Source of the DNA: Pseudomonas vanderleydeniana
GTDB taxonomy: Bacteria > Pseudomonadota > Gammaproteobacteria > Pseudomonadales > Pseudomonadaceae
Assembly: GCF_014268755.2 (NCBI RefSeq)
Contig: NZ_CP077093.1
Location: 3,274,001 to 3,338,000, forward strand
Direction: 5' to 3'
Length of the DNA: 64,000 nt
Under the pieces are notes generated by a model. The model was not told the origin of the DNA and did not search any database. It saw only the letters and a program-made list of their open reading frames with translations. Below, piece after piece: positions 1-64,000 of the stretch. The first letter of the stretch is position 1. The number at the start of each line of letters is the position of its first letter. Position numbers and translations under genes: made by a program.

Positions 1-78
1 GGGCTTTATGATGATTTGGTTGGTCTTTTAAGGGGTATGGAACGTCTTGAGTATTTGCCTGATAGGTTTAGATCTTGA
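1..78 (+). CDS. 3' end of an unidentified gene (partial)
   Basis: Frame 1 is open from the window edge to a TGA at 76-78 and ends in ...ERLEYLPDRFRS. Only about 25 residues are visible, so no family can be assigned. Base composition is AT-rich and unlike the rest of the window, which suggests transferred DNA. The small ORF that follows on the same strand would fit a toxin-tail/immunity arrangement, but that is inference only. Confidence 0.35.
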   Translation, partial: GLYDDLVGLLRGMERLEYLPDRFRS

Positions 79-171
79 TGTGCTGACTATAGCTTGTAAG
101 GTTTTTGTTTTGCTTGCGGGAAATGGTGGTCTGCTAATTTTGGTTTTTAATTTTGAGTTGAGGTATTTTGA

Positions 172-387
172 ATGGATCTTATCAGGAAGGAGTGTATAGC
201 TAGCGTTACACTTTACTATGCTAGAATATCTGAGAGTGAAATTAAGGTTCTAGCCAGCTGTATGGGGGCGGTCATGGATAGATTTAATAACTCTCAGATA
301 TCGGGGAGGGTAGATTGCGAGTCTAAAGAGGAGCTTTCTTGGTTCGTGTCAAACGTGGGCGATGTTCTAAAGGGAATTGGTGGCTAA
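172..387 (+). CDS. Small AT-rich hypothetical protein (71 aa), possibly an immunity-type protein
   Basis: A 71-residue acidic/neutral ORF beginning MDLIRKEC and ending VLKGIGG, with no membrane segment and no family I recognise. It sits about 95 bases after the end of a truncated upstream frame on the same strand. Both are much AT-richer than the neighbouring Pseudomonas genes. Small AT-rich ORFs directly behind the C-terminal tip of polymorphic toxins are often immunity genes, and this is the only functional hint. No strong ribosome binding site is visible ahead of the ATG. It could also be a non-coding chance ORF. Confidence 0.45.
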   Translation: MDLIRKECIASVTLYYARISESEIKVLASCMGAVMDRFNNSQISGRVDCESKEELSWFVSNVGDVLKGIGG

Positions 388-475
388 GAGAGTGTTTCTA
401 AAATTTTTAAAAAAACGATGAAAAGTTGGGTGTATTTATTCTTTGAATCATTTGCTGTTCTGACAGCTTCAGTGC

Positions 476-506
476 GAAAACGGGGACCGAAAACGGGGAC
501 GGATTT
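476..506. repeat. Tandem GAAAACGGGGAC repeat outside the left IS end
   Basis: GAAAACGGGGAC occurs at 476-487 and again at 489-500 (period 13). The second copy runs into GGATTT next to the 18-base terminal repeat. A degenerate inverted counterpart, AAATCTATCCCCATTTTT, lies at 2061-2078 beyond the right end. It may be the true outer end of the element or a resident repeat that the element targeted. Confidence 0.5.
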
Positions 507-524
507 GAATGGCACTTACTTAAC
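507..524. repeat. Left terminal inverted repeat of the IS4-like element
   Basis: GAATGGCACTTACTTAAC, perfectly complementary to 2002-2019. It overlaps the last codons of the transposase gene. Confidence 0.75.
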
Positions 525-1946
525 ATGTTTCGGGTGCCCGTATTTTCTAACCTCCGCCCTGGCGAACCGACGCGGCTTGGTCAGGAGTGGATAGGCCTGA
601 GGTCTTCGTTTCACCGCCCGAGGCTCGATCCGCCCTGGGCGGTTTCCAACACGTCGCTGGGCAACCAGCATGAACAAATTGGACATGTCTTCCTCCTCGG
701 CAGCACTGCCGTATTGCCGTAGAGCCAACCAGAGCTGAAGGCTGTGCTTGAAACTCAGCTCACGGGGTAAGCAATCGGCCAGCAACGCTGATTGCGCCAT
801 GATCATCCGGATCAGATTGTGCGCCAGGAAATAGATCCATAGCTCCTTCACCGCCATGCTCGGTGTCTTGCAGCTCAACTGCCCAACCCCGAGTGTGGCC
901 TTGAGATTGCGCAAATCCAATTCGACATGCCATCGCCCTTTGAACAATACCTTGAGGGCGGCCTTGGGAGTTCGCTTTGGGCAACATAACGTAGTGACCA
1001 GGATCTTGCCGTCAGCCTTCAATTCTCGAACCGTCAGGCGCTCTGGTGCCTGTTCGTAAAAGGCTTGTCCCATCCAGGGTGGCCTTTTTTCGGGCTTTTT
1101 CAGTTCAATCAAATGGTCTTCCGGCCCCAGCTGTTGGCCCAGGCGAAAGTCAGTCCGACGTCGTCTGGCGCCATATTGTTCGAACACGCCATCGACACCC
1201 TTGCGCTGTAACTCGCACAGCAGGAAATAGGTCGCGTAGTAGGCATCCCCCAGAAGGACATCGCCCGTTTTCAACGTATCGAGCATCGACCTGAGGAGTG
1301 TCTGCTCATCACCACCCTTGCCTCGAAAGCGCCCCAAGGAGACATCCAGGACGGCACCGCTGGCCAGGCAAACGATACCGACAACCCGGCAAATCGGAAA
1401 ACCGAGACCTACTTTCTGACCGCGCGATTGCGGGTAGGCGCGTTGGTTGGCTGACGTGTCGGGCATGGTCACCGTCGTACCGTCCACCAGGCGCACGGGG
1501 CGCCCCATCCAACACCAGGACGCTATGGCCTGATCACTGATCGAAGAGCCGGTACTTCGAAGTAATGTGGAAACCATCTCGACCGGTAAGCGCTGCCTGG
1601 CTTTGCAGTAAGCCCCTGTGCGAGTGCTGTTGGGTTTCAAGCCACCGCAGGCCCGTTTGATGGACAGCTCATCGACGGCATTCTGGCAGGAGCGATCGGC
1701 ACTCAGGGCCTGGGCCAGGAACATGGATAGTGTTTCAGTCGGAGGGAACAGTCGGTCCCGATGCACCGGCAAGATCGACTCGACCCGCCGCAGGAACTGA
1801 GGGGTCGTGAGCAGGTTGAAAAAGGCTGGGGCATCACAACTCGTGGTGTGTCGGCGTATACGTTGTCGTTGATGGTGGAGGATCTGGCGTCTAGGATTCA
1901 TGAGGGGCTGCATCCTTGGTGCTGGGTGTGTGTTCGCAACTATCAC
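516..1946 (-). CDS. IS4 family DDE transposase
   Basis: About 460-476 aa, the usual size for IS4-type transposases. The RNase H-like core is visible: a first Asp in VDGTTV, a second Asp in LLGDAYY, and the family's Glu region in the Y/W-x2-R-x3-E-x6-K-like stretch WHVELDLRNLK. The longest open frame starts at a GTG; an ATG at 1901 (MNPRRQIL) is an equally reasonable start, and neither has a clear ribosome binding site. The frame is intact, so the element may be functional. It separates the AT-rich left edge from the chromosomal MFS gene, and its ends carry 18-base inverted repeats. Confidence 0.85.
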   Translation of the reverse strand: MIVANTHPAPRMQPLMNPRRQILHHQRQRIRRHTTSCDAPAFFNLLTTPQFLRRVESILPVHRDRLFPPTETLSMFLAQALSADRSCQNAVDELSIKRACGGLKPNSTRTGAYCKARQRLPVEMVSTLLRSTGSSISDQAIASWCWMGRPVRLVDGTTVTMPDTSANQRAYPQSRGQKVGLGFPICRVVGIVCLASGAVLDVSLGRFRGKGGDEQTLLRSMLDTLKTGDVLLGDAYYATYFLLCELQRKGVDGVFEQYGARRRRTDFRLGQQLGPEDHLIELKKPEKRPPWMGQAFYEQAPERLTVRELKADGKILVTTLCCPKRTPKAALKVLFKGRWHVELDLRNLKATLGVGQLSCKTPSMAVKELWIYFLAHNLIRMIMAQSALLADCLPRELSFKHSLQLWLALRQYGSAAEEEDMSNLFMLVAQRRVGNRPGRIEPRAVKRRPQAYPLLTKPRRFARAEVRKYGHPKHVK

Positions 1947-2001
1947 CGTAGACCAAGATCAGCCCTTCTTCATTTTTCGCTTTTAGCTCAGGCACTTAGA
2001 C

Positions 2002-2019
2002 GTTAAGTAAGTGCCATTC
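2002..2019. repeat. Right terminal inverted repeat of the IS4-like element
   Basis: GTTAAGTAAGTGCCATTC, the exact reverse complement of 507-524. It lies upstream of the transposase start. Confidence 0.75.
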
Positions 2020-2078
2020 GGGACAGACCTATTTTTATCGATTCGGCGAGCCGTAAAAGTAAATCTATCCCCATTTTT

Positions 2079-2416
2079 CAGGTCAAGCGCGATACTCATT
2101 ATTCATCGTCACACCCCAGTCCCTGTCGTTGCAAGCCATTGGCGAGTACAGAGGCTGCACTTCGTTGTGGAGAGCACCGGGCAGGCAGTGGATCAGATTC
2201 ACACCTGACAGCAAGGCAGGGCATGAAAATGAATCTGTCAGCATTGCTCTCCGTGATCGGTGCGTCGGAGATGGCCGAAATCGGTACAATCGCCATGCTC
2301 TGTCTCGCCACTTCCAGCGACGGTCCCCCGGTTCTGGCGCGACGGACAAGAACAACAATTTCCCCGCTTCGCGTGCACCTTCCAGGTCGATGCCGGGGGC
2401 CGACAACCAGGTGACG
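2079..2416. other. 338-base gap upstream of the MFS gene
   Basis: No gene I can support. Open frames run through it on both strands but show no family features. The segment presumably carries the promoter of the MFS gene and may have been altered by the IS insertion. Confidence 0.4.
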
Positions 2417-3625
2417 ATGAACAACCCAGCCTCAACCCGTGGCCTGACGGCCCTGACGTGCGCGCTCCTGCTGAGCCAGTTCTTCCGGACCTGCCTCGGG
2501 GTCATGGCCCCTGAAATCCAGGCGGACCTGCACCTGTCACCCGCGGGTTTCGGCCTGCTGTCATCCTGCTTCTTCCTCTCTTTCGGAATTGCACAGATCC
2601 CTGTCGGCATCGCCTTTGACCGTTATGGGGTAGGCGGGCCGACACGGGTGCTGATGGCCCTTGGGGTCTTCAGCGCGGCGCTTTTCGTGTGTGCCCCTGG
2701 CGGCCTCACGGCGATGCTGGCCCAGGCCGGATTGGGGCTGGCCTGCGCGCCCATCTTCATGGGGTTGATGCATTACGCCGCTGAAGTGCTGCCGCCTGAT
2801 CGCTATGTCCCGTTCATCAGTCGGACCAATGCACTGGGCATGCTCGGCGCACTGTGCGCGACCGCCCCCCTTGGATGGGTCATAGAGGGCATTGGCTGGC
2901 GTCCGGCGATGGCAATCGCTGCGCTGGTCTTTGCCTTCATCACGGCGAGCGTTTGGCGTAGCGTGAAGGACCAGGGGCAATCCCTCGAGCACACCGAGAG
3001 TCCGGCCGAAATGGTGCGGGCCAGTCTGAGCCTGCTGGCGATGCCGGCGCTGTGGACGATCATCCCGATGTGCATCGCCATGGCTGCCGGCACCTCATTC
3101 AGGAACGCCTGGGGAGGTCCGTACCTGGCCAGTGTCTTCGCGTTGGATATCGGTACTCGAGGCCTGGCCTTGGCCGTGTTGAGTGTCGGCGCCTTTGCGG
3201 CGGCCGGGCTGATGTCCGGGTTGGTCCAGCGCTATGCCGTGCGCTCAACCGTCCTGAACTGGACGCTGCTGACGTTCTTTTCCGCCATCGCCTTGATGAT
3301 CTGGCCGCAGGCAGGAGTGGTCACCGACGTGGGCCTGCTGGCCTTGCTGGCGACGGTCGGGGTGCTTCATCCGCTGGTGATGTCGCATGCCCGGAGTTTG
3401 CTCAAGCCTTCCTTCCGAGGTCGCGGGCTGGGCCTGCTCAATGGCTTCGTGTTCCTTGGCTCCGCCTTTGCCTCCTGGGTCTATGGACTGATCGCGGCCG
3501 ATGGGTTGCATCGCGGTTTGCCCGATGCGTCGATCTACAGCGAGATCTTTACCTTCTCGGCGGCGCTCATCCTGATTGGAGGGCTGGCCTATGCCTTCAG
3601 TCCTCGCAGGGGATTCGAGCGCTGA
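2417..3625 (+). CDS. MFS transporter (12-TM, about 402 aa)
   Basis: A Major Facilitator Superfamily permease of the inner membrane; the substrate is not predictable. Hydrophobic segments alternate with short loops along the whole length. The MFS loop 2-3 signature is present in degraded form (GIAFDRYGVGGPTRVL). I chose the ATG at 2417 (MNNPASTRG) because family members begin with a short cytoplasmic tail before TM1; an in-frame ATG at 2390 is possible and a longer frame reaches 2129. It converges on the DMT transporter at 3746. Nothing next to it fixes its substrate. Confidence 0.8.
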   Translation: MNNPASTRGLTALTCALLLSQFFRTCLGVMAPEIQADLHLSPAGFGLLSSCFFLSFGIAQIPVGIAFDRYGVGGPTRVLMALGVFSAALFVCAPGGLTAMLAQAGLGLACAPIFMGLMHYAAEVLPPDRYVPFISRTNALGMLGALCATAPLGWVIEGIGWRPAMAIAALVFAFITASVWRSVKDQGQSLEHTESPAEMVRASLSLLAMPALWTIIPMCIAMAAGTSFRNAWGGPYLASVFALDIGTRGLALAVLSVGAFAAAGLMSGLVQRYAVRSTVLNWTLLTFFSAIALMIWPQAGVVTDVGLLALLATVGVLHPLVMSHARSLLKPSFRGRGLGLLNGFVFLGSAFASWVYGLIAADGLHRGLPDASIYSEIFTFSAALILIGGLAYAFSPRRGFER

Positions 3626-3745
3626 AGATCGATCTGCTTTCCCCCTCGGACTCATGCGGGCACCTGGCGCAGCAGCGGTAGCATCGCCTGGGTGCGGTGA
3701 CTACGCCAAACACGTTGGCCTCTGGCGTGTGTTACGGCCCAGACA

Positions 3746-4606
3746 TCAAAGACTGATCGCCACGATGCCGATCAGCACGATCACGGCCCCGGTGACCCGG
3801 CGCGCGAGGTGGCCCTCGTGAAAGAGCCAGTAGGCGAGGAAAGAGCCGATCACGATGGATGACTCGCGCAGAGGCGCGACAAGTGCCACCGGCGCGCTCT
3901 GCATGGCTGTGAGCACGAGGATGTAGGCCAGTGGGGAGAGGATGGCCACGATGAGGATTGGCCCTGCGTCAGCACGGAGCACGGCAGGGATCCGCTGCCG
4001 TCGCAGCAAGGCGAGGGGCGTCAGGATCAGGGTTTGCAGCAGGAGTGTGCCGGCGTAATAGTTCAGCGGCGCCAGGTGCCACGAAGTGACCGAATAACTG
4101 TCCCAAAGGGTGTAGCTGGCAATGGTTGCGCCTGTCGCCGCTCCCCACAGCACGCCCGGTAGGGGAGGATTGCTCGGGTGCCTGAACAGATTGCCGACCA
4201 CGACGAGAATGCCCGCGACGATGAGCAAGGCCCCGAATATCGCGACGGCAGTGAGCCGTTCCCCCAGCAGCAGAACCGCGAACAGCATCGTCAGCATGGG
4301 GCCTGTGCCGCGTGCGACGGAATACACCACGCCCAGTTCTGCGCGCGCGTAACCGGCTTGCAGGATGAGGGAGTAGACGATATGCAAGGTCGCCGAGACG
4401 GCGCAGCCCACCAGCAGCCGCCAGTCGAGCACCTGCTCACCGTTGAGCATGAGCGCAACGCCGATCGGCACGCCTAGCAGCGCCGAGGCGCAAGTGTAGG
4501 CCCAGACGAACAGGTAGGTGTCTTCGCGCTTGTATTTGGAGGCGATGTTCCACAGTGCATGGGCTGTCGCCGCCGTGAGGACGAGCCCGACAGTCGCTGG
4601 GCTCAT
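3746..4606 (-). CDS. DMT-superfamily (EamA) transporter
   Basis: 286 aa, almost entirely hydrophobic, with about ten predicted membrane helices arranged as two repeated EamA units. This is the usual size and form of inner-membrane drug/metabolite exporters. Its ATG overlaps the stop codon of the RpiR-type regulator by one base (TGATG), so the two are translationally coupled and probably co-regulated. The substrate is unknown; by context it may be a sugar-acid or keto-acid related to the divergently encoded reductase. Confidence 0.85.
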   Translation of the reverse strand: MSPATVGLVLTAATAHALWNIASKYKREDTYLFVWAYTCASALLGVPIGVALMLNGEQVLDWRLLVGCAVSATLHIVYSLILQAGYARAELGVVYSVARGTGPMLTMLFAVLLLGERLTAVAIFGALLIVAGILVVVGNLFRHPSNPPLPGVLWGAATGATIASYTLWDSYSVTSWHLAPLNYYAGTLLLQTLILTPLALLRRQRIPAVLRADAGPILIVAILSPLAYILVLTAMQSAPVALVAPLRESSIVIGSFLAYWLFHEGHLARRVTGAVIVLIGIVAISL

Positions 4607-5490
4607 CAGTCGATATCGGGCAGGTCGATACCTGCCCGCTCTGCGCGACGGCTGCGCTCCGGATCGAGCAGGGCGATACCCGCGACCAACGCGTCAACGA
4701 CCACGAGTTGGGCCAGCCTGCTGCCCGCTGCCGCCATCTGCGCCGGCAACGGCGCACCGCCCACCGCCAGCACGGTATCCGCGAGGTTTGCCAGGGGTGT
4801 GCCGTACTGGTTGGTGATGGCAATGACCGAAGCCCCGGCAGAGGCGGCGGCATCGGCGATGGCGAGCGTGGATGAGGTGCGACCGGTCGAACTGACGGCG
4901 ATGACAACATCACCGGGGCCCAGCAGGCGTGTGGCGATCATGGCCGACAAGTGGTCCGCAATGCCGATGGTCATTACGCCGACCGCACGCAGGCGAAAGA
5001 CCGCATCGGCGGCGACCGTGGAGGAGGGGCCGGCTCCGAAGGCAATCACCTGGCGTCCAGAGAGGATCGTATCGATTGCCCTCTCGAGCGCTGCGAGCTC
5101 AAGGGCGCCACCGAGCGCGGTCAGGGCGTCGGTGCCTGCTCGGATGGACGTCTCCAGCACGGCGGCCGAAGACGCGTTCGCGGCGAGGGCTTCAGGTGGC
5201 GCAAAGAATTGGGTGGTCCCGCGGGCACGGGCGATCTCGATCTTCAGCTCGGCGAATCCGCCAAAACCGATTGCCCGCACCGCGCGAATCACGCTGGGCG
5301 GCGAGACACCGGCACGGGCGGCCACCTGTGCGGTAGTGCTTGCACCGACAAACAACGGATCGGCGAGCAGGACCGCGACGACTTTCGCCTCGCTGGCAGC
5401 GAGATCGCCGCTGCGTGCCTGAATGCTGCCGATCAATTGTCCCAATCGCTCGGCACCGCCTGTAATGGAATTACCAATTTCTTTAGTCAT
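4606..5490 (-). CDS. RpiR/MurR/HexR-family regulator (HTH + SIS)
   Basis: An N-terminal helix-turn-helix of the RpiR type (residues about 10-80; core TTAQVAARAGVSPPSVIRAVRAIGF) is followed by a SIS sugar-phosphate-binding domain (about 125-260; VIAFGAGPSSTVAADAVF and VIAVSSTGRTSSTL are the two SIS loops). I start it at the ATG at 5490 (MTKEIGNS); a longer frame to 5526 runs through the putative operator. It is the first gene of a two-gene operon with the DMT transporter and is divergent from the reductase at 5576. TGTAAT/ATTAC inverted repeats at its start suggest autoregulation. Confidence 0.87.
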   Translation of the reverse strand: MTKEIGNSITGGAERLGQLIGSIQARSGDLAASEAKVVAVLLADPLFVGASTTAQVAARAGVSPPSVIRAVRAIGFGGFAELKIEIARARGTTQFFAPPEALAANASSAAVLETSIRAGTDALTALGGALELAALERAIDTILSGRQVIAFGAGPSSTVAADAVFRLRAVGVMTIGIADHLSAMIATRLLGPGDVVIAVSSTGRTSSTLAIADAAASAGASVIAITNQYGTPLANLADTVLAVGGAPLPAQMAAAGSRLAQLVVVDALVAGIALLDPERSRRAERAGIDLPDID

Positions 5491-5505
5491 GTGTAATACA
5501 TTACA
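5461..5505. promoter_or_regulatory. Putative RpiR-type operators (two inverted repeats)
   Basis: TGTAAT-GGA-ATTACC at 5461-5475 and TGTAAT-AC-ATTACA at 5492-5505 lie over and just upstream of the regulator start, between the divergent transcription units. HexR, an RpiR-family member, recognises TGTARTWWWAYTACA-like palindromes, so these are good candidates for the binding sites of the adjacent regulator. This is inference from the motif and its position. Confidence 0.6.
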
Positions 5506-5575
5506 GTTGCGTGGTTGATAGCACAATCACCCGATGAGCAGGTGTTCCACCTCAAACCTGAAGGAGTCCTCGTCA

Positions 5576-6472
5576 ATGACCACAAAAGCTGAAGCAGGCG
5601 TCGCGGTTCTGGGGCCCGGTGCGATCGGTACCACGATCGCCGCAGCGCTGCACGAAGTCGGCCGTACTCCGTTGCTGTGTGGGCGTACTCCCCGCGACAG
5701 CCTGACGCTGCGCGATAGGGGTCGCCTTGTCGTTGTGCCTGGTCCGGTTCAGACGGATCCGGCAGGGATTGATCGGCCGGTCGACCTCGTCTTTCTCGCG
5801 GTCAAGGCGACTCAAACCGCGGCGGCGGCAGCCTGGCTGGCGGCGTTGAGCGGTCCGGACACTGTCGTGTGCGTGCTCCAGAACGGCATCGAGCAGTTGG
5901 AGAGCGTCACCCCGCATTGCCCGCAGGCGCGGGTCGTTCCCGCTGTCGTGTGGTTCCCTGCGCAGGCGCAAGCCGACGGTTCGGTGCACTTGCGTGGCAA
6001 CGTGCGCATCAGCTTGCCTGACACTTCGGCTTCCCAGGTGGTGGCGCAGGCACTGAAAGGCACCCGGTGCTCGGTGGAGCTGGCCTCGAACTTCAACGCC
6101 CTGGCGTGGCGCAAGCTGATGCAGAATGCGGTGGCCGGGCTCATGGCACTCACGCATCGTCGTGCGGGAATGTTCAACCGGTCCGACATTTCCAGGCTCA
6201 CCCTGGACTATCTGCAGGAGTGTCTGGCCGTGGCACGTGCCGAGGGTGTTGAACTGGGCGATGAGGTGCCCCGGGCCATTCTCGACACGTTTCAGGCATT
6301 CCCGGCCGACATGGGTACCTCCATCCTGACGGATCGCGAAGCCGGTCGGCCACTGGAGTGGGACATCCGCAACGGCATCATCGCGCGTCGCGGCCGGGTC
6401 CACGGCATTGCGACGCCCATCAGCGATGTTCTGGTGCCGCTTCTTGCCGCCGCCAGTGATGGCGCTGGCTGA
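5576..6472 (+). CDS. 2-dehydropantoate 2-reductase-family (ApbA/PanE) oxidoreductase
   Basis: About 298 aa with an N-terminal NAD(P)-binding Rossmann motif (VAVLGPGAIGTTIA) and the ApbA family's VKATQT and LQNGIE stretches. The helical C-terminal domain includes the catalytic-lysine region AWRKLMQNAVAG and the late segment EWDIRNGIIARRG. The ATG at 5576 has AAGGAG nine bases upstream, whereas the ATG at 5534 has none. The family covers ketopantoate reductases and other 2-keto-acid reductases, and the standard panE context is absent. Divergence from an RpiR regulator/exporter pair points to a catabolic keto-acid reduction rather than pantothenate synthesis. Substrate unproven. Confidence 0.82.
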   Translation: MTTKAEAGVAVLGPGAIGTTIAAALHEVGRTPLLCGRTPRDSLTLRDRGRLVVVPGPVQTDPAGIDRPVDLVFLAVKATQTAAAAAWLAALSGPDTVVCVLQNGIEQLESVTPHCPQARVVPAVVWFPAQAQADGSVHLRGNVRISLPDTSASQVVAQALKGTRCSVELASNFNALAWRKLMQNAVAGLMALTHRRAGMFNRSDISRLTLDYLQECLAVARAEGVELGDEVPRAILDTFQAFPADMGTSILTDREAGRPLEWDIRNGIIARRGRVHGIATPISDVLVPLLAAASDGAG

Positions 6473-6587
6473 ACCCTGGAGTGAGCACTCGCTCTTGGCT
6501 GCCTAAAATGGAAAACTGCCCAACCATTCCCACGGGGTACTATACAGTTCGGCCCGTATGTCATGACCACCTTTCGGAGTACCAGGG

Positions 6588-6875
6588 ATGACGAGACTCC
6601 CGCTTGTCGAAGTCGACTTGAGTCACGCGGCAAACTCCGACGAGGTACACACCCTCTTGAGCAACGCTCTTGATTTTCCTGGATGGTACGGCTGCAACTG
6701 GGATGCCTTCTGGGATGCCATAACCGGCCTGGTCCCAATGCCCCTGAAACTGAAAATTCTGGGCTGGGACGGCTTTTCCAGGCGCTTGCCAAACGATGCC
6801 AGGTTGCTGAAAGCATGCCTGGATGACATGCACGCGCAGTATCCTGACGAAGCATCTAACGTTGAGTTCGGTTGA
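6588..6875 (+). CDS. Barstar-family ribonuclease-inhibitor-like protein
   Basis: 95 aa. The barstar signature is clear: FPGWYGCNWDAFWDAITG (about residues 30-47) matches the family's W/YG-x-N-x-DAxWD core, and the acidic face typical of barnase inhibitors is present. GGAG lies eight bases before the ATG. No barnase or other RNase toxin is encoded next to it, so it is an orphan inhibitor here, either an immunity gene left from a lost toxin or one of the chromosomal barstar relatives. The next gene starts 56 bases downstream on the same strand. Confidence 0.82.
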   Translation: MTRLPLVEVDLSHAANSDEVHTLLSNALDFPGWYGCNWDAFWDAITGLVPMPLKLKILGWDGFSRRLPNDARLLKACLDDMHAQYPDEASNVEFG

Positions 6876-6931
6876 GCCGCTGGCTGGCTCACTCATATCG
6901 CCAAACTTCACCACCTGCATTGGGAGCCCCC

Positions 6932-7465
6932 GTGGCCATCGACACACAAGCCATTGCTGCATTCCGTGTTCTGCCTGAGACACGTCTCAACGAAGAGGCC
7001 TTCGATTACTACCCCGTCTGGTCGGAACGCTACGACTGTGAGGAGATCGAGGATGTCGTGCGCTGGGGGCTGGATCGGGACGAGGTGCTTCAGTTGTTCG
7101 AAATGAACTCCGTCGGCAGCGATCATTGCGTCTACACCCTGTTGGAGTCCAATCCATTTCCGCCGCGGATGCGCCTGTTCGTGCGCGCCACGATCGAGGC
7201 GGCTGACGGACGATTGCTCAAGGGATTCGTGATGGACGAGGATGCGTACTGCCTCACGATCTTCCACGAAGGTGAGAGATTCCAGTTCAGCGCACATCCG
7301 ATGCTGAAGGGCCCTAACCAGGAGCACGAGAGGGCGCTGCTGGCCTCCCTTGGCACGGAGAAGCAGGTCTTCCCCGTCAGGTACCACACCGACTTCAACG
7401 ACACCGAGGGCCAATTGATCGCCGGGACATTTTGGTATGGCGGGCAGAGCGATTTGGACGTGTAG
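6932..7465 (+). CDS. Hypothetical soluble protein (177 aa)
   Basis: I do not recognise this family. The protein is soluble, acidic and aromatic-rich in its first third (EAFDYYPVWSERYDCEEIED) and has beta-type segments later. I prefer the GTG at 6932, preceded by GGGAG; a TTG at 6872 overlapping the barstar stop is the alternative. Its position behind a barstar-like inhibitor and before other small orphan genes would suit an immunity-gene neighbourhood, but this is only context. Confidence 0.6.
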   Translation: MAIDTQAIAAFRVLPETRLNEEAFDYYPVWSERYDCEEIEDVVRWGLDRDEVLQLFEMNSVGSDHCVYTLLESNPFPPRMRLFVRATIEAADGRLLKGFVMDEDAYCLTIFHEGERFQFSAHPMLKGPNQEHERALLASLGTEKQVFPVRYHTDFNDTEGQLIAGTFWYGGQSDLDV

Positions 7466-7776
7466 TGAGTTAGGGATGGAAGGCCATGGACTCTGCATTG
7501 GGCATTCTGTAGCGGAGACAGATGGACGCTCATTGGTAGTGAAGTCCTGGTTTTCGCTGGGCTGGAATTTAATGGATTTCCAGCCGTACCTCATAGGATA
7601 TCTATAAAAAAATCAGCTAGTTATGGCTTTCAGTGGAATCGAATCGGGAACTGTGGAGGCTCCGCCCACCCACTTCAAATGGTACATGAGGAACGACAGA
7701 AAACGGCCAATAGCGGACGTTGGCTTTGGCAGGTATTGGTCTAGACTGGGCCAACTCAATAATCGGAGTACATAGA
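7466..7776. other. 311-base gap
   Basis: AT-richer than the flanking genes. No gene, clear hairpin or recognisable promoter was seen. Confidence 0.3.
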
Positions 7777-8283
7777 GTGCTTATTGTCTTCAGCGGCCTT
7801 CCAGGTACAGGAAAAACGACGATAGCAAGTGAACTTGCTAGCAGAACAAGTGCGGTGTATCTGCGGATCGATACAATTGAGCAGGCTCTCCGAAACTCGG
7901 GTGCTCTGGCACAAGACGTAGGGCGAAGCGGTTATATGGTCGCTAATGAGCTTGCTCTGAGCAATCTTCGTTTTGGCAGTACAGTCATAGTCGACTGTGT
8001 TAACCCAGTAATGGAAAGCCGAAACGCCTGGAGCGAGATTGCGACTCGCTCTGGTACTCCATTAGTGGACATCCAGGTGATTTGTTCTGATAAATATGAA
8101 CACCAACGGCGGGTAGAAACTAGGAAAATTGATATCCCTGGCCTATCGCCACCAACCTGGCAATCTGTATTGGATCATGAATATGAACCGTGGGATAACG
8201 CACCGTTTGAAATAGACACTGCCTTGACCTCTCCGGCGGATGCCGTGGCAATGATCACTAAACGATTTTTATCCGAGGGGTAG
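7777..8283 (+). CDS. P-loop kinase-like ATPase (AAA_33 type, 168 aa)
   Basis: The first strand leads into a Walker A motif (FSGLPGTGKTT, residues about 5-15). This is followed by a short strand with RIDTIEQAL, the substrate/adenine-side aspartate typical of AAA_33 / gluconate- and adenylylsulfate-kinase-like proteins, and a Walker B-like VIVDCVNP. A lid-type arginine stretch (HQRRVETRK) comes later. The GTG at 7777 has GGAG eight bases upstream; a TTG at 7720 would add 19 residues. The phosphorylated substrate is unknown, and neighbours do not help because the gene is monocistronic in an accessory region. Confidence 0.75.
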   Translation: MLIVFSGLPGTGKTTIASELASRTSAVYLRIDTIEQALRNSGALAQDVGRSGYMVANELALSNLRFGSTVIVDCVNPVMESRNAWSEIATRSGTPLVDIQVICSDKYEHQRRVETRKIDIPGLSPPTWQSVLDHEYEPWDNAPFEIDTALTSPADAVAMITKRFLSEG

Positions 8284-8624
8284 CGCCTTCTAAAAGCTCC
8301 ACGTAGCAAAGGGAGGTCAGCAGGCACTTTCCGATTTTAGCCGACCGCTGCTGGTCATGAGCGAAAAACATCAGCCTTTTCGGTGATGAATTGGAACTGC
8401 TAATTCTGTAGGCCACGTACTAATTGCCTTACAGAACCGACCTGATAGCTGCATACCGATTTTTTACCGATATGAGTCCATGCCGCGACGCCTTGCCTCT
8501 CACTACAGGTGTCCATCGGCCGTTAGCTGGCCTATAATCGTCGTGATTTTACGATTATTTATCACCCAGCTTGGTTGCAAAATCGGCGGCTAACGCGTTT
8601 GAGCCTTATAGACACGGAGTTCAG
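8284..8624. other. 341-base gap before the TPR gene
   Basis: No gene seen. The only structure is the ATAATCGT inverted repeat at 8534-8558, listed separately. Confidence 0.35.
8534..8558. promoter_or_regulatory. Inverted repeat over a -10-like TATAAT
   Basis: ATAATCGT at 8534-8541 is mirrored by ACGATTAT at 8551-8558, and TATAAT occupies 8533-8538. It lies about 70 bases ahead of the TPR gene start, so it may be a promoter with an overlapping operator. No good -35 box is visible. Confidence 0.35.
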
Positions 8625-9056
8625 ATGGAAACTTTCGAATTGGATGAATTGATCCATGAGCAGATCAAGGCGTTTTGCCAATTGGGTGATGAACATCTGG
8701 AGAGCGGTAATTTCAAGGCTGCCATCGATCAGTACAACCTAGCGTGGGAGTTGATTCCAGAACCCAAAAATGACTGGGAAGCGGCGACATGGGTGCTTGC
8801 CGCTATCGGTGATGCCTGTTTTCAGGGAGAATTCTTTACCTCCGCAAAAGAGGCCCTTGAGTATGCGATGACTTGTCCCGATGCGGTCGGCAATCCATTT
8901 TTGCATTTGCGTTTGGGCCAAGTACTGTACGAAAAAGATGAAACTGATCGAGCCGCCGATGAACTTATGCGAGCATACATGGCGGCTGGAGATGAGATTT
9001 TTGACAACGACGACCCTAAGTATTTCGCGTTCCTAAAAACGCGGGCCGTGATTTAA
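8625..9056 (+). CDS. Tetratricopeptide-repeat-like protein (143 aa)
   Basis: Helical repeats with the TPR spacing are visible: GDEHLESGNFKAAIDQYNLAWEL, then IGDACFQGEFFTSAKEALEYAM, then LGQVLYEKDETDRAADELMRAYM. These are roughly three 34-residue units with the expected small residues and aromatic positions, so the protein is probably a protein-protein interaction module. The ATG at 8625 has GGAG six bases upstream, preferred over a TTG at 8571. Similar small TPR proteins occur as orphan genes in accessory regions of Pseudomonas. The DNA after its stop looks like a related coding tail in another frame. Confidence 0.7.
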   Translation: METFELDELIHEQIKAFCQLGDEHLESGNFKAAIDQYNLAWELIPEPKNDWEAATWVLAAIGDACFQGEFFTSAKEALEYAMTCPDAVGNPFLHLRLGQVLYEKDETDRAADELMRAYMAAGDEIFDNDDPKYFAFLKTRAVI

Positions 9057-9058
9057 AA

Positions 9059-9199
9059 ATCGGAATAGCCGAAAACAAAAGCTCGACGGCGGCAGCTTCG
9101 GCCAAATTTGCGCCAGTGTTGTTCGAGATAGGCGAGTACATGAGTGCCCTGGACAGCTTTCGCAAGGTCATCAGCCTCAAGCTTGACGGGTACGACTAG
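9059..9199 (+). pseudogene. Out-of-frame TPR-like coding tail
   Basis: Immediately after the TPR gene's stop, the next frame (+2) is open for about 47 codons to a TAG at 9197-9199. It ends EIGEYMSALDSFRKVISLKLDGYD, and YMSALDSFRKVISL is a good TPR helix A/B pattern. There is no start codon with a ribosome binding site. It looks like the decayed 3' end of a second TPR gene, or the original C-terminus of the preceding one lost by frameshift. Confidence 0.4.
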
Positions 9200-9220
9200 A
9201 GCGGAAACCGTCGCCCAGGC

Positions 9221-10156
9221 TCAAACCACCGCCGACACCGGCGCGATCAGGCTGTGATCGCTCATGAACTGCTCCATTTTCTTGCGCAACCAACGCTCGG
9301 CAGGGTCGCTGTCCGTCAGGCTCAGCCACACGAGCGACAACCCCAGGGTCGGTGTCGCGAAGGGTAAAGGCTCTGCCCGCAGCAAACCTCGTTCATGGAG
9401 TGTGAGAGCCAAGTGATCCGGCAGGTTGCACAGCAGGTCGGTACTGGCCATCAGCGTCGGCACCGCTACGTATTGCGGTACCGACAGTACCGCCTTGCGC
9501 TTGCGGCCGATCGCGGCCAGCCATTCATCAGCGAAGCCGGAGATGTTCGCCACATGTGAGACCACCACATGGGGACGTGAGCAGTAATCGTCGAGCGTGA
9601 TGGGCTCGGGCGATGCGTCGGCACGCACGACCATCGGTTTCATGTTACGCAACAGCTTGCGCTTCGCATTTGCCGGCAGTTCAAGCGTGATGCAGACCGC
9701 CACAGTAATTTCGCCCGACTTGAGCAACTCCGATACATTCCAGTAGTTGACCTGCTTGATGACCAGCACGATGCCCGGTGCTTCCTTGCGCAACGCGCGT
9801 AACAAGGGCGGTAGCAAACTGTATTCGACGTCGTCAGACAGGCCGATGCGGAAAGTCATGTCGCTGCTGGCGGGATTGAAACCACGGGTCAGGCTCAGGG
9901 CCGTCGACAGGGCATCCAGCGCCGGCGACAAATGATGGATGATTTCGTTGGCCCGGGCCGTGGGCTCCATGCGATGGCCGACGCGGATGAACAGCGGGTC
10001 GTTGAAGCGTGCGCGCAGGCGATTGAGTGCCGCACTGAGGGTGGGCTGGCCCACGAACAGCTTATCGGCCGCTCGGGTCACGTTTCGCTCCTGCATCAAC
10101 GTCTCAAAGACGACCATCAGGTTGATGTCCGCCTTGCGCAGCTCATTGCGATTCAT
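9221..10156 (-). CDS. LysR-type transcriptional regulator
   Basis: 311 aa. An N-terminal LysR winged HTH (residues about 8-66: VFETLMQERNVTRAADKLFVGQPTLSAALNRLRARF) is followed by a periplasmic-binding-protein-like effector domain (about 95-300). The HTH and the DINLMVVFETL opening are of the LeuO/NodD-like branch. It is the last gene of the DUF1656-HlyD-FUSC operon: its ATG overlaps the FUSC stop (ATGA). In the related E. coli aaeXAB locus a LysR protein (AaeR) is encoded divergently, so co-transcription with the pump is a local variation. Confidence 0.9.
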   Translation of the reverse strand: MNRNELRKADINLMVVFETLMQERNVTRAADKLFVGQPTLSAALNRLRARFNDPLFIRVGHRMEPTARANEIIHHLSPALDALSTALSLTRGFNPASSDMTFRIGLSDDVEYSLLPPLLRALRKEAPGIVLVIKQVNYWNVSELLKSGEITVAVCITLELPANAKRKLLRNMKPMVVRADASPEPITLDDYCSRPHVVVSHVANISGFADEWLAAIGRKRKAVLSVPQYVAVPTLMASTDLLCNLPDHLALTLHERGLLRAEPLPFATPTLGLSLVWLSLTDSDPAERWLRKKMEQFMSDHSLIAPVSAVV

Positions 10157-12159
10157 GCGTCACCCCCAATGTCCTTTGTACGGCGATGGCCTGCCAGAGG
10201 GCAGTGGGTCGTGTTCGCATATCGCTGCAGCAGCCAGGCCAAGTCCTGGTAGCACGCCGCCCAGTGAGGAGCACCGAGTCTCGTCATCGTCTTCGATGTT
10301 CGTCGTGCCTGGGCGGCACTGATCGACGGGGCGTGGGCGTTCCGGGCAATCCTGAGTCTCCCTGCCTGCGCGCACCTGGCGATGGGAGAGGAGGGGTCTA
10401 GTGCACTGGCCTTACGCTGCAGCCGCTTGAGCTCACGGCCTAATTGAAGCGACAGGTAGCCTGCCTGGTCGTCATGCTGAGGTTCCGGGCCCAGCAGGTT
10501 ATGCAAGGACACCATGCGGTGCTGCTGCTTGGCCTGCCATTGATCGTGATCGACACGCTGACCATGGCGAAGTAACACAAGCGTTTCTCTATGCAACGCC
10601 TTCTTGAGCGCCAGGACCTGCTTGCCGGCATCTTTGGGCAGGATGTGAAAGGCCAGTAGGGAAATGAGCATTGCTGCGATCCACGCCAGTGCCTGATTGG
10701 CGAAGTCGGTGAAATCGTATTGGGCGGTACCGCCGGTGCTGACCAGCGTATTGAACGCGATCAGATAGGCGACACCTTGCAGGGCTTGGCGAGGTTGAGT
10801 CGTGGCATGAATACCCAGCGACCAGAACATGGCCAGGGTGATGAACAGAAGCGGAAAGCCGTTGATCTGCGGCATCAGCAGAAATTTGTAAACAGCGGCC
10901 GTCAGCACGGCGTAAAGGGTGCCGCGAATGAAACCGGAATGGCCGTGGATGGGGGCCGCGGCTGCAGCCAGCAAGGTACAGCTCGGACCCAGCACCGCCA
11001 GGAGGGTGGGTCCCTGGTCCCAGGCGGTCAGGTACCAGAGCCCGCCGGTGACCAGCGTGGCACACAACGCGCGTATACCGTTACGTAGGGCGTCTGGATA
11101 ATGGCGGTGAAAACCGATGCTGCGCTCAGGGGGGTGAGCCTGGCGATCGAGGCTTGAAAAGCTTTCCAGGGCGCCAGCGAAGTCCGCCAGTTGGTCCTCC
11201 AGGCGTTCTACAGAAGACATCGAACCGGGGGTTAGGCTAGTGCACGTCTCTGGGGCAGGACCGATCCGTATATGACCGGCCTGATCCGCCGCCGCCGCGA
11301 ACCCGCAAGTGGCGTTGGCGAGGCCTTCGCCCAGGCGCTGCAACTCCTGACTGACGTCGGCGAGGGCATGCTGGATGTCTGCTTCAGGTTCGGCCAGGGG
11401 GCCATGGAGGATCGCGGCCTGAAGTTGCGCGAGTCCCACCTGGATGGTCAGCATCCTGGTACGAATGAGCGAGGACTCGCCCTTGGCGACTCCCAGCAGC
11501 TCATCGACCTTGCCGATGTCTATCGCGAGCTGGCGCTGATCCGCCGCCATCTGCGACGACTGTTTGCCCGAGCACTGTGCCGCCAGTAGCTGGGCGCTGC
11601 GCGAGCACACCACTGACAAGGCGTGGCGGACTTTCTGCTCCGAGGTCTTGCGACTGAACAACGTGGCGATGAGGCTCAGGCTGAACACACCGAGCACCAC
11701 GGCCGTGCCGCGAGTGATGATGTGGTCGAACGCTTTGTCAGGTGCGACGAGCGCGGGGCCCAGTGCCAGACAGACCGTGTAACCGGCGACCACCGCCGCC
11801 GTGGCCTGATAGTGCCTGAGCAGGGTCATCGCGCCGACGCACAGGCCCAACCATAGGCCGATGCCGAGGATGTACAGCAGCATCTGCTGGGCGAACAGCG
11901 CCGTCAGCACGAAGGCGGCGATCATGCCCACTAACGTACCGATCACCCGATTCAGGCCCTTGCCCACCACTGCGCCCTGGATGGGATGCACCAACAGCAA
12001 GACAGTGGACGCGCCGGAGAACGGCGACTCCAGGTTCAAATAGAAGCCGAGCCACAGGGCCAGCCCGGCAGCCGTAATGCTGCGCAGCACGTAGCCGAAG
12101 GTCGCGGGCGTCCAAGGGCGAGGGATCGCTTGCAGCAGGCGTGATAAGTGATTGGCCAT
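10153..12159 (-). CDS. FUSC-family (AaeB-like) aromatic-acid efflux pump subunit
   Basis: 668 aa of the fusaric-acid-resistance/AaeB type. Two hydrophobic blocks (about 20-165 and 365-510), each with several membrane helices, are each followed by a long cytoplasmic helical domain. This duplicated FUSC layout is characteristic. Acting with the HlyD-type adaptor encoded just upstream (one-base overlap), it should export aromatic carboxylic acids or similar compounds across the inner membrane. No outer-membrane channel gene is present, so a shared TolC-like protein would be needed. Exact substrate unknown. Confidence 0.88.
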   Translation of the reverse strand: MANHLSRLLQAIPRPWTPATFGYVLRSITAAGLALWLGFYLNLESPFSGASTVLLLVHPIQGAVVGKGLNRVIGTLVGMIAAFVLTALFAQQMLLYILGIGLWLGLCVGAMTLLRHYQATAAVVAGYTVCLALGPALVAPDKAFDHIITRGTAVVLGVFSLSLIATLFSRKTSEQKVRHALSVVCSRSAQLLAAQCSGKQSSQMAADQRQLAIDIGKVDELLGVAKGESSLIRTRMLTIQVGLAQLQAAILHGPLAEPEADIQHALADVSQELQRLGEGLANATCGFAAAADQAGHIRIGPAPETCTSLTPGSMSSVERLEDQLADFAGALESFSSLDRQAHPPERSIGFHRHYPDALRNGIRALCATLVTGGLWYLTAWDQGPTLLAVLGPSCTLLAAAAAPIHGHSGFIRGTLYAVLTAAVYKFLLMPQINGFPLLFITLAMFWSLGIHATTQPRQALQGVAYLIAFNTLVSTGGTAQYDFTDFANQALAWIAAMLISLLAFHILPKDAGKQVLALKKALHRETLVLLRHGQRVDHDQWQAKQQHRMVSLHNLLGPEPQHDDQAGYLSLQLGRELKRLQRKASALDPSSPIARCAQAGRLRIARNAHAPSISAAQARRTSKTMTRLGAPHWAACYQDLAWLLQRYANTTHCPLAGHRRTKDIGGDA

Positions 12160-13061
12160 TACATGAACGCCTGCAACCAGCGAGTGAGCCGCCAGTGAGG
12201 TTCGGTCGCCTTCACCTCAACGCTGGCCGTCATGCCGGCGGCCAGCTCGACGCCGTCGGGCACGCTGTCCAACTCGATACGCACCGGCACGCGTTGCGAC
12301 AGACGTATCCAACTGAAGGTTGGACTCACCTGAGGCAGGCCGCTGTCGCTGCGCAGTTCATTACCATCGGCGATACCCCGGCCCATGCTCGCCACGTGTC
12401 CGTCGAGCAGCGGCGCGAACCCCATCAGCTTGATCGAAACAGGTGCACCCAGGTGAATGCCAGGCAGTTTGGTCTCCTCGAAATAGCCGGTAATCCAGAA
12501 ACTGTGACTGTCGACCACGAAGAGGTTGGTGTTGCCCGCCACCGCATAGTCCCCCGGTTGCAGGCGAAGCTGGGTGACGTAGCCATCCACCGGTGAGCGG
12601 ATCTCGGTGCGCTCAAGATCGAGCCGGGCCTGGGCCAATTGGCTGCTGGCTGCATCCACGCGTGCCTTGGCCACCGCCACGTCCCGGGCCGCGTTGTCGA
12701 CCTCTTCGCGAGCAATGGCGTCGCCCAGCCGTGCGCGCCGTTTGAACTGTTCACTGCGTTGTTCGAAGACGCTGCGTGCTTCGGCCAGTTCGGCGCTGCG
12801 CTGCTGTTCGGCCAAGCGGTAGGAGCGGGCGCTTATTCGATACAACAGCTCGCCCGAGGCCACCCATTGGTTGTCGCCCACGAGCAACTGCTCGACTTGA
12901 CCGGACACCTCTGGGGCGATGCGAATCACCTGGGCGCTGACCCGTCCATCACGGGTCCAGGGAGCCAGGACATAGGCTTGCCAGAGCTGCCAGCAAAACA
13001 GCAGGGCCAGTACGCCAAGCGACAGCGTTGCAAGAGTCTTGAGGATTTTGACGATAGACAC
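12159..13061 (-). CDS. HlyD-family periplasmic adaptor (AaeA/EmrA-like)
   Basis: 300 aa. One N-terminal membrane anchor (about 8-28) is followed by the AaeA-type APWTRDGRV motif, a lipoyl-like half (APEVSGQVEQLLVGDNQWV), a helical hairpin (about 75-140) and the returning half (TEIRSPVDGYVTQLRLQPGDY). I chose GTG at 13061 because GAGGAG lies seven bases upstream; the ORF open to 13178 has a different, non-family N-terminus. It links the FUSC pump to the periplasm or outer membrane. It sits between DUF1656 and FUSC genes, the standard order. Confidence 0.9.
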   Translation of the reverse strand: MSIVKILKTLATLSLGVLALLFCWQLWQAYVLAPWTRDGRVSAQVIRIAPEVSGQVEQLLVGDNQWVASGELLYRISARSYRLAEQQRSAELAEARSVFEQRSEQFKRRARLGDAIAREEVDNAARDVAVAKARVDAASSQLAQARLDLERTEIRSPVDGYVTQLRLQPGDYAVAGNTNLFVVDSHSFWITGYFEETKLPGIHLGAPVSIKLMGFAPLLDGHVASMGRGIADGNELRSDSGLPQVSPTFSWIRLSQRVPVRIELDSVPDGVELAAGMTASVEVKATEPHWRLTRWLQAFM

Positions 13062-13074
13062 GGATGGCCTCCTC

Positions 13075-13263
13075 TCAGCAGTGCACGACCAGAGCCGAAA
13101 CGACGATGAGCGAGACGAAAAAGCGTGCGAGCGCCGGATGCCAGGTCCAATCCAGCCCGCGACGTAGCGCCCGTTCAAACAGCCGATAGGCCAGGACCGC
13201 GACGCCGAGGTAGATCAGGAAAGGAGGCACATAGAGACTGGCAATGGAGACTTCGCTGAGCAT
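13075..13263 (-). CDS. DUF1656 small membrane protein (AaeX-like)
   Basis: 62 aa with two hydrophobic helices (VPPFLIYLGVAVLAYRLF and FFVSLIVVSALVV) joined by the conserved W-containing loop RGLDWTWHPALARFF. This is the usual form of DUF1656/AaeX proteins that begin HlyD-FUSC operons. Start at ATG 13263; an upstream in-frame extension to 13383 is not family-like. It is the first gene of the four-gene minus-strand operon and is divergent from the AraC-type regulator. Confidence 0.87.
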   Translation of the reverse strand: MLSEVSIASLYVPPFLIYLGVAVLAYRLFERALRRGLDWTWHPALARFFVSLIVVSALVVHC

Positions 13264-13409
13264 GGTGGGCACCGGTATTCGGATGATCGTTGCGTTCGGG
13301 CCCCATCTCGATGCGGCCTTGTTGAGAATCATATGCAACGACCATGCTTGCCGATATTGAGTACACTGCCAAAATATAATCAAATCCAGCCAAGGCTCAG
13401 GGACACGTT

Positions 13410-14234
13410 ATGGCCGAGATCCATCGTTTCGACGTTGACCACTTTGAACATGACGACCTACCGCAACCTGCCGTGGCCCTGATGTTGGAAACCCAGCGTA
13501 ACGACAGCGAATCGGCGGTGCATCAGCATCGCAAGGGCCAACTGGTGGTGGCCTACCGGGGCGGTATCGTCTGTACCGTGGAGGATGGCGTATGGATGGT
13601 GCCCTCCGGTTTCGGAGTATGGATTCCCGGTGGGGTTGCCCACAGCAATCGGGTGACCGCCAATGGGCAGGTATTCTTTCTGTTCGTGGAGCCTGGCGCC
13701 GCCTCCATGCCGGAGCACTGCTGTACGCTGGCGCTGTCATCGCTGATCCTGGAGCTGATTATCCATTTGAGCGGCCAGGTGCAGACCTACCCGGACAACA
13801 GCTCCACCGCCCGGCTGGTCGGTGTGCTGCTTGAACAACTGGAGCAGGCCCCTTCTGAACAGCTCTACTTGCCGCTACCGGCTTCCCCTCGGTTACGCAC
13901 TATTGCCCGCAGCCTGGCGCAAGATCCCTCAAACCGTGCGACCGTGGCCGAGTGGGCAAGGCATGTGGCGATGAGCGAACGTTCGCTGGCACGTTTGATC
14001 AAGGGCGAAACAGGCCTGAGCTTCGGCCAATGGCGCAAGCAATGGCAGATCATCGTCGCACTGCAGAGCCTCGCAGAGGGCGAGTCGGTACAGCAGACCG
14101 CCGAAGCGCTTGGCTATGAATCGGTGAGTTCGTTCATCACCATGTTCCGCAAGACGCTGGGCGAGCCACCGGCGCGGTATGTGCGCGGCACGGCGGTACG
14201 CCAATACGCGAGGGGGTCGCGAACGCTGGAGTAA
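13410..14234 (+). CDS. AraC-family regulator with N-terminal cupin
   Basis: 274 aa. An N-terminal AraC-type cupin (HQHRKGQLVVAYRGG and VPSGFGVWIPGGVAHSNRV carry the two conserved cupin motifs, residues about 38-95). The C-terminal double HTH spans about 165-265 (VAEWARHVAMSERSLARLIKGETGLSFGQWRKQ and QTAEALGYESVSSFITMFRKTLG). Divergent from the DUF1656-HlyD-FUSC operon across 146 bases, so it is the probable activator of that pump, and the pump substrate may be its ligand. It is of the NimR/YdiP-like cupin group. Confidence 0.9.
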   Translation: MAEIHRFDVDHFEHDDLPQPAVALMLETQRNDSESAVHQHRKGQLVVAYRGGIVCTVEDGVWMVPSGFGVWIPGGVAHSNRVTANGQVFFLFVEPGAASMPEHCCTLALSSLILELIIHLSGQVQTYPDNSSTARLVGVLLEQLEQAPSEQLYLPLPASPRLRTIARSLAQDPSNRATVAEWARHVAMSERSLARLIKGETGLSFGQWRKQWQIIVALQSLAEGESVQQTAEALGYESVSSFITMFRKTLGEPPARYVRGTAVRQYARGSRTLE

Positions 14235-14426
14235 GGGGAAGCGATTGGGCCAGGTGCGCTACAACCATTGGGTCCATATCGACGCCAAGACGATAAAGCT
14301 CGTGCCGGGATTTTGCGTTGCACAATGGCTTCCACTGGGCAGCGGCCCGGCAGAGATGCGCAGAGGGTAGGGGGAGAGCGGGGAGCGCTGCTTTGGCTTC
14401 CCGCTGCCCATGAAGCGTCAGTGCGA

Positions 14427-14780
14427 TCAGCCGCGGGCGCTGATCGCCTGTCCACCCAGGACCTGATCCATCCTCAACTGCGCCAGCTCAATCAGGTGCA
14501 CAACGCCCATCGCGACCTTGCGATTGGGTCCGGTCTGGTTGTCGGCGTTCTCGTAGGCCGTGGCCGCGGCCGACTGCAGGATCGAGTGGATGTCGACCAG
14601 GGTTTCTTCCTGGGCGAGCATTACTGGCGCGTGGCAGGGTGGTGACACAGTGGGCGGAGGAGTGGGCTCTGCACTCGCATCTGGGCCGAGGTTGTGGTGG
14701 GCCAGTGCCCGGTCGGCAATGCGGGAATCGATGCTTGTCAGCTTGGGCTTTGCTGGCGGATTGGGAGTTGGTTTGAACAT
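14427..14780 (-). CDS. DUF6124 family protein
   Basis: 117 aa beginning MFKPTPNPPAKPK with a C-terminal helical part (ATAYENADNQTGPNRKVAMGVVHLIELAQLRMDQVL). Both features match the DUF6124 family that is abundant in Pseudomonas, usually in several copies per genome. Function unknown; no signal peptide or membrane helix. Stand-alone between the AraC gene and the ICE remnant. Confidence 0.75.
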   Translation of the reverse strand: MFKPTPNPPAKPKLTSIDSRIADRALAHHNLGPDASAEPTPPPTVSPPCHAPVMLAQEETLVDIHSILQSAAATAYENADNQTGPNRKVAMGVVHLIELAQLRMDQVLGGQAISARG

Positions 14781-15259
14781 GATTTGATAACTCCAAGTGC
14801 TTGATGGAGGCTGTCACCATCGCTGCTAAACGAGAGGTGGCAGCCGTACGCGGGTTAGCAGACCGGTGCACTTGGAAACCGGCGCGCCCGAAGACGCCCC
14901 GCGCACGACCACCATAAAGCTGAGGCTCGAAAGGAACCTCTTGAGGTGGCGTTTTGCGCAATCTAAGTGCAGAGCAGGCTGCTAAACCCGATCACTGATG
15001 AACAGTGACGGGACGAAGACTAGCGGCGAGATTGGGCGCAAAACAAGCACTTGGAATTGTCTCGGAAATTTCACTCAAGTGAAAGAGATGCATCTTTCAA
15101 TTTTCTAAAAGAGCCACGCATTCCTCGTTGTTACCGCCGAATCTGTTGTTATTTGGGAATATTCCTACAAGCCCCCATTCAGACCCTCTGCCAAGCTCAA
15201 TTGAGCGTCGTGCCGACAAGTTGTACGGCGAGAGAAATCTCAAGCACGAGGTCAGAGGC
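14781..15259. other. 479-base gap at the border of the ICE remnant
   Basis: No gene I can support. The segment 15050-15250 is AT-richer than its surroundings, in line with an island boundary. I looked for a tRNA 3' end or att-like direct repeat and saw none. Confidence 0.35.
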
Positions 15260-15622
15260 ATGGCTACTGAAGCAAAGAAAAAAGGACTTACCTACCGCAT
15301 TGGCTTCGTCTTTGGCGGGCTCTCGGCCCGCTACCGCAGATTTGAGGCGCCGATGCTGCGGTGGGCGATTGAGAAGGGCATGTCCGCCACGTTGGCGAGC
15401 TTGCTGAGTGGGCTGGTGCGGCTATCCCTGATCGGTGCTTTCCTGTATCTGGCGTTTTGGGTTGTGGTTGCAGTTATAGGCGTTATCCTTTGCAAGGAAT
15501 TATTGCTGAACAGCTCAGGTGCAGAGGAAGAGGAACTAGTAGTGTTTAAGGCAGATGAGGTTTTTCCTGATCCTTATTCTCCTGAAAATATGAGTGATCC
15601 TGCTTTCTATCGTGAAATATAA
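15260..15622 (+). CDS. DUF3742 family ICE protein
   Basis: 120 aa with one strong hydrophobic stretch (about 57-83: LIGAFLYLAFWVVVAVIGVIL). The basic start MATEAKKKGLTYRIGFVFGGLSARYRRFEAPML is typical of DUF3742 proteins of Pseudomonas integrative conjugative elements. The ATG at 15260 is chosen over 15128. It is transcribed towards the TraG-N gene, the usual arrangement at the end of the ICE transfer block. The rest of the transfer module is absent, so it is a remnant. Confidence 0.75.
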   Translation: MATEAKKKGLTYRIGFVFGGLSARYRRFEAPMLRWAIEKGMSATLASLLSGLVRLSLIGAFLYLAFWVVVAVIGVILCKELLLNSSGAEEEELVVFKADEVFPDPYSPENMSDPAFYREI

Positions 15623-15631
15623 ATACCGGTT

Positions 15632-17161
15632 TCATTTTGAGCTGTATCTTTTGGCTAGGCTTCTTCCCGCTCTCTCAATAATGCCTTTTCCTTGGCCACC
15701 ATGCTGTTGAGCGCTATTTGTTCCTTCTGCAAGACCTCGCAAGATTTGTCCAGATTGAAAGCCCACCCAGGTTAGCGAGGTCATCCAAAACGATGGGAGA
15801 GCGAGAAACATCGCTCCCATCACAATCCCCAGCAGAAAGTCAGCCTGCTCATTGTTCAACCCCATCAACGGGTTCAGGTTCGCATGCGGCGAACCGGACC
15901 CGTACAGGGCATCGAAGATGGTGCTGTCGAGCCAGCGCGCCAGCTGAAACCAGAAATCCACGAAGATCAGTGCGAACTGAACCACCGAGATAGTGACCAG
16001 CGCCTTCAGGTCATAGCTACCCAGCACCAGTACCAGCGGAATGCAGATCACCAGCGCCATCTTCAGGAACGCCATCACCATCGGCAGTGCCTGGCGCACC
16101 ACGTCCATGGCCGGCATGTTGGTCAGGGTCCCCATGGTCGTCCCGACCGCCCCCGTCACCCGCGCCGCAAAATCAGGAACCGAAGGGCCGACCCGTCCCC
16201 CATAGTCGGTATAGACCTGCCCCTGGGTGACTTGCTGATTCCTCGGTGACACCAGTTGCCGAATCAGCGCGTCGTTCACTTTTTCCCGGTTGGAAAAAGT
16301 GGCCCACTTCACGAAGCGCTCCACCAAGGATTTATCCATCTCGGCAAGCACTCGCACCCTCAACCCTTGTTTTTCTTCAGTCCACCACTGATTGCACGTC
16401 GGGTAGCCACCGCCGTCTTTCACCTGGGCCAGGCCCGCGTCCCGCTTCGGGTCGTAGGGCCACTCTGCTCGCGGCGTCCTGGAGTGATAGGTGTCGTAGA
16501 AACCTTTCTGCTGCAAGAAATACTTGGAGCCAATCCAGTTGGTGTCATGGGTCTGCGCCTCTGTCAGTTTGGGCTGCATCATGAACAGCTTGGCCCGGGC
16601 ATAGCCATAGCAATCGTTGGTGAAGTCCGCGACCTCCTGGGCCAGAAGCGGACTCTTCAGCCGGGAATTATTCACCTCCATCCGCATCTGCCGCAGATCC
16701 GTTCCACACGGGATGGCAGCCACGGCTGCACCACTGACCGCCTTGGACACCGAGTGCACGAAGAACCACCAGATGGGCACCTTGGCGCTCTGGTCGTTCA
16801 GGGTCGTGAAGGTCTTGCCCCATCCTGTGTTCTGGGGCAAGGGCTGTTGGTACTGGCACTGTTCCGAGCGGCTCTTGTCGAACTGCAGAGTATTCAGGCT
16901 AATGGTGATGAAGGGCACGCCGGCGAACATGATCACCGCCGCCGCCAACCACAAGCGATGTTCGATGCGGGCGCAGGCCGCCAGTACTGCATCAGCGCCA
17001 CCCCCGTCCTCCCGTGCCCCGAACCACTCCTGCAGCATGATGACCAGGAAGGGCAGGGCGAAGAACCCTGAGTCCATCAGCGCATTCCAGATCCCGTTGC
17101 TGACCAGCCATCCCACCAGGGTCAGGTAGAACTCCAGGTAGTCGTTGGTGTAGAGCGTCAT
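15632..17161 (-). CDS. Conjugal transfer TraG N-terminal-domain protein (ICE)
   Basis: 509 aa. N-terminal membrane helices (YLTLVGWLVSNGIWNAL, FALPFLVIML, LWLAAAVIMFAGVPF), a large periplasmic-like middle (about 110-330) and a second membrane block (about 365-470) match TraG_N proteins of PFGI/PAPI-type ICEs, which take part in mating-pair formation and entry exclusion. Start set at ATG 17161, which overlaps the previous gene's stop (ATGA); the open frame continues upstream in non-family sequence. Mating-pair genes normally upstream (TraU-, TraW-like) are missing, so conjugation cannot be encoded here. Confidence 0.8.
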   Translation of the reverse strand: MTLYTNDYLEFYLTLVGWLVSNGIWNALMDSGFFALPFLVIMLQEWFGAREDGGGADAVLAACARIEHRLWLAAAVIMFAGVPFITISLNTLQFDKSRSEQCQYQQPLPQNTGWGKTFTTLNDQSAKVPIWWFFVHSVSKAVSGAAVAAIPCGTDLRQMRMEVNNSRLKSPLLAQEVADFTNDCYGYARAKLFMMQPKLTEAQTHDTNWIGSKYFLQQKGFYDTYHSRTPRAEWPYDPKRDAGLAQVKDGGGYPTCNQWWTEEKQGLRVRVLAEMDKSLVERFVKWATFSNREKVNDALIRQLVSPRNQQVTQGQVYTDYGGRVGPSVPDFAARVTGAVGTTMGTLTNMPAMDVVRQALPMVMAFLKMALVICIPLVLVLGSYDLKALVTISVVQFALIFVDFWFQLARWLDSTIFDALYGSGSPHANLNPLMGLNNEQADFLLGIVMGAMFLALPSFWMTSLTWVGFQSGQILRGLAEGTNSAQQHGGQGKGIIERAGRSLAKRYSSK

Positions 17162-17511
17162 ACCAACTCCTCCCAGAGGGCCAGGGCCCGCAACAGCTCG
17201 ATCAACAGGATGCCCAGGACCGCGGTCAATTCGGCTTTTTTCAGGCGTTTGAGGGTGGCCGGCTGAACCTGAAGTGTCCGGCGGCGCAACCACACCCATG
17301 CCCAGGCAGTGACGCCGAAAAAGATCAGCCGGGCCGCCAGGAAAGACCAGTAGTTGTGGATCTGCCACTCCTGCCAGGCCGCGAAGCGCATGAAGGAAAC
17401 ACCGCCGATCGCCACAAGGCTCGCGATGAGTAGGCTCAGCAGCGCCAGTACCAACGGCACCAGGACAACCAGCCCCAGGATCCTGAGGTATCTGCGTGTG
17501 CCCAGGTTCAT
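17158..17511 (-). CDS. Small ICE membrane protein preceding TraG
   Basis: 117 aa with three hydrophobic helices (LGLVVLVPLVLALLSLLIAS, FLAARLIFFGVTAWAWVW, AVLGILLIELLRAL). Stop overlaps the traG-like start by four bases, so the two are translationally coupled. A conserved small membrane ORF occupies this place in related ICEs, but I cannot name a family. Start at ATG 17511; a GTG at 17538 is less likely. Confidence 0.65.
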   Translation of the reverse strand: MNLGTRRYLRILGLVVLVPLVLALLSLLIASLVAIGGVSFMRFAAWQEWQIHNYWSFLAARLIFFGVTAWAWVWLRRRTLQVQPATLKRLKKAELTAVLGILLIELLRALALWEELV

Positions 17512-17932
17512 GGTTTCATCGCCTGTGCATGCAAGCACCGCGCTAAGGTGTAGCAGTACTCAACAGCGGGTGATGGCCTTGAAGGAGCGAGTACTCGCCA
17601 AGCAGCGCGGAGGGGGAAGAGTGGATACATAGCGAGGCTCCTGAAAGAGAAGCCTCAAATACTCCCCAAGGGTTTGCAGCGTCGCAGCAGGAAAACTGGA
17701 TCAAGGTAAGCGCGATTGTTGCCGAATCAGGAGTAGAGTTTTCGTGCGGGCGATGCCAATGAACCTGAGGCGTGGCATCAGTGATCGGCCATCGCTCCAG
17801 CGTATGTTTCGCGTGAAAAGAGTGCTCAGGACGCAACGCGCGCAGACAGCGAAGTCCTGCCCCCCCCTGTATCTGTAGAAAGCGCCGCCACCGCCGATAC
17901 ACTCACGCCCAGATCCTTCGAGCCACTGCCCC
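17512..17932. other. 421-base gap at the right border of the ICE remnant
   Basis: No supported gene, repeat or tRNA. Probable junction between ICE-derived DNA and the following small genes. Confidence 0.3.
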
Positions 17933-18127
17933 ATGAACCTCTCCGACGCTGTTCTGATCCTGCTGCTGGCCGCCCGTATTCACGGCACGGACGAAGCGGT
18001 GCGGGCCTCAGCCAAGAGCTGCGTGAAGAAGCTGCCCCGGTCCAAGCGCGAGCTGATCTACAACGTGATCAACAGCCGCAGCCCCATGGAGCTGATCGCG
18101 CTCATGGCCGAGAACCTCGAGGATTGA
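17933..18127 (+). CDS. Small hypothetical protein (64 aa)
   Basis: MNLSDAVLILLLAARIHGTDEAVRAS followed by KKLPRSKRELIYNVINSRSPMELIALMAENLED. Fully helical and soluble, with Pseudomonas-like codon use. I believe similar short proteins occur elsewhere in the genus but cannot give a function. No operon partner within 100 bases. Confidence 0.55.
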   Translation: MNLSDAVLILLLAARIHGTDEAVRASAKSCVKKLPRSKRELIYNVINSRSPMELIALMAENLED

Positions 18128-18262
18128 AAGCACCTGCCGGGCGAATATCTGATCCGCCATGCAGCGCGATGATCGGTGTCAGGTGCTCGAAGAGGGGACC
18201 TATTGAGCATTTCAAGGACAGGCGGGTAGGCGCTCACTACCCGCATCAACGAGATTTCTGGA

Positions 18263-18778
18263 ATGAGTGATGCCTACACGGCCTACGAACATGCCAATCG
18301 CAATCAGGCAGAGATCGAAACCAGCAGCACCTGCGCCTGCGAAAGCCCGGCCATGGTGGCGGTTGTGGTAAATCCCAATGAGGGCAAGATCCGGATACCC
18401 GATTGCCAGTCGATCCTGGAGGTGCTTCGCCTGATCAGGCGTGGAGACCCCGAGTGGGCCGATCGCAGCGTTACGTTGTGCTTTCCTGGCCCAGCTGATG
18501 TCTGGGTGCTGGTCTACCCACGCTGGGAAAACAGTACCCCCTACTTTGACGTCCAATACACCCGTGACGAGCCCCCTCGCCAGGCGCTGGCCGGGCTGTT
18601 GGAGAGGTACCCGCAGTGCGCCGTTCTGGACTGGTCGCCCGGCCGACTGGCTTGCATCGAGGTCCTCGATGAAAGCCTGGAGACCCTCGCACAGATCATT
18701 CAGGACGTCGTTGAGGCGATCGGTGGCGAGCGCATCACGGCCATTGAGGCTTTCTACGAGCAAGCGGGCAGGGCGTAA
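18263..18778 (+). CDS. Hypothetical protein (171 aa)
   Basis: Not recognised. Soluble and acidic, with a mix of beta (VAVVVNPNEGKIRIP; DVWVLVYPRWENSTPYFDVQY) and helical segments at the end. Codon use is native-looking. The following gene starts about 55 bases downstream on the same strand and has a similar size class, so the pair may be co-transcribed. Placement between ICE remnants and a putative defence operon suggests accessory cargo. Confidence 0.6.
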   Translation: MSDAYTAYEHANRNQAEIETSSTCACESPAMVAVVVNPNEGKIRIPDCQSILEVLRLIRRGDPEWADRSVTLCFPGPADVWVLVYPRWENSTPYFDVQYTRDEPPRQALAGLLERYPQCAVLDWSPGRLACIEVLDESLETLAQIIQDVVEAIGGERITAIEAFYEQAGRA

Positions 18779-18832
18779 GCCGTTCAGTCGAGAACAACCC
18801 TTGTAATGACACCCCATGAGGAAGGTTTCAAC

Positions 18833-19231
18833 GTGAGCCTTGAGATGTTTTTGGAAGCCGATAGCGCACTCACCTTGCCGATCCTGGAGCAGGTTTTAGT
18901 TAAGGCGGGCGCGGAGGAAGTCTATTGGGAGGATGGCCTGCTGAAGGCCTACTTCACCTCAGGTATTTCAGTCTGGGCCGAGGAAAGGAACGAAGACTTC
19001 GAGCTCTACGCAGAGGATGCCAAGGGCATGGATTTTCCTGTCTCGGTGTACTGTAATCTCAGGATCAAAGGCCCCGAGCCGAAAGGTCATTCGAGCATGG
19101 AGGATCTGGACAACGTTGCCCAGGGCATCGCCCAAGCCTGCTCAGCATGCTTTGTGATCAGCTTCCAGTTCGAAACCACGGTGTACTGGCGGAACGCCGC
19201 CGGATTGCACCGCCAATGGACGCGAGGCTGA
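18833..19231 (+). CDS. Hypothetical acidic protein (about 132 aa), immunity-like in size and charge
   Basis: Starts VSLEMFLEADSALTLPILEQVLVKAGAEEVYWEDGLLKAYF with the GTG at 18833, which has GAGGAAGG seven bases upstream; an ATG at 18806 is possible. Strongly acidic, alpha/beta, soluble. I do not recognise a family. Small acidic orphan proteins in such positions are often toxin-immunity proteins, but there is no toxin next to it. Confidence 0.6.
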   Translation: MSLEMFLEADSALTLPILEQVLVKAGAEEVYWEDGLLKAYFTSGISVWAEERNEDFELYAEDAKGMDFPVSVYCNLRIKGPEPKGHSSMEDLDNVAQGIAQACSACFVISFQFETTVYWRNAAGLHRQWTRG

Positions 19232-19636
19232 TCACAACGGGATTCTCCTCGGGGACTTTGTCCACTTCATCCGCCAGCGCGACTGACCGTTCGGGCGGTG
19301 ATGTAGGCAGGTCCTTGTTTGGAGGGGAATACGATGTTGTCGCTCTTTGTGAGTGCCCACCTCTGGAGTGTATGAAACGGTTTCAAATTGAGTCATCAGG
19401 CGATGCTGGTAGCTACTGCTACTGCTCGAAAAAACGAAGGTGGTCCACTGGGCGAAGCGCTCCCCTGATCCTGAGGCGCAGCTCGTCACGGGCACACTGC
19501 TGACTAGATGGCTTTGAGAAAACACTCAACGTTGCTTGAATACCACCAAACGTTCGCTGTCGGACCCGCCAAGAAACTATTCGACGTGCTTGCCTGCTCG
19601 CTTTATAGTTCCGTTTAGTGGAACAGGTGTGACCGC
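19232..19636. other. 405-base gap upstream of the putative defence operon
   Basis: No gene supported. It holds a perfect 13-base palindrome, TGAAACGGTTTCA at 19373-19385 (LacI-family-operator-like but with no matching regulator nearby), and the inverted repeat next to the HTH gene. Confidence 0.35.
19608..19624. promoter_or_regulatory. Inverted repeat GTTCC-N7-GGAAC upstream of the HTH gene
   Basis: GTTCC at 19608-19612 and GGAAC at 19620-19624 lie 13 bases before the HTH gene's ATG. The position suits autorepression of the three-gene operon by its HTH protein. Confidence 0.45.
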
Positions 19637-19978
19637 ATGAGCGAATACGAAGTGAATGAGCACGGCGTTCCTCAGTATCCCAAGGGGCATGCTGGACGGC
19701 TGTTTGTGACCTTGGCCGCGATCGACCGCCTGGAGCGCGCGACGGCGACCAGTGTTGCAGCGTTGACGGGGCTCAGCAAAGGTAAGATCGACGACTACGT
19801 GCGAGTACTCAACGTGGAGTTTGGCACTCGTATTGTGAAACAAGGTCCCGAATTTCGAATTGAATCCTGGGGAGAGGTGTTGAAGCGAGCCGGTGTCAGA
19901 AAGGCGCTTCAGGCCTCCTTCGATGGGGCAAGACCGACGCTCACTCAAGCTCAGAATGATCGACAGGAAAGCTCATGA
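19637..19978 (+). CDS. Winged-helix/HTH protein of a putative defence operon (113 aa)
   Basis: An N-terminal HTH of IclR-like appearance (residues about 20-60: LFVTLAAIDRLERATATSVAALTGLSKGKIDDYVRVLN) is followed by a beta wing (TRIVKQGPEFRIESWG) and a polar tail. There is no effector domain, so it is a small DNA-binding protein. The stop overlaps the ATPase start (ATGA at 19975-19978). An inverted repeat directly upstream is a plausible operator, and by position it would be the operon's own regulator. Confidence 0.7.
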   Translation: MSEYEVNEHGVPQYPKGHAGRLFVTLAAIDRLERATATSVAALTGLSKGKIDDYVRVLNVEFGTRIVKQGPEFRIESWGEVLKRAGVRKALQASFDGARPTLTQAQNDRQESS

Positions 19979-21090
19979 ATATCAAGAAGCTGCACATAAA
20001 AGGCTTTAAGAGCTTGGCTGATTTTCAGCTCAAGGATGTCTCGCCGTTTCTGGTATTTGCCGGTGCCAATGGCTCTGGGAAAAGCAACATCGCCGATGCT
20101 CTGTCGTTCATGGGGGCTGTTGTTAAATTCGGTGCGTCACAGGCCAGAACTCAGTTCGGGGGCTTTTCTCAGATTCACTGTTACAAGTACCGCAAGGAAC
20201 TGCGCACCAGCATCAGTTTCTCCATGGAGGTTGAGCTGGATGGGAGCGTCCACGATTACAGCCTCACGATCCGCTCCCTGGACAAGAAACCCCAGTTGTC
20301 CGAGACGTTGAAAGTGGATGGCAAACTGTTGATCGACCGTCGTCCGGGCGCGGATTTGAAAGTCCAGATGGGCGAATCGACGGGGCTCCAAAGCCTGCCT
20401 GACTACCCGCAGGATCTGGCGGCTCTGATGCTGTTGGGACAGAGCCCACTTCGTGCGTTTTTGACCAACACCAAGGTGTTCCGTATTGATCCGATGGCCG
20501 CGAAGGAACCGGATAGTTCAACCACCGATACCACCGAGCTGGACACACAAGGCAAGAATGTTGCGTCGATGCTTACCGTCCTTGAGAAGGATCCTGATTT
20601 CAGGGATCAAGTCTTGGAATGGATGGAGCTGATCGTCCCTGGAATGGAAAGCCTCTCGACCGAGAAGCAGCGGTTGGATGGGTCGACGGTCATTACCTTC
20701 AAGGAGTCTGGAACAAAAACACGTTTTCCGGCAAAGCTGGTATCAGATGGCACGATCTATGTGCTGTGCATTCTGACTGCGGTGCTCAGTCGTACGAGCA
20801 AGACGGGCATTACCATCATCGAGGAGCCGGAACGCGGTATTCACCCCAAGGCCATTGGTGAGCTGGTGCAATTGATGCGCGACAGCGCCTCTGTCAAACA
20901 CCCCATTTTTCTGACCACGCACAGCGAGTCGATTGTCCGGAACCTGGAAACCCCAGAGCTGTATTTCGTCAGCAAGCAGGACGGTAAGACCCGCACACAA
21001 GCCGCTTCCAAAGCGGGAGTTAAGAAAGAGCAGATTCCGCTCGATACGGCCTGGCTGACCAACCTCTTTGATGGGGGGTTACCATGGTAA
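19975..21090 (+). CDS. SMC/OLD-like AAA ATPase of a putative defence operon
   Basis: 371 aa. Complete ABC/SMC-type ATPase: Walker A GANGSGKS (30-37), signature-like SDGT (257-260), Walker B IIEEPE (281-286) with the catalytic Glu, and an H-loop TTHSES (314-319). This is the AAA_21/AAA_15 type of OLD, PARIS AriA and RloA proteins. There is no fused Toprim domain; instead a separate DUF4276 protein is encoded seven bases overlapping its end. The paired layout suggests an ATPase sensor plus nuclease-like effector against phage. Function is inferred. Confidence 0.85.
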   Translation: MNIKKLHIKGFKSLADFQLKDVSPFLVFAGANGSGKSNIADALSFMGAVVKFGASQARTQFGGFSQIHCYKYRKELRTSISFSMEVELDGSVHDYSLTIRSLDKKPQLSETLKVDGKLLIDRRPGADLKVQMGESTGLQSLPDYPQDLAALMLLGQSPLRAFLTNTKVFRIDPMAAKEPDSSTTDTTELDTQGKNVASMLTVLEKDPDFRDQVLEWMELIVPGMESLSTEKQRLDGSTVITFKESGTKTRFPAKLVSDGTIYVLCILTAVLSRTSKTGITIIEEPERGIHPKAIGELVQLMRDSASVKHPIFLTTHSESIVRNLETPELYFVSKQDGKTRTQAASKAGVKKEQIPLDTAWLTNLFDGGLPW

Positions 21091-21653
21091 AGGCCGGTTT
21101 TATTGTGGAGGGCGCCAGCGAAAGAATCGTCGTTGAGTCCCAGGCGTTTAGAGCGCTATTGCAGTCCTGCGGCTACGAGTTGGTCACGCCAGTGGTCGAT
21201 GCGAACGGTGGTGGGAATCTGCTGCCCCATAACATCGAAGCGTTTCTTGACCGATTGGATGAGGCAGGGGCAGAGGAGGTTTTCATCCTCACCGACTTGG
21301 AGGATGAGCTTCATGTGCGAACCGTCAGGGACCGCGTTGCCCATCAGCGCGTCCGATTTGCGTTTGTCGCCGTCAAGGCCCTAGAGGCATGGTTCCTGGC
21401 TGACACCCAGGCCATGAACGCCTGGTTAAAGACCGATGATTTTTTTGAAGACACTCCCGAGCAAACAGCAGAAAAACCATGGGAGAGGGTCAAGCAGGTC
21501 GCGGCAGAGCGAGGTGCTCGAGGGCCTGGTAACAAAGTCGCCTTTGCCAAAAAAGCCGTCACACACTGGGGATTCAGCGTCGAGCACTCATCGGCTCACC
21601 CCTCCTGCCCCAGTGCACGGGAGCTGATTGAGTTCCTTCGCAGTACTGGGTGA
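21084..21653 (+). CDS. DUF4276 (Toprim-like) protein, putative effector partner of the ATPase
   Basis: 189 aa. It begins VKAGFIVEGASERIVV, the DUF4276 opening in which Glu9 and Glu13 occupy Toprim-like positions. It continues with the acidic motif TDLEDE (Asp71, Asp74) and the family's KALEAWFLAD (Glu101). DUF4276 belongs to the Toprim-like clan, as do the nuclease parts of OLD proteins and AriB of PARIS. The start lies within the ATPase gene, so expression is coupled. It is probably the nuclease/effector of the pair; metal-dependent cleavage is inference. Confidence 0.78.
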   Translation: MVKAGFIVEGASERIVVESQAFRALLQSCGYELVTPVVDANGGGNLLPHNIEAFLDRLDEAGAEEVFILTDLEDELHVRTVRDRVAHQRVRFAFVAVKALEAWFLADTQAMNAWLKTDDFFEDTPEQTAEKPWERVKQVAAERGARGPGNKVAFAKKAVTHWGFSVEHSSAHPSCPSARELIEFLRSTG

Positions 21654-21704
21654 GTACTGCGCCGTAGATCATTCAGATCGGGGCCCAAGTTGGTGTTTAC
21701 CGGC

Positions 21705-23348
21705 TTAGACCGCCATTGCGCGTTCGCGCAGCTCGCTGTTGAGGATGCGGTCGTTCTCGCTGTAGTCCACCGGGCAATCGATCACGTGCACGCCCGGGGT
21801 CTTGATGCAGTGCTCGAGCAGCGGCAGCAGGCCTTCGGCGCTTTCGACGCGGTGACCGTTGGCGCCATAGGCTTCGGCGTACTTGACGAAGTCCGGGTTG
21901 CCGTAGTCCAGGCCGAAGTCGGTGAAGCCCATGTTCGCCTGCTTCCAGCGGATCATGCCGTAGCCGTCGTCGCGCAGGACCACCACGGTCAGATTCATCT
22001 TCAGGCGTACCGCGGTTTCCAGTTCCTGGCTGTTCATCATGAAACCGCCGTCACCGCAGACCGACAGGATCGGCCGGTCTGGGTAGACCAGGTGCGCCGC
22101 CATCGCCGAGGGCAGGCCGGCGCCCATGGTCGCCAGGGCGTTGTCCAGCAGAACGGTGTTGGGCTTGTGGGCCTTGTAGTTGCGGGCGAACCAGATCTTG
22201 TAGATGCCGTTGTCCAGCGCGACGATGCCTTCGGACGGCAGCACGCGACGGATATCGGCCACCAGGCGCTGCGGGTAGACCGGGAAGCGGTTGTCGTCGG
22301 CGCCTTCGGCGATCTGCGCTTCGTTGGCCTCGCGGATCGCCATCAGGCGGCTGAAGTCCCAGTGCGGGTTGTCGCCCAGCGCTTCGCCGATCTGCCAGAC
22401 GGCGTTGGCGATGTCGCCGATCACTTCGATCTGCGGGAAGTACACCGCATCGACTTCGGCGGAGCGGAAGTTGATGTGAATGACTTCGGTACCGCCACGG
22501 ACCATGAAGAATGGCGGCTTCTCGATCACGTCGTGACCGATGTTGACGATCAGGTCGGCGGCCTCGACCGCGCGGTGGACGAAGTCACCGGAGGACAGCG
22601 CGGCGTTGCCGAGAAAGCGCGGGTGACGCTCGTCGACCACGCCCTTGCCCATCTGGGTGGTGATGAACGGGATGCCGGTCTGGTCGATCAGTTGCTTGAG
22701 CACCTTGGCGGTCATCTTGCGGTTGGCGCCGGCGCCGATCACCAGGATCGGGCTGCGGGCCTTCTGCAGTTTCTCGACGGCGGCCTCGACCGCCTTGTGC
22801 TCGGCCAGCGGACGGCGGTGCAGGCTCGGCGGGATCGGCATCGAGTCGGTCTGCTCGGCGGCGATGTCTTCCGGCAGTTCCAGGTGCACGGCGCCCGGCT
22901 TCTCTTCCTCGGCCAGACGGAAGGCTTCGCGCATGCGCGCCGGGATGTTGTCGGCCGAGGCGAACTGGTGGGTGTACTTGGTGATCGGGTCCATCATGCC
23001 GCAGACGTCGATGATCTGGAACCGGCCCTGCTTGGACTTCTTGATCGGCTTCTGGCCGGTGATCATCATCATCGGCATGCCGCCCAGGTAGGCGTAGGCG
23101 CTGGCGGTCACCAGGTTGGTGGCACCGGGGCCGAGGGTCGACAGGCTGACGCCGGTCTTGCCGGTCAGGCGGCCATAGGTGGCGGCCATGAAGCCGGCGG
23201 ACTGTTCATGACGGGTCAGGACCAGCTTGATCGGCGACTTGCGCAGCGACTCCAGCAGGTCGAGGTTTTCCTCGCCAGGAATGCCGAACACATACTCGAC
23301 ACCTTCGTTTTCCAGGCATTGCACAACGACATCGGCGGCCTTGGCCAT
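21705..23348 (-). CDS. ilvB: Acetolactate synthase large-subunit-type ThDP enzyme
   Basis: 547 aa with the three-domain ThDP fold: N-terminal Pyr domain with the catalytic Glu in RHEQSAGFMA, a central domain with IGAGANRKMTAKVL, and a C-terminal PP domain with the ThDP/Mg motif GDGGFMMNSQELETAVR...LRDDGYGM. Condenses pyruvate to acetolactate (valine/acetoin routes). I start at MAKAADVVV (23348); an ATG at 23372 is possible. No small regulatory subunit (ilvH) is adjacent, so it resembles stand-alone catabolic/IlvB-like enzymes. Codon use is strikingly biased to G/C third positions, implying high expression. The gene symbol is provisional. Confidence 0.85.
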   Translation of the reverse strand: MAKAADVVVQCLENEGVEYVFGIPGEENLDLLESLRKSPIKLVLTRHEQSAGFMAATYGRLTGKTGVSLSTLGPGATNLVTASAYAYLGGMPMMMITGQKPIKKSKQGRFQIIDVCGMMDPITKYTHQFASADNIPARMREAFRLAEEEKPGAVHLELPEDIAAEQTDSMPIPPSLHRRPLAEHKAVEAAVEKLQKARSPILVIGAGANRKMTAKVLKQLIDQTGIPFITTQMGKGVVDERHPRFLGNAALSSGDFVHRAVEAADLIVNIGHDVIEKPPFFMVRGGTEVIHINFRSAEVDAVYFPQIEVIGDIANAVWQIGEALGDNPHWDFSRLMAIREANEAQIAEGADDNRFPVYPQRLVADIRRVLPSEGIVALDNGIYKIWFARNYKAHKPNTVLLDNALATMGAGLPSAMAAHLVYPDRPILSVCGDGGFMMNSQELETAVRLKMNLTVVVLRDDGYGMIRWKQANMGFTDFGLDYGNPDFVKYAEAYGANGHRVESAEGLLPLLEHCIKTPGVHVIDCPVDYSENDRILNSELRERAMAV

Positions 23349-23411
23349 CTTGCTTATTACCTCAGTGATCACGGTTGGAAGCAGGTGAGACGCACCTGCA
23401 GGCGTTCGACC

Positions 23412-24137
23412 TCAGCGAGGTGCGCTGAGGTCTGTTTGTCCGCTGGCGAGTAACGCGCCTCGGACGAACCCCTCGGCAAGTCGTCGCTCGACGAAATCCC
23501 GTATATAGGCGGCTCCCGCATTACGGCCGCGAGGAACCGCGACTGCTTGGCGGATAGCGGTGAACGCTCCCTGTATTACCCGATAATTCGGGTTCTTGGC
23601 TGCGACTTGCTCCAGCGGTTGTCTTACGCCGGCGGCAGCATCCAGGCCTAGGTCCATGAAGAACTCTACAGCGCCCGCCGATGTTTCAACTCTGTGCAGC
23701 TCGGCATGTTGCAAGGTGCGTGACAGGTACAGGTCGTATGCCGCGCCGTTGCCTACCGCAAGCCGAAGTCCAGGTTGATCAAGGTCCTCGATCGTTGAAT
23801 AGGGGGCATCGGCTTTAACCAGATAGGTCCCCTCGATCAGAACGTAGGGTTCGCTGAAGCTGATCTGAGCGGCGCGGACAGGCTCGATAGCCAGGAAGGC
23901 GAGCGTCCATGCATTCTCCTCAAGTGCAGCGAATACCTTGCCGGCTGCGTCGTACGTGCGCAGCTCAAGACCTACGCCCAGTTCATCAGCCAGCGACTTG
24001 GCCAACGCTACAGACACTCCATGCGGCTCTCCGTCAGCGCCTGGCTGAGCCAGCACGGGATTACCGAAGTTGATCGCGGCACGCAGGATGCCATTGGGCG
24101 CCAGGTCGTTGAGGACCTGCTGGGCGATAGGGCTCAT
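23412..24137 (-). CDS. Family 3 periplasmic-binding-fold protein without signal peptide
   Basis: 241 aa of the SBP_bac_3 fold: NGILRAAINFGNPVLAQ, GVSVALAKSLADELGVGLELR, FLAIEPVRAAQISFSEPYVLIEGTYLV and LAVGNGAAYDLYLSR are the usual landmarks. GGAGAAGGC sits right before the ATG, and the protein starts MSPIAQQVLNDL with no signal sequence, so it is predicted cytoplasmic. No permease or ATPase is encoded nearby. It may be an enzyme built on this fold, or a binding protein that has lost export. It is the last gene of the lactonase/PrpF/AcnD strand block. Confidence 0.75.
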   Translation of the reverse strand: MSPIAQQVLNDLAPNGILRAAINFGNPVLAQPGADGEPHGVSVALAKSLADELGVGLELRTYDAAGKVFAALEENAWTLAFLAIEPVRAAQISFSEPYVLIEGTYLVKADAPYSTIEDLDQPGLRLAVGNGAAYDLYLSRTLQHAELHRVETSAGAVEFFMDLGLDAAAGVRQPLEQVAAKNPNYRVIQGAFTAIRQAVAVPRGRNAGAAYIRDFVERRLAEGFVRGALLASGQTDLSAPR

Positions 24138-24188
24138 GCCTTCTCCAGGGTTAGAAAATGGGGCGTGTCTAGGGCACGATCAGGCGGT

Positions 24189-24371
24189 TTAAAGCATCGA
24201 GCGATGCTTGGACTGGCCAGCACCGTCACGCAAATCGCGGTTGATGTTGAAGTTCGTCGTTTGCAAGGTGACCTTGCTGTCGTCGATAAAGCCATCCCCA
24301 TAGGCGGTAGGTGCGGCTAGGTAAGGAGTCGCGGCAAGAAGCTCGCAACCCATCTTGTTTTTGTTATGCAT
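24189..24371 (-). pseudogene. Truncated OprD-family outer-membrane porin
   Basis: The 60-codon frame starts with a signal-peptide-like MHNKNKMGCELLAATPYLAAPTAYG and continues GFIDDSKVTLQTTNFNINRDLRDGAGQSK. This is the highly recognisable N-terminus of OprD porins (EGFIEDSKATL...NFNRD...). It then diverges (HRSML) and stops, so roughly 85% of the roughly 420-residue barrel is missing. No continuation is found downstream. In P. aeruginosa the OprD relative OpdH takes up tricarboxylates, so a porin here would fit the neighbouring genes. Confidence 0.75.
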
Positions 24372-24432
24372 GTGCTACTCCGCGGGGTATAGGCGTGTCT
24401 CCCGGCACGCCAGGATCAGGAAACAGTGAGGT

Positions 24433-25653
24433 TCAGACGGTGCGGAAAACCAGGCAGACCGGGCTGCCGGTCTCGATCTGATGTTCCAGCAAAGTCAGTT
24501 CGCCTTTCGGGCTAATGGAGAAGGTCTTGATGTTGTCACTGTCTTCGTTGGCGACGAACAGGAAACGTCCGTTAGGGGAGGCCGTCATGAAGCGGGGCTT
24601 CTTGCCTTGGCTAGGTACGTTGCCGATCGGGTTGATCTTGCCGGTGGGCTGATCCACCGAAAAAATGGTCACGCTGTCATGCCCGCGATTGGAGGAGAAC
24701 AAATGTACTCCGTCCGGTGCCATGACCAGTGCTGCTGCACGGCTGTCCCCTACAAAGTCCTGAGGCAGGGCCGAGACCACCTGGAATGGAACCAGGGAGC
24801 CGTCGTTCTGGTTGTAGCGGTAGCTGGTGATTGTGCTGTCCAGCTCATTTACCACGTAGGCAAAAGAACCGGTGGGAGAGAACACTACATGCCGGGGGCC
24901 AGCACCTTCGCGTGCCTTGATTTCATGAGCCAGTTCAGGTTTCAGCGTACTCCCTTGCTGTTTCAAATCGAACACGAAGACTTTATCTAGCCCTTTGTCC
25001 GGCACCACCAGGTAACGACCCGATGGGTCGCGTGGGATCATGTGCGGGTGGGAGCTGGTCTGTTCGATCTTATGGGGGCCAGGGTTGCCCGGAAGGTCGT
25101 ATTTGCTGATGACCGGTTGCAGGCGGCCGTCTGTATCGAACGGCAGAATGACAATGCTGCCGGTGGCATAGTTGGCCACCGCGAGGAATTTGTTGCTTTT
25201 GTCCACGGTAAGGTGGACGGGGTTGTTCCCTTCGCAACTGACCGAGCTCACGTGGGTGAGCGTTCCGTTGCCTGGTTCGATCTGGAATGAGCTGACAATG
25301 GACTGATCACCATGCACGCAGAACAGCAAGCGTTGGGTTTGGTCGAGACATAAGAAGGAGGGGTTGTTCAGATCGCCGACGGTTTGAATAAGTTCGCAGC
25401 GACCTGTCTGTGGATCATGGCGATAAACCGTGATGCCTGCGCCGCGTGCGTTTCGCTCGCGAGTGGTTCTGGAACCCACATAGACCATTTGAGTTTTGTT
25501 CGAGTTGGCAGGCTGCATAGGGTTCTTCTCAGGTCCTGATTTGGCATCTGCCGCTCCCGCGCCGAGGCCCAGAAAGGTTGCCGCAGCGACGATGGAAGTT
25601 GAAGAGAGCAGCGTGCGTCGAGTAATGACGGGTGAACGCGGTGTTGGGCGCAT
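24433..25653 (-). CDS. Tat-exported seven-bladed beta-propeller lactonase
   Basis: 406 aa. The N-terminus ITRRTLLSSTSIVAAATFLGLGAGAADA has a twin-arginine and a hydrophobic core, indicating Tat export. The rest is the 6-phosphogluconolactonase-like (YbhE/Lactonase, PF10282) propeller, with repeated blades such as DPSGRYLVVPDKGLDKVFVFDL, SPTGSFAYVVNELDSTITSYRYN and SPNGRFLFVANEDSDNIKTFSI. Possible action is hydrolysis of a lactone in the periplasm. It lies 71 bases after prpF on the same strand and is probably co-transcribed. Confidence 0.85.
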   Translation of the reverse strand: MRPTPRSPVITRRTLLSSTSIVAAATFLGLGAGAADAKSGPEKNPMQPANSNKTQMVYVGSRTTRERNARGAGITVYRHDPQTGRCELIQTVGDLNNPSFLCLDQTQRLLFCVHGDQSIVSSFQIEPGNGTLTHVSSVSCEGNNPVHLTVDKSNKFLAVANYATGSIVILPFDTDGRLQPVISKYDLPGNPGPHKIEQTSSHPHMIPRDPSGRYLVVPDKGLDKVFVFDLKQQGSTLKPELAHEIKAREGAGPRHVVFSPTGSFAYVVNELDSTITSYRYNQNDGSLVPFQVVSALPQDFVGDSRAAALVMAPDGVHLFSSNRGHDSVTIFSVDQPTGKINPIGNVPSQGKKPRFMTASPNGRFLFVANEDSDNIKTFSISPKGELTLLEHQIETGSPVCLVFRTV

Positions 25654-25724
25654 AGCAAAATCTCATCGTTGTTTTTGTTGTGATGAGTACCGCCGACCTT
25701 CGCCGGTCGGCGGTAGCGGATCAA

Positions 25725-26873
25725 TCAGTACTTCGAAGGTGCGAGAACCCAGCCTTCCATCAGGCGGCGTGCACTGCGGCTCATGACGGCCTTGTCCACG
25801 ATCCAGTTGCCATCGACTTGAGTGGTCTGCGCGCCAACGGCGACGGTACCGGCGGTGTGGCCCATGTTGACTTGGCGTTCGCCGATGTCGCCGACGATCC
25901 GATTGACCAGCGTGCCTTCCAGGGCGGCTGCCACGGCAACGGCTACAGCGCCAGTGCCGGTAATTGCGTGATGCAATTTGCCCATGGAGAGGATGCGAGC
26001 GATCACATCGATCTCGGCGGCTTCGACCGTCTTGCCACCGGCAGCTGCGTAGGTTTGCGGTGGAGCCACCAGGCACAGCTTAGGTGTATGGGGTCGAAGG
26101 CGCGTTGCTTCCTCGGCGCTAGCCGCCAGCCCCATGGCCACGGTGCAGTGTGCACGGATGGTTTCCAGCGACTGCAGCAGCTCGGCGTTGCCGTTGACCT
26201 GATCCTGGGTCTCGGTCCCGGTCAGGCCAACGCGCTGGGAGTCGACGAAGATCGTCGGGTTGCCGGCGTTGAGCAGCGTTGCTGGCAAGCCCGGGAAGCC
26301 CGGAATATCCAGCTCATCCACGACATTGCCGGTTGGCAGAATGCTGCCGCCCGAACCGCCGGGCTGAAGGAATTCCACGACGATTTCGGCTGCAGGGAAG
26401 GCGACGCCATCGAGCACGAAATCACCTTCTTCAACGACCTCGCCATCCTTCATCGGGACATGGGCGATGATGCGTTTCTGAATATTGGCCTGCCAGATGC
26501 GGATGGTGGCGATGCCGTCACGAGGTGCATCGACGAGCCCTTGGCGAATGGCGAAAGGACCGACGGCTGCACTCAGATTGCCGCAGTTGCCGGACCAGTC
26601 GACCACTGGATTTTCGATGGCTGGTGCGCCGAACAGGTAGTCGACATCGCAGTCGGTGCGTCCCGACTTGCCGATAATGACGACCTTGCTGGAGCTGGAG
26701 GTGGCGGCACCCATGCCGTCGATCTGTTTGCCGTATGGGTCCGGGCTGCCAATGACCCGCAGCATCAGAGCATCGCGCTCAGGGCCGGCGGCAGGGACGT
26801 CCTGCTCAAGGAAAAAGACGCCTTTGCTGGTACCGCCGCGCATGAAGACGGCAGGGATTCGAACTTGGGTCAT
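25725..26873 (-). CDS. prpF: PrpF-family isomerase (aconitate/methylaconitate type)
   Basis: 382 aa. Full-length PrpF family member with the opening VRIPAVFMRGGTSKGVFF, in which the conserved MRGGTSKG lies at the active site, followed by WSGNCGNLSAAVGPFAI and LNAGNPTIFVD. PrpF enzymes isomerise trans- to cis-methylaconitate; relatives act on trans-aconitate or oxalomesaconate. Its ATG overlaps the acnD-like stop (TAATG). The other methylcitrate genes (prpB, prpC) are absent, and CitMHS and ACS transporters are near. I therefore favour an aconitate-type substrate over propionate metabolism. The name is by family. Confidence 0.86.
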   Translation of the reverse strand: MTQVRIPAVFMRGGTSKGVFFLEQDVPAAGPERDALMLRVIGSPDPYGKQIDGMGAATSSSSKVVIIGKSGRTDCDVDYLFGAPAIENPVVDWSGNCGNLSAAVGPFAIRQGLVDAPRDGIATIRIWQANIQKRIIAHVPMKDGEVVEEGDFVLDGVAFPAAEIVVEFLQPGGSGGSILPTGNVVDELDIPGFPGLPATLLNAGNPTIFVDSQRVGLTGTETQDQVNGNAELLQSLETIRAHCTVAMGLAASAEEATRLRPHTPKLCLVAPPQTYAAAGGKTVEAAEIDVIARILSMGKLHHAITGTGAVAVAVAAALEGTLVNRIVGDIGERQVNMGHTAGTVAVGAQTTQVDGNWIVDKAVMSRSARRLMEGWVLAPSKY

Positions 26874-29500
26874 TACACGGCTCCTTCCAGTTGTTTCGCT
26901 TGTGCAGCCTGTTCCATGCTCTCGACCAGCAGCTGCGGCAGCAGGCCGCCGCGGCGGAAGTAGCGCACGTCTTCGTGCGTATCCAGACGGCTGGTGACGC
27001 TCACGTTTTCAGTACTGCCGTCTTCGCGCTCGATGACGAGTCGCAGCGTGTCGCCCGGAGCGAAAGCGTCATTGATGCCTTCCACCGAGAATTTCTCGTG
27101 CCCCGTCAGGCCGAGGGTTTTACGGGTCACGCCTTCCGGGAACTGCAGCGGCAGAATGCCCAGGCCGGCCAGGTTGGTGCGGTGGATGCGCTCGAAGCTC
27201 TCGGCAACGACCACGCGTACGCCCAGAAGGCGAGGGCCTTTGGCCGCCCAGTCACGCGACGAACCGCTGCCGTACTCTTTACCTGCCACGACGATCAGCG
27301 GCTGCTTACGCTTGGCATAAGCTTGTGCGGCTTCGAATACGGTGCTCACGCGATTCTCTGGCAGCAGCAGGGTCCAGGGGCCTTCGCGGCCGTCGGTCAT
27401 CAGTTCGTTTTTCAGGCGTGGGCTGGCGAAGGTGGCGCGTTGTGCCGCTTCGTGGTTGCCGCGACGAGTGCCGTAGGAGTTGAAGTCATCGACACCAATG
27501 CCGTGGCCCTTCAGGTATGAACCAGCGTCGCTGTCCGAGAGGATGGCGCCAGACGGCGAGATGTGGTCAGTCGTGATGTTGTCCGACAGCATCACCAGCA
27601 CACGCATGTCTTTCAGGTCGCGCTGAGGGTCAGTCGCCGTCAGTTCGTCGCTCCAGTACGGCGGTTTGCGGATGTAGGTGCTGCTTTGATCCCATGCGTA
27701 CTGATCGGTAACGCCGGCGCGAAGGTCCGAAGCGATGACGCCAGCCTCGCGAGGTACCGAGCTGTAGGCCTTGTCAAACAGGTCGGCGGACAGTGCTTTC
27801 TTCTCGATCTCGTCCAGCTCTTGATCCGACGGCCACAGTTCGCTCAGGTAAACCGGCTTGCCTTCAGTGTCGGTACCGAGCGCATCCACCTGCGGGTCTA
27901 CGCGATAGGTACCTGCGATGGCGTACGCCACGATCAGGGGAGGGGACATGATGAAGACTTCGCGAGCCAGCGGGTGCACGCGGCCTTCGAAGTTGCGGTT
28001 GCCGGAGGTGGCGGCAACGGTTTCCAGCTTGCGGGCACGGATTTCGTCTTCGATCTCTTTGCTCAACAGTGGGCCGGACATGCCATTGCATGTGGTGCAG
28101 CCGTAGCCCACGACATTGAATCCGAAGTTGTCCAGGTCGACATTGAGGCCGGCGCGATCCAGGTAGTCGGCGACGACCTTGGAACCCGGTGCGAAAGAGG
28201 TCTTGACCCATGGCGCGCGATGCAGGCCGCGCTTGAGCGCGTTGCGAGCGACCAGGGCCGCGGCGATCACGCCACGCGGGTTCGAGGTGTTGGTGCAGCT
28301 GGTGATGGCGGCGATGACGACCGAACCATTGTCCAGACCTGTGGGGATGTCCTTTGCTGCTTCACCGTTACCCAGCAGGATGCGCTGGTGCGGCTGTTTC
28401 GGGCCGGCAATCGCACGGCCAACGCCGCTCAGGTCGAGCGTGACAACGCGGTCGTACTCGACGGTTTCCAGGCTGTCATGCCACAGGCCTTGGTGCTTGG
28501 CATAAGCCTCGGTCAGCTCGGCAATCTCACCGCCGCGGCCGCTCAGTCGCAGGTAGTGCAGGGTGCGGTCGTCGATCGCGAACATGGCGGCGGTCGCACC
28601 GAATTCGGGGGCCATGTTGGACAGGGTGCCTCGGTCTGCCAGGGAGAGGGCTGCTACGCCTGGGCCATGGAACTCCAGCACGCTGCCGATTACACCGGCT
28701 TTACGAAGGCTCTCGGTCAAGGCGAGCGCGATGTCGGTAGCGATGTAGCCCGAGGGCGGCACGCCTTCGAGTCGGACACCGACAATCTCGGGAACCCGCA
28801 TCATCAGTGCTTTGCCCAGCATTGCCGCTTCGGCCTCGATACCACCCACACCCCAGCCCAGCACACCAATGCCGTTGATCATGGTGGTGTGGCTGTCAGT
28901 GCCCACTAGCGTATCGGGGAACGCCCACAGGTCGCCTTCGACCTCGCGAGTACCGATGACGGTGGTCAGGCGCTCCAGGTTGATCTGGTGAAGGATGCCG
29001 TTACCGGAAGGCACGATCGACAGATTGTTGAAGGCCTTGTTGCACCAGTCCAGGAATGCAAAGCGCTCAGCATTGCGCTCGCGCTCGATCGCTTCGTTAT
29101 CGGCCAGGGCGCTGGCATCACCCCAGCGCTCTACGTTCAGCGAGTGGTCCACCACGAGGTGAGTAGGGGTGACCGGGTTGACCTGGCGTGGATCACCGCC
29201 TGCTTTCGCAACAGCGTCACGCAGGCCAGCCAAGTCGACCAGGGCCGGAGTGCCGAGCAGGTCCTGAAGAACCACGCGAGCGGGGCGGAATGGGATGTCG
29301 CTGTTTTTAGATCGAGTGCAAATCACTTTCAGCGCCTCGGTCGGATCTGCTTCGGTGCGCAGTACGTTCTCAGCAAGGATCCGAAGGCTCATGGGCAGGC
29401 GGGAAAAGTCGCCTCCTGCCGCTTTTACGGCTTCAGATACGTTGCAGACGCGGTAATCGCGACCGTTTACGGCCAGGGTTTGGCCAATGTGCTTGCTCAT
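26873..29500 (-). CDS. acnD: Aconitase-family hydratase (AcnA/AcnD type)
   Basis: 875 aa, full length. Fe-S ligands are Cys402 (TSCTN), Cys468 and Cys471 (YGCTTC); the swivel domain has YGSGSSRDWAAKG. FRPARVVLQDLLGTPALVDLAGLRDAVAKAGG and the PTHLVVDHSLNVE stretch look closer to AcnD than to housekeeping AcnA. AcnD dehydrates methylcitrate with PrpF's help; here, with no prp synthase/lyase, it may hydrate aconitate after PrpF isomerisation. First gene of the minus-strand operon, divergent from the CitMHS transporter. The symbol is provisional. Confidence 0.85.
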   Translation of the reverse strand: MSKHIGQTLAVNGRDYRVCNVSEAVKAAGGDFSRLPMSLRILAENVLRTEADPTEALKVICTRSKNSDIPFRPARVVLQDLLGTPALVDLAGLRDAVAKAGGDPRQVNPVTPTHLVVDHSLNVERWGDASALADNEAIERERNAERFAFLDWCNKAFNNLSIVPSGNGILHQINLERLTTVIGTREVEGDLWAFPDTLVGTDSHTTMINGIGVLGWGVGGIEAEAAMLGKALMMRVPEIVGVRLEGVPPSGYIATDIALALTESLRKAGVIGSVLEFHGPGVAALSLADRGTLSNMAPEFGATAAMFAIDDRTLHYLRLSGRGGEIAELTEAYAKHQGLWHDSLETVEYDRVVTLDLSGVGRAIAGPKQPHQRILLGNGEAAKDIPTGLDNGSVVIAAITSCTNTSNPRGVIAAALVARNALKRGLHRAPWVKTSFAPGSKVVADYLDRAGLNVDLDNFGFNVVGYGCTTCNGMSGPLLSKEIEDEIRARKLETVAATSGNRNFEGRVHPLAREVFIMSPPLIVAYAIAGTYRVDPQVDALGTDTEGKPVYLSELWPSDQELDEIEKKALSADLFDKAYSSVPREAGVIASDLRAGVTDQYAWDQSSTYIRKPPYWSDELTATDPQRDLKDMRVLVMLSDNITTDHISPSGAILSDSDAGSYLKGHGIGVDDFNSYGTRRGNHEAAQRATFASPRLKNELMTDGREGPWTLLLPENRVSTVFEAAQAYAKRKQPLIVVAGKEYGSGSSRDWAAKGPRLLGVRVVVAESFERIHRTNLAGLGILPLQFPEGVTRKTLGLTGHEKFSVEGINDAFAPGDTLRLVIEREDGSTENVSVTSRLDTHEDVRYFRRGGLLPQLLVESMEQAAQAKQLEGAV

Positions 29501-29545
29501 GCCGGGGACCTCACAGGCGTGTTTTTTGTGAGGCGATATTGCACT

Positions 29546-29564
29546 TTGTCTAAACTTGAGTCAA
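29546..29564. promoter_or_regulatory. Candidate GntR operator
   Basis: TTGTCTAAACTTGAGTCAA is an imperfect palindrome (seven of nine base pairs symmetrical). It lies in the shared intergenic space, 46 bases before the aconitase-like gene. Short palindromes of this size are typical of GntR/FCD regulators, and one is encoded at the far end of the plus-strand block. Confidence 0.4.
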
Positions 29565-29694
29565 TTTATCTCCAGCAGAAATGCATCAGTCATGTGCCGA
29601 GTGGTCGCTTCTAAGCCTGAACAGAAGCCATTCGTATCTCTGCCAGCTACAAGCCAGATGGTCCCGAACAAAGATAAAAACGAGGAAAATCAAG

Positions 29695-29763
29695 ATGAAA
29701 TGCAATCAGACCTGCCGTAAATCCGTCCGGCATCAGCCCGCTTCTTCCTCTTCGTACCGCTAA
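29695..29763 (+). CDS. Possible 22-residue leader peptide
   Basis: ATG with GAGG nine bases upstream, then 22 sense codons ([22 protein letters not shown]) and TAA at 29761-29763. It ends 38 bases before the CitMHS start, which has its own AAGGAG. The Ser run and Arg/Cys codons could serve translational coupling or attenuation. It is short and could be chance. Confidence 0.35.
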
Positions 29764-29801
29764 AGCTCGTTTTGCGGCGCTAAAACAATAAGGAGAGCGA
29801 C

Positions 29802-31124
29802 ATGCTGCTGACCGTACTCGGTTTTTCGATGGTCACCTGTTTCATGTACCTGATCATGACCAAGCGGCTTACCGCGCTGGTTGCCCTGATCGTGGTGCCC
29901 ATCGTGTTTGCCCTGATCGGTGGCTTCTATGCCGGCCTGGGCGCAATGATGCTCAATGGCATCAAGACGTTGGCGCCTACCGGCGTCATGCTGACTTTTT
30001 CGATTCTTTACTTCGGCATCATGATCGACGCGGGTCTGTTCGATTCACTGGTGCGTTGCATTCTGAAGATCGTAAAAGGCGATCCCCTCAAGGTGCTGGT
30101 CGGGACCACTATCCTGACGATGTTGGTGTCGCTCGACGGCGATAGCTCCACCACCTACATGATCGTGATTGCCGCATTCCTTCCGCTGTATCAGCGTTTG
30201 GGAATGAGCGTTCTCGGGTTGACCTGTGTGGTCAACATTGCCAACGGCATCATGAATATCTCCCCATGGGGCGGCCCGACCGCACGCGCTGCCGCTGCGC
30301 TGCATGTCGATGCGATGGATATATTCCTGCCTATGGTGCCGTCGATGTTGCTGGGCTGTGGGTGCTTGCTGCTCATTGCGATCATGCTGGGACGGCGTGA
30401 GCGTGCACGGCTGGGGGTGATTGCAGTGGACGATTTCCACAACGGTGCAATTGCCTTGGGTAATGGCTCGCATGAAGAATGCGATCGTAACCGTCGCCCG
30501 CGCATGTTCCTGCCAAACCTCCTGCTCACCGCCACGATGATTGGCCTTTTGGTGATGGGCGCGGTACCGATTCAGGTGCTGTTCATGGTCGGCTTCGCCA
30601 TTGCGGTGATGCTCAACTACCCACATCTGGAGCAGCAGAAAGAGCGGATCGGCGCCCACGCCGGTAACGTTCTTGCCGTGACGTCGGTGATTTTCGCCGC
30701 AGGCATCTTCACCGGCATTCTTTCCGGTACTGGGATGGTCGATGCGATGGCGAAGGGAATGCTGGCTGTTATTCCGGATGCCTTCGGACCTTATCTGGCG
30801 GTCTTTACCGCACTGGTCAGCATCCCCTTCACCTTCTTCATGTCTAACGATGCCTTCTACTTCGGCATCCTGCCGGTGCTTGCCCAGACTGCGGCTACCT
30901 ATGGCATCACGCCTTTGGAAATCGCTCGGGCTTCGGTGGTGGGGCAGCCGGTCCACTTGCTCAGCCCACTGGTGCCTTCGCTCTACCTGCTGGTGGCATT
31001 GGCCAAAGTCGACCTGGGTGACCACCAGCGCTTTGCTTTGAAGTGGGCGCTCTTGGTGAGCATGGTCATGTTGGTAGGTGGCGTGATGTTCGGAGCGTTC
31101 CCGCTCTATCACACAGCTTCGTGA
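29802..31124 (+). CDS. CitMHS-family tricarboxylate transporter
   Basis: 440 aa with about 12 membrane helices. The citrate-metal/H+ symporter (CitMHS) family is indicated by its size, the [17 protein letters not shown] stretch with the conserved [28 protein letters not shown], and the helix-rich end with [16 protein letters not shown]. Members import citrate or related acids as metal complexes. The start has AAGGAGAG seven bases upstream. With the divergent aconitase/PrpF genes it probably brings in an aconitate-like acid. Confidence 0.88.
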
Positions 31125-31212
31125 GTCGGTGGTCGACCGTCGACTGTGTCGATGGTCGGCTGCCGATGCTTGTAGCCGGCGCAGCCGCGCCTAGAAAAAT
31201 AAAGGTGTAATC

Positions 31213-32520
31213 ATGCCGTACCGTAGAGCCTGGATTGCTGTATTTCTGTTCTCTCTGGCGATGATCAATTACATGGACCGTATAGCCCTGTCCATCGCTG
31301 CCAAACCAATCGCCGAGGAATTCAATCTCAGTGCAGTCGGCATGGGATACCTCTTTTCCTCATTTATCTGGAGTTACGCGCTCTTCCTGATCCCTGTTGG
31401 TCTGCTGATCGATCGCTATGGTGCAAAGCGCATCGGTGGTATTGGCATTCTTGTCTGGTCGGCGGCTACGGCGCTGACCGGTGCGGCGATGAGTTTTGCG
31501 TCGCTCCTGGCGGCGCGTCTTGTCATGGGGGCGGGTGAATCGGTCAGCAATCCGGTGGGCGCCAAGGTGATCCGGGAGTGGATCCCGAGTCAGGAGCGCG
31601 GCACTGTCACCGCTGTTTTCAACAGCGGCTCCTACGCCGGTCCAGCGATTTGCTCGATCGTGCTTGCGATGCTGGTAGCCAGTGTCGGATGGCGCTGGTC
31701 CTTCGTGATTGCTGGCGGTGTCGGCTTCGTTTGGCTGTTGGCCTGGTACCTGTTCTACGGCAAGCCCGAAGAGGTGAAGTGGCTCAGCGACCAAGAGCGT
31801 AAAACCATCCTGGATTCGCGATCCGGGGGTGGCAACGCCGGTGGGGTGGCAGTGGCGGCTTACGGTCTGAAACGGTTGTTGAAAACTCCGACCCTTTGGG
31901 GGCTTGCGCTGACCCAGGGTTGCAACGTGTACACGCAGTATCTCTTTCTAACGTGGTTGCCCAGCTACCTTCAGCAGGAGCGCCACCTGACCCTCGAAAA
32001 AAGCGGTCTGGTGACAGCGATTCCTTATGCCGCAGCAGTCGTGCTCTGCATCGCTCTTGGCAAGCTCAGCGACTGGTATCTGACTCGTGGTGGTGGTGTC
32101 AGCTCGGGTAAGCGCCGTAACGTGATTGCATTCGCTATGGTTGTTGCCAGCTGCATTCTTTTGGTGCCGTTTGCCGGCAGCACTGTGACGTTGGTGCTGA
32201 TTTCCTCCCTCACGTTGGCAGGTATTGCGTCCACCACTTCATTGAATTTCTCTCTGCTCAATGATCTGTTGCCAAGCGCAGGCGATGTGGGTAGGGCGAT
32301 GGCGTTCGTCGTAGTGGGTGGCAACCTGTTCGGTATGGCCGCTCCGATTGTCACGGGTTACGTTATCGAGGCCACCGGGTCGTACAGCTGGGCCTTCATG
32401 ATTGCGGGTATCTTGCTGGTGGCTGGAGCGGTTATTGCACTGACTATGACTCGTAAACCAATGGTTCCCCGGGCAGTTGAGAGTGAGCCCCATTTGGAAA
32501 TGAGCCCGCAAAAGGCATAA
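31213..32520 (+). CDS. ACS-family MFS transporter
   Basis: 435 aa, 12 helices. Anion:cation symporter (ACS) features: RRAWIAVFLFSLAMINYMDRIALSIAAKPI at the start, DRYGAKR in loop 2-3, RLVMGAGESVSNPVGAKVIREW and the extended loop 6-7. ACS members carry organic acids such as galactonate, tartrate, phthalate or glucarate. Same strand as and 88 bases after the CitMHS gene. Two carboxylate importers in one locus suggest either two related acids or an import/export pair. Confidence 0.87.
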   Translation: MPYRRAWIAVFLFSLAMINYMDRIALSIAAKPIAEEFNLSAVGMGYLFSSFIWSYALFLIPVGLLIDRYGAKRIGGIGILVWSAATALTGAAMSFASLLAARLVMGAGESVSNPVGAKVIREWIPSQERGTVTAVFNSGSYAGPAICSIVLAMLVASVGWRWSFVIAGGVGFVWLLAWYLFYGKPEEVKWLSDQERKTILDSRSGGGNAGGVAVAAYGLKRLLKTPTLWGLALTQGCNVYTQYLFLTWLPSYLQQERHLTLEKSGLVTAIPYAAAVVLCIALGKLSDWYLTRGGGVSSGKRRNVIAFAMVVASCILLVPFAGSTVTLVLISSLTLAGIASTTSLNFSLLNDLLPSAGDVGRAMAFVVVGGNLFGMAAPIVTGYVIEATGSYSWAFMIAGILLVAGAVIALTMTRKPMVPRAVESEPHLEMSPQKA

Positions 32521-32530
32521 TGTAGGCGCT

Positions 32531-32560
32531 GTGGGGCTCGTTTCACTGAGCGAGCCCCAC
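32531..32560 (+). terminator. Strong hairpin after the MFS gene
   Basis: GTGGGGCTCG at 32531-32540 pairs perfectly with CGAGCCCCAC at 32551-32560 (10 bp, loop of 10), but there is no T tract after it. It may act as an mRNA stabiliser or partial terminator between the MFS and GntR genes. Confidence 0.5.
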
Positions 32561-32587
32561 CCTCTGATGCCTTAATTCGGAAAAGAT

Positions 32588-33514
32588 ATGAATCTGACGC
32601 CACTTCAAGCCCGCGTAGCTCGCGATATCGTTGCCTATGTTCGCCAAGAACAACTGGCGGCGGGGCATCACGTCTCGGAACTGGGACTGGCCAAGGCTTT
32701 GAAGACGTCACGGACTCCTATCAAGATCGCTCTGAACTACCTCGCTGAGCGAGGCATGCTGAACCAGGATCGCAACCGCGGCTTTTTCTTGGCGAAGCCG
32801 TATGATGATCTGGCCGAAATTGCCCAGGATTTGTCGGTCTCCATCGATGACCCGATCTATCAGCAGATCGCGGTGATGCGACTCAATGGGCAGATTCCCG
32901 AGCAGTTCGCAGAGACGGACCTGATGCGTTTATTCAACATTTCACGCTACATGCTCCGTGGTGTGTTGATGCGTATTCAGCAAGAGGGTTGGATCGAGCA
33001 GCGTGCAGGTCAGGGCTGGCAGTTTCTGCCGATGATTGACTCGGTCGAAGCCTATGAAGAGAGCTATTCCTTCCGAGCGATCATAGAGCCGGCAGGCCTA
33101 CTTGCCCCGACGTTCATGGCCGATACGGAAGCATTGGCTCGCTGTAAGAAGCAGCAGCAATTCATTGCAGATGGCGGATACCTGACCATGACGCCTCAGG
33201 AGCTGTTTGAATCGAATGCTCAGTTCCACGAGACGCTTGCCAGTTTTTCTGGCAACAGATTTCACGTACAGACAGTTCGCCGACTTGACCAGCTTCGCCG
33301 TCTGGTGGAGTACCGGCAGGCCAGCAAGCGTTCGCCACGCCGTGAGCAGGCAGTCGAGCACCTCGCGATTCTTGCCTGTCTTGAGCGAGGTGATCGCCTT
33401 GCGGCGGCTGACCATATGCGTAAGCACCTGGAGCAAGCTCGTCGTCATAAAGTCGCAGCGGAGCTGTTCGAGGCAGTTGAGCTGCCCGTTGAGGCTGCTT
33501 TTGAGTCGGCCTGA
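32588..33514 (+). CDS. GntR/FCD regulator with two winged-helix domains
   Basis: 308 aa. Residues about 8-72 form a GntR winged helix (VARDIVAYVRQEQLAAGHHVSELGLAKALKTSRTPIKIAL). Residues about 88-150 form a second one (IYQQIAVMRLNGQIPEQFAETDLMRLFNISRYMLRGVLMRIQQEGWIEQRAGQGW). An FCD-type helical effector domain follows (about 155-300, with the metal-ligand-like ESNAQFHETL and HLAILACLERGDRLAAADHMRKHL). Most FCD regulators have one HTH and about 230 residues. Likely controls the tricarboxylate locus. Confidence 0.85.
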   Translation: MNLTPLQARVARDIVAYVRQEQLAAGHHVSELGLAKALKTSRTPIKIALNYLAERGMLNQDRNRGFFLAKPYDDLAEIAQDLSVSIDDPIYQQIAVMRLNGQIPEQFAETDLMRLFNISRYMLRGVLMRIQQEGWIEQRAGQGWQFLPMIDSVEAYEESYSFRAIIEPAGLLAPTFMADTEALARCKKQQQFIADGGYLTMTPQELFESNAQFHETLASFSGNRFHVQTVRRLDQLRRLVEYRQASKRSPRREQAVEHLAILACLERGDRLAAADHMRKHLEQARRHKVAAELFEAVELPVEAAFESA

Positions 33515-33753
33515 GCCGGCACTCTGAATCGCTTGCTCAGTACCGCTGTCTTTGCGCTTGTCGCGTTCTTCTGCATCCCCCAAGCAGCCCCATCGAAGAT
33601 GGGGTAATCAGCCCAGAGTTGCCAGGGCATGTCTTCAACGTGCAGGCTCAGATAATCAATGAGCCGGTAGCAAGCAAACCCTTGTGTGTGGTCGAAGACG
33701 CTCAAGAGGACAATCAATGACTGGCATTTCGGCTTGAGTTTTTGATTGTCCAT
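33445..33753 (-). CDS. Short ORF behind the chemoreceptor gene (uncertain)
   Basis: 102 codons starting eight bases after the chemoreceptor stop, on the same strand, and overlapping the GntR 3' end by 70 bases. The first 65 residues (MDNQKLKPKCQSLIVLLSVFDHTQ... LWADYPIFDGAAWGM) look protein-like; the rest is antisense to the GntR gene. No ribosome binding site and no recognised family. It could be a decayed gene. Confidence 0.3.
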   Translation of the reverse strand: MDNQKLKPKCQSLIVLLSVFDHTQGFACYRLIDYLSLHVEDMPWQLWADYPIFDGAAWGMQKNATSAKTAVLSKRFRVPAQADSKAASTGSSTASNSSAATL

Positions 33754-33760
33754 CAGAGGT

Positions 33761-35386
33761 CTAATCTGTGCGGAACTTCTTCAGCATCGTGTACAGCTCT
33801 GCGGCGAGCACCGCCAGCGACTGAGAGGCTGCGCTAATCTGCTTTGCGCCCTCTGAGTTTTGTACAGAGACATTGCGTATGGTCAAAATGTTCTGGTCAA
33901 CGGCGCGGGCGACTCGCGCCTGTTCCTCGGTTGCGGTAGTGATTTGAAGGTTCTGGCGACTGATCTCGTTGCTGTTCTCAACGATGGTCTCTAGCGCGGC
34001 GCTCGCCTGTTCGGCCTTTGTCAGCACCTCTTGCGAACGGGTGTTGCTGAGCTGCATCGCTTTGACTGCCTTATCTGTACCCGTCTGAATGCTCCCAATC
34101 ATTTCCTCGATTTCCCTTGTAGATTGGGCGGTGCGGTGAGCGAGCGCGCGCACTTCATCGGCGACGACTGCAAAGCCTCGGCCTGCATCACCTGCCCGGG
34201 CGGCTTCAATGGCCGCGTTGAGCGCTAGGAGGTTGGTTTGCTCAGCGATCGTTCTGATCACCTCCAACACCTTTCCGATACCTTGTGCTTGATCGGCAAG
34301 TCCTTCGACTTCTCGGGCGCTGGATAACACGTCATTTGCCAGACTCGCCAACGATGTCAGCGTTTGTTCCATTGAGCGTTGGCCACTGAGTGCCTTTTGT
34401 TGTGAGGTCTGCGTCAGCTCGAGGGTGAATGCGGCGTTGCGCGCGACCTGCTCGATTGCCACCGACATCTGGGTTACCGCGGTTGCGGCCTGTTCAATTT
34501 CCAGGTGCTGGCGGTGCGTCTCCCGTCCGCCTTCTTCAGTCACCGCGTTCAGTTCTTCCGCTGCCGACGCCAGCTGTGTGGAGCTGCTTCCAATTTGCCT
34601 GAGTGTAGAAAGCAGCACGCCCTGCATGGCTTCCAAGGCTTCGAGTAATCGAGTCGCCTCATCATTGCCCGATGGAGTGATGGCGTGAGTGAGATCCCCA
34701 GCAGCGACGGTTTGGGCGCATTTTAGTGCTTCGTTCAGGGGCTCGATGATGCTGCGTGTGAGCAGCCAAGCGATACAGATGGTGCCGAGGACAACCAGAG
34801 CTATGACGAGCAGTACGCCGAATTTCGCTTCTGTGTAAGAAACCAACGACTGCTCGCCGGCAGCCTTCGCACCTTGGTCGGCTTGGATAATCAGTTGTTC
34901 AAAGCTCTTGGTCATCTGATCGTAGGCATTTCGGATCGATGCCAAATGATTTCTGGCTGCGGCTTTGTCCCCGGCCCGAGAGACCTGCAAGAGCTCTTGG
35001 TGCCTTTTGGCGTATGCCTCCAGACTCAGGTTGAAGGTTTGCAGCTGATCTCTTTCTGAGTCGGTCTGCAACAGTTGGCTGTACACAGCCATTTGCTCGC
35101 GGATTTGTGACAAGCGAATTGAAGCCTTCGCCTCATACTCATCCATTTCTTCAGAAGAGTTGGTCAGGATGTGCTGCATTGATCCCATGCGGTAGCGGTT
35201 TAGGGAGGTGTTGGCTGCTGCAAGCGCTCGTACGCGTTGAAGCCAATTGTCTTGAATCTCTAGCGCCTGGCTTCGGACTTCGCTGATTTGCTGTAGGGCA
35301 AAGATGCCCAAGAAGAAGCAGAGGGCGGCAATACACGAAAATCCTAACGTGGCGCGCAGGGCGATGCCCATTGATCTAGTGCTCAT
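33761..35386 (-). CDS. Methyl-accepting chemotaxis protein (4HB-type sensor)
   Basis: 541 aa. TM1 (about 10-30), a helical periplasmic ligand-binding domain of four-helix-bundle size (about 31-188), TM2 ([19 protein letters not shown]), HAMP (about 210-262) and the signalling domain with the hairpin tip [37 protein letters not shown]. No C-terminal pentapeptide. Its place next to the tricarboxylate genes makes an organic-acid ligand plausible but unproven. The tip differs from that of the two receptors inside the che clusters, so it probably serves the main flagellar pathway. Confidence 0.9.
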
Positions 35387-35472
35387 GGCAGTCTTTATCC
35401 TAAACGATGGCGAACACCTCCCCGTTCGCTCAAGCCTGTAACTTGGCGATTTACGGGGGGAGGCGGGGAGTT

Positions 35473-36246
35473 TTAGCTGCGCGGTGATCGGTTGCCGGTA
35501 ACGTCCTTGCGCCGTTTTACAGGGTCGTTTTTGCGGCCATGGGCTGTGCGCATGCGGATGTTCAGTGCTTCTACTGCCAGCGAAAACGCCATAGCAAAGT
35601 AAACGTAGCCCTTGGGCACGTGCACATCAAAAGCCTCGGCAATCAGAACGGTACCCACCACGACCAAGAAAGACAGAGCCAGCATTTTCAAACTCGGATG
35701 GCGCTCAATAAAACCGCTGATCGTTCCCGCGCAGAGCATCATCACCATCACGGCGACAATGATCGCTGCGACCATCACGGGCACGTTAGAGACCATGCCC
35801 ACGGCGGTGATCACGGAGTCCAATGAGAAGACAATGTCAATAATTGCAATCTGGATGATCGTTCCTATGAAGCCACCGGCCAGGCTTTTCGGATTGGCCT
35901 CAGGTTCCTCCTCACCTTCGAGGCTCTGATACATCTCGGTGCTGCTTTTCCAAAGCAGGAATAAACCCCCGAAGAAGAGGATCAGGTCACGTCCAGATAT
36001 GCCGTGGCCCAACACGTCGAACAAGTCGTCGGTGAGCCGCATGATCCAAGTGATGGAAAGCAGCAACAGGATGCGCGTGACCATCGCCAACGCTAATCCA
36101 AAAAAACGGGTTCGTGCCTGCATGTGGGGAGGCATACGACCCACAAGAATCGCAATCATGATGATGTTGTCGATGCCGAGAACAATCTCCAGGGCAGTCA
36201 AGGTAAAGAACGCGATCCAGATCTCGGGGCTCATCAGCCATTCCAT
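35473..36246 (-). CDS. TerC/Alx-family integral membrane protein
   Basis: 257 aa, about seven to eight helices. The TerC signature residues are visible: [22 protein letters not shown], with the acidic [10 protein letters not shown] motif, and its second copy [17 protein letters not shown], in which conserved acids within helices suggest metal transport. A charged loop ([14 protein letters not shown]) lies between. Members such as Alx export manganese. A structured leader in the upstream region would be expected for this family, and hairpins are present there. Confidence 0.87.
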
Positions 36247-36279
36247 GTTACGTGTCTCATGTGTGGGTCATTGGGAGAG

Positions 36280-36346
36280 TTGCCTGGGCGGCAATTCGGT
36301 CATATCAACGTGCTTGCAGGCACCCGATGCGCTCTGCACAGAGAGC
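36280..36346 (-). promoter_or_regulatory. Candidate structured 5' leader of the TerC gene
   Basis: Three short hairpins occur in the 5' region: TTGCC/GGCAA (36280-36294), GTGC/GCAC (36310-36323) and GCTCT/AGAGC (36331-36346). Some TerC/Alx genes are controlled by yybP-ykoY manganese riboswitches in such leaders, but I cannot align this region with that consensus with certainty. Confidence 0.3.
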
Positions 36347-36748
36347 ACCCAGTGCGCCTACGAGCGGCGTGGCGACAAACACAGGGGGCATGAAGCGTAT
36401 TGGCATCATTTGTCTCAGGCTCTGGGCTGGGTCAATGCGCGGCTCGAAGCATCACGCCCCGGCTGGAAATGCTCAGCATCTCCTTGACGTTAAGGGATCT
36501 TTTTGTGTTAGGTGTTTATATTAAGCAGTCTTTTATGAGATTTATTGATTAGTTCAAAGACAAGATTGCGTTTTGTTTTTAGTAAAGTCAATGATGCTCG
36601 TGCGGGTTCTGCCCGGCGAAGCTGTCGGTTTCGCAGAAGGGGCTCCATGATTTCCTGCGGAGCATGGGCAACTGCTAGGCCTGTGGTCTGCTGCTAGACA
36701 GTGACCCCTGACGGTGTCTCCCTCATAGACAGTGCCCGTTGAAACCAG

Positions 36749-36775
36749 GATCGTGTCCCGAGAAGTGGTGTAACT
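36749..36775. repeat. Left inverted repeat of the IS256-type element
   Basis: Begins GATCGTGTCCC and ends GTGGTGTAACT; matches the reverse complement of 38100-38126 except in the middle five bases. Confidence 0.8.
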
Positions 36776-36872
36776 GAACCAACCGAAGGCGCCCTGCGGG
36801 CGAAAGAGGTGGGTCATCGTGGTTCTTGGCTAACGTTGAGTTTGCGGACTTAACCTTCACCAGGAAACCACG

Positions 36873-38069
36873 ATGACCAAGCCCACTATCGCATTGACCG
36901 AGTTGGTTGAGAAAGGGGCAGACGCTGATCTGCTCAAGCAAATGATCCAGTTTGTTGCCCAGCGCATGATGGAGTTCGACGTCGAGGGCTTGTGCGGCGC
37001 CGGTTTCGACGTCAAAAGCCCAGACCGAACAAGCAGCCGCAACGGCTACCGCGATCGCCTCTGGCAAACTCGCGCTGGCGACGTTGACCTGAAGATCCCC
37101 AAGCTGCGCCAGGGCAGCTATTTTCCCGGTTTTCTCGAACCACGACGCACCGCCGAAAAGGCCATGGCAGCCGTGATCCAGGAAGCCTATATCCAGGGCG
37201 TTTCGACACGCTCGGTCGATGAACTGGTCAAGGCCATGGGCATGTCCGGCATCTCGAAAAGCCAAGTATCCAGGCTCGCTGGCGAGATCGATGAGCGCGT
37301 CCACGCCTTCCTTGATCGACCGCTTGAGGGCGATTGGCCCTACCTGTGGATTGACGCCACCTACGTCAAGGTGCGGGAGGCCGGGCGCATCGTCTCGGTC
37401 GCCGTCATAATCGCTGTGGCCGTGAACACCAACGGCGGGCGCGAGGTGCTGGGTATGCGGGTTGGCCCGTCGGAAGCCGAACCGTTCTGGACGGACTTCC
37501 TGAGAAGCCTGATGCGGCGCGGGCTGCGGGGTGTGAAGCTGGTGATCTCTGACGCTCACGAAGGGCTCAAGGCCGCTGTTTCCAAGGTGTTCCACGCGAC
37601 CTGGCAGCGCTGTCGCGTTCACTTCATGCGCAATGCCATGGCCCATGTCGGCAAGGGCCAGCGCACCATGGTAGCGGCCTTGCTGCGCACGGTGTTTGCC
37701 CAGGACAGTCGAACCGAATGCCATCAGCAATGGCGGCTGGTGGCTGAACAACTTCGTGAGAAATACCCCAAGATCGCCACGCTCATGGACGGTTGCGAAG
37801 ATGAAGTGCTGGCGCACATGGCCTTCCCGAAGGCACATCGACAGCAGTTGCACAGCACTAACCCGCTAGAACGGCTAAACGCTGAGATCAAGCGGCGTAC
37901 CGAAGTGGTGGGCATCTTCCCCAACGATCCGGCGATTACACGGTTGGTTGGGGCGATGCTGCTGGAGCAGAACGACGAGTGGTGCCTGCAACGGCGCTAT
38001 ATGCAGTTGGAGGCCTTCGAGGCGGTCAGCGATAATCCGCAGGCCAAGCTGTCGGCCGTGATCAACTAA
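36873..38069 (+). CDS. IS256 family transposase
   Basis: 398 aa. The mutator-type DDE catalytic core is present: first Asp in [18 protein letters not shown], second Asp in [19 protein letters not shown], and the Glu in [26 protein letters not shown]. The [11 protein letters not shown] motif is typical of the family. The frame is intact and starts just inside the left inverted repeat, so the element may be active. Native neighbours on each side are unrelated (TerC, lipoprotein). Confidence 0.93.
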
Positions 38070-38099
38070 ACGGCAAACTCAGTGGCCAGAGCGATGATG

Positions 38100-38126
38100 A
38101 GTTACACCACGTCCTGGGACACGATC
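38100..38126. repeat. Right inverted repeat of the IS256-type element
   Basis: AGTTACACCAC at 38100-38110 and GGGACACGATC at 38116-38126 mirror the left end. Confidence 0.8.
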
Positions 38127-38151
38127 GGTGAGCAGATTTTCCTTGCCGGGC

Positions 38152-38176
38152 AGAGCAGAGGAAATGCCTCTGCTCT
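38152..38176. terminator. Hairpin between the IS256 element and the lipoprotein gene
   Basis: AGAGCAGAGG (38152-38161) and CCTCTGCTCT (38167-38176) form a perfect 10-bp stem with a five-base loop, just beyond the lipoprotein stop. No T run follows on either strand, so the termination role is uncertain. Confidence 0.45.
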
Positions 38177-38186
38177 CGTTCCCATT

Positions 38187-38723
38187 TTAGAAATCGAAAC
38201 GCTGGTCAAACACTCTCTGCTCACCCACCGATACTGTGCACTGACGGGCCACTTCAACCGGCATCACTTTGCCGAGCAACGATACCAGCGACTTGTAGAA
38301 TACCTTGTCGCATTCGGCGTCTTTACTGAAGGCTTGGGAGTTACCGGCCGCGTCGGCGGTGATCCGGCAACCTGCCACCAACTCAGCGGGCAACTGGTTC
38401 AAGGGCGCCGTCTTCGAGCCTTTGCTCTGCAACTCCATCAGCTCGTCGCATCCGCCCTTGGTCGGACCTTCCTTGATGGTTTGGGTGAAGGCGACGCGCT
38501 GGAAATCAGTACCGTTGAACAGCATCTGATCGTTGACCGTCACTCGGTATTGCGAGGGTTTGAAGGCGATGGTTTTGATGCAGAACTGCGTGGTGACCGG
38601 TTTTCCATTGACCTCGGTTGTGCTCGACTTGCAGCCAGGGGTGGCCTGGGAGAAGGTGGTATCGGGCGAGCTGGCGCAACCGGCCAGCGACAGCAGACAG
38701 ACACCGAACAGCATTTTTTTCAT
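38187..38723 (-). CDS. Predicted lipoprotein
   Basis: 178 aa. The start at 38723 gives MKKMLFGVCLLSLAGCASS, a type II signal with lipobox LAGC, so it should be lipid-anchored. AGGAAG lies four bases upstream. The remainder has several Cys (TPGCKSS, QFCIKTI, KGGCDEL, AGCRIT, ECDKVF, RQCTV) that may form disulfides. Family not recognised. No in-frame partner; its downstream end abuts the IS256 element. Confidence 0.8.
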   Translation of the reverse strand: MKKMLFGVCLLSLAGCASSPDTTFSQATPGCKSSTTEVNGKPVTTQFCIKTIAFKPSQYRVTVNDQMLFNGTDFQRVAFTQTIKEGPTKGGCDELMELQSKGSKTAPLNQLPAELVAGCRITADAAGNSQAFSKDAECDKVFYKSLVSLLGKVMPVEVARQCTVSVGEQRVFDQRFDF

Positions 38724-38857
38724 GAGACTTCCTGTGCTCGAACATACCGTCTCCCGCGGACGGCGTGGGGCAGGTATCATACTTGCGACGCTGGCCCAAT
38801 GCGCAGAAACCTTGATCAAGGGCTCAGAACCTTATCGACCGGAACGGATGCAACAAA

Positions 38858-39409
38858 ATGAAGATGGACCTGCTAAATGATTTCTCGACGCTGTTCGCTT
38901 ACTGCTGGTATCGCGATTTTCCCCTGGATAATACCTACCGGGATATGGGGTCGACGTCTGATTGGAACATTCATACCGGTCTCACTGTGCGCCGAGTTGC
39001 CGATCTGATGGGGTACTACGCTCATTTTGAGTCCGGTGGGCGGACTGATGCGGTGATTCGTGACTCGCAGAACTCGCCTGTGCTGTTTGCCGAGTGGGAG
39101 TGGTGCAGTCCTTGCGAAAATAGTATCAACGAACCGGAAAAACTCTCCAACGCAGCCATCAAGGAGCGCCCCCAGTTCTGTTTTCTGTTCGGCTATATGC
39201 CCACTGGAACCCTTGAGAAACAGCAGGCTTACATTGAAAAGTGGTGGAAGGCCGATTTACCGCTGTTGGTTACGCTGGTCGAGTACGAAGGCAGCAGCAC
39301 GCGGTTCTTCAAGAGAATGCTCACGCACCGCCTGGACAACGGCATCTGGAGCCTGGTGAGAGAGCAGCATGCCCTGTCGTGGAATGTGGCCGGGACACGC
39401 TGGGCCTAG
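38858..39409 (+). CDS. Hypothetical protein with a nuclease-like acidic motif (183 aa)
   Basis: Not assigned. Soluble, rich in Trp, Tyr and Phe. The middle reads TDAVIRDSQNSPVLFAEWEWCSP, where a hairpin-like strand carries ...D...ExE. This is faintly reminiscent of PD-(D/E)xK nuclease cores, but the lysine spacing is not convincing. No neighbour on the same operon; a strong terminator follows at 39493. Confidence 0.6.
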   Translation: MKMDLLNDFSTLFAYCWYRDFPLDNTYRDMGSTSDWNIHTGLTVRRVADLMGYYAHFESGGRTDAVIRDSQNSPVLFAEWEWCSPCENSINEPEKLSNAAIKERPQFCFLFGYMPTGTLEKQQAYIEKWWKADLPLLVTLVEYEGSSTRFFKRMLTHRLDNGIWSLVREQHALSWNVAGTRWA

Positions 39410-39492
39410 TGCCTATCTGCACACGTTGTGGCTGATTGAATGCCCGGTGATCTCGCGGGCGTATTATGTCAGGCCATGCCGTTTTCACTTGT

Positions 39493-39520
39493 AGCTCCTG
39501 GCAGCGCTAGGAGCTTTTTT
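39493..39520 (+). terminator. Rho-independent terminator
   Basis: AGCTCCT (39493-39499) pairs with AGGAGCT (39509-39515) and is followed by TTTTT. It ends the 38858 gene and precedes the 39544 gene by 24 bases. Confidence 0.75.
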
Positions 39521-39543
39521 ATTCTCAGGACGAGTCATTCGAG

Positions 39544-40011
39544 ATGTTGATGAAGTTGGCGCCGAAGAAGCGGCGCAACCCGCGTAATTTCTATCTGAGT
39601 ATCGCGGCGGTAGTAGTGATTGCTGGAGTTGGACGTTATTTCGCGCACAAGGCCGAACAGGAAAAGGTGACTCAGCAGGCATTGCTGACCGAGCGACTCG
39701 CTCAGTTGAACGCGACCCTGCCCAAGAAACTGGATGCAATGACCACCCTTGAGTTCGTCGGTCTGACGTACGGCGACACGCTCTTTTACCGCTATCGGGT
39801 CGACCTGGCCGCGAGCAGCCTCTCCGAAGACAGCAAGGCCAGCATGAAGGAGAAAATACGCAGCAATCTGGAGCAATTGGCCTGCAAGGAGCCGCAACTG
39901 CTGGCGGCGATGAGCCGGTTCAAGTTTCACCAGGAACATTTCTACCTGGCCAGGAACACCACACTGTTTTCCATCGAACTTTACCCTGAGCAACTGAGCT
40001 GTACAGGCTGA
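39544..40011 (+). CDS. Membrane-anchored hypothetical protein (155 aa)
   Basis: A basic N-terminus (KLAPKKRRNPRN) leads into one membrane helix (FYLSIAAVVVIAGVGRYF) and then an extracytoplasmic helical/beta domain with LLTERLAQLNATLPKKLDAMTTLEFVGLTYGDTLFYRYRVDL. Two Cys near the C-terminus (LACKEP, LSCTG) could form a disulfide. No family recognised. Convergent with the first che cluster (end of cheB at 40117). Confidence 0.65.
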   Translation: MLMKLAPKKRRNPRNFYLSIAAVVVIAGVGRYFAHKAEQEKVTQQALLTERLAQLNATLPKKLDAMTTLEFVGLTYGDTLFYRYRVDLAASSLSEDSKASMKEKIRSNLEQLACKEPQLLAAMSRFKFHQEHFYLARNTTLFSIELYPEQLSCTG

Positions 40012-40116
40012 TGCCGGCAGCGCGCGCTCAGGCGGGAACAGATCCATTTCCAGGTGTTCGGTCCCGGAGAGTCATGGTGCATCCTTAACGCCCCAGGTCT
40101 GACGAGAGCCCTGTGC

Positions 40117-41181
40117 TCAGGGACGGTTTCCCTTGAGCATGTAGGCCGGGATCTGCTCCAGGGGAATCTCCCTCTGCACCGCGTCCAGTTTGCGAGCCTC
40201 CTTGGGCATGCCATAGACCACGCAGGAAGCTTCGTCCTGGCCGAGGGTATAGGCGCCGGCGTCGTACATTTCCCGCAACCCGCGCGCGCCGTCGTCACCC
40301 ATGCCGGTCATGATGATGCCGGTGGCATTGGCACCTGCAGCCCGGGCCACGGAGCGGAACAGCACATCGACCGAGGGTTTGTGCCGGGAGACGGGCGGCC
40401 CATCGACGATGTCCACCACGTACTGCGCGCCACTTCGCTTCAGTAGCATGTGGCGACCGCCGGGGGCGATGAGGGCGCGCCCGGGGATGACCCGGTCACC
40501 TTGCCGCGCCTCGCGCACTTCGATACGACACAGGCTGTCCAGGCGTGCGGCAAAGGCTGCGGTGAATTTTTCCGGCATGTGCTGGACGATCACGATGCCC
40601 GGGCAGACCTGGGGCAGGGCGGTGAGCACCTGTTCCAGGGCCTGGGTGCCGCCGGTGGAGGTGCCCAGGGCCACGATGCGTTCGGTGGTGCGGGTCATGG
40701 CGCTCGGCCCCGCGTCGGGCAGTATCGCGTCGGCAGTGAGCCTGGGTGCTACGGCGGGGGCGATGGCAATTGGCTTGAGGCGTGCCTGGGATGCGGCCTT
40801 GATCGCACTCACCAGCTCTGCGGTGGCCTCGACAAGGCATTGGCGCAGGTTGCCCTGGGGCTTGGTGACGATGGCTATCGCGCCGGCGGCAAGGGCTTCC
40901 ATGGTGGTCGCAGCGCCTTTCTCGGTCAGGGTCGAGCAGATCACCACGGGGGTCGGTCTTTCGGCCATCAGCTTTTTCAGGAAACTGATGCCGTCCATGC
41001 GCGGCATCTCCACATCCAGCACCAGCACGTCCGGCCAGTTGCGGTTCATGCGCTCTAGGGCGAACAGCGGATCGGCGGCGGCGCCAATCACTTCGATACC
41101 GCCATGGCCGGACAGGCTGCTGGTCAACACCTGCCGCACGACGGCGGAATCGTCGACGATCATCACCTTGATGTTTTTCAT
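40117..41181 (-). CDS. cheB: CheB methylesterase/response regulator, cluster 1
   Basis: 354 aa. REC domain with phospho-acceptor Asp56 ([13 protein letters not shown]) joined by a linker to the CheB methylesterase domain with its Ser-His-Asp triad ([21 protein letters not shown]). Demethylates/deamidates the cluster's chemoreceptors. Start at ATG 41181, which overlaps the cheD stop by four bases; a longer open frame in the other direction is the shadow of cheD. Last gene of the minus-strand cluster, and paralogue of the CheB at 58648. Confidence 0.93.
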
Positions 41182-41687
41182 GATGAGCTGGCCTCGTTGC
41201 GCCGGTTGGCAACGTGCTGAGGGTTGGGGTGACGCAGTGCAATGCTGCCGCTCCACACGTCGAAGATCAGGTTGCGGTAGCCTTCGCCACCCACATCCTG
41301 GGCATGGCAGGCAAGGCCGTGGGCGGCCAGCAGGGCCAGGCCGGCCTCGACGTTTCTTTGACCGATGTGCTGGCGATTGCGGCTTTCCAGCATGTTGCCG
41401 CCGCCGAACAGGCCAATCCGGTAATCCCTGGCGTGGGTACCGCTCATGCGGATTTCTCTCAGCAACTGATGCAGGGCGCCATCGGCGTAGCGACCGTCCG
41501 GCTTGTGGTCCGGGTGGCAGGAGGTGGGCAACAGGTAGTGGCACATGCCACCCAGGAGCGCCTCGCGGTGCCAGAGCACGATGGAGACGCAGGAACCCAG
41601 CAGTGTGCGCAGGCGCGTGTAGCGGTCGCTGAAATACAACTCGCCCGGCTGCAGGAACACCTCGATGACGCCCTTGGGCTTACGCAT
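41178..41687 (-). CDS. cheD: CheD chemoreceptor glutamine deamidase, cluster 1
   Basis: 169 aa. CheD active-site residues are visible: Cys in [13 protein letters not shown] and His in GGMCHYLLP, with the later FGGGNML and [15 protein letters not shown]. Deamidates receptor glutamines and can bind CheY- or CheC-type partners. Start at [10 protein letters not shown] (41687); overlaps cheR by eight bases and cheB by four, so the R-D-B adaptation module is translationally coupled. Confidence 0.92.
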
Positions 41688-42486
41688 GGGGCCTCCGGTA
41701 GACCGAAGGCCGCACGGATTCCAGCTCATCGGTGATGCCATGGAGGCTTTCCGAATGGCTGACCAGGAAGTAGCCCCCTGGACGCAGGCGTGCACGCAAG
41801 CGTTGCACCACCTGGCGCTTGGTGTCGGCGTCGAAGTAGATCATCACGTTGCGCAGAAAGATCACGTCGAACATTCCCACGTCCGGCAGCGTGCTGTTGA
41901 GGTTGATCTGGCGGAACTGCACGCGTTGCCTGAGGCTGGCGTCCAGCGTGAACAGGCCCTCGTTACGCCCGGTGCCCTGCAGGCAGAAGCGTTGGCGCAG
42001 GTCACCGGGAATGCCTTGCGCGGCATCCAGGGGGTAGAGACCGGCGCGGGCCTTGTCGAGGATACGGGTGCTGATGTCCGAGGCGAGGATTTCCCAAGGG
42101 CGGCCCTGGAGGGTGCTGGCCAGCAGCAGGGCGAGCGTATAGGGTTCTTCGCCGCTGGAGCAGGCCGCGCTCCAGATACGCAGTGGGCCACTGCCGCGTA
42201 GCTCGGTAACCAGCTTCTCGCGCAGGAACTCGAAATGTTTGGGCTCGCGGAAGAAGTAGGTCTCGTTGGTCGTGAGCAGGTCGATGGCCATCTGCATTTC
42301 GCCCTTGTCCTTCATCAGCAACTGGTAGTAGTCGCCATAGCTCCCCAAGCCAAAGTGACGCAGGCGTTTGCTCAGTCGGCCGGCGATCAACTGGCGCTTG
42401 GCTTCGGACATGGCAATGCCGGCAATCTCGTGGATCATTGCGCGAAACTGCTGGAGTTCCGAGTTGGAAAGGCTGAGTTCGGTCAT
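41680..42486 (-). CDS. cheR: CheR chemoreceptor methyltransferase, cluster 1
   Basis: 268 aa. N-terminal helical CheR domain (about 10-65), TTNETYFFREPKHFEFLREKL (SAM-domain entry), SAM-binding IWSAACSSGEEPYTLALLL and the conserved VIFLRNVMIYFDADTKRQVVQRLRARL. Methylates receptor glutamates. Positioned between cheW and cheD in the adaptation block. It has no C-terminal TPR or extra domain. Confidence 0.93.
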   Translation of the reverse strand: MTELSLSNSELQQFRAMIHEIAGIAMSEAKRQLIAGRLSKRLRHFGLGSYGDYYQLLMKDKGEMQMAIDLLTTNETYFFREPKHFEFLREKLVTELRGSGPLRIWSAACSSGEEPYTLALLLASTLQGRPWEILASDISTRILDKARAGLYPLDAAQGIPGDLRQRFCLQGTGRNEGLFTLDASLRQRVQFRQINLNSTLPDVGMFDVIFLRNVMIYFDADTKRQVVQRLRARLRPGGYFLVSHSESLHGITDELESVRPSVYRRPHA

Positions 42487-42499
42487 GGCGAGCTCCCGG

Positions 42500-43042
42500 T
42501 CAGGCCGACTGTTGCAGGCCGTCGTACTGGCTGGTTTCGGCCAGGCACTGCAGGCCGTCCAGCGACAGGGCCCGGCCCATATCCAGCATCACCACCAGGC
42601 GGCCGTCGAGCTTGGCCAGGCCGTTGATGAACCCCGTGTGCAGGTGGCCGCCGAAGCTGGGGGGCGGCTCCACGCACTGTGCATCGATCTCGATAACCGC
42701 ATTGACCGCCTCGACCACGATACCCATCACCTGGCGCAGATCACCGCGCTCGACTTCCAGGATCACGATGCAACTGCGCCGTTTGATGGTGGTCGGCCCC
42801 GCACCGAAGCGCTGCCGCAGGTCCATGATCGGCACCACGCCGCCACGCAGGTTGATCACCCCGAGCACGCTGGGTGGCAGCATCGGTACGCCGGTCAGGC
42901 AGCCGTACTCGATGATTTCACGCACGCTGCGGGTGCCGACGGCGAACACTTCCTCGGCCAGGGTGAAGGTCAGGTACTGTTGGGGCGCCTCCGGCAGGGG
43001 GGCTGAATTGAAACCCGCAAGGGGCATTTTGCTGCTGGTCAT
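42500..43042 (-). CDS. cheW: CheW scaffold protein (first of two in cluster 1)
   Basis: 180 aa. Full-length CheW fold: QYLTFTLAEEVFAVGTRSVREIIEY, TGVPMLPPSVLGVINLRGGVVPIMDLRQRFG (the LRG/D/R motif). Links CheA to receptors. ATG at 43042 has GGAG eight bases upstream; a TTG at 43048 is less likely. It lies 30 bases after a second CheW gene. Two non-identical CheW proteins in one operon imply distinct binding partners, one perhaps preferring CheA or a particular receptor. Confidence 0.92.
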   Translation of the reverse strand: MTSSKMPLAGFNSAPLPEAPQQYLTFTLAEEVFAVGTRSVREIIEYGCLTGVPMLPPSVLGVINLRGGVVPIMDLRQRFGAGPTTIKRRSCIVILEVERGDLRQVMGIVVEAVNAVIEIDAQCVEPPPSFGGHLHTGFINGLAKLDGRLVVMLDMGRALSLDGLQCLAETSQYDGLQQSA

Positions 43043-43071
43043 GTTCAAGGCTCCTGTGCGTACCTGTGCAT

Positions 43072-43593
43072 TCAGATCAAGGGCTGTCGATAGGTATTGC
43101 GTTGACCAGCCAGCAGGGCGATCTGGTCGACACTCAGAACTTGCTCCATGCGCAGCAGGGTAAGGAAGCGCTCGTCCACTCGCGCGAGATCCTCGATGTA
43201 CTCCGGCGGGATGCGGCTGCCGAAGGCAGGAGCCTGGCGCAGGGCGCCTGGCTCGATCTCGGTCACGGCGTTGACTGAGTTCACCAGGGCCCCCATCAAC
43301 TGAACCTCGTCACTGTCCTGCAGTTCCACGATAACGATGCAGGTCCGCGGCCCCAGCTCGGTACCGCCCAGTCCGAAGCGCTCGGCCAGATCGATGATCG
43401 GGACCACGGCGCCACGCAGATTGATCACCCCGCGAACCAGAGGCGGCATCATCGGTACCGGAGTGATGGCGTGGAACTCGAGAATCTCCCGCACGTAGCG
43501 GGTAGCCACGCCGAACTGGTCGCGACCTACCCTGAAGGTCAGGTACTGGCGCTGTTGTTCTTCTGCGGCAGGCAGTGTGAGATCGATGCCCAT
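43072..43593 (-). CDS. cheW: CheW scaffold protein (second of two in cluster 1)
   Basis: 173 aa. QYLTFRVGRDQFGVATRYVREILEFHAITPVPMMPPLVRGVINLRGAVVPIIDLAERFG is a standard CheW core. It shares clear similarity with the neighbouring CheW and with the CheW at 56797. Four bases separate it from the receptor's stop codon, so the receptor and this CheW are expressed together. Confidence 0.92.
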   Translation of the reverse strand: MGIDLTLPAAEEQQRQYLTFRVGRDQFGVATRYVREILEFHAITPVPMMPPLVRGVINLRGAVVPIIDLAERFGLGGTELGPRTCIVIVELQDSDEVQLMGALVNSVNAVTEIEPGALRQAPAFGSRIPPEYIEDLARVDERFLTLLRMEQVLSVDQIALLAGQRNTYRQPLI

Positions 43594-43596
43594 GAG

Positions 43597-45552
43597 TCAG
43601 CTCCTGAAGCGGATGAATCCGCTGTCCTGCTCATCTGCATCCAGTGCCGCGGCGCCGCGATGCATCTGCGATGGCGTGTGCTGAAAGCGCAACACGCTGG
43701 CGGCACCACCGGGCGTGGCCAGTTGAAAGAAGCGCATCAGGTCCTGCAGGTTGTTCGATTGCACCGTCATCTCCTCCGACGTGGCGGCAAGCTCCTCCGA
43801 GGCGGCTGCGTTTTGCTGGGTGATATCGCTGAGCTGGGTCATGGCATCGCTGATCTGGTTGACGCCGGTGGTCTGCTCTTCCGAGGCGGCGGCAATCTCC
43901 TGCACCAGGTCCGAGGTCTTGCTGATCGAGGGGACCATCTGGTCCAACAGGGTGCCGGCGCGCTCGGCCAGGGAAACACTGCTCTTGGCCACCTCACTGA
44001 TTTCCTGCGCGGCCACTTGGCTACGTTCGGCCAGCTTGCGCACCTCGGCCGCGACCACCGCGAACCCCTTGCCGTGCTCGCCGGCACGGGCGGCTTCGAT
44101 AGCGGCATTGAGGGCCAGCAGGTTGGTCTGGTAGGCGATGTCGTCAACGATGCTGATCTTGTCGGCAATGGTCTTCATCGCGCAGACGGTGTCGCGTACG
44201 GCCTGGCCGCCTTCGCTGGCTTCACGGGCGGCCTTGCCGGCCATGCCGTCGGTGATCTTGGCATTTTCGGTGTTTTGGCCGATCGAGGCGGACATCTGCT
44301 CCATCGCGGCGCTGGTCTCCTCGACCGAGGCGGCCTGGCTGGATGCGGCCTGGCTGAGGCTTTGCGCGGTGGCGGAGATTTCCTCGGCAGCATTGCTGAG
44401 CATGCTGGTGGACTGGTGTACCTGGCCGATCACGTCGGCCAGTTTGCGTACCGTTGCGTTGAGCGATTGCTTCAGTTCATCAAGGTGGCCGTTGTAGTGG
44501 CCATTCATGGTGCAAGTGAGGTCGCCCACGGCCATCCCTTCAATCACGCCCATCGCTTCGCGCAGCGGGGTGATGATGGCTTCGAGCGTATCGTTGATGC
44601 CGTTGACGATGCGGCGGAAATCGCCCTCATGGCGGCTGGCATCGGCGCGAGTGTCAAGGTGCCCGTCGAGTGCGGCCTTGCTGAGCATCTGGGTGTCTTC
44701 GATCAGGGCCTGGATGTTGCGGCGCAGGGTCTCGATGTTGTCGTTGATGAAGGCCTTCTTGCCGGGGAACTGCTCCAGCGGTGCGGTCAGATCCCCCTCG
44801 CTGAAGGCCTTGATGCAGGCCATGGCCTTTTTCTTCACGCTGATATGGCCGGCGACCATCGCGTTGATGCCGCGGGCAATCTCGCCGTAGCTGCCCTGGA
44901 AGCGCGAGGCGTCGATGACGACGTCGATGTCCCCCCGGTCGTGTTCGTCGGACATGCGGCGCATTTCGCTCAGCAGGCTGGTCAGGTTGCGACGCAAGGT
45001 CTCGATGTTTTCGTTGATGAAGGCTTTCTTGCCGGGGAATGCCTCCAGGGGAGCGCTCAGGTCCCCTTCGGCGATCGAGAAGACGCAGGCCATGGCCTTT
45101 TTCTTGACATCGATGTGGCTCGTCACCAGCGCGTTGATGTCCTCTGCCATTTCACCGTAGAGGCCTGGGAACCGGGTGTTCAGGGTGGCGTCGATTTCCC
45201 CGCGCGCATGTTCGTCGGCAACGTGTCGCAGGTTCTGCGCAAGCCCGTCTATCTGGCCACCGAGCTGTTGCAGGCAGCCTCGCAGTGTGCCGGAGACGGC
45301 GGGCGTGGACGACTGGCGGCTGGTTTCGCCGCGTACCAACTGCTGGCCGAGCTCGAGCAGCGTATCGAGTTCACCACCGAGTTGGTCAGCCAGGCTGTGT
45401 TGCAGCAGCCAGCCCTGAACGGCGACGGCAATGGCGGCCACGACGGCAATGGGAATAACCATGCCGGCCGCCAGGCTCGATGCCAATACCAGGGCCAGCA
45501 GGGCGGAGATGGCGGTTGCGATCAACGCGAGGATGCGAACGGCTATGTTCAT
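43597..45552 (-). CDS. Poly-HAMP methyl-accepting chemoreceptor of cluster 1
   Basis: 651 aa. Two N-terminal membrane helices (about 7-55) with almost no periplasmic domain. Several HAMP-like repeats follow, including two near-identical 90-residue units (KKKAMAC...EGDL...APLE...FPGKKAFIN...IETLRRN). The C-terminal signalling domain has tip [43 protein letters not shown]. It ends DSGFIRFRS, a tether-like tail. The layout recalls Aer2-type receptors without the PAS-heme domain. It probably senses an internal or membrane-derived signal. Confidence 0.9.
44728..44890. repeat. Internal direct repeat in the poly-HAMP receptor gene (copy 1)
   Basis: About 163 bases, repeated exactly 270 bases further on (44998-45160). 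Encodes the repeated 90-residue HAMP-linker unit. Confidence 0.75.
44998..45160. repeat. Internal direct repeat in the poly-HAMP receptor gene (copy 2)
   Basis: Second copy of the unit at 44728-44890, diverged at scattered third positions; the offset of 270 bases keeps the reading frame. Confidence 0.75.
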
Positions 45553-47711
45553 TGCAGGTTACTCCATTGAGGAAGGACAACGCCTGGGGTGCCGGGACGA
45601 CCGGGCTGCGTGAATTGGGCGAGCAGGCCTGGAATATCGAGAATCAACGCGACCGCGCCGCTGCCAAGAATCGTGAAGCCGGAGAAGGCCGGGACTTGAC
45701 CGAACACCTTGCCCAGGGGCTTGATCACGGTCTGGAACTCGCCAAGCAACTGGTCCACCACCAGCCCGGCGCGGACCCCGGCGTAGCTGACCACCACGAC
45801 GTTCTCCCGGCGTGGGCGCTGGCTGGTTTCGTCGAAGTAGTTGCGCAGGCGGATGAAGGGCAATACGTCACCGCGCAGATCCAGCTGATCGAGGTCATCC
45901 AGGTCGCCACTGGGCAGTTCGATGCATTCCTCGACCATGTCCAGCGGGACCACGTAGCTGGAGCTGCCGACGCCGATCAGGAAACCGTCGATGATTGCCA
46001 GGGTCAGCGGCAGGCGAATACGTACGCGGGTGCCAGCACCCGATTGGCTGTCCAGTTCCACGCTGCCGCGCAGGGCGGTGATGTTGCGCTTGACCACGTC
46101 CATGCCGACACCGCGGCCGGAGAGGTTGCTGATCTGCTCGGCAGTGGAGAAGCCGGGCTCGAAGATCAGGTTGAAGATCTCCTTGTCCGTCAGTGGCTGG
46201 CCCTCGGTGACCAGGCCGCGCTGGATGGCCTTGGCGAGGATTTTCTCCGGGTTGAGGCCGCCACCATCGTCGCTCACTTCGATGACGATGCCTCCGGCTT
46301 CATGGTAGGCGTTCAGGCGCACCACGCCCTGCAGGGGCTTGCCACTGGCCCGGCGCAGCTCGGCCGACTCGATACCATGGTCCATGGCGTTGCGGACCAG
46401 ATGGGTCAGCGGGTCGCCGATCTTTTCCACCACGGTCTTGTCCAGCTCGGTGTCGCCACCGCTGATGTACAGGATGATGTCCTTGCCCAGCTCCTTGGAG
46501 ACATCGCGCACCACCCGCTGGAAGCGGTTGAAGGTGGTGCCGATCTGTACCATGCGCAGGGTCAGCGCCGAGTCGCGCACTTCTTCCACCAGGCGAGAGA
46601 GTGTCTCGGCGGACTCGCTCATGCTCACCAGGCCACTGCCCTGGGCGAGCATGCGGGTATTGGCACCGGCGATGATCAACTCGCCCACCAGATTGATCAG
46701 TTGATCCAGCTTGCTGGCATCGACGCGGATCAGGTTGGCTTCGCCGCTGGCGCGACTGGTCTCCCTGGCGACCTTGCCGACGGCCACACCGGCGCTCGAC
46801 TCGACGAGGCTCGAGGCGCTTTCGTCGGTGCCTGGCGGGGTCGCGGTGGCTGGCCGGGTGTCCAGTCGAAGCAGCTCGGCCTCGCTGAGGGTGCCGCAAC
46901 GCAACAGGCGCTGGCGCTGGGCGACACCTTCATCGGCCTGTTCGGCCAGCAGGTCGGCATAACGGGCCAGCGAATCGCCGGGGGCCAGTATGCGGATGCG
47001 CCCGTCCTCACGGACAAAGTCGAAGGCGCCTTCGATCACCGACCGTTCGGCCTCGCTGGCGAAGGCCACTTCCAGGCCCAGGTAGCAGGCTTCCGGATCA
47101 AGTGCGTCGAGTGCGGGCAGGTGATCGAGGACCGGTTCGATGTGCAGCAGGTGGCCGAAGGTGCCCAGGTAGCGAACGAAGGCCACCGGGTCCATGCCGT
47201 TGCGCAGGCTGTCGGTGCCAAAGCGCAAGGACAGGTGCCAATGCTGGCTGGACACTGCATCGGCAGAGATTTCTGCTGTTTCGGCAGGGGATGGCGGCGG
47301 GGTAGGGGCCGGCCCTGCCAAGTACTGGCTCAGGCGTGCCACCAACTCGGCTTCATGGACGCACAGGGCCTGGGGCAGCTGCGCCAGGTCGCGTCCCTCG
47401 GCGATATGGTCGACCAGGCCGGCCAGGTGGTCGCCCACCAGCAGCATCAGCGCACTGAGGTCGGCGCTGAATGGCAGCTCGCCGGCGCGGACGCGATCCA
47501 GCACGCTTTCGGCCACATGGGTGAAGGCAACAAGGGAGTCGAAGCCGAACAGCCCGGAAGAACCCTTGATGGTGTGGGCGGCACGGAAGATGGCGTTGAT
47601 GAGTTCGGGGTCATCCGGCGATTGCTCGATCTGCAGCAGGGCCTGCTCCATTTGCAGCAGCAGCTCCCGGCTTTCGGCAATGAAGGTGCCGAGCACATTG
47701 TCCAGGTTCAT
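45549..47711 (-). CDS. cheA: CheA histidine kinase, cluster 1
   Basis: 720 aa. P1/HPt with His46 ([15 protein letters not shown]), a P2-like domain (about 160-250: [24 protein letters not shown]), dimerisation helices, HATPase with N box [13 protein letters not shown] box DDGGGLN and [10 protein letters not shown], and the C-terminal CheW-like domain ([33 protein letters not shown]). Start at ATG 47711, overlapping the STAS stop (TGATG). Its partner response regulator is not encoded in this cluster. Confidence 0.94.
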
Positions 47712-48016
47712 CAACGTACCCCTTCGATCGGCAGCAGATCACGCATGCCGCTCAGTTGCAGGATCTCGGTCATGACCGGACTGACGCCCTCAAGACATAG
47801 CGTGACGTGCTGGCGACCGGCTTCGTTGCAGGCTGCCAGCAGCAGTTGCAGGCCTGCGCAGTCCACTTCGTCGATGGCACTGAGGTCCAGGTGCAGGTCG
47901 ACGGCGCCGCGAAGGGCATTGGCCAGCAACAGCTTGGTGTCGGCGGCGGTGTAGATGGTCAGCGCGCTGTCCAGTACCAGGTGGCGGCTGCAATCGGTGG
48001 CTTTCAGCGTATTCAT
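47711..48016 (-). CDS. STAS-domain protein lacking the phospho-serine, cluster 1
   Basis: 101 aa, a single STAS fold (LTIYTAADTKLLLANALRGAVDLHLDLSAIDEVDCAGLQLLLAACNEAG). In SpoIIAA the site is D-S-S-G-L, with the second Ser phosphorylated; here it reads D-C-A-G-L, so it cannot be regulated that way. First gene of the minus-strand cluster, one base overlapping cheA. It resembles the STAS genes found within F7-type che operons (for example XdsS of V. cholerae cluster III). Confidence 0.86.
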   Translation of the reverse strand: MNTLKATDCSRHLVLDSALTIYTAADTKLLLANALRGAVDLHLDLSAIDEVDCAGLQLLLAACNEAGRQHVTLCLEGVSPVMTEILQLSGMRDLLPIEGVR

Positions 48017-48385
48017 GGTGGACTCCGGATCAGGGGCGAATCAGCTCGCAAGCGGCTGTCAGCATCTGTGCCGGAAGGACAGGCTGGACCTCCGGCAGAC
48101 GCGTTCGAACGAAATCCTGGTGGCGCCCAGGGCCTGATGGTGGTTGACTGGTCACGGTCGCAGGCCTTCAGGACACAGGGCTCGCCAGGACATGGCGTTG
48201 CGCGTTGTGTACAGAATGGGCGTGCGGTGCTTGCGGTTCTATCGTCCTATCCCGGTGATGGCATAAGGACATCTTTCATCCGTGTAGGGATTTCCTGACG
48301 CGAGCGCGGACGTCCTGACGCTGGCGCTGGGCTCAAGGGGCGGGTCGTGCAGCAGGGACGGGGGCGGTGCGCGGGCGTGGGTGGC
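48017..48385. other. 369-base gap between the STAS and NarL-type genes
   Basis: No gene I can support. Both neighbours run in the same direction, so this segment should hold the promoter of che cluster 1. I saw no consensus FliA, sigma-54 or sigma-70 box that I trust. Confidence 0.35.
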
Positions 48386-49015
48386 CTATACCGCCAAGCC
48401 ATGGGTCATGGCGTACTTGACGATTTCGGCGTTGCTGGTGAACCCCATCTTCTCCATCAAACGGGCCTTGTGGGTGCTGACGGTCTTGTTACTGATCACC
48501 AACTGGTCGGCGATCTGGTTGACACTCAGGCCCTGGGCCAGCAGTCGGAGGATCTGGAACTCGCGATCGGTGAGCTGGGTGGCGGCATCGTCCGAGGGAC
48601 TGCTGCTGGCAAAGGCGAGTTGTTCGGCAATGCGCGGGTCCAGGTAGCGGCCGCCACTGGCGACGCGATGGATCGCCGCCAGGAGCGTTTCCGGGTTGTG
48701 GTCCTTGGTCAGGTAGCCGTTGGCGCCGGCCCGCAGGGCACGCTGGGCAATCTGCGCCTCGTTATGCATGCTCAGGACCAGGATCGGCAGTTTCGGATAG
48801 CGGGTATGGACGCGGTTGATCAGGTCTTCACCACTGAGCCCGGGCATGCTCATGTCGAGCAGAAGCAGATCGAATTCGCCGTCGCGCAGGCGCTCCAGAA
48901 CCTGGGCACCATTCTCGGCTTCGGCCGCCACCTGAAGACGGCTGTCGAACTCGATCAGCTGCTTGAGGCCGCCGCGCATGATGGCGTGGTCGTCGGCGAT
49001 GAAGATGCGGTTCAT
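48386..49015 (-). CDS. NarL/FixJ-type response regulator
   Basis: 209 aa. REC domain with phospho-acceptor Asp54 (LLLLDMSMPG) and conserved Lys in YLTKDHNPE. LuxR-type HTH at the C-terminus (LTDREFQILRLLAQGLSVNQIADQLVISNKTVSTHKARLMEKMGF). Overlaps the histidine kinase stop by four bases, so this is a classic kinase/regulator pair. Its place between two che clusters makes it the best candidate for controlling them transcriptionally. Confidence 0.92.
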   Translation of the reverse strand: MNRIFIADDHAIMRGGLKQLIEFDSRLQVAAEAENGAQVLERLRDGEFDLLLLDMSMPGLSGEDLINRVHTRYPKLPILVLSMHNEAQIAQRALRAGANGYLTKDHNPETLLAAIHRVASGGRYLDPRIAEQLAFASSSPSDDAATQLTDREFQILRLLAQGLSVNQIADQLVISNKTVSTHKARLMEKMGFTSNAEIVKYAMTHGLAV

Positions 49016-50832
49016 ACGGTCTCCGTAGGTTCGTTGACGGGGAAGGTGGCCTGTACCGTGGTGCCATGAGCCGGATGGCTGAAGATCACCACCTCGCCGC
49101 CCAGGCTGGCCCCGCGTTCGCGCATGCCGGCCAGCCCTAGCGAGTGTCTGCCGACCTTGGCCGGGTCGAAGCCGTGACCGTTGTCGGTAATGTCGAGTAC
49201 ATAACGGTCGTCGGCACGCTCCAGGCTGATGACCGCGCGACTGGCTCCGGAGTGGCGGGCGATGTTGGTCAGGGCCTCCTGCACGATGCGAAACGCGGTA
49301 GTGGCCTGGCTATCGTCCAGGGCCGGTGCGCCGCTGTGGGCCAGCAACTCGCAGGCGATGTGCGTGTGGTGGCTGCGGAATTCGTTGATCAGCCACTCCA
49401 GGGCAGGGTACAGCCCCATGTTGAGTGCCGCGGGCCTCAGGCTGGTGGCGATGTAGCGGACCACGCCGATGGTCCGGTCACACAGGGCCATGAGCGATTC
49501 CACGCCATCGCCAAGTCCCGGTGCCTGCTCGCCGTGTTTCAGGCGCAGCAGCGATATGCCCATGCGCAGTGCCGTCAAGTGCTGGCCCAGCTCATCATGG
49601 ATCTCCTGGGCAATGAGCTTGCGTTCTTCCTCGCGGGCGCTTTCCCGGCGGCTGGAGAGTTCGAGCAACTGGCGGTTGCTGGCGGCCAGGCGTCGCTCTG
49701 CCTTGCGTATGCCGCTGATGTCGCGGGCTATCGAGATGACGCTGGTGACTTCACCCTGCGCATCACGCTCCGGCACAAGCTGAATGAGGTAGTGGGTCTG
49801 CTGGTCGGTGGGGCCGTCGATGCCGTGTATCAGTTCTTCCTGCATGGACTCGCCGGTCGAGGCGACCTCGCGCACCAGGTCAGCCATGATATCGACCTGG
49901 GAGTTGTCGCCGAACGCTTCCCGGGCGGGTCGGCCGCGAGCCTCCACCAGTGGCAGGCGACACAGCGCCTCCAGGGCCGGGTTGGCGTAGATCAGGCGAA
50001 AGTCGGGAGTCAGCCGGCCGATGGCGTCGGGGGTGTTTTCGATCAGGGCGCGTAATTGCCGCTCATTGCGCCGGAGGGTGCCCGCGATGTGCCGCTGTTC
50101 GGAGAAGTCGTGGATCAGCGCCAGGCTGTAGCGGCGCTGGTCGTAGCGCAAATGGTTGAACTGGATGGTGACGTAGCGGGGGGCGTCCTCGCCAGGTACC
50201 GTCAGCTCGCAGCTGAATACCCGCTGGGTCTCCTGGTCTTCTTCCAGGCACTCGTCATCGGCCAGGTCCGTCAACTGCCCTGCAACCGGTGCCAGGACCG
50301 CTGACAGCGGCTGGCCCAGCAGGCGCTGGCGTGTCTGGCCCGAGAGACGGCAGGCCGCTTCATTGAGGTAGCGAACGCGTTGCTGATCATCGAGCAGCAG
50401 CACCCCGTCTGCCGTGTAGTCCAGGGCGTAGCTGAGCAGGTATATCTGTTCGGCACGCTGGCGCGACCTTGGCGACGGTTGCAGGCGAATCATGCAATGG
50501 GAAGGGCTGCCGGCATCGTCGTGGATCACCTGCAGGCCCAGATGCACCCAGTGGCGATCGACCTCCGGCGCAGCCAGCCGGATCTCGCCGTATTCTATTT
50601 CCTCATGCTGGCGTCGGGCCCGGTCGAAGGCGCGGAGCACGGCATGGCGATCACGCGGATGCAGCAGGGTCTCCAGCGAGGCGCCCAGCAAGTCCGACTC
50701 GCTGCGGCCGAGCATCTGCTCCAGCGTCCGGTTGACGTGCTGGATCCGGCCGTCCAGCCCCAGCAGGGCCAGGCCCACCGAAGATGACTCGAATGCCCGG
50801 CGATAGATGCCCTCGTCTGTGCGGCTGTCCAT
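49012..50832 (-). CDS. PAS-domain histidine kinase (HisKA_3 type)
   Basis: 606 aa, no transmembrane segment. Three PAS domains (about 5-115, 130-245, 255-375), then HisKA_3 (RKLIAQEIHDELGQHLTALRMGISLLRL with the phospho-His) and an HATPase at the C-terminus (DITDNGHGFDPAKVGRHSLGLAGMRERGASLGGEV). Soluble multi-PAS kinases of this kind sense cytoplasmic redox or ligand cues. I use the ATG at 50832. Cognate regulator is the overlapping NarL-type gene. Divergent from the second che cluster. Confidence 0.9.
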   Translation of the reverse strand: MDSRTDEGIYRRAFESSSVGLALLGLDGRIQHVNRTLEQMLGRSESDLLGASLETLLHPRDRHAVLRAFDRARRQHEEIEYGEIRLAAPEVDRHWVHLGLQVIHDDAGSPSHCMIRLQPSPRSRQRAEQIYLLSYALDYTADGVLLLDDQQRVRYLNEAACRLSGQTRQRLLGQPLSAVLAPVAGQLTDLADDECLEEDQETQRVFSCELTVPGEDAPRYVTIQFNHLRYDQRRYSLALIHDFSEQRHIAGTLRRNERQLRALIENTPDAIGRLTPDFRLIYANPALEALCRLPLVEARGRPAREAFGDNSQVDIMADLVREVASTGESMQEELIHGIDGPTDQQTHYLIQLVPERDAQGEVTSVISIARDISGIRKAERRLAASNRQLLELSSRRESAREEERKLIAQEIHDELGQHLTALRMGISLLRLKHGEQAPGLGDGVESLMALCDRTIGVVRYIATSLRPAALNMGLYPALEWLINEFRSHHTHIACELLAHSGAPALDDSQATTAFRIVQEALTNIARHSGASRAVISLERADDRYVLDITDNGHGFDPAKVGRHSLGLAGMRERGASLGGEVVIFSHPAHGTTVQATFPVNEPTETV

Positions 50833-51022
50833 GGCTTCCCTGACCACTTGGTGATACGACCGAAGGAGTATGGATCATCTGCGAAATACGGGCGTTTTTT
50901 TGCTCGCGTTCGTGGCTCGAGGCGTACGACGCCGGCCGTTTGGTAACGCGGTTGAGGGTTCGTGAGTGGTCGATCAGGGCGTTTTCCGCTGATAAACCGG
51001 ACGGAAGGTATAAGGAGATGTC

Positions 51023-51049
51023 TAAAGTTGCGGCACGGAGCACAGATAA
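51023..51049 (+). promoter_or_regulatory. Candidate FliA (sigma-28) promoter of che cluster 2
   Basis: TAAAGTTG (51023-51030), 11 bases, then ACAGATAA (51042-51049). Against TAAAGTTT-N11-GCCGATAA it matches 13 of 16 positions with exact spacing. It lies 46 bases before the first gene. If real, this cluster is expressed with late flagellar genes. Confidence 0.55.
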
Positions 51050-51094
51050 GTCCTATGTTGTTTGTATTGGTAGCAACATTCAAGGATGGAACCT

Positions 51095-52309
51095 ATGACC
51101 CCACCCCAGTCCAGCCCTTATTCCCGTTCCGGTTACCCGCGTTTTCGTTGGTTCGCTTTCATCCCGGTGGTTCCCGCCGTTATCTGGATTCTTGTGCAAT
51201 CGACTTCCCCGGCCAACCTGGCGGCCTGCGCGGTGCTGGTACTGATCGGGTTCGCCGCCTGTGCCTGGAGCGCAGGCTCATGGCGTGGCTCGGTACTGCG
51301 TGCCGGTGCTCGCGGCCAGACCAGCCAGGCCGCCGTGGACGCTGCACAGGACGCCGTGGCGTCGCGGGCGAAGCTCGACGAGGTGTTGCTGGGGGCCATG
51401 CCGATCTGGGCCAAGCAGGTGGAAAGCTCGCGGCAGCAGACCGAAGAGGCGATTGTCAGCCTGGTCGAGCGTTTCAGTGGCATCGCCGCGCGCCTTCAGG
51501 AAACGGTACAGGCCTCGCAGGACGCCGCTGGCGAACTGGATGGCCAGGCCGCCGACGGCGCGCTCAAGGTCCTGGCGCGCAGCGACAGCGAGCTGAGCCA
51601 GGTCATCGACTCGCTCAAGGCCACGCAAACCAGCCGTGACCATATGCTCGGCCAGGTGCGCGGGCTTACGGCCTATACCGGCGAACTGCGCACCATGGCC
51701 GCCGACGTTGCGGCGATTGCCGCGCAAACCAACCTGCTGGCCCTCAATGCCGCCATCGAGGCGGCACGGGCCGGTGAAGCCGGGCGCGGCTTCGCCGTGG
51801 TGGCCGATGCAGTGCGCAACCTGTCGAGCAAGTCCAGCGAGACCGGCCAGCAGATGTCGGCCAAGGTCGACATCATCAACAATGCCATTACCCAGCTGGT
51901 GCAGGCCGCCTCCAGCAGCGCAGACGAGGACAGCCATTCGGTGGTCGCCTCCGAACAGAGCATCCAGTTGGTGCTCGAGCGTTTCCAGAACATCACCGGG
52001 CGCCTGGCCGACTCCGCCGACCTGCTCAAGCAGGAAAGCTACGGCATTCGCGACGAGATGACCGATGTGCTGGTCAACCTGCAGTTCCAGGACCGGGTCA
52101 GTCAGATCCTCAGCCATGTGCGCGACAACATCAACGCCTTGCATGATCACCTGTTGCAGGTCAGCCGCGCGCCCGACCAGGTGGCGGCGATGGACGTCAA
52201 GCAATGGCTGGCGCGCATGGAGTCCACCTATGCCACCGACGAGCAGCGGCGTATTCACCATGGCGCTGCCGCCGCCCAACAGAGTTCCCAGGACATCACC
52301 TTCTTTTAG
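51095..52309 (+). CDS. Receptor-like signalling protein at the head of che cluster 2
   Basis: 404 aa. Two closely spaced N-terminal membrane helices ([18 protein letters not shown] and [20 protein letters not shown]) with no ligand domain, a coiled-coil/HAMP-less linker and a receptor signalling tip [40 protein letters not shown]. It ends SSQDITFF. Start ATG 51095 with AAGGA eight bases upstream. The tip is of the [10 protein letters not shown] type, unlike the other cluster receptors, so it may dock on a different array or act as a CheY/CheA modulator. Confidence 0.87.
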
Positions 52310-52318
52310 GAGCCCATC

Positions 52319-52687
52319 ATGGCGAAGAGCGTATTAGTGGTCGACGATTCCAGCAGTGTGCGACAAGTGGTCGGAATTGCCCTGAAAGGCGCCGGTTACG
52401 ACGTGATCGAGGCGAGTGATGGCAAGGATGCGTTGAGCAAGCTCACCGGGCAGAAAGTGCACCTGATCATCAGTGACGTGAATATGCCGAACATGGACGG
52501 CATCACCTTCGTCAAGGAGGTCAAGAAACTGGCTAACTACAAGTTCACGCCTATCATCATGCTGACCACCGAATCGCAGGAGTCGAAGAAGGCGGAGGGT
52601 CAGGCTGCGGGGGCCAAGGCGTGGGTGGTCAAGCCATTCCAGCCGGCACAGATGCTGGCGGCGGTTTCCAAACTGATCCTGCCCTGA
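52319..52687 (+). CDS. cheY: CheY single-domain response regulator
   Basis: 122 aa. All REC landmarks: acidic pair Asp9/Asp10 (VVDDSSSVR), phospho-acceptor Asp53 (IISDVNMPNMDG), Thr (MLTTES) and Lys (VVKPFQP). It is the only CheY in the two clusters, lies ten bases after the receptor-like gene, and must serve CheA2 and possibly CheA1. The AYKF-type output face of flagellar CheY is not obvious, so the motor need not be its target. Confidence 0.92.
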   Translation: MAKSVLVVDDSSSVRQVVGIALKGAGYDVIEASDGKDALSKLTGQKVHLIISDVNMPNMDGITFVKEVKKLANYKFTPIIMLTTESQESKKAEGQAAGAKAWVVKPFQPAQMLAAVSKLILP

Positions 52688-52705
52688 TCGGCCCGGGAGG
52701 TTGCG

Positions 52706-52993
52706 ATGTCCGTTACCCGCGAAACCGTCGGCGACACGGCCCGCGTAGCCGTTGACGGCGAGCTGACGATCTACACCGTCGCCGAGCTGGCGAGCGCGTT
52801 GCTGGCGCAGCTTGGTGCGGTGCCGCGCCTGGAGCTGGACCTGTCGCAGGTCACCGAAATGGATGGCGCCGGGCTGCAGCTGCTCGCCGTCATCGAGCGT
52901 GAAACCGGCCTGGCTGGCATGGCCTTGAGCCTGACTGGCAAGAGCCAGACGGTCGCGCAAACGCTTGAACTCTGTCGAAGTACGGCCCTGTAA
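52706..52993 (+). CDS. STAS-domain protein lacking the phospho-serine, cluster 2
   Basis: 95 aa, single STAS domain (GELTIYTVAELASALLAQLGAVPRLELDLSQVTEMDGAGLQLLAVIERETG). The D-S-S-G-L site is D-G-A-G-L, so the phosphorylated serine is absent as in the cluster 1 protein. Between cheY and cheA with short spacers. The same order (CheY, STAS, CheA) is known from V. cholerae cluster III. Probably a scaffold or partner for CheA/CheW rather than an anti-sigma antagonist. Confidence 0.86.
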   Translation: MSVTRETVGDTARVAVDGELTIYTVAELASALLAQLGAVPRLELDLSQVTEMDGAGLQLLAVIERETGLAGMALSLTGKSQTVAQTLELCRSTAL

Positions 52994-53033
52994 CCGGGGC
53001 CGTGACCGTTAGTGACCGACAAGGAACGTCCAG

Positions 53034-55073
53034 TTGAGTATCAATCTCGATCAGGCATTACAGACCTTCATCGTCGAGGCACACGAACTGTTGCAGGCCA
53101 TGGAGCAATCCCTGCTGCAGCTGGAAAGCGAGCCCGGCGACCAGGATGCCATCGGCGCGATTTTCCGCGCCGCGCACACCATCAAGGGCTCCGCCGGGCT
53201 GTTCGGCCTGGCGCCTATCGTCAGTTTCACGCATATCGTGGAGGACGTGCTCGACCGTATCCGTGATGACAGTGTGGCCGTGGATGCGGCCCTGATCGCG
53301 GTGCTGCTCAAGTGTGGCGACCATATGCTCGAGCTGATCGAGGTCGTCGCCAACCGTGGCGAGGCACTCGGGCCGGCTGCGCTGGAGCGCGAAGCGGCAT
53401 TGCGGGCAGCACTCGGTGCCTATCAGGCGCCCGCCGGGAAGGGCGAAAGCGTCGAGATTGCCGTTGCCGAGGCGGATACGCACGGTGAAGTGCTCTGGCA
53501 CATCTCCCTGCGCTTCGGTGTGGACGTGTTCCGCAATGGCATGGACCCGTTGTCGTTCCTGCGCTACCTCGAGACCCTGGGGCAACTGGTCGAGGTGCAG
53601 ACAGTGACCGAGGACATCCCGACCCTGGAAAGCTGGGACCCGGAGAGCTGCTACCTGGGGTTCGAAATCGACCTGCGCTCCTCGGCCAGCCACGCCACCC
53701 TCAACGAGGTCTTCGACTTCGTGCGTGACGAGTGCGAAGTGCGGATCAGTGCCGTCGAGCAAGCCCATGACGACGCCGCTGTTCCGAGCACCGGGCTGGT
53801 CATGCTGCCGGAGCAGCAGGCCACGCCCGCTGCGCCCGCGCGGTTGCCGGCAACCAGCGAAGCGAAAGCCCGCGATGGCAACTATGTCCGGGTCAATGCC
53901 GACAAGCTCGACGAGTTGATCAGCCTGGTCGGCGAGCTGGTGATCGCCAGCGCCGGTGCGAACCTGCTGGCCCGCTCCTGCGATAACGACTCGCTGCAGG
54001 AGGCCAACTCGACGGTGTCGGGGTTGGTGGAGGAAATCCTCGATGGCGCGCTGCACCTGCGCATGATCCCCATCGGCGACACCTTCAACCGCTTCCGGCG
54101 CGTGGTCCGCGACGTCAGCCAGGAACTGGGCAAGGACATCGACCTGATCATCAACGGGGCGGAAACCGAGCTGGACAAGACGGTCGTGGAGAAGATCGGC
54201 GATCCGCTCATGCACCTGCTGCGCAACGCCATGGACCACGGGATCGAAAGCGCCGACGCCCGGCGTGCGGCCGGCAAGCCGGGCAAGGGGCACCTGAGCC
54301 TCAACGCCTATCACGACTCGGGAAGCATCGTCATCGAGATTGCCGACGACGGCGCCGGTCTCAACCGTGAACGGATTCTGGCCAAGGCCCAGGAGCGCGG
54401 GCTGGTCGCCAGCGGAGCGGTGCTCACCGACCAGGAGATCTACAACCTGATCTTCGAGGCTGGCTTCTCCACCGCCGAAGCGGTGACCAACCTGTCCGGG
54501 CGTGGCGTTGGCATGGACGTGGTCAAGCGCAACATCACCCTGTTGCGCGGCACCGTCGACCTGGACAGCCGTCCCGGCCAGGGCACCGTGGTGCGTATTC
54601 GCCTGCCGTTGACCCTGGCGATCATCAACGGTTTCCTGGTGGGCATCGACCACGCCACCTACGTGATCCCGCTGGACATGGTTCAGGAGTGTATCGAGCT
54701 GGATGAACAGCAGCGCCAGTCCAGCCGCGACCGCGGCTACCTGGGGCTGCGGGGCGAGGTGTTGCCGCTGGTGGACCTGCGCGATCACTTCAACCACGAG
54801 GGCCCAGCCGCCAGACGCCAGAACGTGGTGGTGGTGCGCTACGCCGAGCACAAGGCCGGGCTGGTGGTGGATGAGCTGCTCGGTGAGTTCCAGATCGTGA
54901 TCAAGCCCCTGGGCAAGCTCTTCGGCGCGCTGCGCGGTATCAGTGGTTCGACCATCCTGGGCAGCGGCGCGGTGGCGCTGATCCTGGATATACCGGCACT
55001 GCTCAACCAAATCGTACAACGGGAAGCCCGAACGGCCCAGGCACCCCAGTTGCCACCTGTCGTCGGTCGCTGA
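53034..55073 (+). CDS. cheA: CheA histidine kinase, cluster 2
   Basis: 679 aa, starting at a TTG (53034) with AAGGA eight bases upstream. P1/HPt with His48 ([15 protein letters not shown]), P2-like domain (about 160-245), dimerisation domain, HATPase ([37 protein letters not shown]) and the CheW-like regulatory domain ([30 protein letters not shown]). Architecture and sequence parallel cluster 1 CheA closely; the present gene lacks some 40 residues of its interdomain linkers. Confidence 0.94.
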
Positions 55074-55102
55074 CGTCTTTGCAATTCCATGGAGGTTCCC
55101 CG

Positions 55103-56761
55103 ATGAAATGGTTCTACGATCTCAAGATTTCCATCAAGCTGATCAGCTCGTTCCTGGTGGTGCTGGCGCTGACGGCGGCCATGGGCGGCTTCGCGGTCGT
55201 CCAGCTCGGCAGTGTCAACCAGGCGGCGCAAGACATCCGGGGCAACTGGATGCCGTCAATGCGCGCAGCGGCCGGCATGCGCTTTTTTGCCGCCAACTAT
55301 CGCCTGAAGGAGAATCGTCACGTCGCCACCGAGGTCGCCGAGGAAAAGGCCCAGGCCGAACGCGAGGCCACCGAGTCGCGCCAGCAATTCGAGACACGGC
55401 TGGGCACCTACGAGAAGCTGCTGTCGAACGACGAGGATCGTCAGCTCCTGGAGAGTGTCAAGCGTGCCTGGAGCGCCTACCTGGCGGATAGCCAGAAACT
55501 GCTCGAGCTGTCGCGGGAGGCGCAGGAGGCGCAGGCTCGTCTGCTGCTGCGCGGTGAATCCAGGGCGCGTTTCGATGAACTGACCGACCGTCTGCAGAAA
55601 ATGATCGAACTCAACGACGCCGGCGCGACCTCGGCAGGCAACCGGGGCTCGGAACTGTACGAGAGCTCGCGCCTTTCGATCGTCGTCGCCCTGATCGTTG
55701 CGCTGGTGGTCGGCCTGGGCCTGGCCCTGTTCATCGCCCGGATCATCTCGCGCCCCTTGCGCCATGCTGCGGCGGCCGCCGAGCAGTTGGCCGATGGCAA
55801 CCTCGGCACCCACATCGAGGCGGGCGCGAAGGACGAGACCGGCATGGTGCTCAACGCCATGCGCAACATGGTCGGCAAGCTGGCGCATATCATCGGCGAG
55901 GTCCGCAACGCCGCCGACAACCTGGCCAGTGCCTCGGAGCAGGTCAGCGCCACCGCGCAGTCGATGAGCCAGGCCACCAGCGAACAGGCGGCCAGCGTCG
56001 AGGAAACCAGTGCCTCGGTGGAGCAGATGAGCGCCAGCATCAACCAGAACACCGAGAACGCCAAGGTCACCGATGGCATGGCCAGCAAGGCCGCCAAGGA
56101 AGCCGGCGAGGGGGGCGAATCGGTGCAGCAGACCGTGGTGGCGATGAAGAAGATCGCCCAGCGCATCAGCATCATCGATGACATCGCCTACCAGACCAAC
56201 CTGCTGGCCCTCAACGCGGCCATCGAGGCTGCGCGGGCCGGCGAACATGGCAAGGGCTTCGCGGTGGTGGCCGCTGAAGTGCGCAAGCTGGCCGAGCGCA
56301 GCCAGGTGGCTGCCCAGGAAATCGGCGAGTTGTCCTCCAGCAGCGTGGACATGGCCGAAAAAGCCGGCAAGTTGCTCGATGAAATGGTGCCGTCGATCAC
56401 CAAGACCTCCGACCTGGTGCAGGAGATCAGCGCCGCGTCCGAGGAGCAGTCCGCCGGCGTCTCGCAGATCAACATGGCGATGACCCAGCTCAACCAGGTC
56501 ACCCAGCAGAACGCCTCGAGCAGCGAGGAACTGGCCGCCACCGCGGAAGAGATGAGCAGCCAGGCCGAGCAGTTGCAGCTGGCCATGAGCTTCTTCGTGC
56601 TCGATGCCACTCCCCGGGCCGCCCCTGCGCGCAGTGTGGAGGGCACCGGCGCCACCAAACCGGACCGCCAGGCTCCACGCCCGGCGGCGCAGGCCCCGCG
56701 CAGGGCGCTCGCCCAGGAAGCGGCGGGTGCATTGGATGAATCGGAATTCACCCGTTTCTGA
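55103..56761 (+). CDS. Transmembrane chemoreceptor of che cluster 2 (4HB-type)
   Basis: 552 aa. TM1 (about 10-30), periplasmic four-helix-bundle domain (about 31-187), TM2 ([22 protein letters not shown]), HAMP, and the signalling domain with the tip [43 protein letters not shown] shared with the cluster 1 poly-HAMP receptor. It ends ESEFTRF, a pentapeptide-like tail for CheR/CheD/CheB. Start ATG 55103 has GGAGG seven bases upstream. Periplasmic ligand unknown. Confidence 0.92.
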
Positions 56762-56796
56762 TCGCAGGATCGATACGGGCCTAAAGGGAGAACGAC

Positions 56797-57336
56797 ATGG
56801 GCGCAGTCATGACGACCCGGCATAGTGCGGTCGCGACAAGTGAGGACGGGCAGTACCTGACCTTCATACTCGGCGGCGAGATGTTTGCCCTCGGTATCCT
56901 GGGGATCAAGGAAATCATCGAGTACGGCAGCCTGACCGTGGTGCCGATGATGCCCGCCTTCGTGCGTGGCGTGATCAACCTGCGTGGCGCCGTCGTGCCG
57001 GTGGTTGACCTGTCGGCGCGCTTTGGTCGGGCGACCTCGACCATTACCCGGCGCTCCTGCGTCATCATCATCGAGGCCAGGAGCGAGGAGGGCGAGAGCC
57101 AGGATATCGGGCTGCTGGTGGACACCGTCTCGGCCGTGCAGGACATCCCCGCCGACCAGATCGAGCCGCCGCCCAGCTTCGGCGCCCGGATTCGCGCCGA
57201 TTTCATCAGCGGCATGGCCAAGATCGACGGCAAGTTCGTGATTGTGCTGGCGGTGGACAAGGTCTTGTCCATCGACGAGATGTCCAGCCTCGCCGAGGTT
57301 GTCCAGGCGCCGGGGCTCGACCTCGATTCGCGTTAA
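56797..57336 (+). CDS. cheW: CheW scaffold protein, cluster 2
   Basis: 179 aa. YLTFILGGEMFALGILGIKEIIEYGSLTVVPMMPAFVRGVINLRGAVVPVVDLSARFG is the CheW core with the conserved NLRG and D/R motifs. It couples CheA to the cluster's receptors. Single copy here against two in cluster 1. Followed after nine bases by cheR. Confidence 0.93.
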   Translation: MGAVMTTRHSAVATSEDGQYLTFILGGEMFALGILGIKEIIEYGSLTVVPMMPAFVRGVINLRGAVVPVVDLSARFGRATSTITRRSCVIIIEARSEEGESQDIGLLVDTVSAVQDIPADQIEPPPSFGARIRADFISGMAKIDGKFVIVLAVDKVLSIDEMSSLAEVVQAPGLDLDSR

Positions 57337-57345
57337 GGGCCGATC

Positions 57346-58155
57346 ATGTCGGAAGTTGCCTCCCTCGATGATCGCGAGTTCGACCAGTTCCAGGCATGGT
57401 TGTACCGCGCGGCCGGCATCAATCTGTCGCAGGGCAAGAAGGCCCTGGTGGCCGGGCGGCTGTTCAAGCGTCTCAAGCATTATGAGCTGGAGAGCTACGG
57501 GGAGTATTTCAGGCTGATCATGAGCGATCAGCACAAGAGTGAGCTGCAGGTCGCGCTCGACCTGCTGACGACCAATGAAACCTACTTTTTTCGTGAGCCC
57601 AAGCACTTCGACTTCCTGCGGCAACAGGTGCTGCCCAAGGCTCCGCCAGGCCGGCTGTTTCGCGTGTGGAGCGCTGCCAGCTCCTCTGGCGAAGAACCCT
57701 ACAGCCTGGCCATGACCCTGGCCGAAGGCCTGGCGACCACGCCTTGGGAAGTGGTCGGCTCGGACATCAGCACCCAGGTGCTGGCCAGGGCGCGCAGTGG
57801 GCATTACCCCATGGAGCGCGCCGGCACCTTGCCCATGCCGATGTTGACCAAATACTGCCTGAAGGGCATCGGCCGCCAGGACGGTACCTTCCTGATCGAC
57901 AAGGCACTGCGCAACCGGGTCAATTTCGTCCAGGTCAACCTCAACGAGAACCTGCCCGACCTGGGTGAGTTCGAGGTGATTTTCCTGCGCAACGTCATGA
58001 TCTATTTCGACCAGAAGACCAAGCGCCAAGTGGTGGCACGCCTGTTGCCGCGACTCAAGAGCGGTGGTTATTTCATCATCAGCCACTCGGAAAGCCTGCA
58101 CGGCGTGAATGACACGCTCAAGCTGGTGGCCCCGTCGATCTACCGAAAACCATGA
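57346..58155 (+). CDS. cheR: CheR chemoreceptor methyltransferase, cluster 2
   Basis: 269 aa. LLTTNETYFFREPKHFDFLRQQVL, SAM motif VWSAASSSGEEPYSLAMTLAE and VIFLRNVMIYFDQKTKRQVVARLLPRL are nearly identical to cluster 1 CheR. Methylates the receptors of the cluster. Its stop overlaps the cheD start by four bases. Confidence 0.93.
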   Translation: MSEVASLDDREFDQFQAWLYRAAGINLSQGKKALVAGRLFKRLKHYELESYGEYFRLIMSDQHKSELQVALDLLTTNETYFFREPKHFDFLRQQVLPKAPPGRLFRVWSAASSSGEEPYSLAMTLAEGLATTPWEVVGSDISTQVLARARSGHYPMERAGTLPMPMLTKYCLKGIGRQDGTFLIDKALRNRVNFVQVNLNENLPDLGEFEVIFLRNVMIYFDQKTKRQVVARLLPRLKSGGYFIISHSESLHGVNDTLKLVAPSIYRKP

Positions 58156-58655
58156 AGAAGCCTACAGGTGTGAGTGAAGTGGTCTTGGCGCCCGGGCAGG
58201 TGAGTTTCGCGGCGCGACCGACGCGCCTGCGCACGCTGCTCGGCTCGTGCGTGGCGTTCACGTTCTGGCACCCGCAACGACGGATCGGCGGCATGTGCCA
58301 TTTCATGTTGCCGGCCCGCTCGCGCAGGGACCTTGCGCTGGACGGCAGGTATGCCGACGAGGCGGTCGAACTGCTGCTGGGGCATGCCCGCGCCCACGGC
58401 ACGACGCCGCAGGACTACCAGGTCAAGCTGTTCGGTGGTGGCGAGATGTTCCCCGAACAGCGGCGTAGCTTGCCCGCGCAGGACGTGGCCAGCCTGAACA
58501 TCCGTGCCGCGCTGGAGCTGGCCGAGCATCATCGCTTGCACCTGGCTGCCCAGGACATGGGCAGTACCGGCTACCGTACGATTCTATTCGACCTGTGGAA
58601 CGGCAACGTCTGGGTCCGGCACCAACCAATGGGAACACTCGATAGACATGCCTAA
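58152..58655 (+). CDS. cheD: CheD chemoreceptor glutamine deamidase, cluster 2
   Basis: 167 aa. Active-site Cys in [13 protein letters not shown] and His in [10 protein letters not shown] are both present, as is [10 protein letters not shown]. Overlaps cheR by four and cheB by eight bases; the same overlaps occur in cluster 1 in the opposite order (eight, then four). Clear paralogue of the cluster 1 CheD. Confidence 0.93.
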
Positions 58656-59730
58656 CAAGAAAATCAATGTGTTGCTGGTCGATGACTCCGCCGTGGTGCG
58701 TCAGGTGCTGCTGTCGATCCTCAGTGATACGCCGGACATCCACGTCATGGGCGCCGCCTCCGACCCGATCTTCGCCATGGACAAGCTGGCCCGCGAATGG
58801 CCGGATGTGATCGTGCTGGACGTGGAAATGCCGCGCATGGACGGCATCACCTTCCTGCGCAAGATCATGAGCGAGCGGCCGACGCCGGTGGTGATCTGTT
58901 CCTCCCTGACCCAGAAAGGCGCGGAAACCTCCATGCAGGCGCTGTCGGCCGGTGCCGTGGAGATCATCACCAAGCCGACCACCGGCTTGAAGAACTTTCT
59001 GATCGACTCGGCGGCCGAGCTGGTCGCGGCGATTCGCGCGGCGGCGAAGGCCAATCTTGGCAACCTGGGCCGGCGCAGTGCGCCTGCGACGCCGGCCCCG
59101 GTTCCCGCCAGCAAGTTCAGCGCGGACGTGATCCTGCCTGCCGCCACCGGCCACGCGATGGCCCAGACCACCGAGCGCATCGTCGCCATCGGCACGTCCA
59201 CCGGCGGCACCCAGGCGCTGGAAACGGTGCTGACCGCGCTGCCGAGGGTGTGCCCGGGCATGGTGGTGGTCCAGCACATGCCGGAGAAGTTCACCGCGTC
59301 CTTTGCCGAGCGTCTGAACAGCCTGTGCCAGATCGAAGTCCGCGAAGCGCGCAACAATGACCGCATCCTGCCCGGCCTGGCGCTGATCGCTCCTGGCGGC
59401 AAACACCTGATGGTGACCCGCAGCGGGGCCTTCTACCACGCCCAGGTCATCGACGGACCACTGGTCAACCGCCATCGCCCGTCGGTGGACGTGCTGTTTC
59501 GCTCGGTGGCCAAGTTCGCCGGCAAGAACGCCACCGGCATCATCATGACCGGCATGGGCGACGACGGCGCACGAGGTCTCAAGGAAATGCTCGACGCCGG
59601 TGCCACGACGGTGGCCCAGGATGAAGCCAGTTGCGTGGTGTTCGGGATGCCGAAGGAAGCCATCAAGCTCAATGCCGCGCAACGGATCATGGCACTGCAG
59701 GACATTCACCAGGCGATCCTGCACAAGTGA
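58648..59730 (+). CDS. cheB: CheB methylesterase/response regulator, cluster 2
   Basis: 360 aa. REC domain with phospho-acceptor Asp58 ([13 protein letters not shown]), linker, and methylesterase domain with GTSTGG, QHMPEKF and [12 protein letters not shown] supplying Ser, His and Asp. Start ATG 58648; an upstream open frame from 58504 belongs to cheD sequence. Last gene of cluster 2. The kinase at 59760 is convergent with it. Confidence 0.93.
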
Positions 59731-59759
59731 GTCGATGACCTTCAGGCCAAACCGTTGAG

Positions 59760-61670
59760 CTAGGCCATCAGTTGCTCAACGTTCGCCTGGAGTTCCTGGA
59801 TCGTGAAGGGCTTGACCAGCAGCCTGGCATTGCCCGGTTGTTCGGGAACGCGGCTGCTGGCGTCAATCAGGCCTGAAATGAACAGGACCTTGAGGTCAGG
59901 GCGCACTGCCCAGGCCGCCTTGGCCACGCCGTGACCATCCAGGTGGCCGGGCAGTATGATGTCCGTCACCACCAGTTGCAGGTCCGGGATTTCGTCGACC
60001 CGCTGCAGGGCCTGGTCGGGGGTGCTCGCCTCGAACACCTCGTAGCCCATATCCTGCAGTACCTCCCCCACCAGTTCCCGAATGGCGGCCTCATCGTCGA
60101 TGACCAGCACCGAGCCACGATTTTCGCGGTGGGTTGCGGTGATTGCTTCAACGTCAGCGACGTTCGCCGCCGGCGGGACACCGCGGTAGACCGGCAACAA
60201 CAGGCTGACCGAGGTGCCTTCACCCAATACCGAGTCGATTTGCGCATGCCCGCGGGCCTGGCGCGCGAAGTCGTGCACCATGGACAGCCCCAGCCCGGTG
60301 CCCGAACCCAGCGGCTTGGTGGTGAAGAACGGTTCGAACGCGCGCTCGGCCACGCTGGCCGGCATGCCCATGCCAGTGTCCACGACACGGATCTGCACAT
60401 AGTCGCCGACTCGCAGTTCGCAACCCTGGCGCGGGGCGTTGACCGCAAGCCGGTCCACCTCGACCTGTAATCGGCCGCCATTGGGCATGGCATCCCGTGC
60501 GTTGATGCAGAGGTTCAGGACAGCCGTTTCCAGTTGACTGGCATCGCAGTGGCAGAGCGTCGAGTGTATCGACGACAGCAGCTCGAACTCGATCTGCGGT
60601 GTCAGGGTCCTGGCAATCAGCTCCTTCATCTCCTCGATGAGCAGGGCCGGGTCGACCGTTTCGCTGTTCAGCGGTTGTTTCCTGGCATAGGCCAGCAGGC
60701 GGTGTGTCAGGGAGCTGGCGCGGTGCGTGGTGTGCCGGGCCAGGGTGACATAACGATCGATCTCGTCGATTCGCCCCTGGGAGAGCCGCTGCTGGATCAT
60801 CTCCTGGGTGCCATTGATGATGGTGAGCAGGTTGTTGAAATCATGCGCCAGACCTCTCGTCAACTGCCCGAGCGATTGCATTTTCTGACTCTGCTGCAAC
60901 TGCGAGCTGACCCGCTCCAGGGCGTTCTGGCGCTCGCGATAGAGCGTGATATCCCGCGCTATCGCAAAATAGAGATCGCCACGCCCGGTGATTCGCCAGT
61001 TCAGGAGCAGGGGCTGGCCATTGCTGCGTACACTCTGCGTGTCGAGTTCCGCGATCGGCCGTTCACCGAGGATGCGCAAGGCGTCCGACAACTGGGCCGG
61101 CGAAATGAGGCTATAGAACGCACCCTCCCTGAGCTGTTGCTCGGTCCAGCCCGTCTCGACCTGCCAGGCGGGGTTCATCGCCAGCACATCGCCGCTCCCG
61201 GACAAGGTGCAGATCAGGTCGGGAGAGGCCTCCCAGATACCATCACGCTCATCCGTGCGCCGCTGGACCTCGCCCTCGAGGTTTCTGTTGACGTTGTCCA
61301 GCGCCCTGAGGCTGCGTCGCAGCAGGGCGCACACAATGGCGATCCCCAGGGTGACCAGGCCGAAACTCAGGCTGTTGAGCCAGGCCGTCGCATCGGCCTC
61401 GAAACCGATCGGTCCAATGAAGAAATATTGTGCCGCCAGCATGGCCAGGACACATCCCAGTACCGAGGGGCCCACGCCAAACCAGAAGCCGATGAGCATC
61501 AGGCCGGGGATGAAAAACAGGTAGGGGAGTGCCGTGGATGACATCTGCGCACGAAGGGCACAGGACAGCGCGACCACCAGCACGGCCCCCACGTAACGTG
61601 TCGGGCGGTTGAGCTGAATGCGTTCCAGACGTTGAAGAACGTCGGCGGCCCGTCTAAAAAAACTAGTCAA
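59760..61670 (-). CDS. Hybrid histidine kinase with DUF4118-like membrane domain
   Basis: 636 aa, TTG start at 61670 with GGAG six bases upstream. Several N-terminal membrane helices of the KdpD/DUF4118 type (about 25-115), PAS (about 145-255), HisKA with phospho-His (LTRGLAHDFNNLLTIING), HATPase (LGSGTGLGLSMVHDFARQARG) and a C-terminal REC (VLVIDDEAAIRELV, VVTDIILPGHLDGHG). No separate output regulator is next to it. Sensor for a membrane or volatile cue; target unknown. Confidence 0.9.
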   Translation of the reverse strand: MTSFFRRAADVLQRLERIQLNRPTRYVGAVLVVALSCALRAQMSSTALPYLFFIPGLMLIGFWFGVGPSVLGCVLAMLAAQYFFIGPIGFEADATAWLNSLSFGLVTLGIAIVCALLRRSLRALDNVNRNLEGEVQRRTDERDGIWEASPDLICTLSGSGDVLAMNPAWQVETGWTEQQLREGAFYSLISPAQLSDALRILGERPIAELDTQSVRSNGQPLLLNWRITGRGDLYFAIARDITLYRERQNALERVSSQLQQSQKMQSLGQLTRGLAHDFNNLLTIINGTQEMIQQRLSQGRIDEIDRYVTLARHTTHRASSLTHRLLAYARKQPLNSETVDPALLIEEMKELIARTLTPQIEFELLSSIHSTLCHCDASQLETAVLNLCINARDAMPNGGRLQVEVDRLAVNAPRQGCELRVGDYVQIRVVDTGMGMPASVAERAFEPFFTTKPLGSGTGLGLSMVHDFARQARGHAQIDSVLGEGTSVSLLLPVYRGVPPAANVADVEAITATHRENRGSVLVIDDEAAIRELVGEVLQDMGYEVFEASTPDQALQRVDEIPDLQLVVTDIILPGHLDGHGVAKAAWAVRPDLKVLFISGLIDASSRVPEQPGNARLLVKPFTIQELQANVEQLMA

Positions 61671-61902
61671 GGGTGACTCCGGCGTCGAGGTCTCTGGCCA
61701 TCATCATAGCTGGCCAGGCGCCATGGCGCAGCCTTGTGTGCGTCGCACGTTCAAGGCAGCGTCAGTCCGGCTGACAGTGGCCGCCCGGTTTTTCCCTTTC
61801 AATGGGCAAGCGTTTCCGGGGGGCGGAGTCATCAGCGGTGAACAAACTGGCCATGTGCCGCTCTTAAGCTCATGCGTCTTTAATACGGTAACTGGAGTGA
61901 TC

Positions 61903-63672
61903 ATGGGCAACACGCCAATCGAGCAAGATGAACGCTTGCGCCTGGCCGAGGTGGACCGTCTGACGTCCGCGCTTTCAAGCGGCTCGGACCCGGTACTCAA
62001 CAGCGTGGTTTCCCTGCTTTGCGCCTATTTCGATGTGCCGATCGCCTTGGTCAGCGTCATTGATCGCGACTATCAGATCTTCAAGGCGCGGATAGGCCTG
62101 GCCCTGGAGCGCACGCCGAAGGAGATGTCGATCTGTGCCAACGGCCTTTGCCAGGACACGGTGCTGGAAATCTGCGACGCCTTGGCTGACGTCCGTACTG
62201 TCGATAACCCGCTGGTGACAGGGGACCCCTACATCCGCTACTACGCCGGGGCTCTGCTGGAGGTCAAGCCAGGCCTGAGCGTAGGCCGCTTGTGCATCAT
62301 CGATCGCAAGTCACGGGCAGCGCTGAGCGAACGTGACCAGGAGCTGTTGCGCAATGCCGCGCAGGTCGTGGTGTCGCGGCTGCAGTCCATCCACCAGCAG
62401 AATTTCTACGATTCGATCACCGGGCTGCCCAACCGGCGACGCTTCGAGGCGGATCTTCATGATGCCGATACCCTGGCCGGTCAGGTGGCGGTATTCATCG
62501 AGCCGATTTCGGCATCCGGCATGGACCGTTTGGTCAAGGCCCTGGGCCTGGAGTTCTTCACCCATTTCATGCTAGCGGTCAAGGAGGTCCTGTTGGACGT
62601 GCTGCCCGCGTCCTCACGGCTGTATCGGGTCAGTACCCTGAGCTTCCTGACCCTGGTCGAGCCTCGCGAGGCGGCTTCCTTGCCGGGCAAGCTCGATGAA
62701 ATCGTCCGGGCGCTGGGCAGGCCGCTTCACTGTGGCAACGTGCCGGTGTTTGCGGACGTGGCGATCAGTGTCCTGGAGCTCGGCGTTGAAGTCGATGCCT
62801 CGCTCGACAGCCTGCGCCTGATGGCCAGCATGACCGATGCGGCCCGTCTGAGCGAGCATCGCTGGCTGGGGTATGACCCCCTGGTCGATGCCAGCCTGCG
62901 ACGCAGCGCCACCTTGCTCAACGACCTCGAGGCAGCGCTGATCGCCACGGATCAGTTGCGACTCGTCTATCAGCCCAGGGTCGGCCTGGCCAATAACCGC
63001 TGTGTCGCCGTCGAGGCGCTCCTGCGCTGGACGCATCCGACCCTGGGCCCGATCAGTCCTGCGGAATTCATCCCCCTGGCTGAAACCACCGCATCCATTC
63101 GCGGTATCACGCGCCTGGTGGTCCGGCACGTCTGCGCGCAACAGGCCAAATGGAGGGCCCAGGGGCTGGAGCTGATCGTGTCGCTGAACATCTCCGCACT
63201 CGATCTCGGTGACGGCCACCTTTTCGAGGACCTGACCCGCGCGCTCGAGGTGTATGACGTGGATCCCCGGCACATCGAACTCGAGTTCACCGAAAGCGCG
63301 CTGGTGACCGACTTCGAGATGGTGCACCAGCAACTCCAGCGTTTCCGCGACCTGGGGGTTGCGATTGGTATCGACGATTTCGGCAGTGGCTACAGCAACT
63401 GGGTGTACTTGCGCCGCATCCCCGCCACCAGCGTCAAGCTCGACCGCTCGCTGCTGGCCAACCTGCAACCCGGGAACAACGAGTGGCACATCATTCGAAA
63501 TCTGATCAGCCTGCTGCGCGACTTGAGCCTCACGGTCGTGGCAGAGGGCATAGAAACCGATCTGCATCATCACCTGCTGCGCGGCTGGGGGTGCGATCAG
63601 GGGCAAGGTTATTACTACGCCAAGCCCATGCCGGCCGAGGCGCTCATGGAGTGGCTGCAGCGGCCGGCCTGA
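61903..63672 (+). CDS. GAF-GGDEF(degenerate)-EAL c-di-GMP phosphodiesterase
   Basis: 589 aa, ATG 61903 with GGAG five bases upstream. N-terminal GAF (about 20-160: VPIALVSVIDRDYQIFKARIGLALERTPKEMSICA). A GGDEF domain follows whose signature is missing, so it is not a cyclase. The EAL domain is intact: EAL at 371-373 (VAVEALLRW), ELEFTES, DDFGSGYSN (Asp491/Asp492) and catalytic Glu548 (VAEGIET). Likely hydrolyses c-di-GMP. Divergent from the hybrid kinase at 59760. Confidence 0.9.
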   Translation: MGNTPIEQDERLRLAEVDRLTSALSSGSDPVLNSVVSLLCAYFDVPIALVSVIDRDYQIFKARIGLALERTPKEMSICANGLCQDTVLEICDALADVRTVDNPLVTGDPYIRYYAGALLEVKPGLSVGRLCIIDRKSRAALSERDQELLRNAAQVVVSRLQSIHQQNFYDSITGLPNRRRFEADLHDADTLAGQVAVFIEPISASGMDRLVKALGLEFFTHFMLAVKEVLLDVLPASSRLYRVSTLSFLTLVEPREAASLPGKLDEIVRALGRPLHCGNVPVFADVAISVLELGVEVDASLDSLRLMASMTDAARLSEHRWLGYDPLVDASLRRSATLLNDLEAALIATDQLRLVYQPRVGLANNRCVAVEALLRWTHPTLGPISPAEFIPLAETTASIRGITRLVVRHVCAQQAKWRAQGLELIVSLNISALDLGDGHLFEDLTRALEVYDVDPRHIELEFTESALVTDFEMVHQQLQRFRDLGVAIGIDDFGSGYSNWVYLRRIPATSVKLDRSLLANLQPGNNEWHIIRNLISLLRDLSLTVVAEGIETDLHHHLLRGWGCDQGQGYYYAKPMPAEALMEWLQRPA

Positions 63673-63675
63673 CAG

Positions 63676-63738
63676 CTGTGGACATTCCAGGGACTGGATG
63701 CCGCGCGGCGCCTGTATAAGTCATTCGGATTCGAGTTG
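63676..63738 (+). pseudogene. GNAT acetyltransferase C-terminal remnant
   Basis: Directly after the EAL gene's stop, in the same frame, the DNA encodes LWTFQGLDAARRLYKSFGFEL. This matches the C-terminal coenzyme-A-binding end of GNAT acetyltransferases, especially MarR-GNAT fusion proteins. The beginning of that gene is absent, so only a scar is left. Confidence 0.5.
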
Positions 63739-63739
63739 A

Positions 63740-64000
63740 CTACACCGGCTGGTCGGGTGTGGGCACTGCCCGGTCGGGCAGGCACACGCGTAGCCGGTGA
63801 CCATCAGGGTCGAGCGCCACGAACGTCAGTCCGAACGCGGCGTGATGCAGCGGCTGCTCAACGACGGCCCCCCGGTCGACCCATTGCTGTTGAAGTGCCT
63901 CGACCTGCGCCGGTGTCTCGGCGAGGAACGCCACCTCACTTCGATGGCCGCTGCCGCCGCTCTTGTAGTCCTGGGCGCTGGTTGACCAGAGCCCCAGGGC
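63740..64000 (-). CDS. VOC-family (glyoxalase-like) protein, partial at window edge
   Basis: The minus-strand frame is open from the window edge to a TAG at 63740-63742 (at least 86 residues). EVAFLAETPAQVEALQQQWVDRGAVVEQPLHHAAFGLTFVALDPDGHRLRVC is the second half of a VOC (vicinal oxygen chelate) domain, with the DPDGHRLRV metal-ligand strand. The 5' part lies beyond 64000. Members include glyoxalase I, fosfomycin- and bleomycin-resistance proteins and dioxygenases; the exact activity is not predictable. Confidence 0.8.
   Translation of the reverse strand, partial: ALGLWSTSAQDYKSGGSGHRSEVAFLAETPAQVEALQQQWVDRGAVVEQPLHHAAFGLTFVALDPDGHRLRVCLPDRAVPTPDQPV

Follow-up and report, generated by a model that had tools for sequence, protein, structure and literature searches.

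The genome of Pseudomonas vanderleydeniana (7.03 Mb) carries two intact chemosensory clusters back to back, both of which are, on sequence comparison, of the F8 class and not F7. Each belongs to an old lineage of its own, type B for cluster 1 (40–50.9 kb of the window, by which we mean the whole 64,000-nucleotide stretch of DNA analyzed) and type A for cluster 2 (51–59.7 kb), rather than arising by local duplication. The best overall explanation, toward which we lean slightly, combines separate ancestry, two deletions in cluster 1, shared use of the CheY of cluster 2 (CheY2), and a putative CheY phosphatase activity in the first receptor of cluster 2 (MCP2a).

Two F8 clusters of separate ancestry

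Cluster 1 (minus strand, 40117–48016) has the order STAS-CheA-polyHAMP receptor-CheW-CheW-CheR-CheD-CheB, and cluster 2 (plus strand, 51086–59730) the order receptor-CheY-STAS-CheA-receptor-CheW-CheR-CheD-CheB. The features are as follows, with the supporting evidence in parentheses:

40117–41181, minus: cheB1 (REC plus methylesterase), type-B F8 (Pfam PF01339, PF00072; start by homology)
41178–41687, minus: cheD1 (Pfam PF03975)
41680–42486, minus: cheR1 (Pfam PF01739)
42500–43048, minus: cheW1a, first codons overlapping the deletion 2 scar (Pfam PF01584)
43000–43026, minus: deletion 2 scar (blastn against L010)
43072–43593, minus: cheW1b (Pfam PF01584)
43597–45552, minus: MCP1, 34H polyHAMP receptor, tail GFIRFRS (Pfam HAMP_N3, HAMP_2, MCPsignal)
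45549–47711, minus: cheA1, with Hpt (HTIKG), dimerization, HATPase and CheW domains (Pfam; type-B branch)
47711–48016, minus: STAS1, in a CheS-like position (Pfam STAS_2)
48017–48093, minus: 3' stub of the lost cheY and STAS1 leader (comparison with L008)
48094–48140, minus: deletion 1 scar (comparison with L008)
48386–49015, minus: NarL/LuxR-type response regulator (Pfam REC and GerE)
49012–50847, minus: PAS-PAS-PAS HisKA_3 histidine kinase (Pfam)
50882–50991, no strand: junction between type-B and type-A homology (blastn)
51086–52309, plus: MCP2a, with hydrophobic N-terminus, MCP hairpin, FQDRVSQ (D336, Q340) and tail DITFF (profile comparisons)
52319–52687, plus: cheY2 (Pfam)
52706–52993, plus: STAS2 (Pfam)
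53034–55073, plus: cheA2, type-A F8 (Pfam; tree)
55079–56761, plus: MCP2b, 34H receptor with 4HB_MCP sensor, HAMP and tail EFTRF (Pfam; arms)
56797–57336, plus: cheW2 (Pfam)
57346–58155, plus: cheR2 (Pfam)
58152–58655, plus: cheD2 (Pfam)
58648–59730, plus: cheB2, with type-A homology ending at its stop codon (Pfam; blastn)

Every named gene of both clusters is open and matches its Pfam family above cut-off, and the two full sets in opposite orientation, with the gene content, order, and absence of CheY from cluster 1 that the initial annotation had described, are thus borne out. For CheB and CheD the true starts, judged by homology, fall within the longest open reading frames; six proteins compared with NCBIfam had no match over cut-off among the matches listed. 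A Mutator-family transposase is encoded 2 kb away, and a third cluster with a CheD gene is found at a distance of about 2.8 Mb.

The assignment to F8 instead of F7 follows from receptor length and from gene trees. In MCP1 and MCP2b the arms span 64/102 residues, and those of E. coli Tar span 71/109; each arm is thus shorter by one heptad, and both receptors have 34-heptad (34H) hairpins, a marker of F8 (PMC9321776, PMC11253619), rather than the 36H hairpins of F7. Both receptors have a pentapeptide-like tail: MCP2b ends in EFTRF, and MCP1 has GFIRF with RS after it. In trees of CheA, CheB and CheR, with a P. viridiflava locus (L077) as the F8 anchor in place of a library of class models, and with E. 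coli and F7-order clusters of the genus (L103, L109) as F7 anchors, both clusters group with L077 and apart from the F7 anchors (SH-aLRT 99–100); neither CheA branches with those of E. coli or P. aeruginosa-order F7. The earlier F7-type label is therefore ruled out by heptad count and trees.

Local inverted duplication followed by divergence, one of two origins first suggested for the pair, would account for the shared gene families, similar order, adjacency and opposite orientation, but it can be dismissed: rows from other classes of bacteria branch between clusters 1 and 2 in the CheA, CheB and CheR trees, sisterhood of the two clusters is rejected (AU p = 1.4e-54), and blastn matches each module to a lineage of its own among other species. 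Type-B homology to L008 stops at 50881 (the type-B L010 alignment extends to 50905), and type-A homology to L110 starts at 50992. The other suggested origin, capture of two related clusters, fits this separate branching.

Nor is the double locus one of a kind. CheD pairs within 20 kb occur in 5 of 20 genomes having at least two CheD genes (0.16 expected), and tandem F8 pairs are also found in G008, G113, G122, G305, L012 and L026; F8-type clusters have become neighbors several times. Species with two close F8 clusters include P. libanensis (the L026 pair, A+B), P. composti LY1 (the L012 pair) and P. fluorescens PfR 37 (L050). These other pairs stand head to tail, unlike the back-to-back pair of the window, and have either a type-B partner from another subclade (A+B) or two type-B clusters (B+B'); the four seen whole (G008, G113, G122, G305) keep CheY in both clusters, again unlike the window. 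No description of a paired F8 locus was found in the titles or abstract openings of the literature searched.

Loss of CheY from cluster 1 and its possible replacement

A CheY (at least 90 residues, 45%) lies no more than 4.5 kb upstream of cheA in 112 of 114 distinct F8-type clusters. The two exceptions are cluster 1 and L027; the latter has a 68% CheY 5.6 kb off, leaving cluster 1 as the only one of the 114 with cheY absent from its locus. Cluster 1 is without CheY because of a 1.46-kb deletion (deletion 1), corresponding to L008 bases 8161–9621, which took most of cheY and all but the first bases of the adjoining receptor gene. Of cheY, at least the 14 final codons survive (PAQMLTAACELIRP, then the stop codon), and the region of stub and STAS1 leader is identical to L008 at 48 of 60 bases. 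By blastn, a second deletion (L010 bases 14682–16389) removed a receptor gene that lay between the two cheW genes. What remains is a complete array core of the polyHAMP receptor, CheA1, two CheWs, CheR1, CheD1, CheB1 and STAS1.

Searching the genome with the CheY of L008, the nearest relative of cluster 1, revealed no relocated copy of the lost gene: the best matches are CheY2 (80%, 207 bits) and the CheY of the third cluster (68%, 169 bits), with all others at 71 bits or less. Since CheY2 is the closest CheY left in the genome, our best guess is that cluster 1 probably borrows it. CheY2 differs from type-B CheY at 7 positions (80% rule) with the same active-site residues, and shows no change towards type B. 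As proposed, F8 clusters of separate ancestry would first have been brought together; cluster 1 would then have lost CheY with the preceding receptor in one deletion and a second receptor in the other; and CheA1 would phosphorylate CheY2, giving two arrays with one messenger. The lost pair would have been a CheY and its phosphatase, a joint loss possible only if the neighbor supplies both.

Cluster 1 might instead be losing function, its genes still open since the loss is recent, which we consider improbable. The two deletions took two receptors and the sole CheY of the cluster, a loss with no counterpart in any other F8 cluster examined, a transposase gene stands nearby, and changes in CheA1 specific to the window slightly exceed those of L008 in four of five regions (P1, 3 versus 2; P2, 6 versus 4; linkers, 6 versus 4; P3P4, 7 versus 6), with the fifth reversed (P5, 4 versus 5). 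These differences are small, however, with no clear excess in P1 or P2 on such small counts, and all ten remaining genes are open. The initial annotation had raised the possibility of a relic, and this was rejected: neither set is frameshifted, dN/dS is 0.08–0.34 for cluster 1, kinase and regulator included (0.089 for cheB1 versus L010), and 0.02–0.25 in cluster 2, and there is no clear lineage-specific acceleration, again with small counts. It may nonetheless be that the deletions happened recently and that cluster 1 is in decay.

A route bypassing CheY, in which cluster 1 signals through the upstream-encoded NarL-type regulator or another regulator such as WspR, appears to us about as improbable as decay. 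The kinase/NarL pair had been noted as lying between the clusters, correctly, but it is not a neutral spacer: both genes, encoded on the minus strand, go with cluster 1, because the pair accompanies type-B clusters. Among the 39 other distinct type-B clusters of Pseudomonas, 28 have it within 12 kb, either upstream or in flipped orientation downstream, as against only 3 of 22 type-A clusters, all three beside a B cluster, and NarL is 92% identical to that of L008 (dN/dS 0.076). In a P. syringae study, moreover, the F8 CheA bound WspR, a two-hybrid test showed no binding to its cognate CheY, and cheA and cheY mutant phenotypes differed; because of these observations, F8 output may, by analogy, not run simply through CheY. 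Against the NarL route, the adjacent gene supplies NarL with a kinase of its own, the CheA1 region between the Hpt and dimerization domains (P2-like by position) is kept, and a takeover would have to postdate the deletion. NarL as a replacement that evolved with the loss was rejected, since NarL-carrying type-B clusters also carry CheY.

As for S. meliloti CheS, a single STAS domain is encoded beside cheY and cheA (in cluster 1, cheY has been lost). A role as a phosphorylated anti-anti-sigma factor was rejected: the alignment column that we take to be the phospho-Ser position of SpoIIAA holds Ala in 103 of 111 STAS rows (108 of the 111 being distinct).

A candidate receptor–CheZ fusion

MCP2a is the window's copy of the family to which the deletion 1 receptor belongs. 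We propose, from sequence and profile comparisons, that it unites receptor and CheY phosphatase in a single protein, serving F7/F8 systems as an off-switch; CheY2-P would be dephosphorylated by MCP2a through a CheZ-like motif in its C-terminal half, together with a conserved C-terminal tail. More broadly, we regard it as moderately probable that in F7 and F8 clusters the McpA-like or first receptors represent receptor–CheZ fusions, and that here one such fusion and one CheY serve two arrays.

The family and control-receptor counts below, except for the 113 rows measured for spacing and the 54 family sequences, are on distinct sequences, with three loci that are represented twice (L021/L122, L023/L123 and L029/L118, with identical CheA) counted once. 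A family member lies directly before cheY in 109 of 112 copies. The motif FQDxxxQ follows the hairpin in 108 of 109 family pieces and in none of 155 pieces from other receptors (13 control receptors gave no piece after the tip), at a constant 120–122 residues from the hairpin tip (113 rows measured). D336, Q340 and the final F407 are invariant in 54 family sequences, and the tail is [IV]TFF in 107 of 112, never LSSLGF, with the final Phe invariant. Hydrophobic windows above 1.6 occur at residues 19–66 of MCP2a. The CheZ profile aligns D336/Q340 with the Asp/Gln pair of CheZ, D143 and Q147 in E. coli, which we take to be the catalytic residues. Whole family receptors match this profile in 103 of 112 cases at E<0.1 and 40 of 112 at E<0.001, compared with 5 and 1 of 166 other receptors; for the piece after the hairpin tip, 78 of 109 reach E<0.001 versus 0 of 155 controls.

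The alternative that FQDxxxQ is a structural feature of the coiled coil and not a phosphatase site is unlikely in our view, although it deserves more weight than either rival to CheY sharing. Whole-protein CheZ scores are weak: by HHalign, full-length MCP2a gave 1.4% (P 0.016; controls P 0.69 and 0.83), after which both sets were cut behind the hairpin tip and compared again, giving 70% versus 1.5% for controls, and MCP2a falls below the Pfam CheZ cut-off (PF04344; 19.2 of 30.7 bits, E 0.0012), with 18.1 bits for the L110 copy and no CheZ match for that of L008. Coiled coils also match profiles spuriously (E<0.1 for 42 of 155 distinct control pieces), and the bare motif occurs by chance in 5 of 166 distinct control receptors, ahead of the tip. 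A reciprocal search with the family profile reached 5 true cheZ genes, missing 24 of 29 over cut-off, and at E up to 1 it did not reach the genome's own CheZ; a PDB sequence search with the MCP2a profile returned MCP chains and some weakly matching helical proteins of other kinds, with no CheZ. What speaks against a purely structural motif is its position and company: beyond the tip, motif and strong profile matches separate the family from the controls, the Asp and Gln are invariant at constant spacing, and the gene directly precedes cheY.

Relation to known systems and implications

The CheZ of E. coli and of Pseudomonas F6 systems shares with MCP2a the DxxxQ pair within FQDxxxQ, followed by a linker and a conserved C-terminal stretch whose last residue is Phe. 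CheZ is, however, a free protein, whereas in MCP2a these elements come after a hydrophobic N-terminus and an MCP hairpin, and the tails differ (ITFF versus LLSSLGF). Cluster 2 is syntenic with L077 (CheA 75%, CheY 93%) from P. viridiflava, presumably a P. syringae-group species. The F8 system (cluster II) of P. syringae pv. tomato DC3000 is of the same class, with one 34H receptor bearing a C-terminal pentapeptide, but is single-copy, unlike the window pair; its description, in the text available, mentions no CheZ-like receptor and assigns 24H receptors to F6. P. fluorescens F113 / P. brassicacearum likewise has two paralogous systems, Che2 and Che3, besides Che1 in one genome, but these lie apart (PsF113_2284-2292 and 3554-3563), and each has been described as a functional, independent system; the P. 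brassicacearum loci L046 and L060 are type A. F7-order CheAs of the genus (L103, L109) are only 42–45% identical to CheA2, and F7 systems have 36H Aer2 receptors, compared with 34H here. The McpA-like genes of L103 and L109 end in EIDLF, and that of L103 carries FQDLSSQ.

In the available text of the 2020 paper that introduced the F7 stages (PMC7184735), F7 systems, to which P. aeruginosa Che2 and V. cholerae cluster III belong, have in stage 2 a receptor and CheY before CheA, as in cluster 2; F7 clusters have an McpA-like receptor with a conserved C-terminus, called important yet unclear in role, and no CheZ; and genomes with stage 1 or 2 F7 have cheZ only in F6 systems. In Shewanella, overproduction of McpA raises swimming in a manner dependent on the kinase of F6 and not on that of F7, according to the available text of that report (PMC9855816), an effect that a CheY phosphatase might, by analogy, give.

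The repeated juxtaposition of F8 clusters suggests that neighbors may share parts, and the paired locus is a natural example in which two arrays have a single CheY between them. A CheZ-like site in the McpA-like family offers a testable answer both to the missing cheZ of F7 and to the role of the conserved C-terminus. If the proposal is true, receptor–CheZ fusions dephosphorylating the CheY of the next gene would be the missing CheZ of F7/F8 systems, and a protein counted as a receptor would be part of the off-switch.

The two clusters, their surroundings and their class

The window covers bases 3274001-3338000 of a one-contig genome of 7,026,924 bases, whose CheA1 and CheZ have their closest named relatives in Pseudomonas. 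Open reading frames and Pfam matches bear out the initial annotation's description of two chemosensory clusters with a kinase/regulator pair, arranged as follows:

516-1946 and 15632-17368: DDE transposase and TraG_N protein
33761-35386, minus strand: an additional 4HB receptor, 5 kb left of cluster 1, amid citrate-transporter and aconitase genes
36873-38069: Mutator-family transposase, 2 kb from cheB1
40117-48016, minus strand: cluster 1 (type B)
48386-50847, minus strand: PAS histidine kinase and NarL/LuxR-type regulator (HK-NarL)
51086-59730, plus strand: cluster 2 (type A)
51086-52309, plus strand: MCP2a, first receptor of cluster 2, directly before cheY2
47711-48016 and 52706-52993: STAS proteins
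59760-63672: PAS- and REC-containing hybrid kinase plus EAL protein, in opposite orientations, directly past cluster 2

Cluster 1 runs HK-NarL-STAS-CheA-receptor-CheW-CheW-CheR-CheD-CheB, entirely on the minus strand. G+C content is 55-58% at 30-40 kb vs 63-65% within the clusters, and the left flank of cluster 1 appears to be a patchwork of mobile DNA. HK-NarL and its relatives remain with type-B clusters whether they lie upstream, as in some species, or inverted downstream, as in others (genomes G070, G141, G340, G267 and G173). Both STAS proteins carry D-x-A-G-L, with Ala at what we take to be the SpoIIAA phospho-Ser position in 103/111 rows; a STAS protein that binds CheA, CheS, has been described (PMC12654446).

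The whole genome holds 19 CheW-domain matches and three CheD genes, the third in a cluster near 525-531 kb (locus L004, genome 515001-535000, cluster at about 8.6-17.0 kb). This third cluster represents a more divergent F8-like type (CheA about 50%), shared by G070 and G141; it includes a 4HB receptor and a CheZ-like first receptor of its own, which ends in DDVTFF, and blastp found no STAS gene in it. There is also a cheY-cheZ-cheA cluster (L005), presumably F6-like from its gene order, and two further CheA clusters (L006, L007) that we take to be Wsp-like and Pil-Chp-like.

Receptor heptad classes have been tied to systems, with 34H for F8, 36H for F7 and 44H for F9 (PMC9321776), and the sole 34H receptor of P. 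syringae DC3000, which bears a C-terminal pentapeptide, is encoded in its F8 cluster (PMC11253619). In MCP1 and MCP2b, receptors of clusters 1 and 2, each hairpin arm falls exactly 7 residues short of its counterpart in E. coli Tar, one heptad per arm, giving 34H; comparison with Tsr gave the same result. Among 164 similar receptor rows (>40% identity, counting joined loci as well as their pieces), 96 had arms of 64/102, 28 and 18 had that length in their one measurable arm, and 22 were unmeasurable. In a CheA tree of 69 of the 124 rows gathered, CheA1 and CheA2 group with a P. viridiflava locus (L077), apart from E. coli and from two loci of F7 gene order (L103, L109); the same holds for CheB and for CheR (50 rows per tree) and for the concatenated sequences (49 rows), the F8 references being defined by synteny with a P. 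syringae-group locus rather than by a class library. On the strength of heptad count and trees, we therefore drop the F7 label initially proposed.

Origin and recurrence of the pairing

Duplication in place followed by divergence had been one of the suggested origins. In the CheA and concatenated trees, however, cluster 2 falls in lineage A and cluster 1 in lineage B; a Nitrotoga row belongs to the A branch and one from Methylophilaceae to the B branch. Rows from Aquabacterium and Pseudoduganella join B in the CheA tree and are unplaced in the concatenated one. Constraining the window clusters as sisters costs 1232 log-likelihood units (33 rows; p-AU 1.4e-54), and local duplication is rejected. 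At the DNA level the locus divides cleanly into two modules. Homology with type-B loci begins at 40116, one base past the cheB1 stop (P. otitidis, L010), and extends to 50881 (P. fuscovaginae, L008) or 50905 (L010); homology to type-A locus L110 spans 50992-59730, the last base of cheB2.

Across the genus, 114/398 genomes have a CheD match and 20 have at least two, with a pair within 20 kb in five (the window's own genome, G008, G113, G122 and G305); F7 clusters carry CheD as well (G260), and some pairs may be missed where assemblies consist of draft contigs. If the 26 CheD pairs were placed at random, 0.16 would be expected within 20 kb (P = 7e-7 for at least five, though the five are not independent). 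The CheA tree needs at least three origins (P = 6e-4 for at least three independent pairings): A plus B of the otitidis subclade in the window, A plus B of the libanensis subclade in G122, G305 and L026, and two type-B clusters in G008, G113 and L012 (in L012 and L026 the first cluster is seen only in part). Juxtaposition of F8 clusters is therefore recurrent. The other four complete pairs are arranged head to tail, each cluster retaining its CheY, and G004 has a divergent A/B pair with CheD genes 35 kb apart.

The initial annotation knew of no described doubled locus of this kind, and among the papers listed by searches of the open-licence literature no title or abstract opening reports paired F8 clusters. 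The arrangement is not unique, given those four Pseudomonas genomes. Other multi-cluster pseudomonads have been described (PMC4498747, PMC4912153); the P. syringae che1 cluster is described as of unknown function (PMC5088630), and chemosensory class turnover has been described (PMC9239204).

Loss of CheY from cluster 1

The initial observation that cluster 1 has no CheY stands: the locus gives no CheY match, and a 3' cheY stub is left. Close relatives, L011 among them, read HK-NarL-receptor-CheY-STAS-CheA-polyHAMP receptor-CheW-receptor-CheW-CheR-CheD-CheB. Window segments 44301-48093 and 48141-50881 align to L008, flanking 1461 bases (L008 8161-9621) that are missing from the window. These bases comprise most of cheY and all of the receptor gene beyond base 23; from the 3' end of cheY, 14 codons or more remain before STAS1. 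A second loss, of 1.7 kb including a receptor that would separate the cheW pair, is seen against L010 only, as the L008 contig ends before that stretch; both losses are known from one genome of the species. In the set of 117 F8-type rows, defined by a CheA with 48% or more identity to either window CheA and by 1.5 kb or more of sequence upstream, cluster 1 alone lacks a 90-residue CheY match within 4.5 kb; when 45% identity is also required, over 114 distinct clusters, L027 joins it (a weak 41% match, with a 68% CheY 5.6 kb away).

Queried with the L008 CheY, the genome returns CheY2 best (80%, 207 bits), then the third cluster's CheY (68%, 169 bits), with the remaining 92 matches at no more than 71 bits; the CheB1 REC domain is 44% identical over part. 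Type-A and type-B CheY differ at 7 positions (each type at least 80% uniform), all mildly, and share D12, D13, D57, T87 and K109 (E. coli numbering). CheA1 retains HTIKG, and none of its domains is clearly enriched in changes specific to the window (small counts). Taken together, the sequence similarity of CheY2 to the lost protein, the mild type differences and the state of CheA1 suggest that CheA1 most likely uses CheY2, and the two clusters would then share one CheY.

A CheZ-like element in the first receptor

The MCP2a family (115 rows, 112 distinct), to which the receptor deleted along with the cluster 1 CheY belongs, has an MCP hairpin followed by LQFQDRVSQ; over 113 measured rows, this sequence stands 120-122 residues past the tip. 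The C-terminus is [IV]TFF in 110/115 rows (107/112 distinct) and V/I-E/D-LF in five; an alignment of 54 members shows no variation at Q333, Q335, D336, Q340 or F407. E. coli CheZ has AQDFQDLTGQ, containing D143 and Q147, which we take to be its catalytic residues. The first receptors of the F7-order relatives L103 and L109 end in EIDLF, that of L103 carrying FQDLSSQ. A cheY gene lies within 500 bases downstream in 112/115 rows (109/112 distinct; median gap 11). Loci L170-L200, 31 in number and two of them from this genome, yielded an ORF with the motif in 29 cases; 19 of these ORFs had an MCP tip by a strict pattern, and 24 had a CheY match immediately downstream.

Results with a CheZ profile (31 rows, one gene twice; strict motif in 22) are given below.

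CheZ profile matches in MCP2a receptors and controls (E<0.1; E<0.001)
Whole receptors, rows: MCP2a 106; 42 of 115. Other receptors 5; 1 of 169. Reversed sequences 2; 0 of 115
Whole receptors, distinct: MCP2a 103; 40 of 112. Other receptors 5; 1 of 166
Part past the tip, distinct: MCP2a 106; 78 of 109. Controls 42; 0 of 155 (13 control receptors yielded no such piece)

Since 42/155 control pieces reach E<0.1, weak CheZ scores alone say little. The CheZ-like motif itself lies past the tip in 108/109 distinct MCP2a receptors vs 0/155 controls, with the bare motif ahead of the tip in five distinct control receptors. HHalign of the past-tip pieces against CheZ gave 70% (E 4e-5) for MCP2a vs 1.5% (E 0.034) for controls; whole-length profile comparison was weak, and the Pfam CheZ score of MCP2a is below cut-off. 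A profile of the past-tip part matched in 82 of 274 Gammaproteobacteria, reaching 5/29 above-cut-off CheZ genes (G454, G461, G473, G474, G475; E 8e-5 to 7e-4) and, strongly, three ORFs of about 400-440 residues that score below cut-off with the Pfam CheZ model (G473 twice, G431; Pfam E 3e-6 to 4e-4). Up to E 1 in the window's genome, it finds only MCP2a and its third-cluster counterpart, and does not reach the genome's own CheZ.

McpA-like receptors have been described as having a strongly conserved C-terminus without a clear role and no assignable heptad class, in a study that also found cheZ, in stages 1 and 2, in F6 systems only (PMC7184735), and elsewhere as 24H outliers (PMC7534058); overproduction of Shewanella McpA raises swimming and requires the F6 kinase (PMC9855816). 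Among the papers listed by searches of the open-licence literature, no title or abstract opening reports a CheZ-like site in them. The simplest reading of motif, position and gene neighborhood is that MCP2a is a receptor fused to a putative CheZ-like phosphatase, whose C-terminal part would dephosphorylate the CheY encoded next door.
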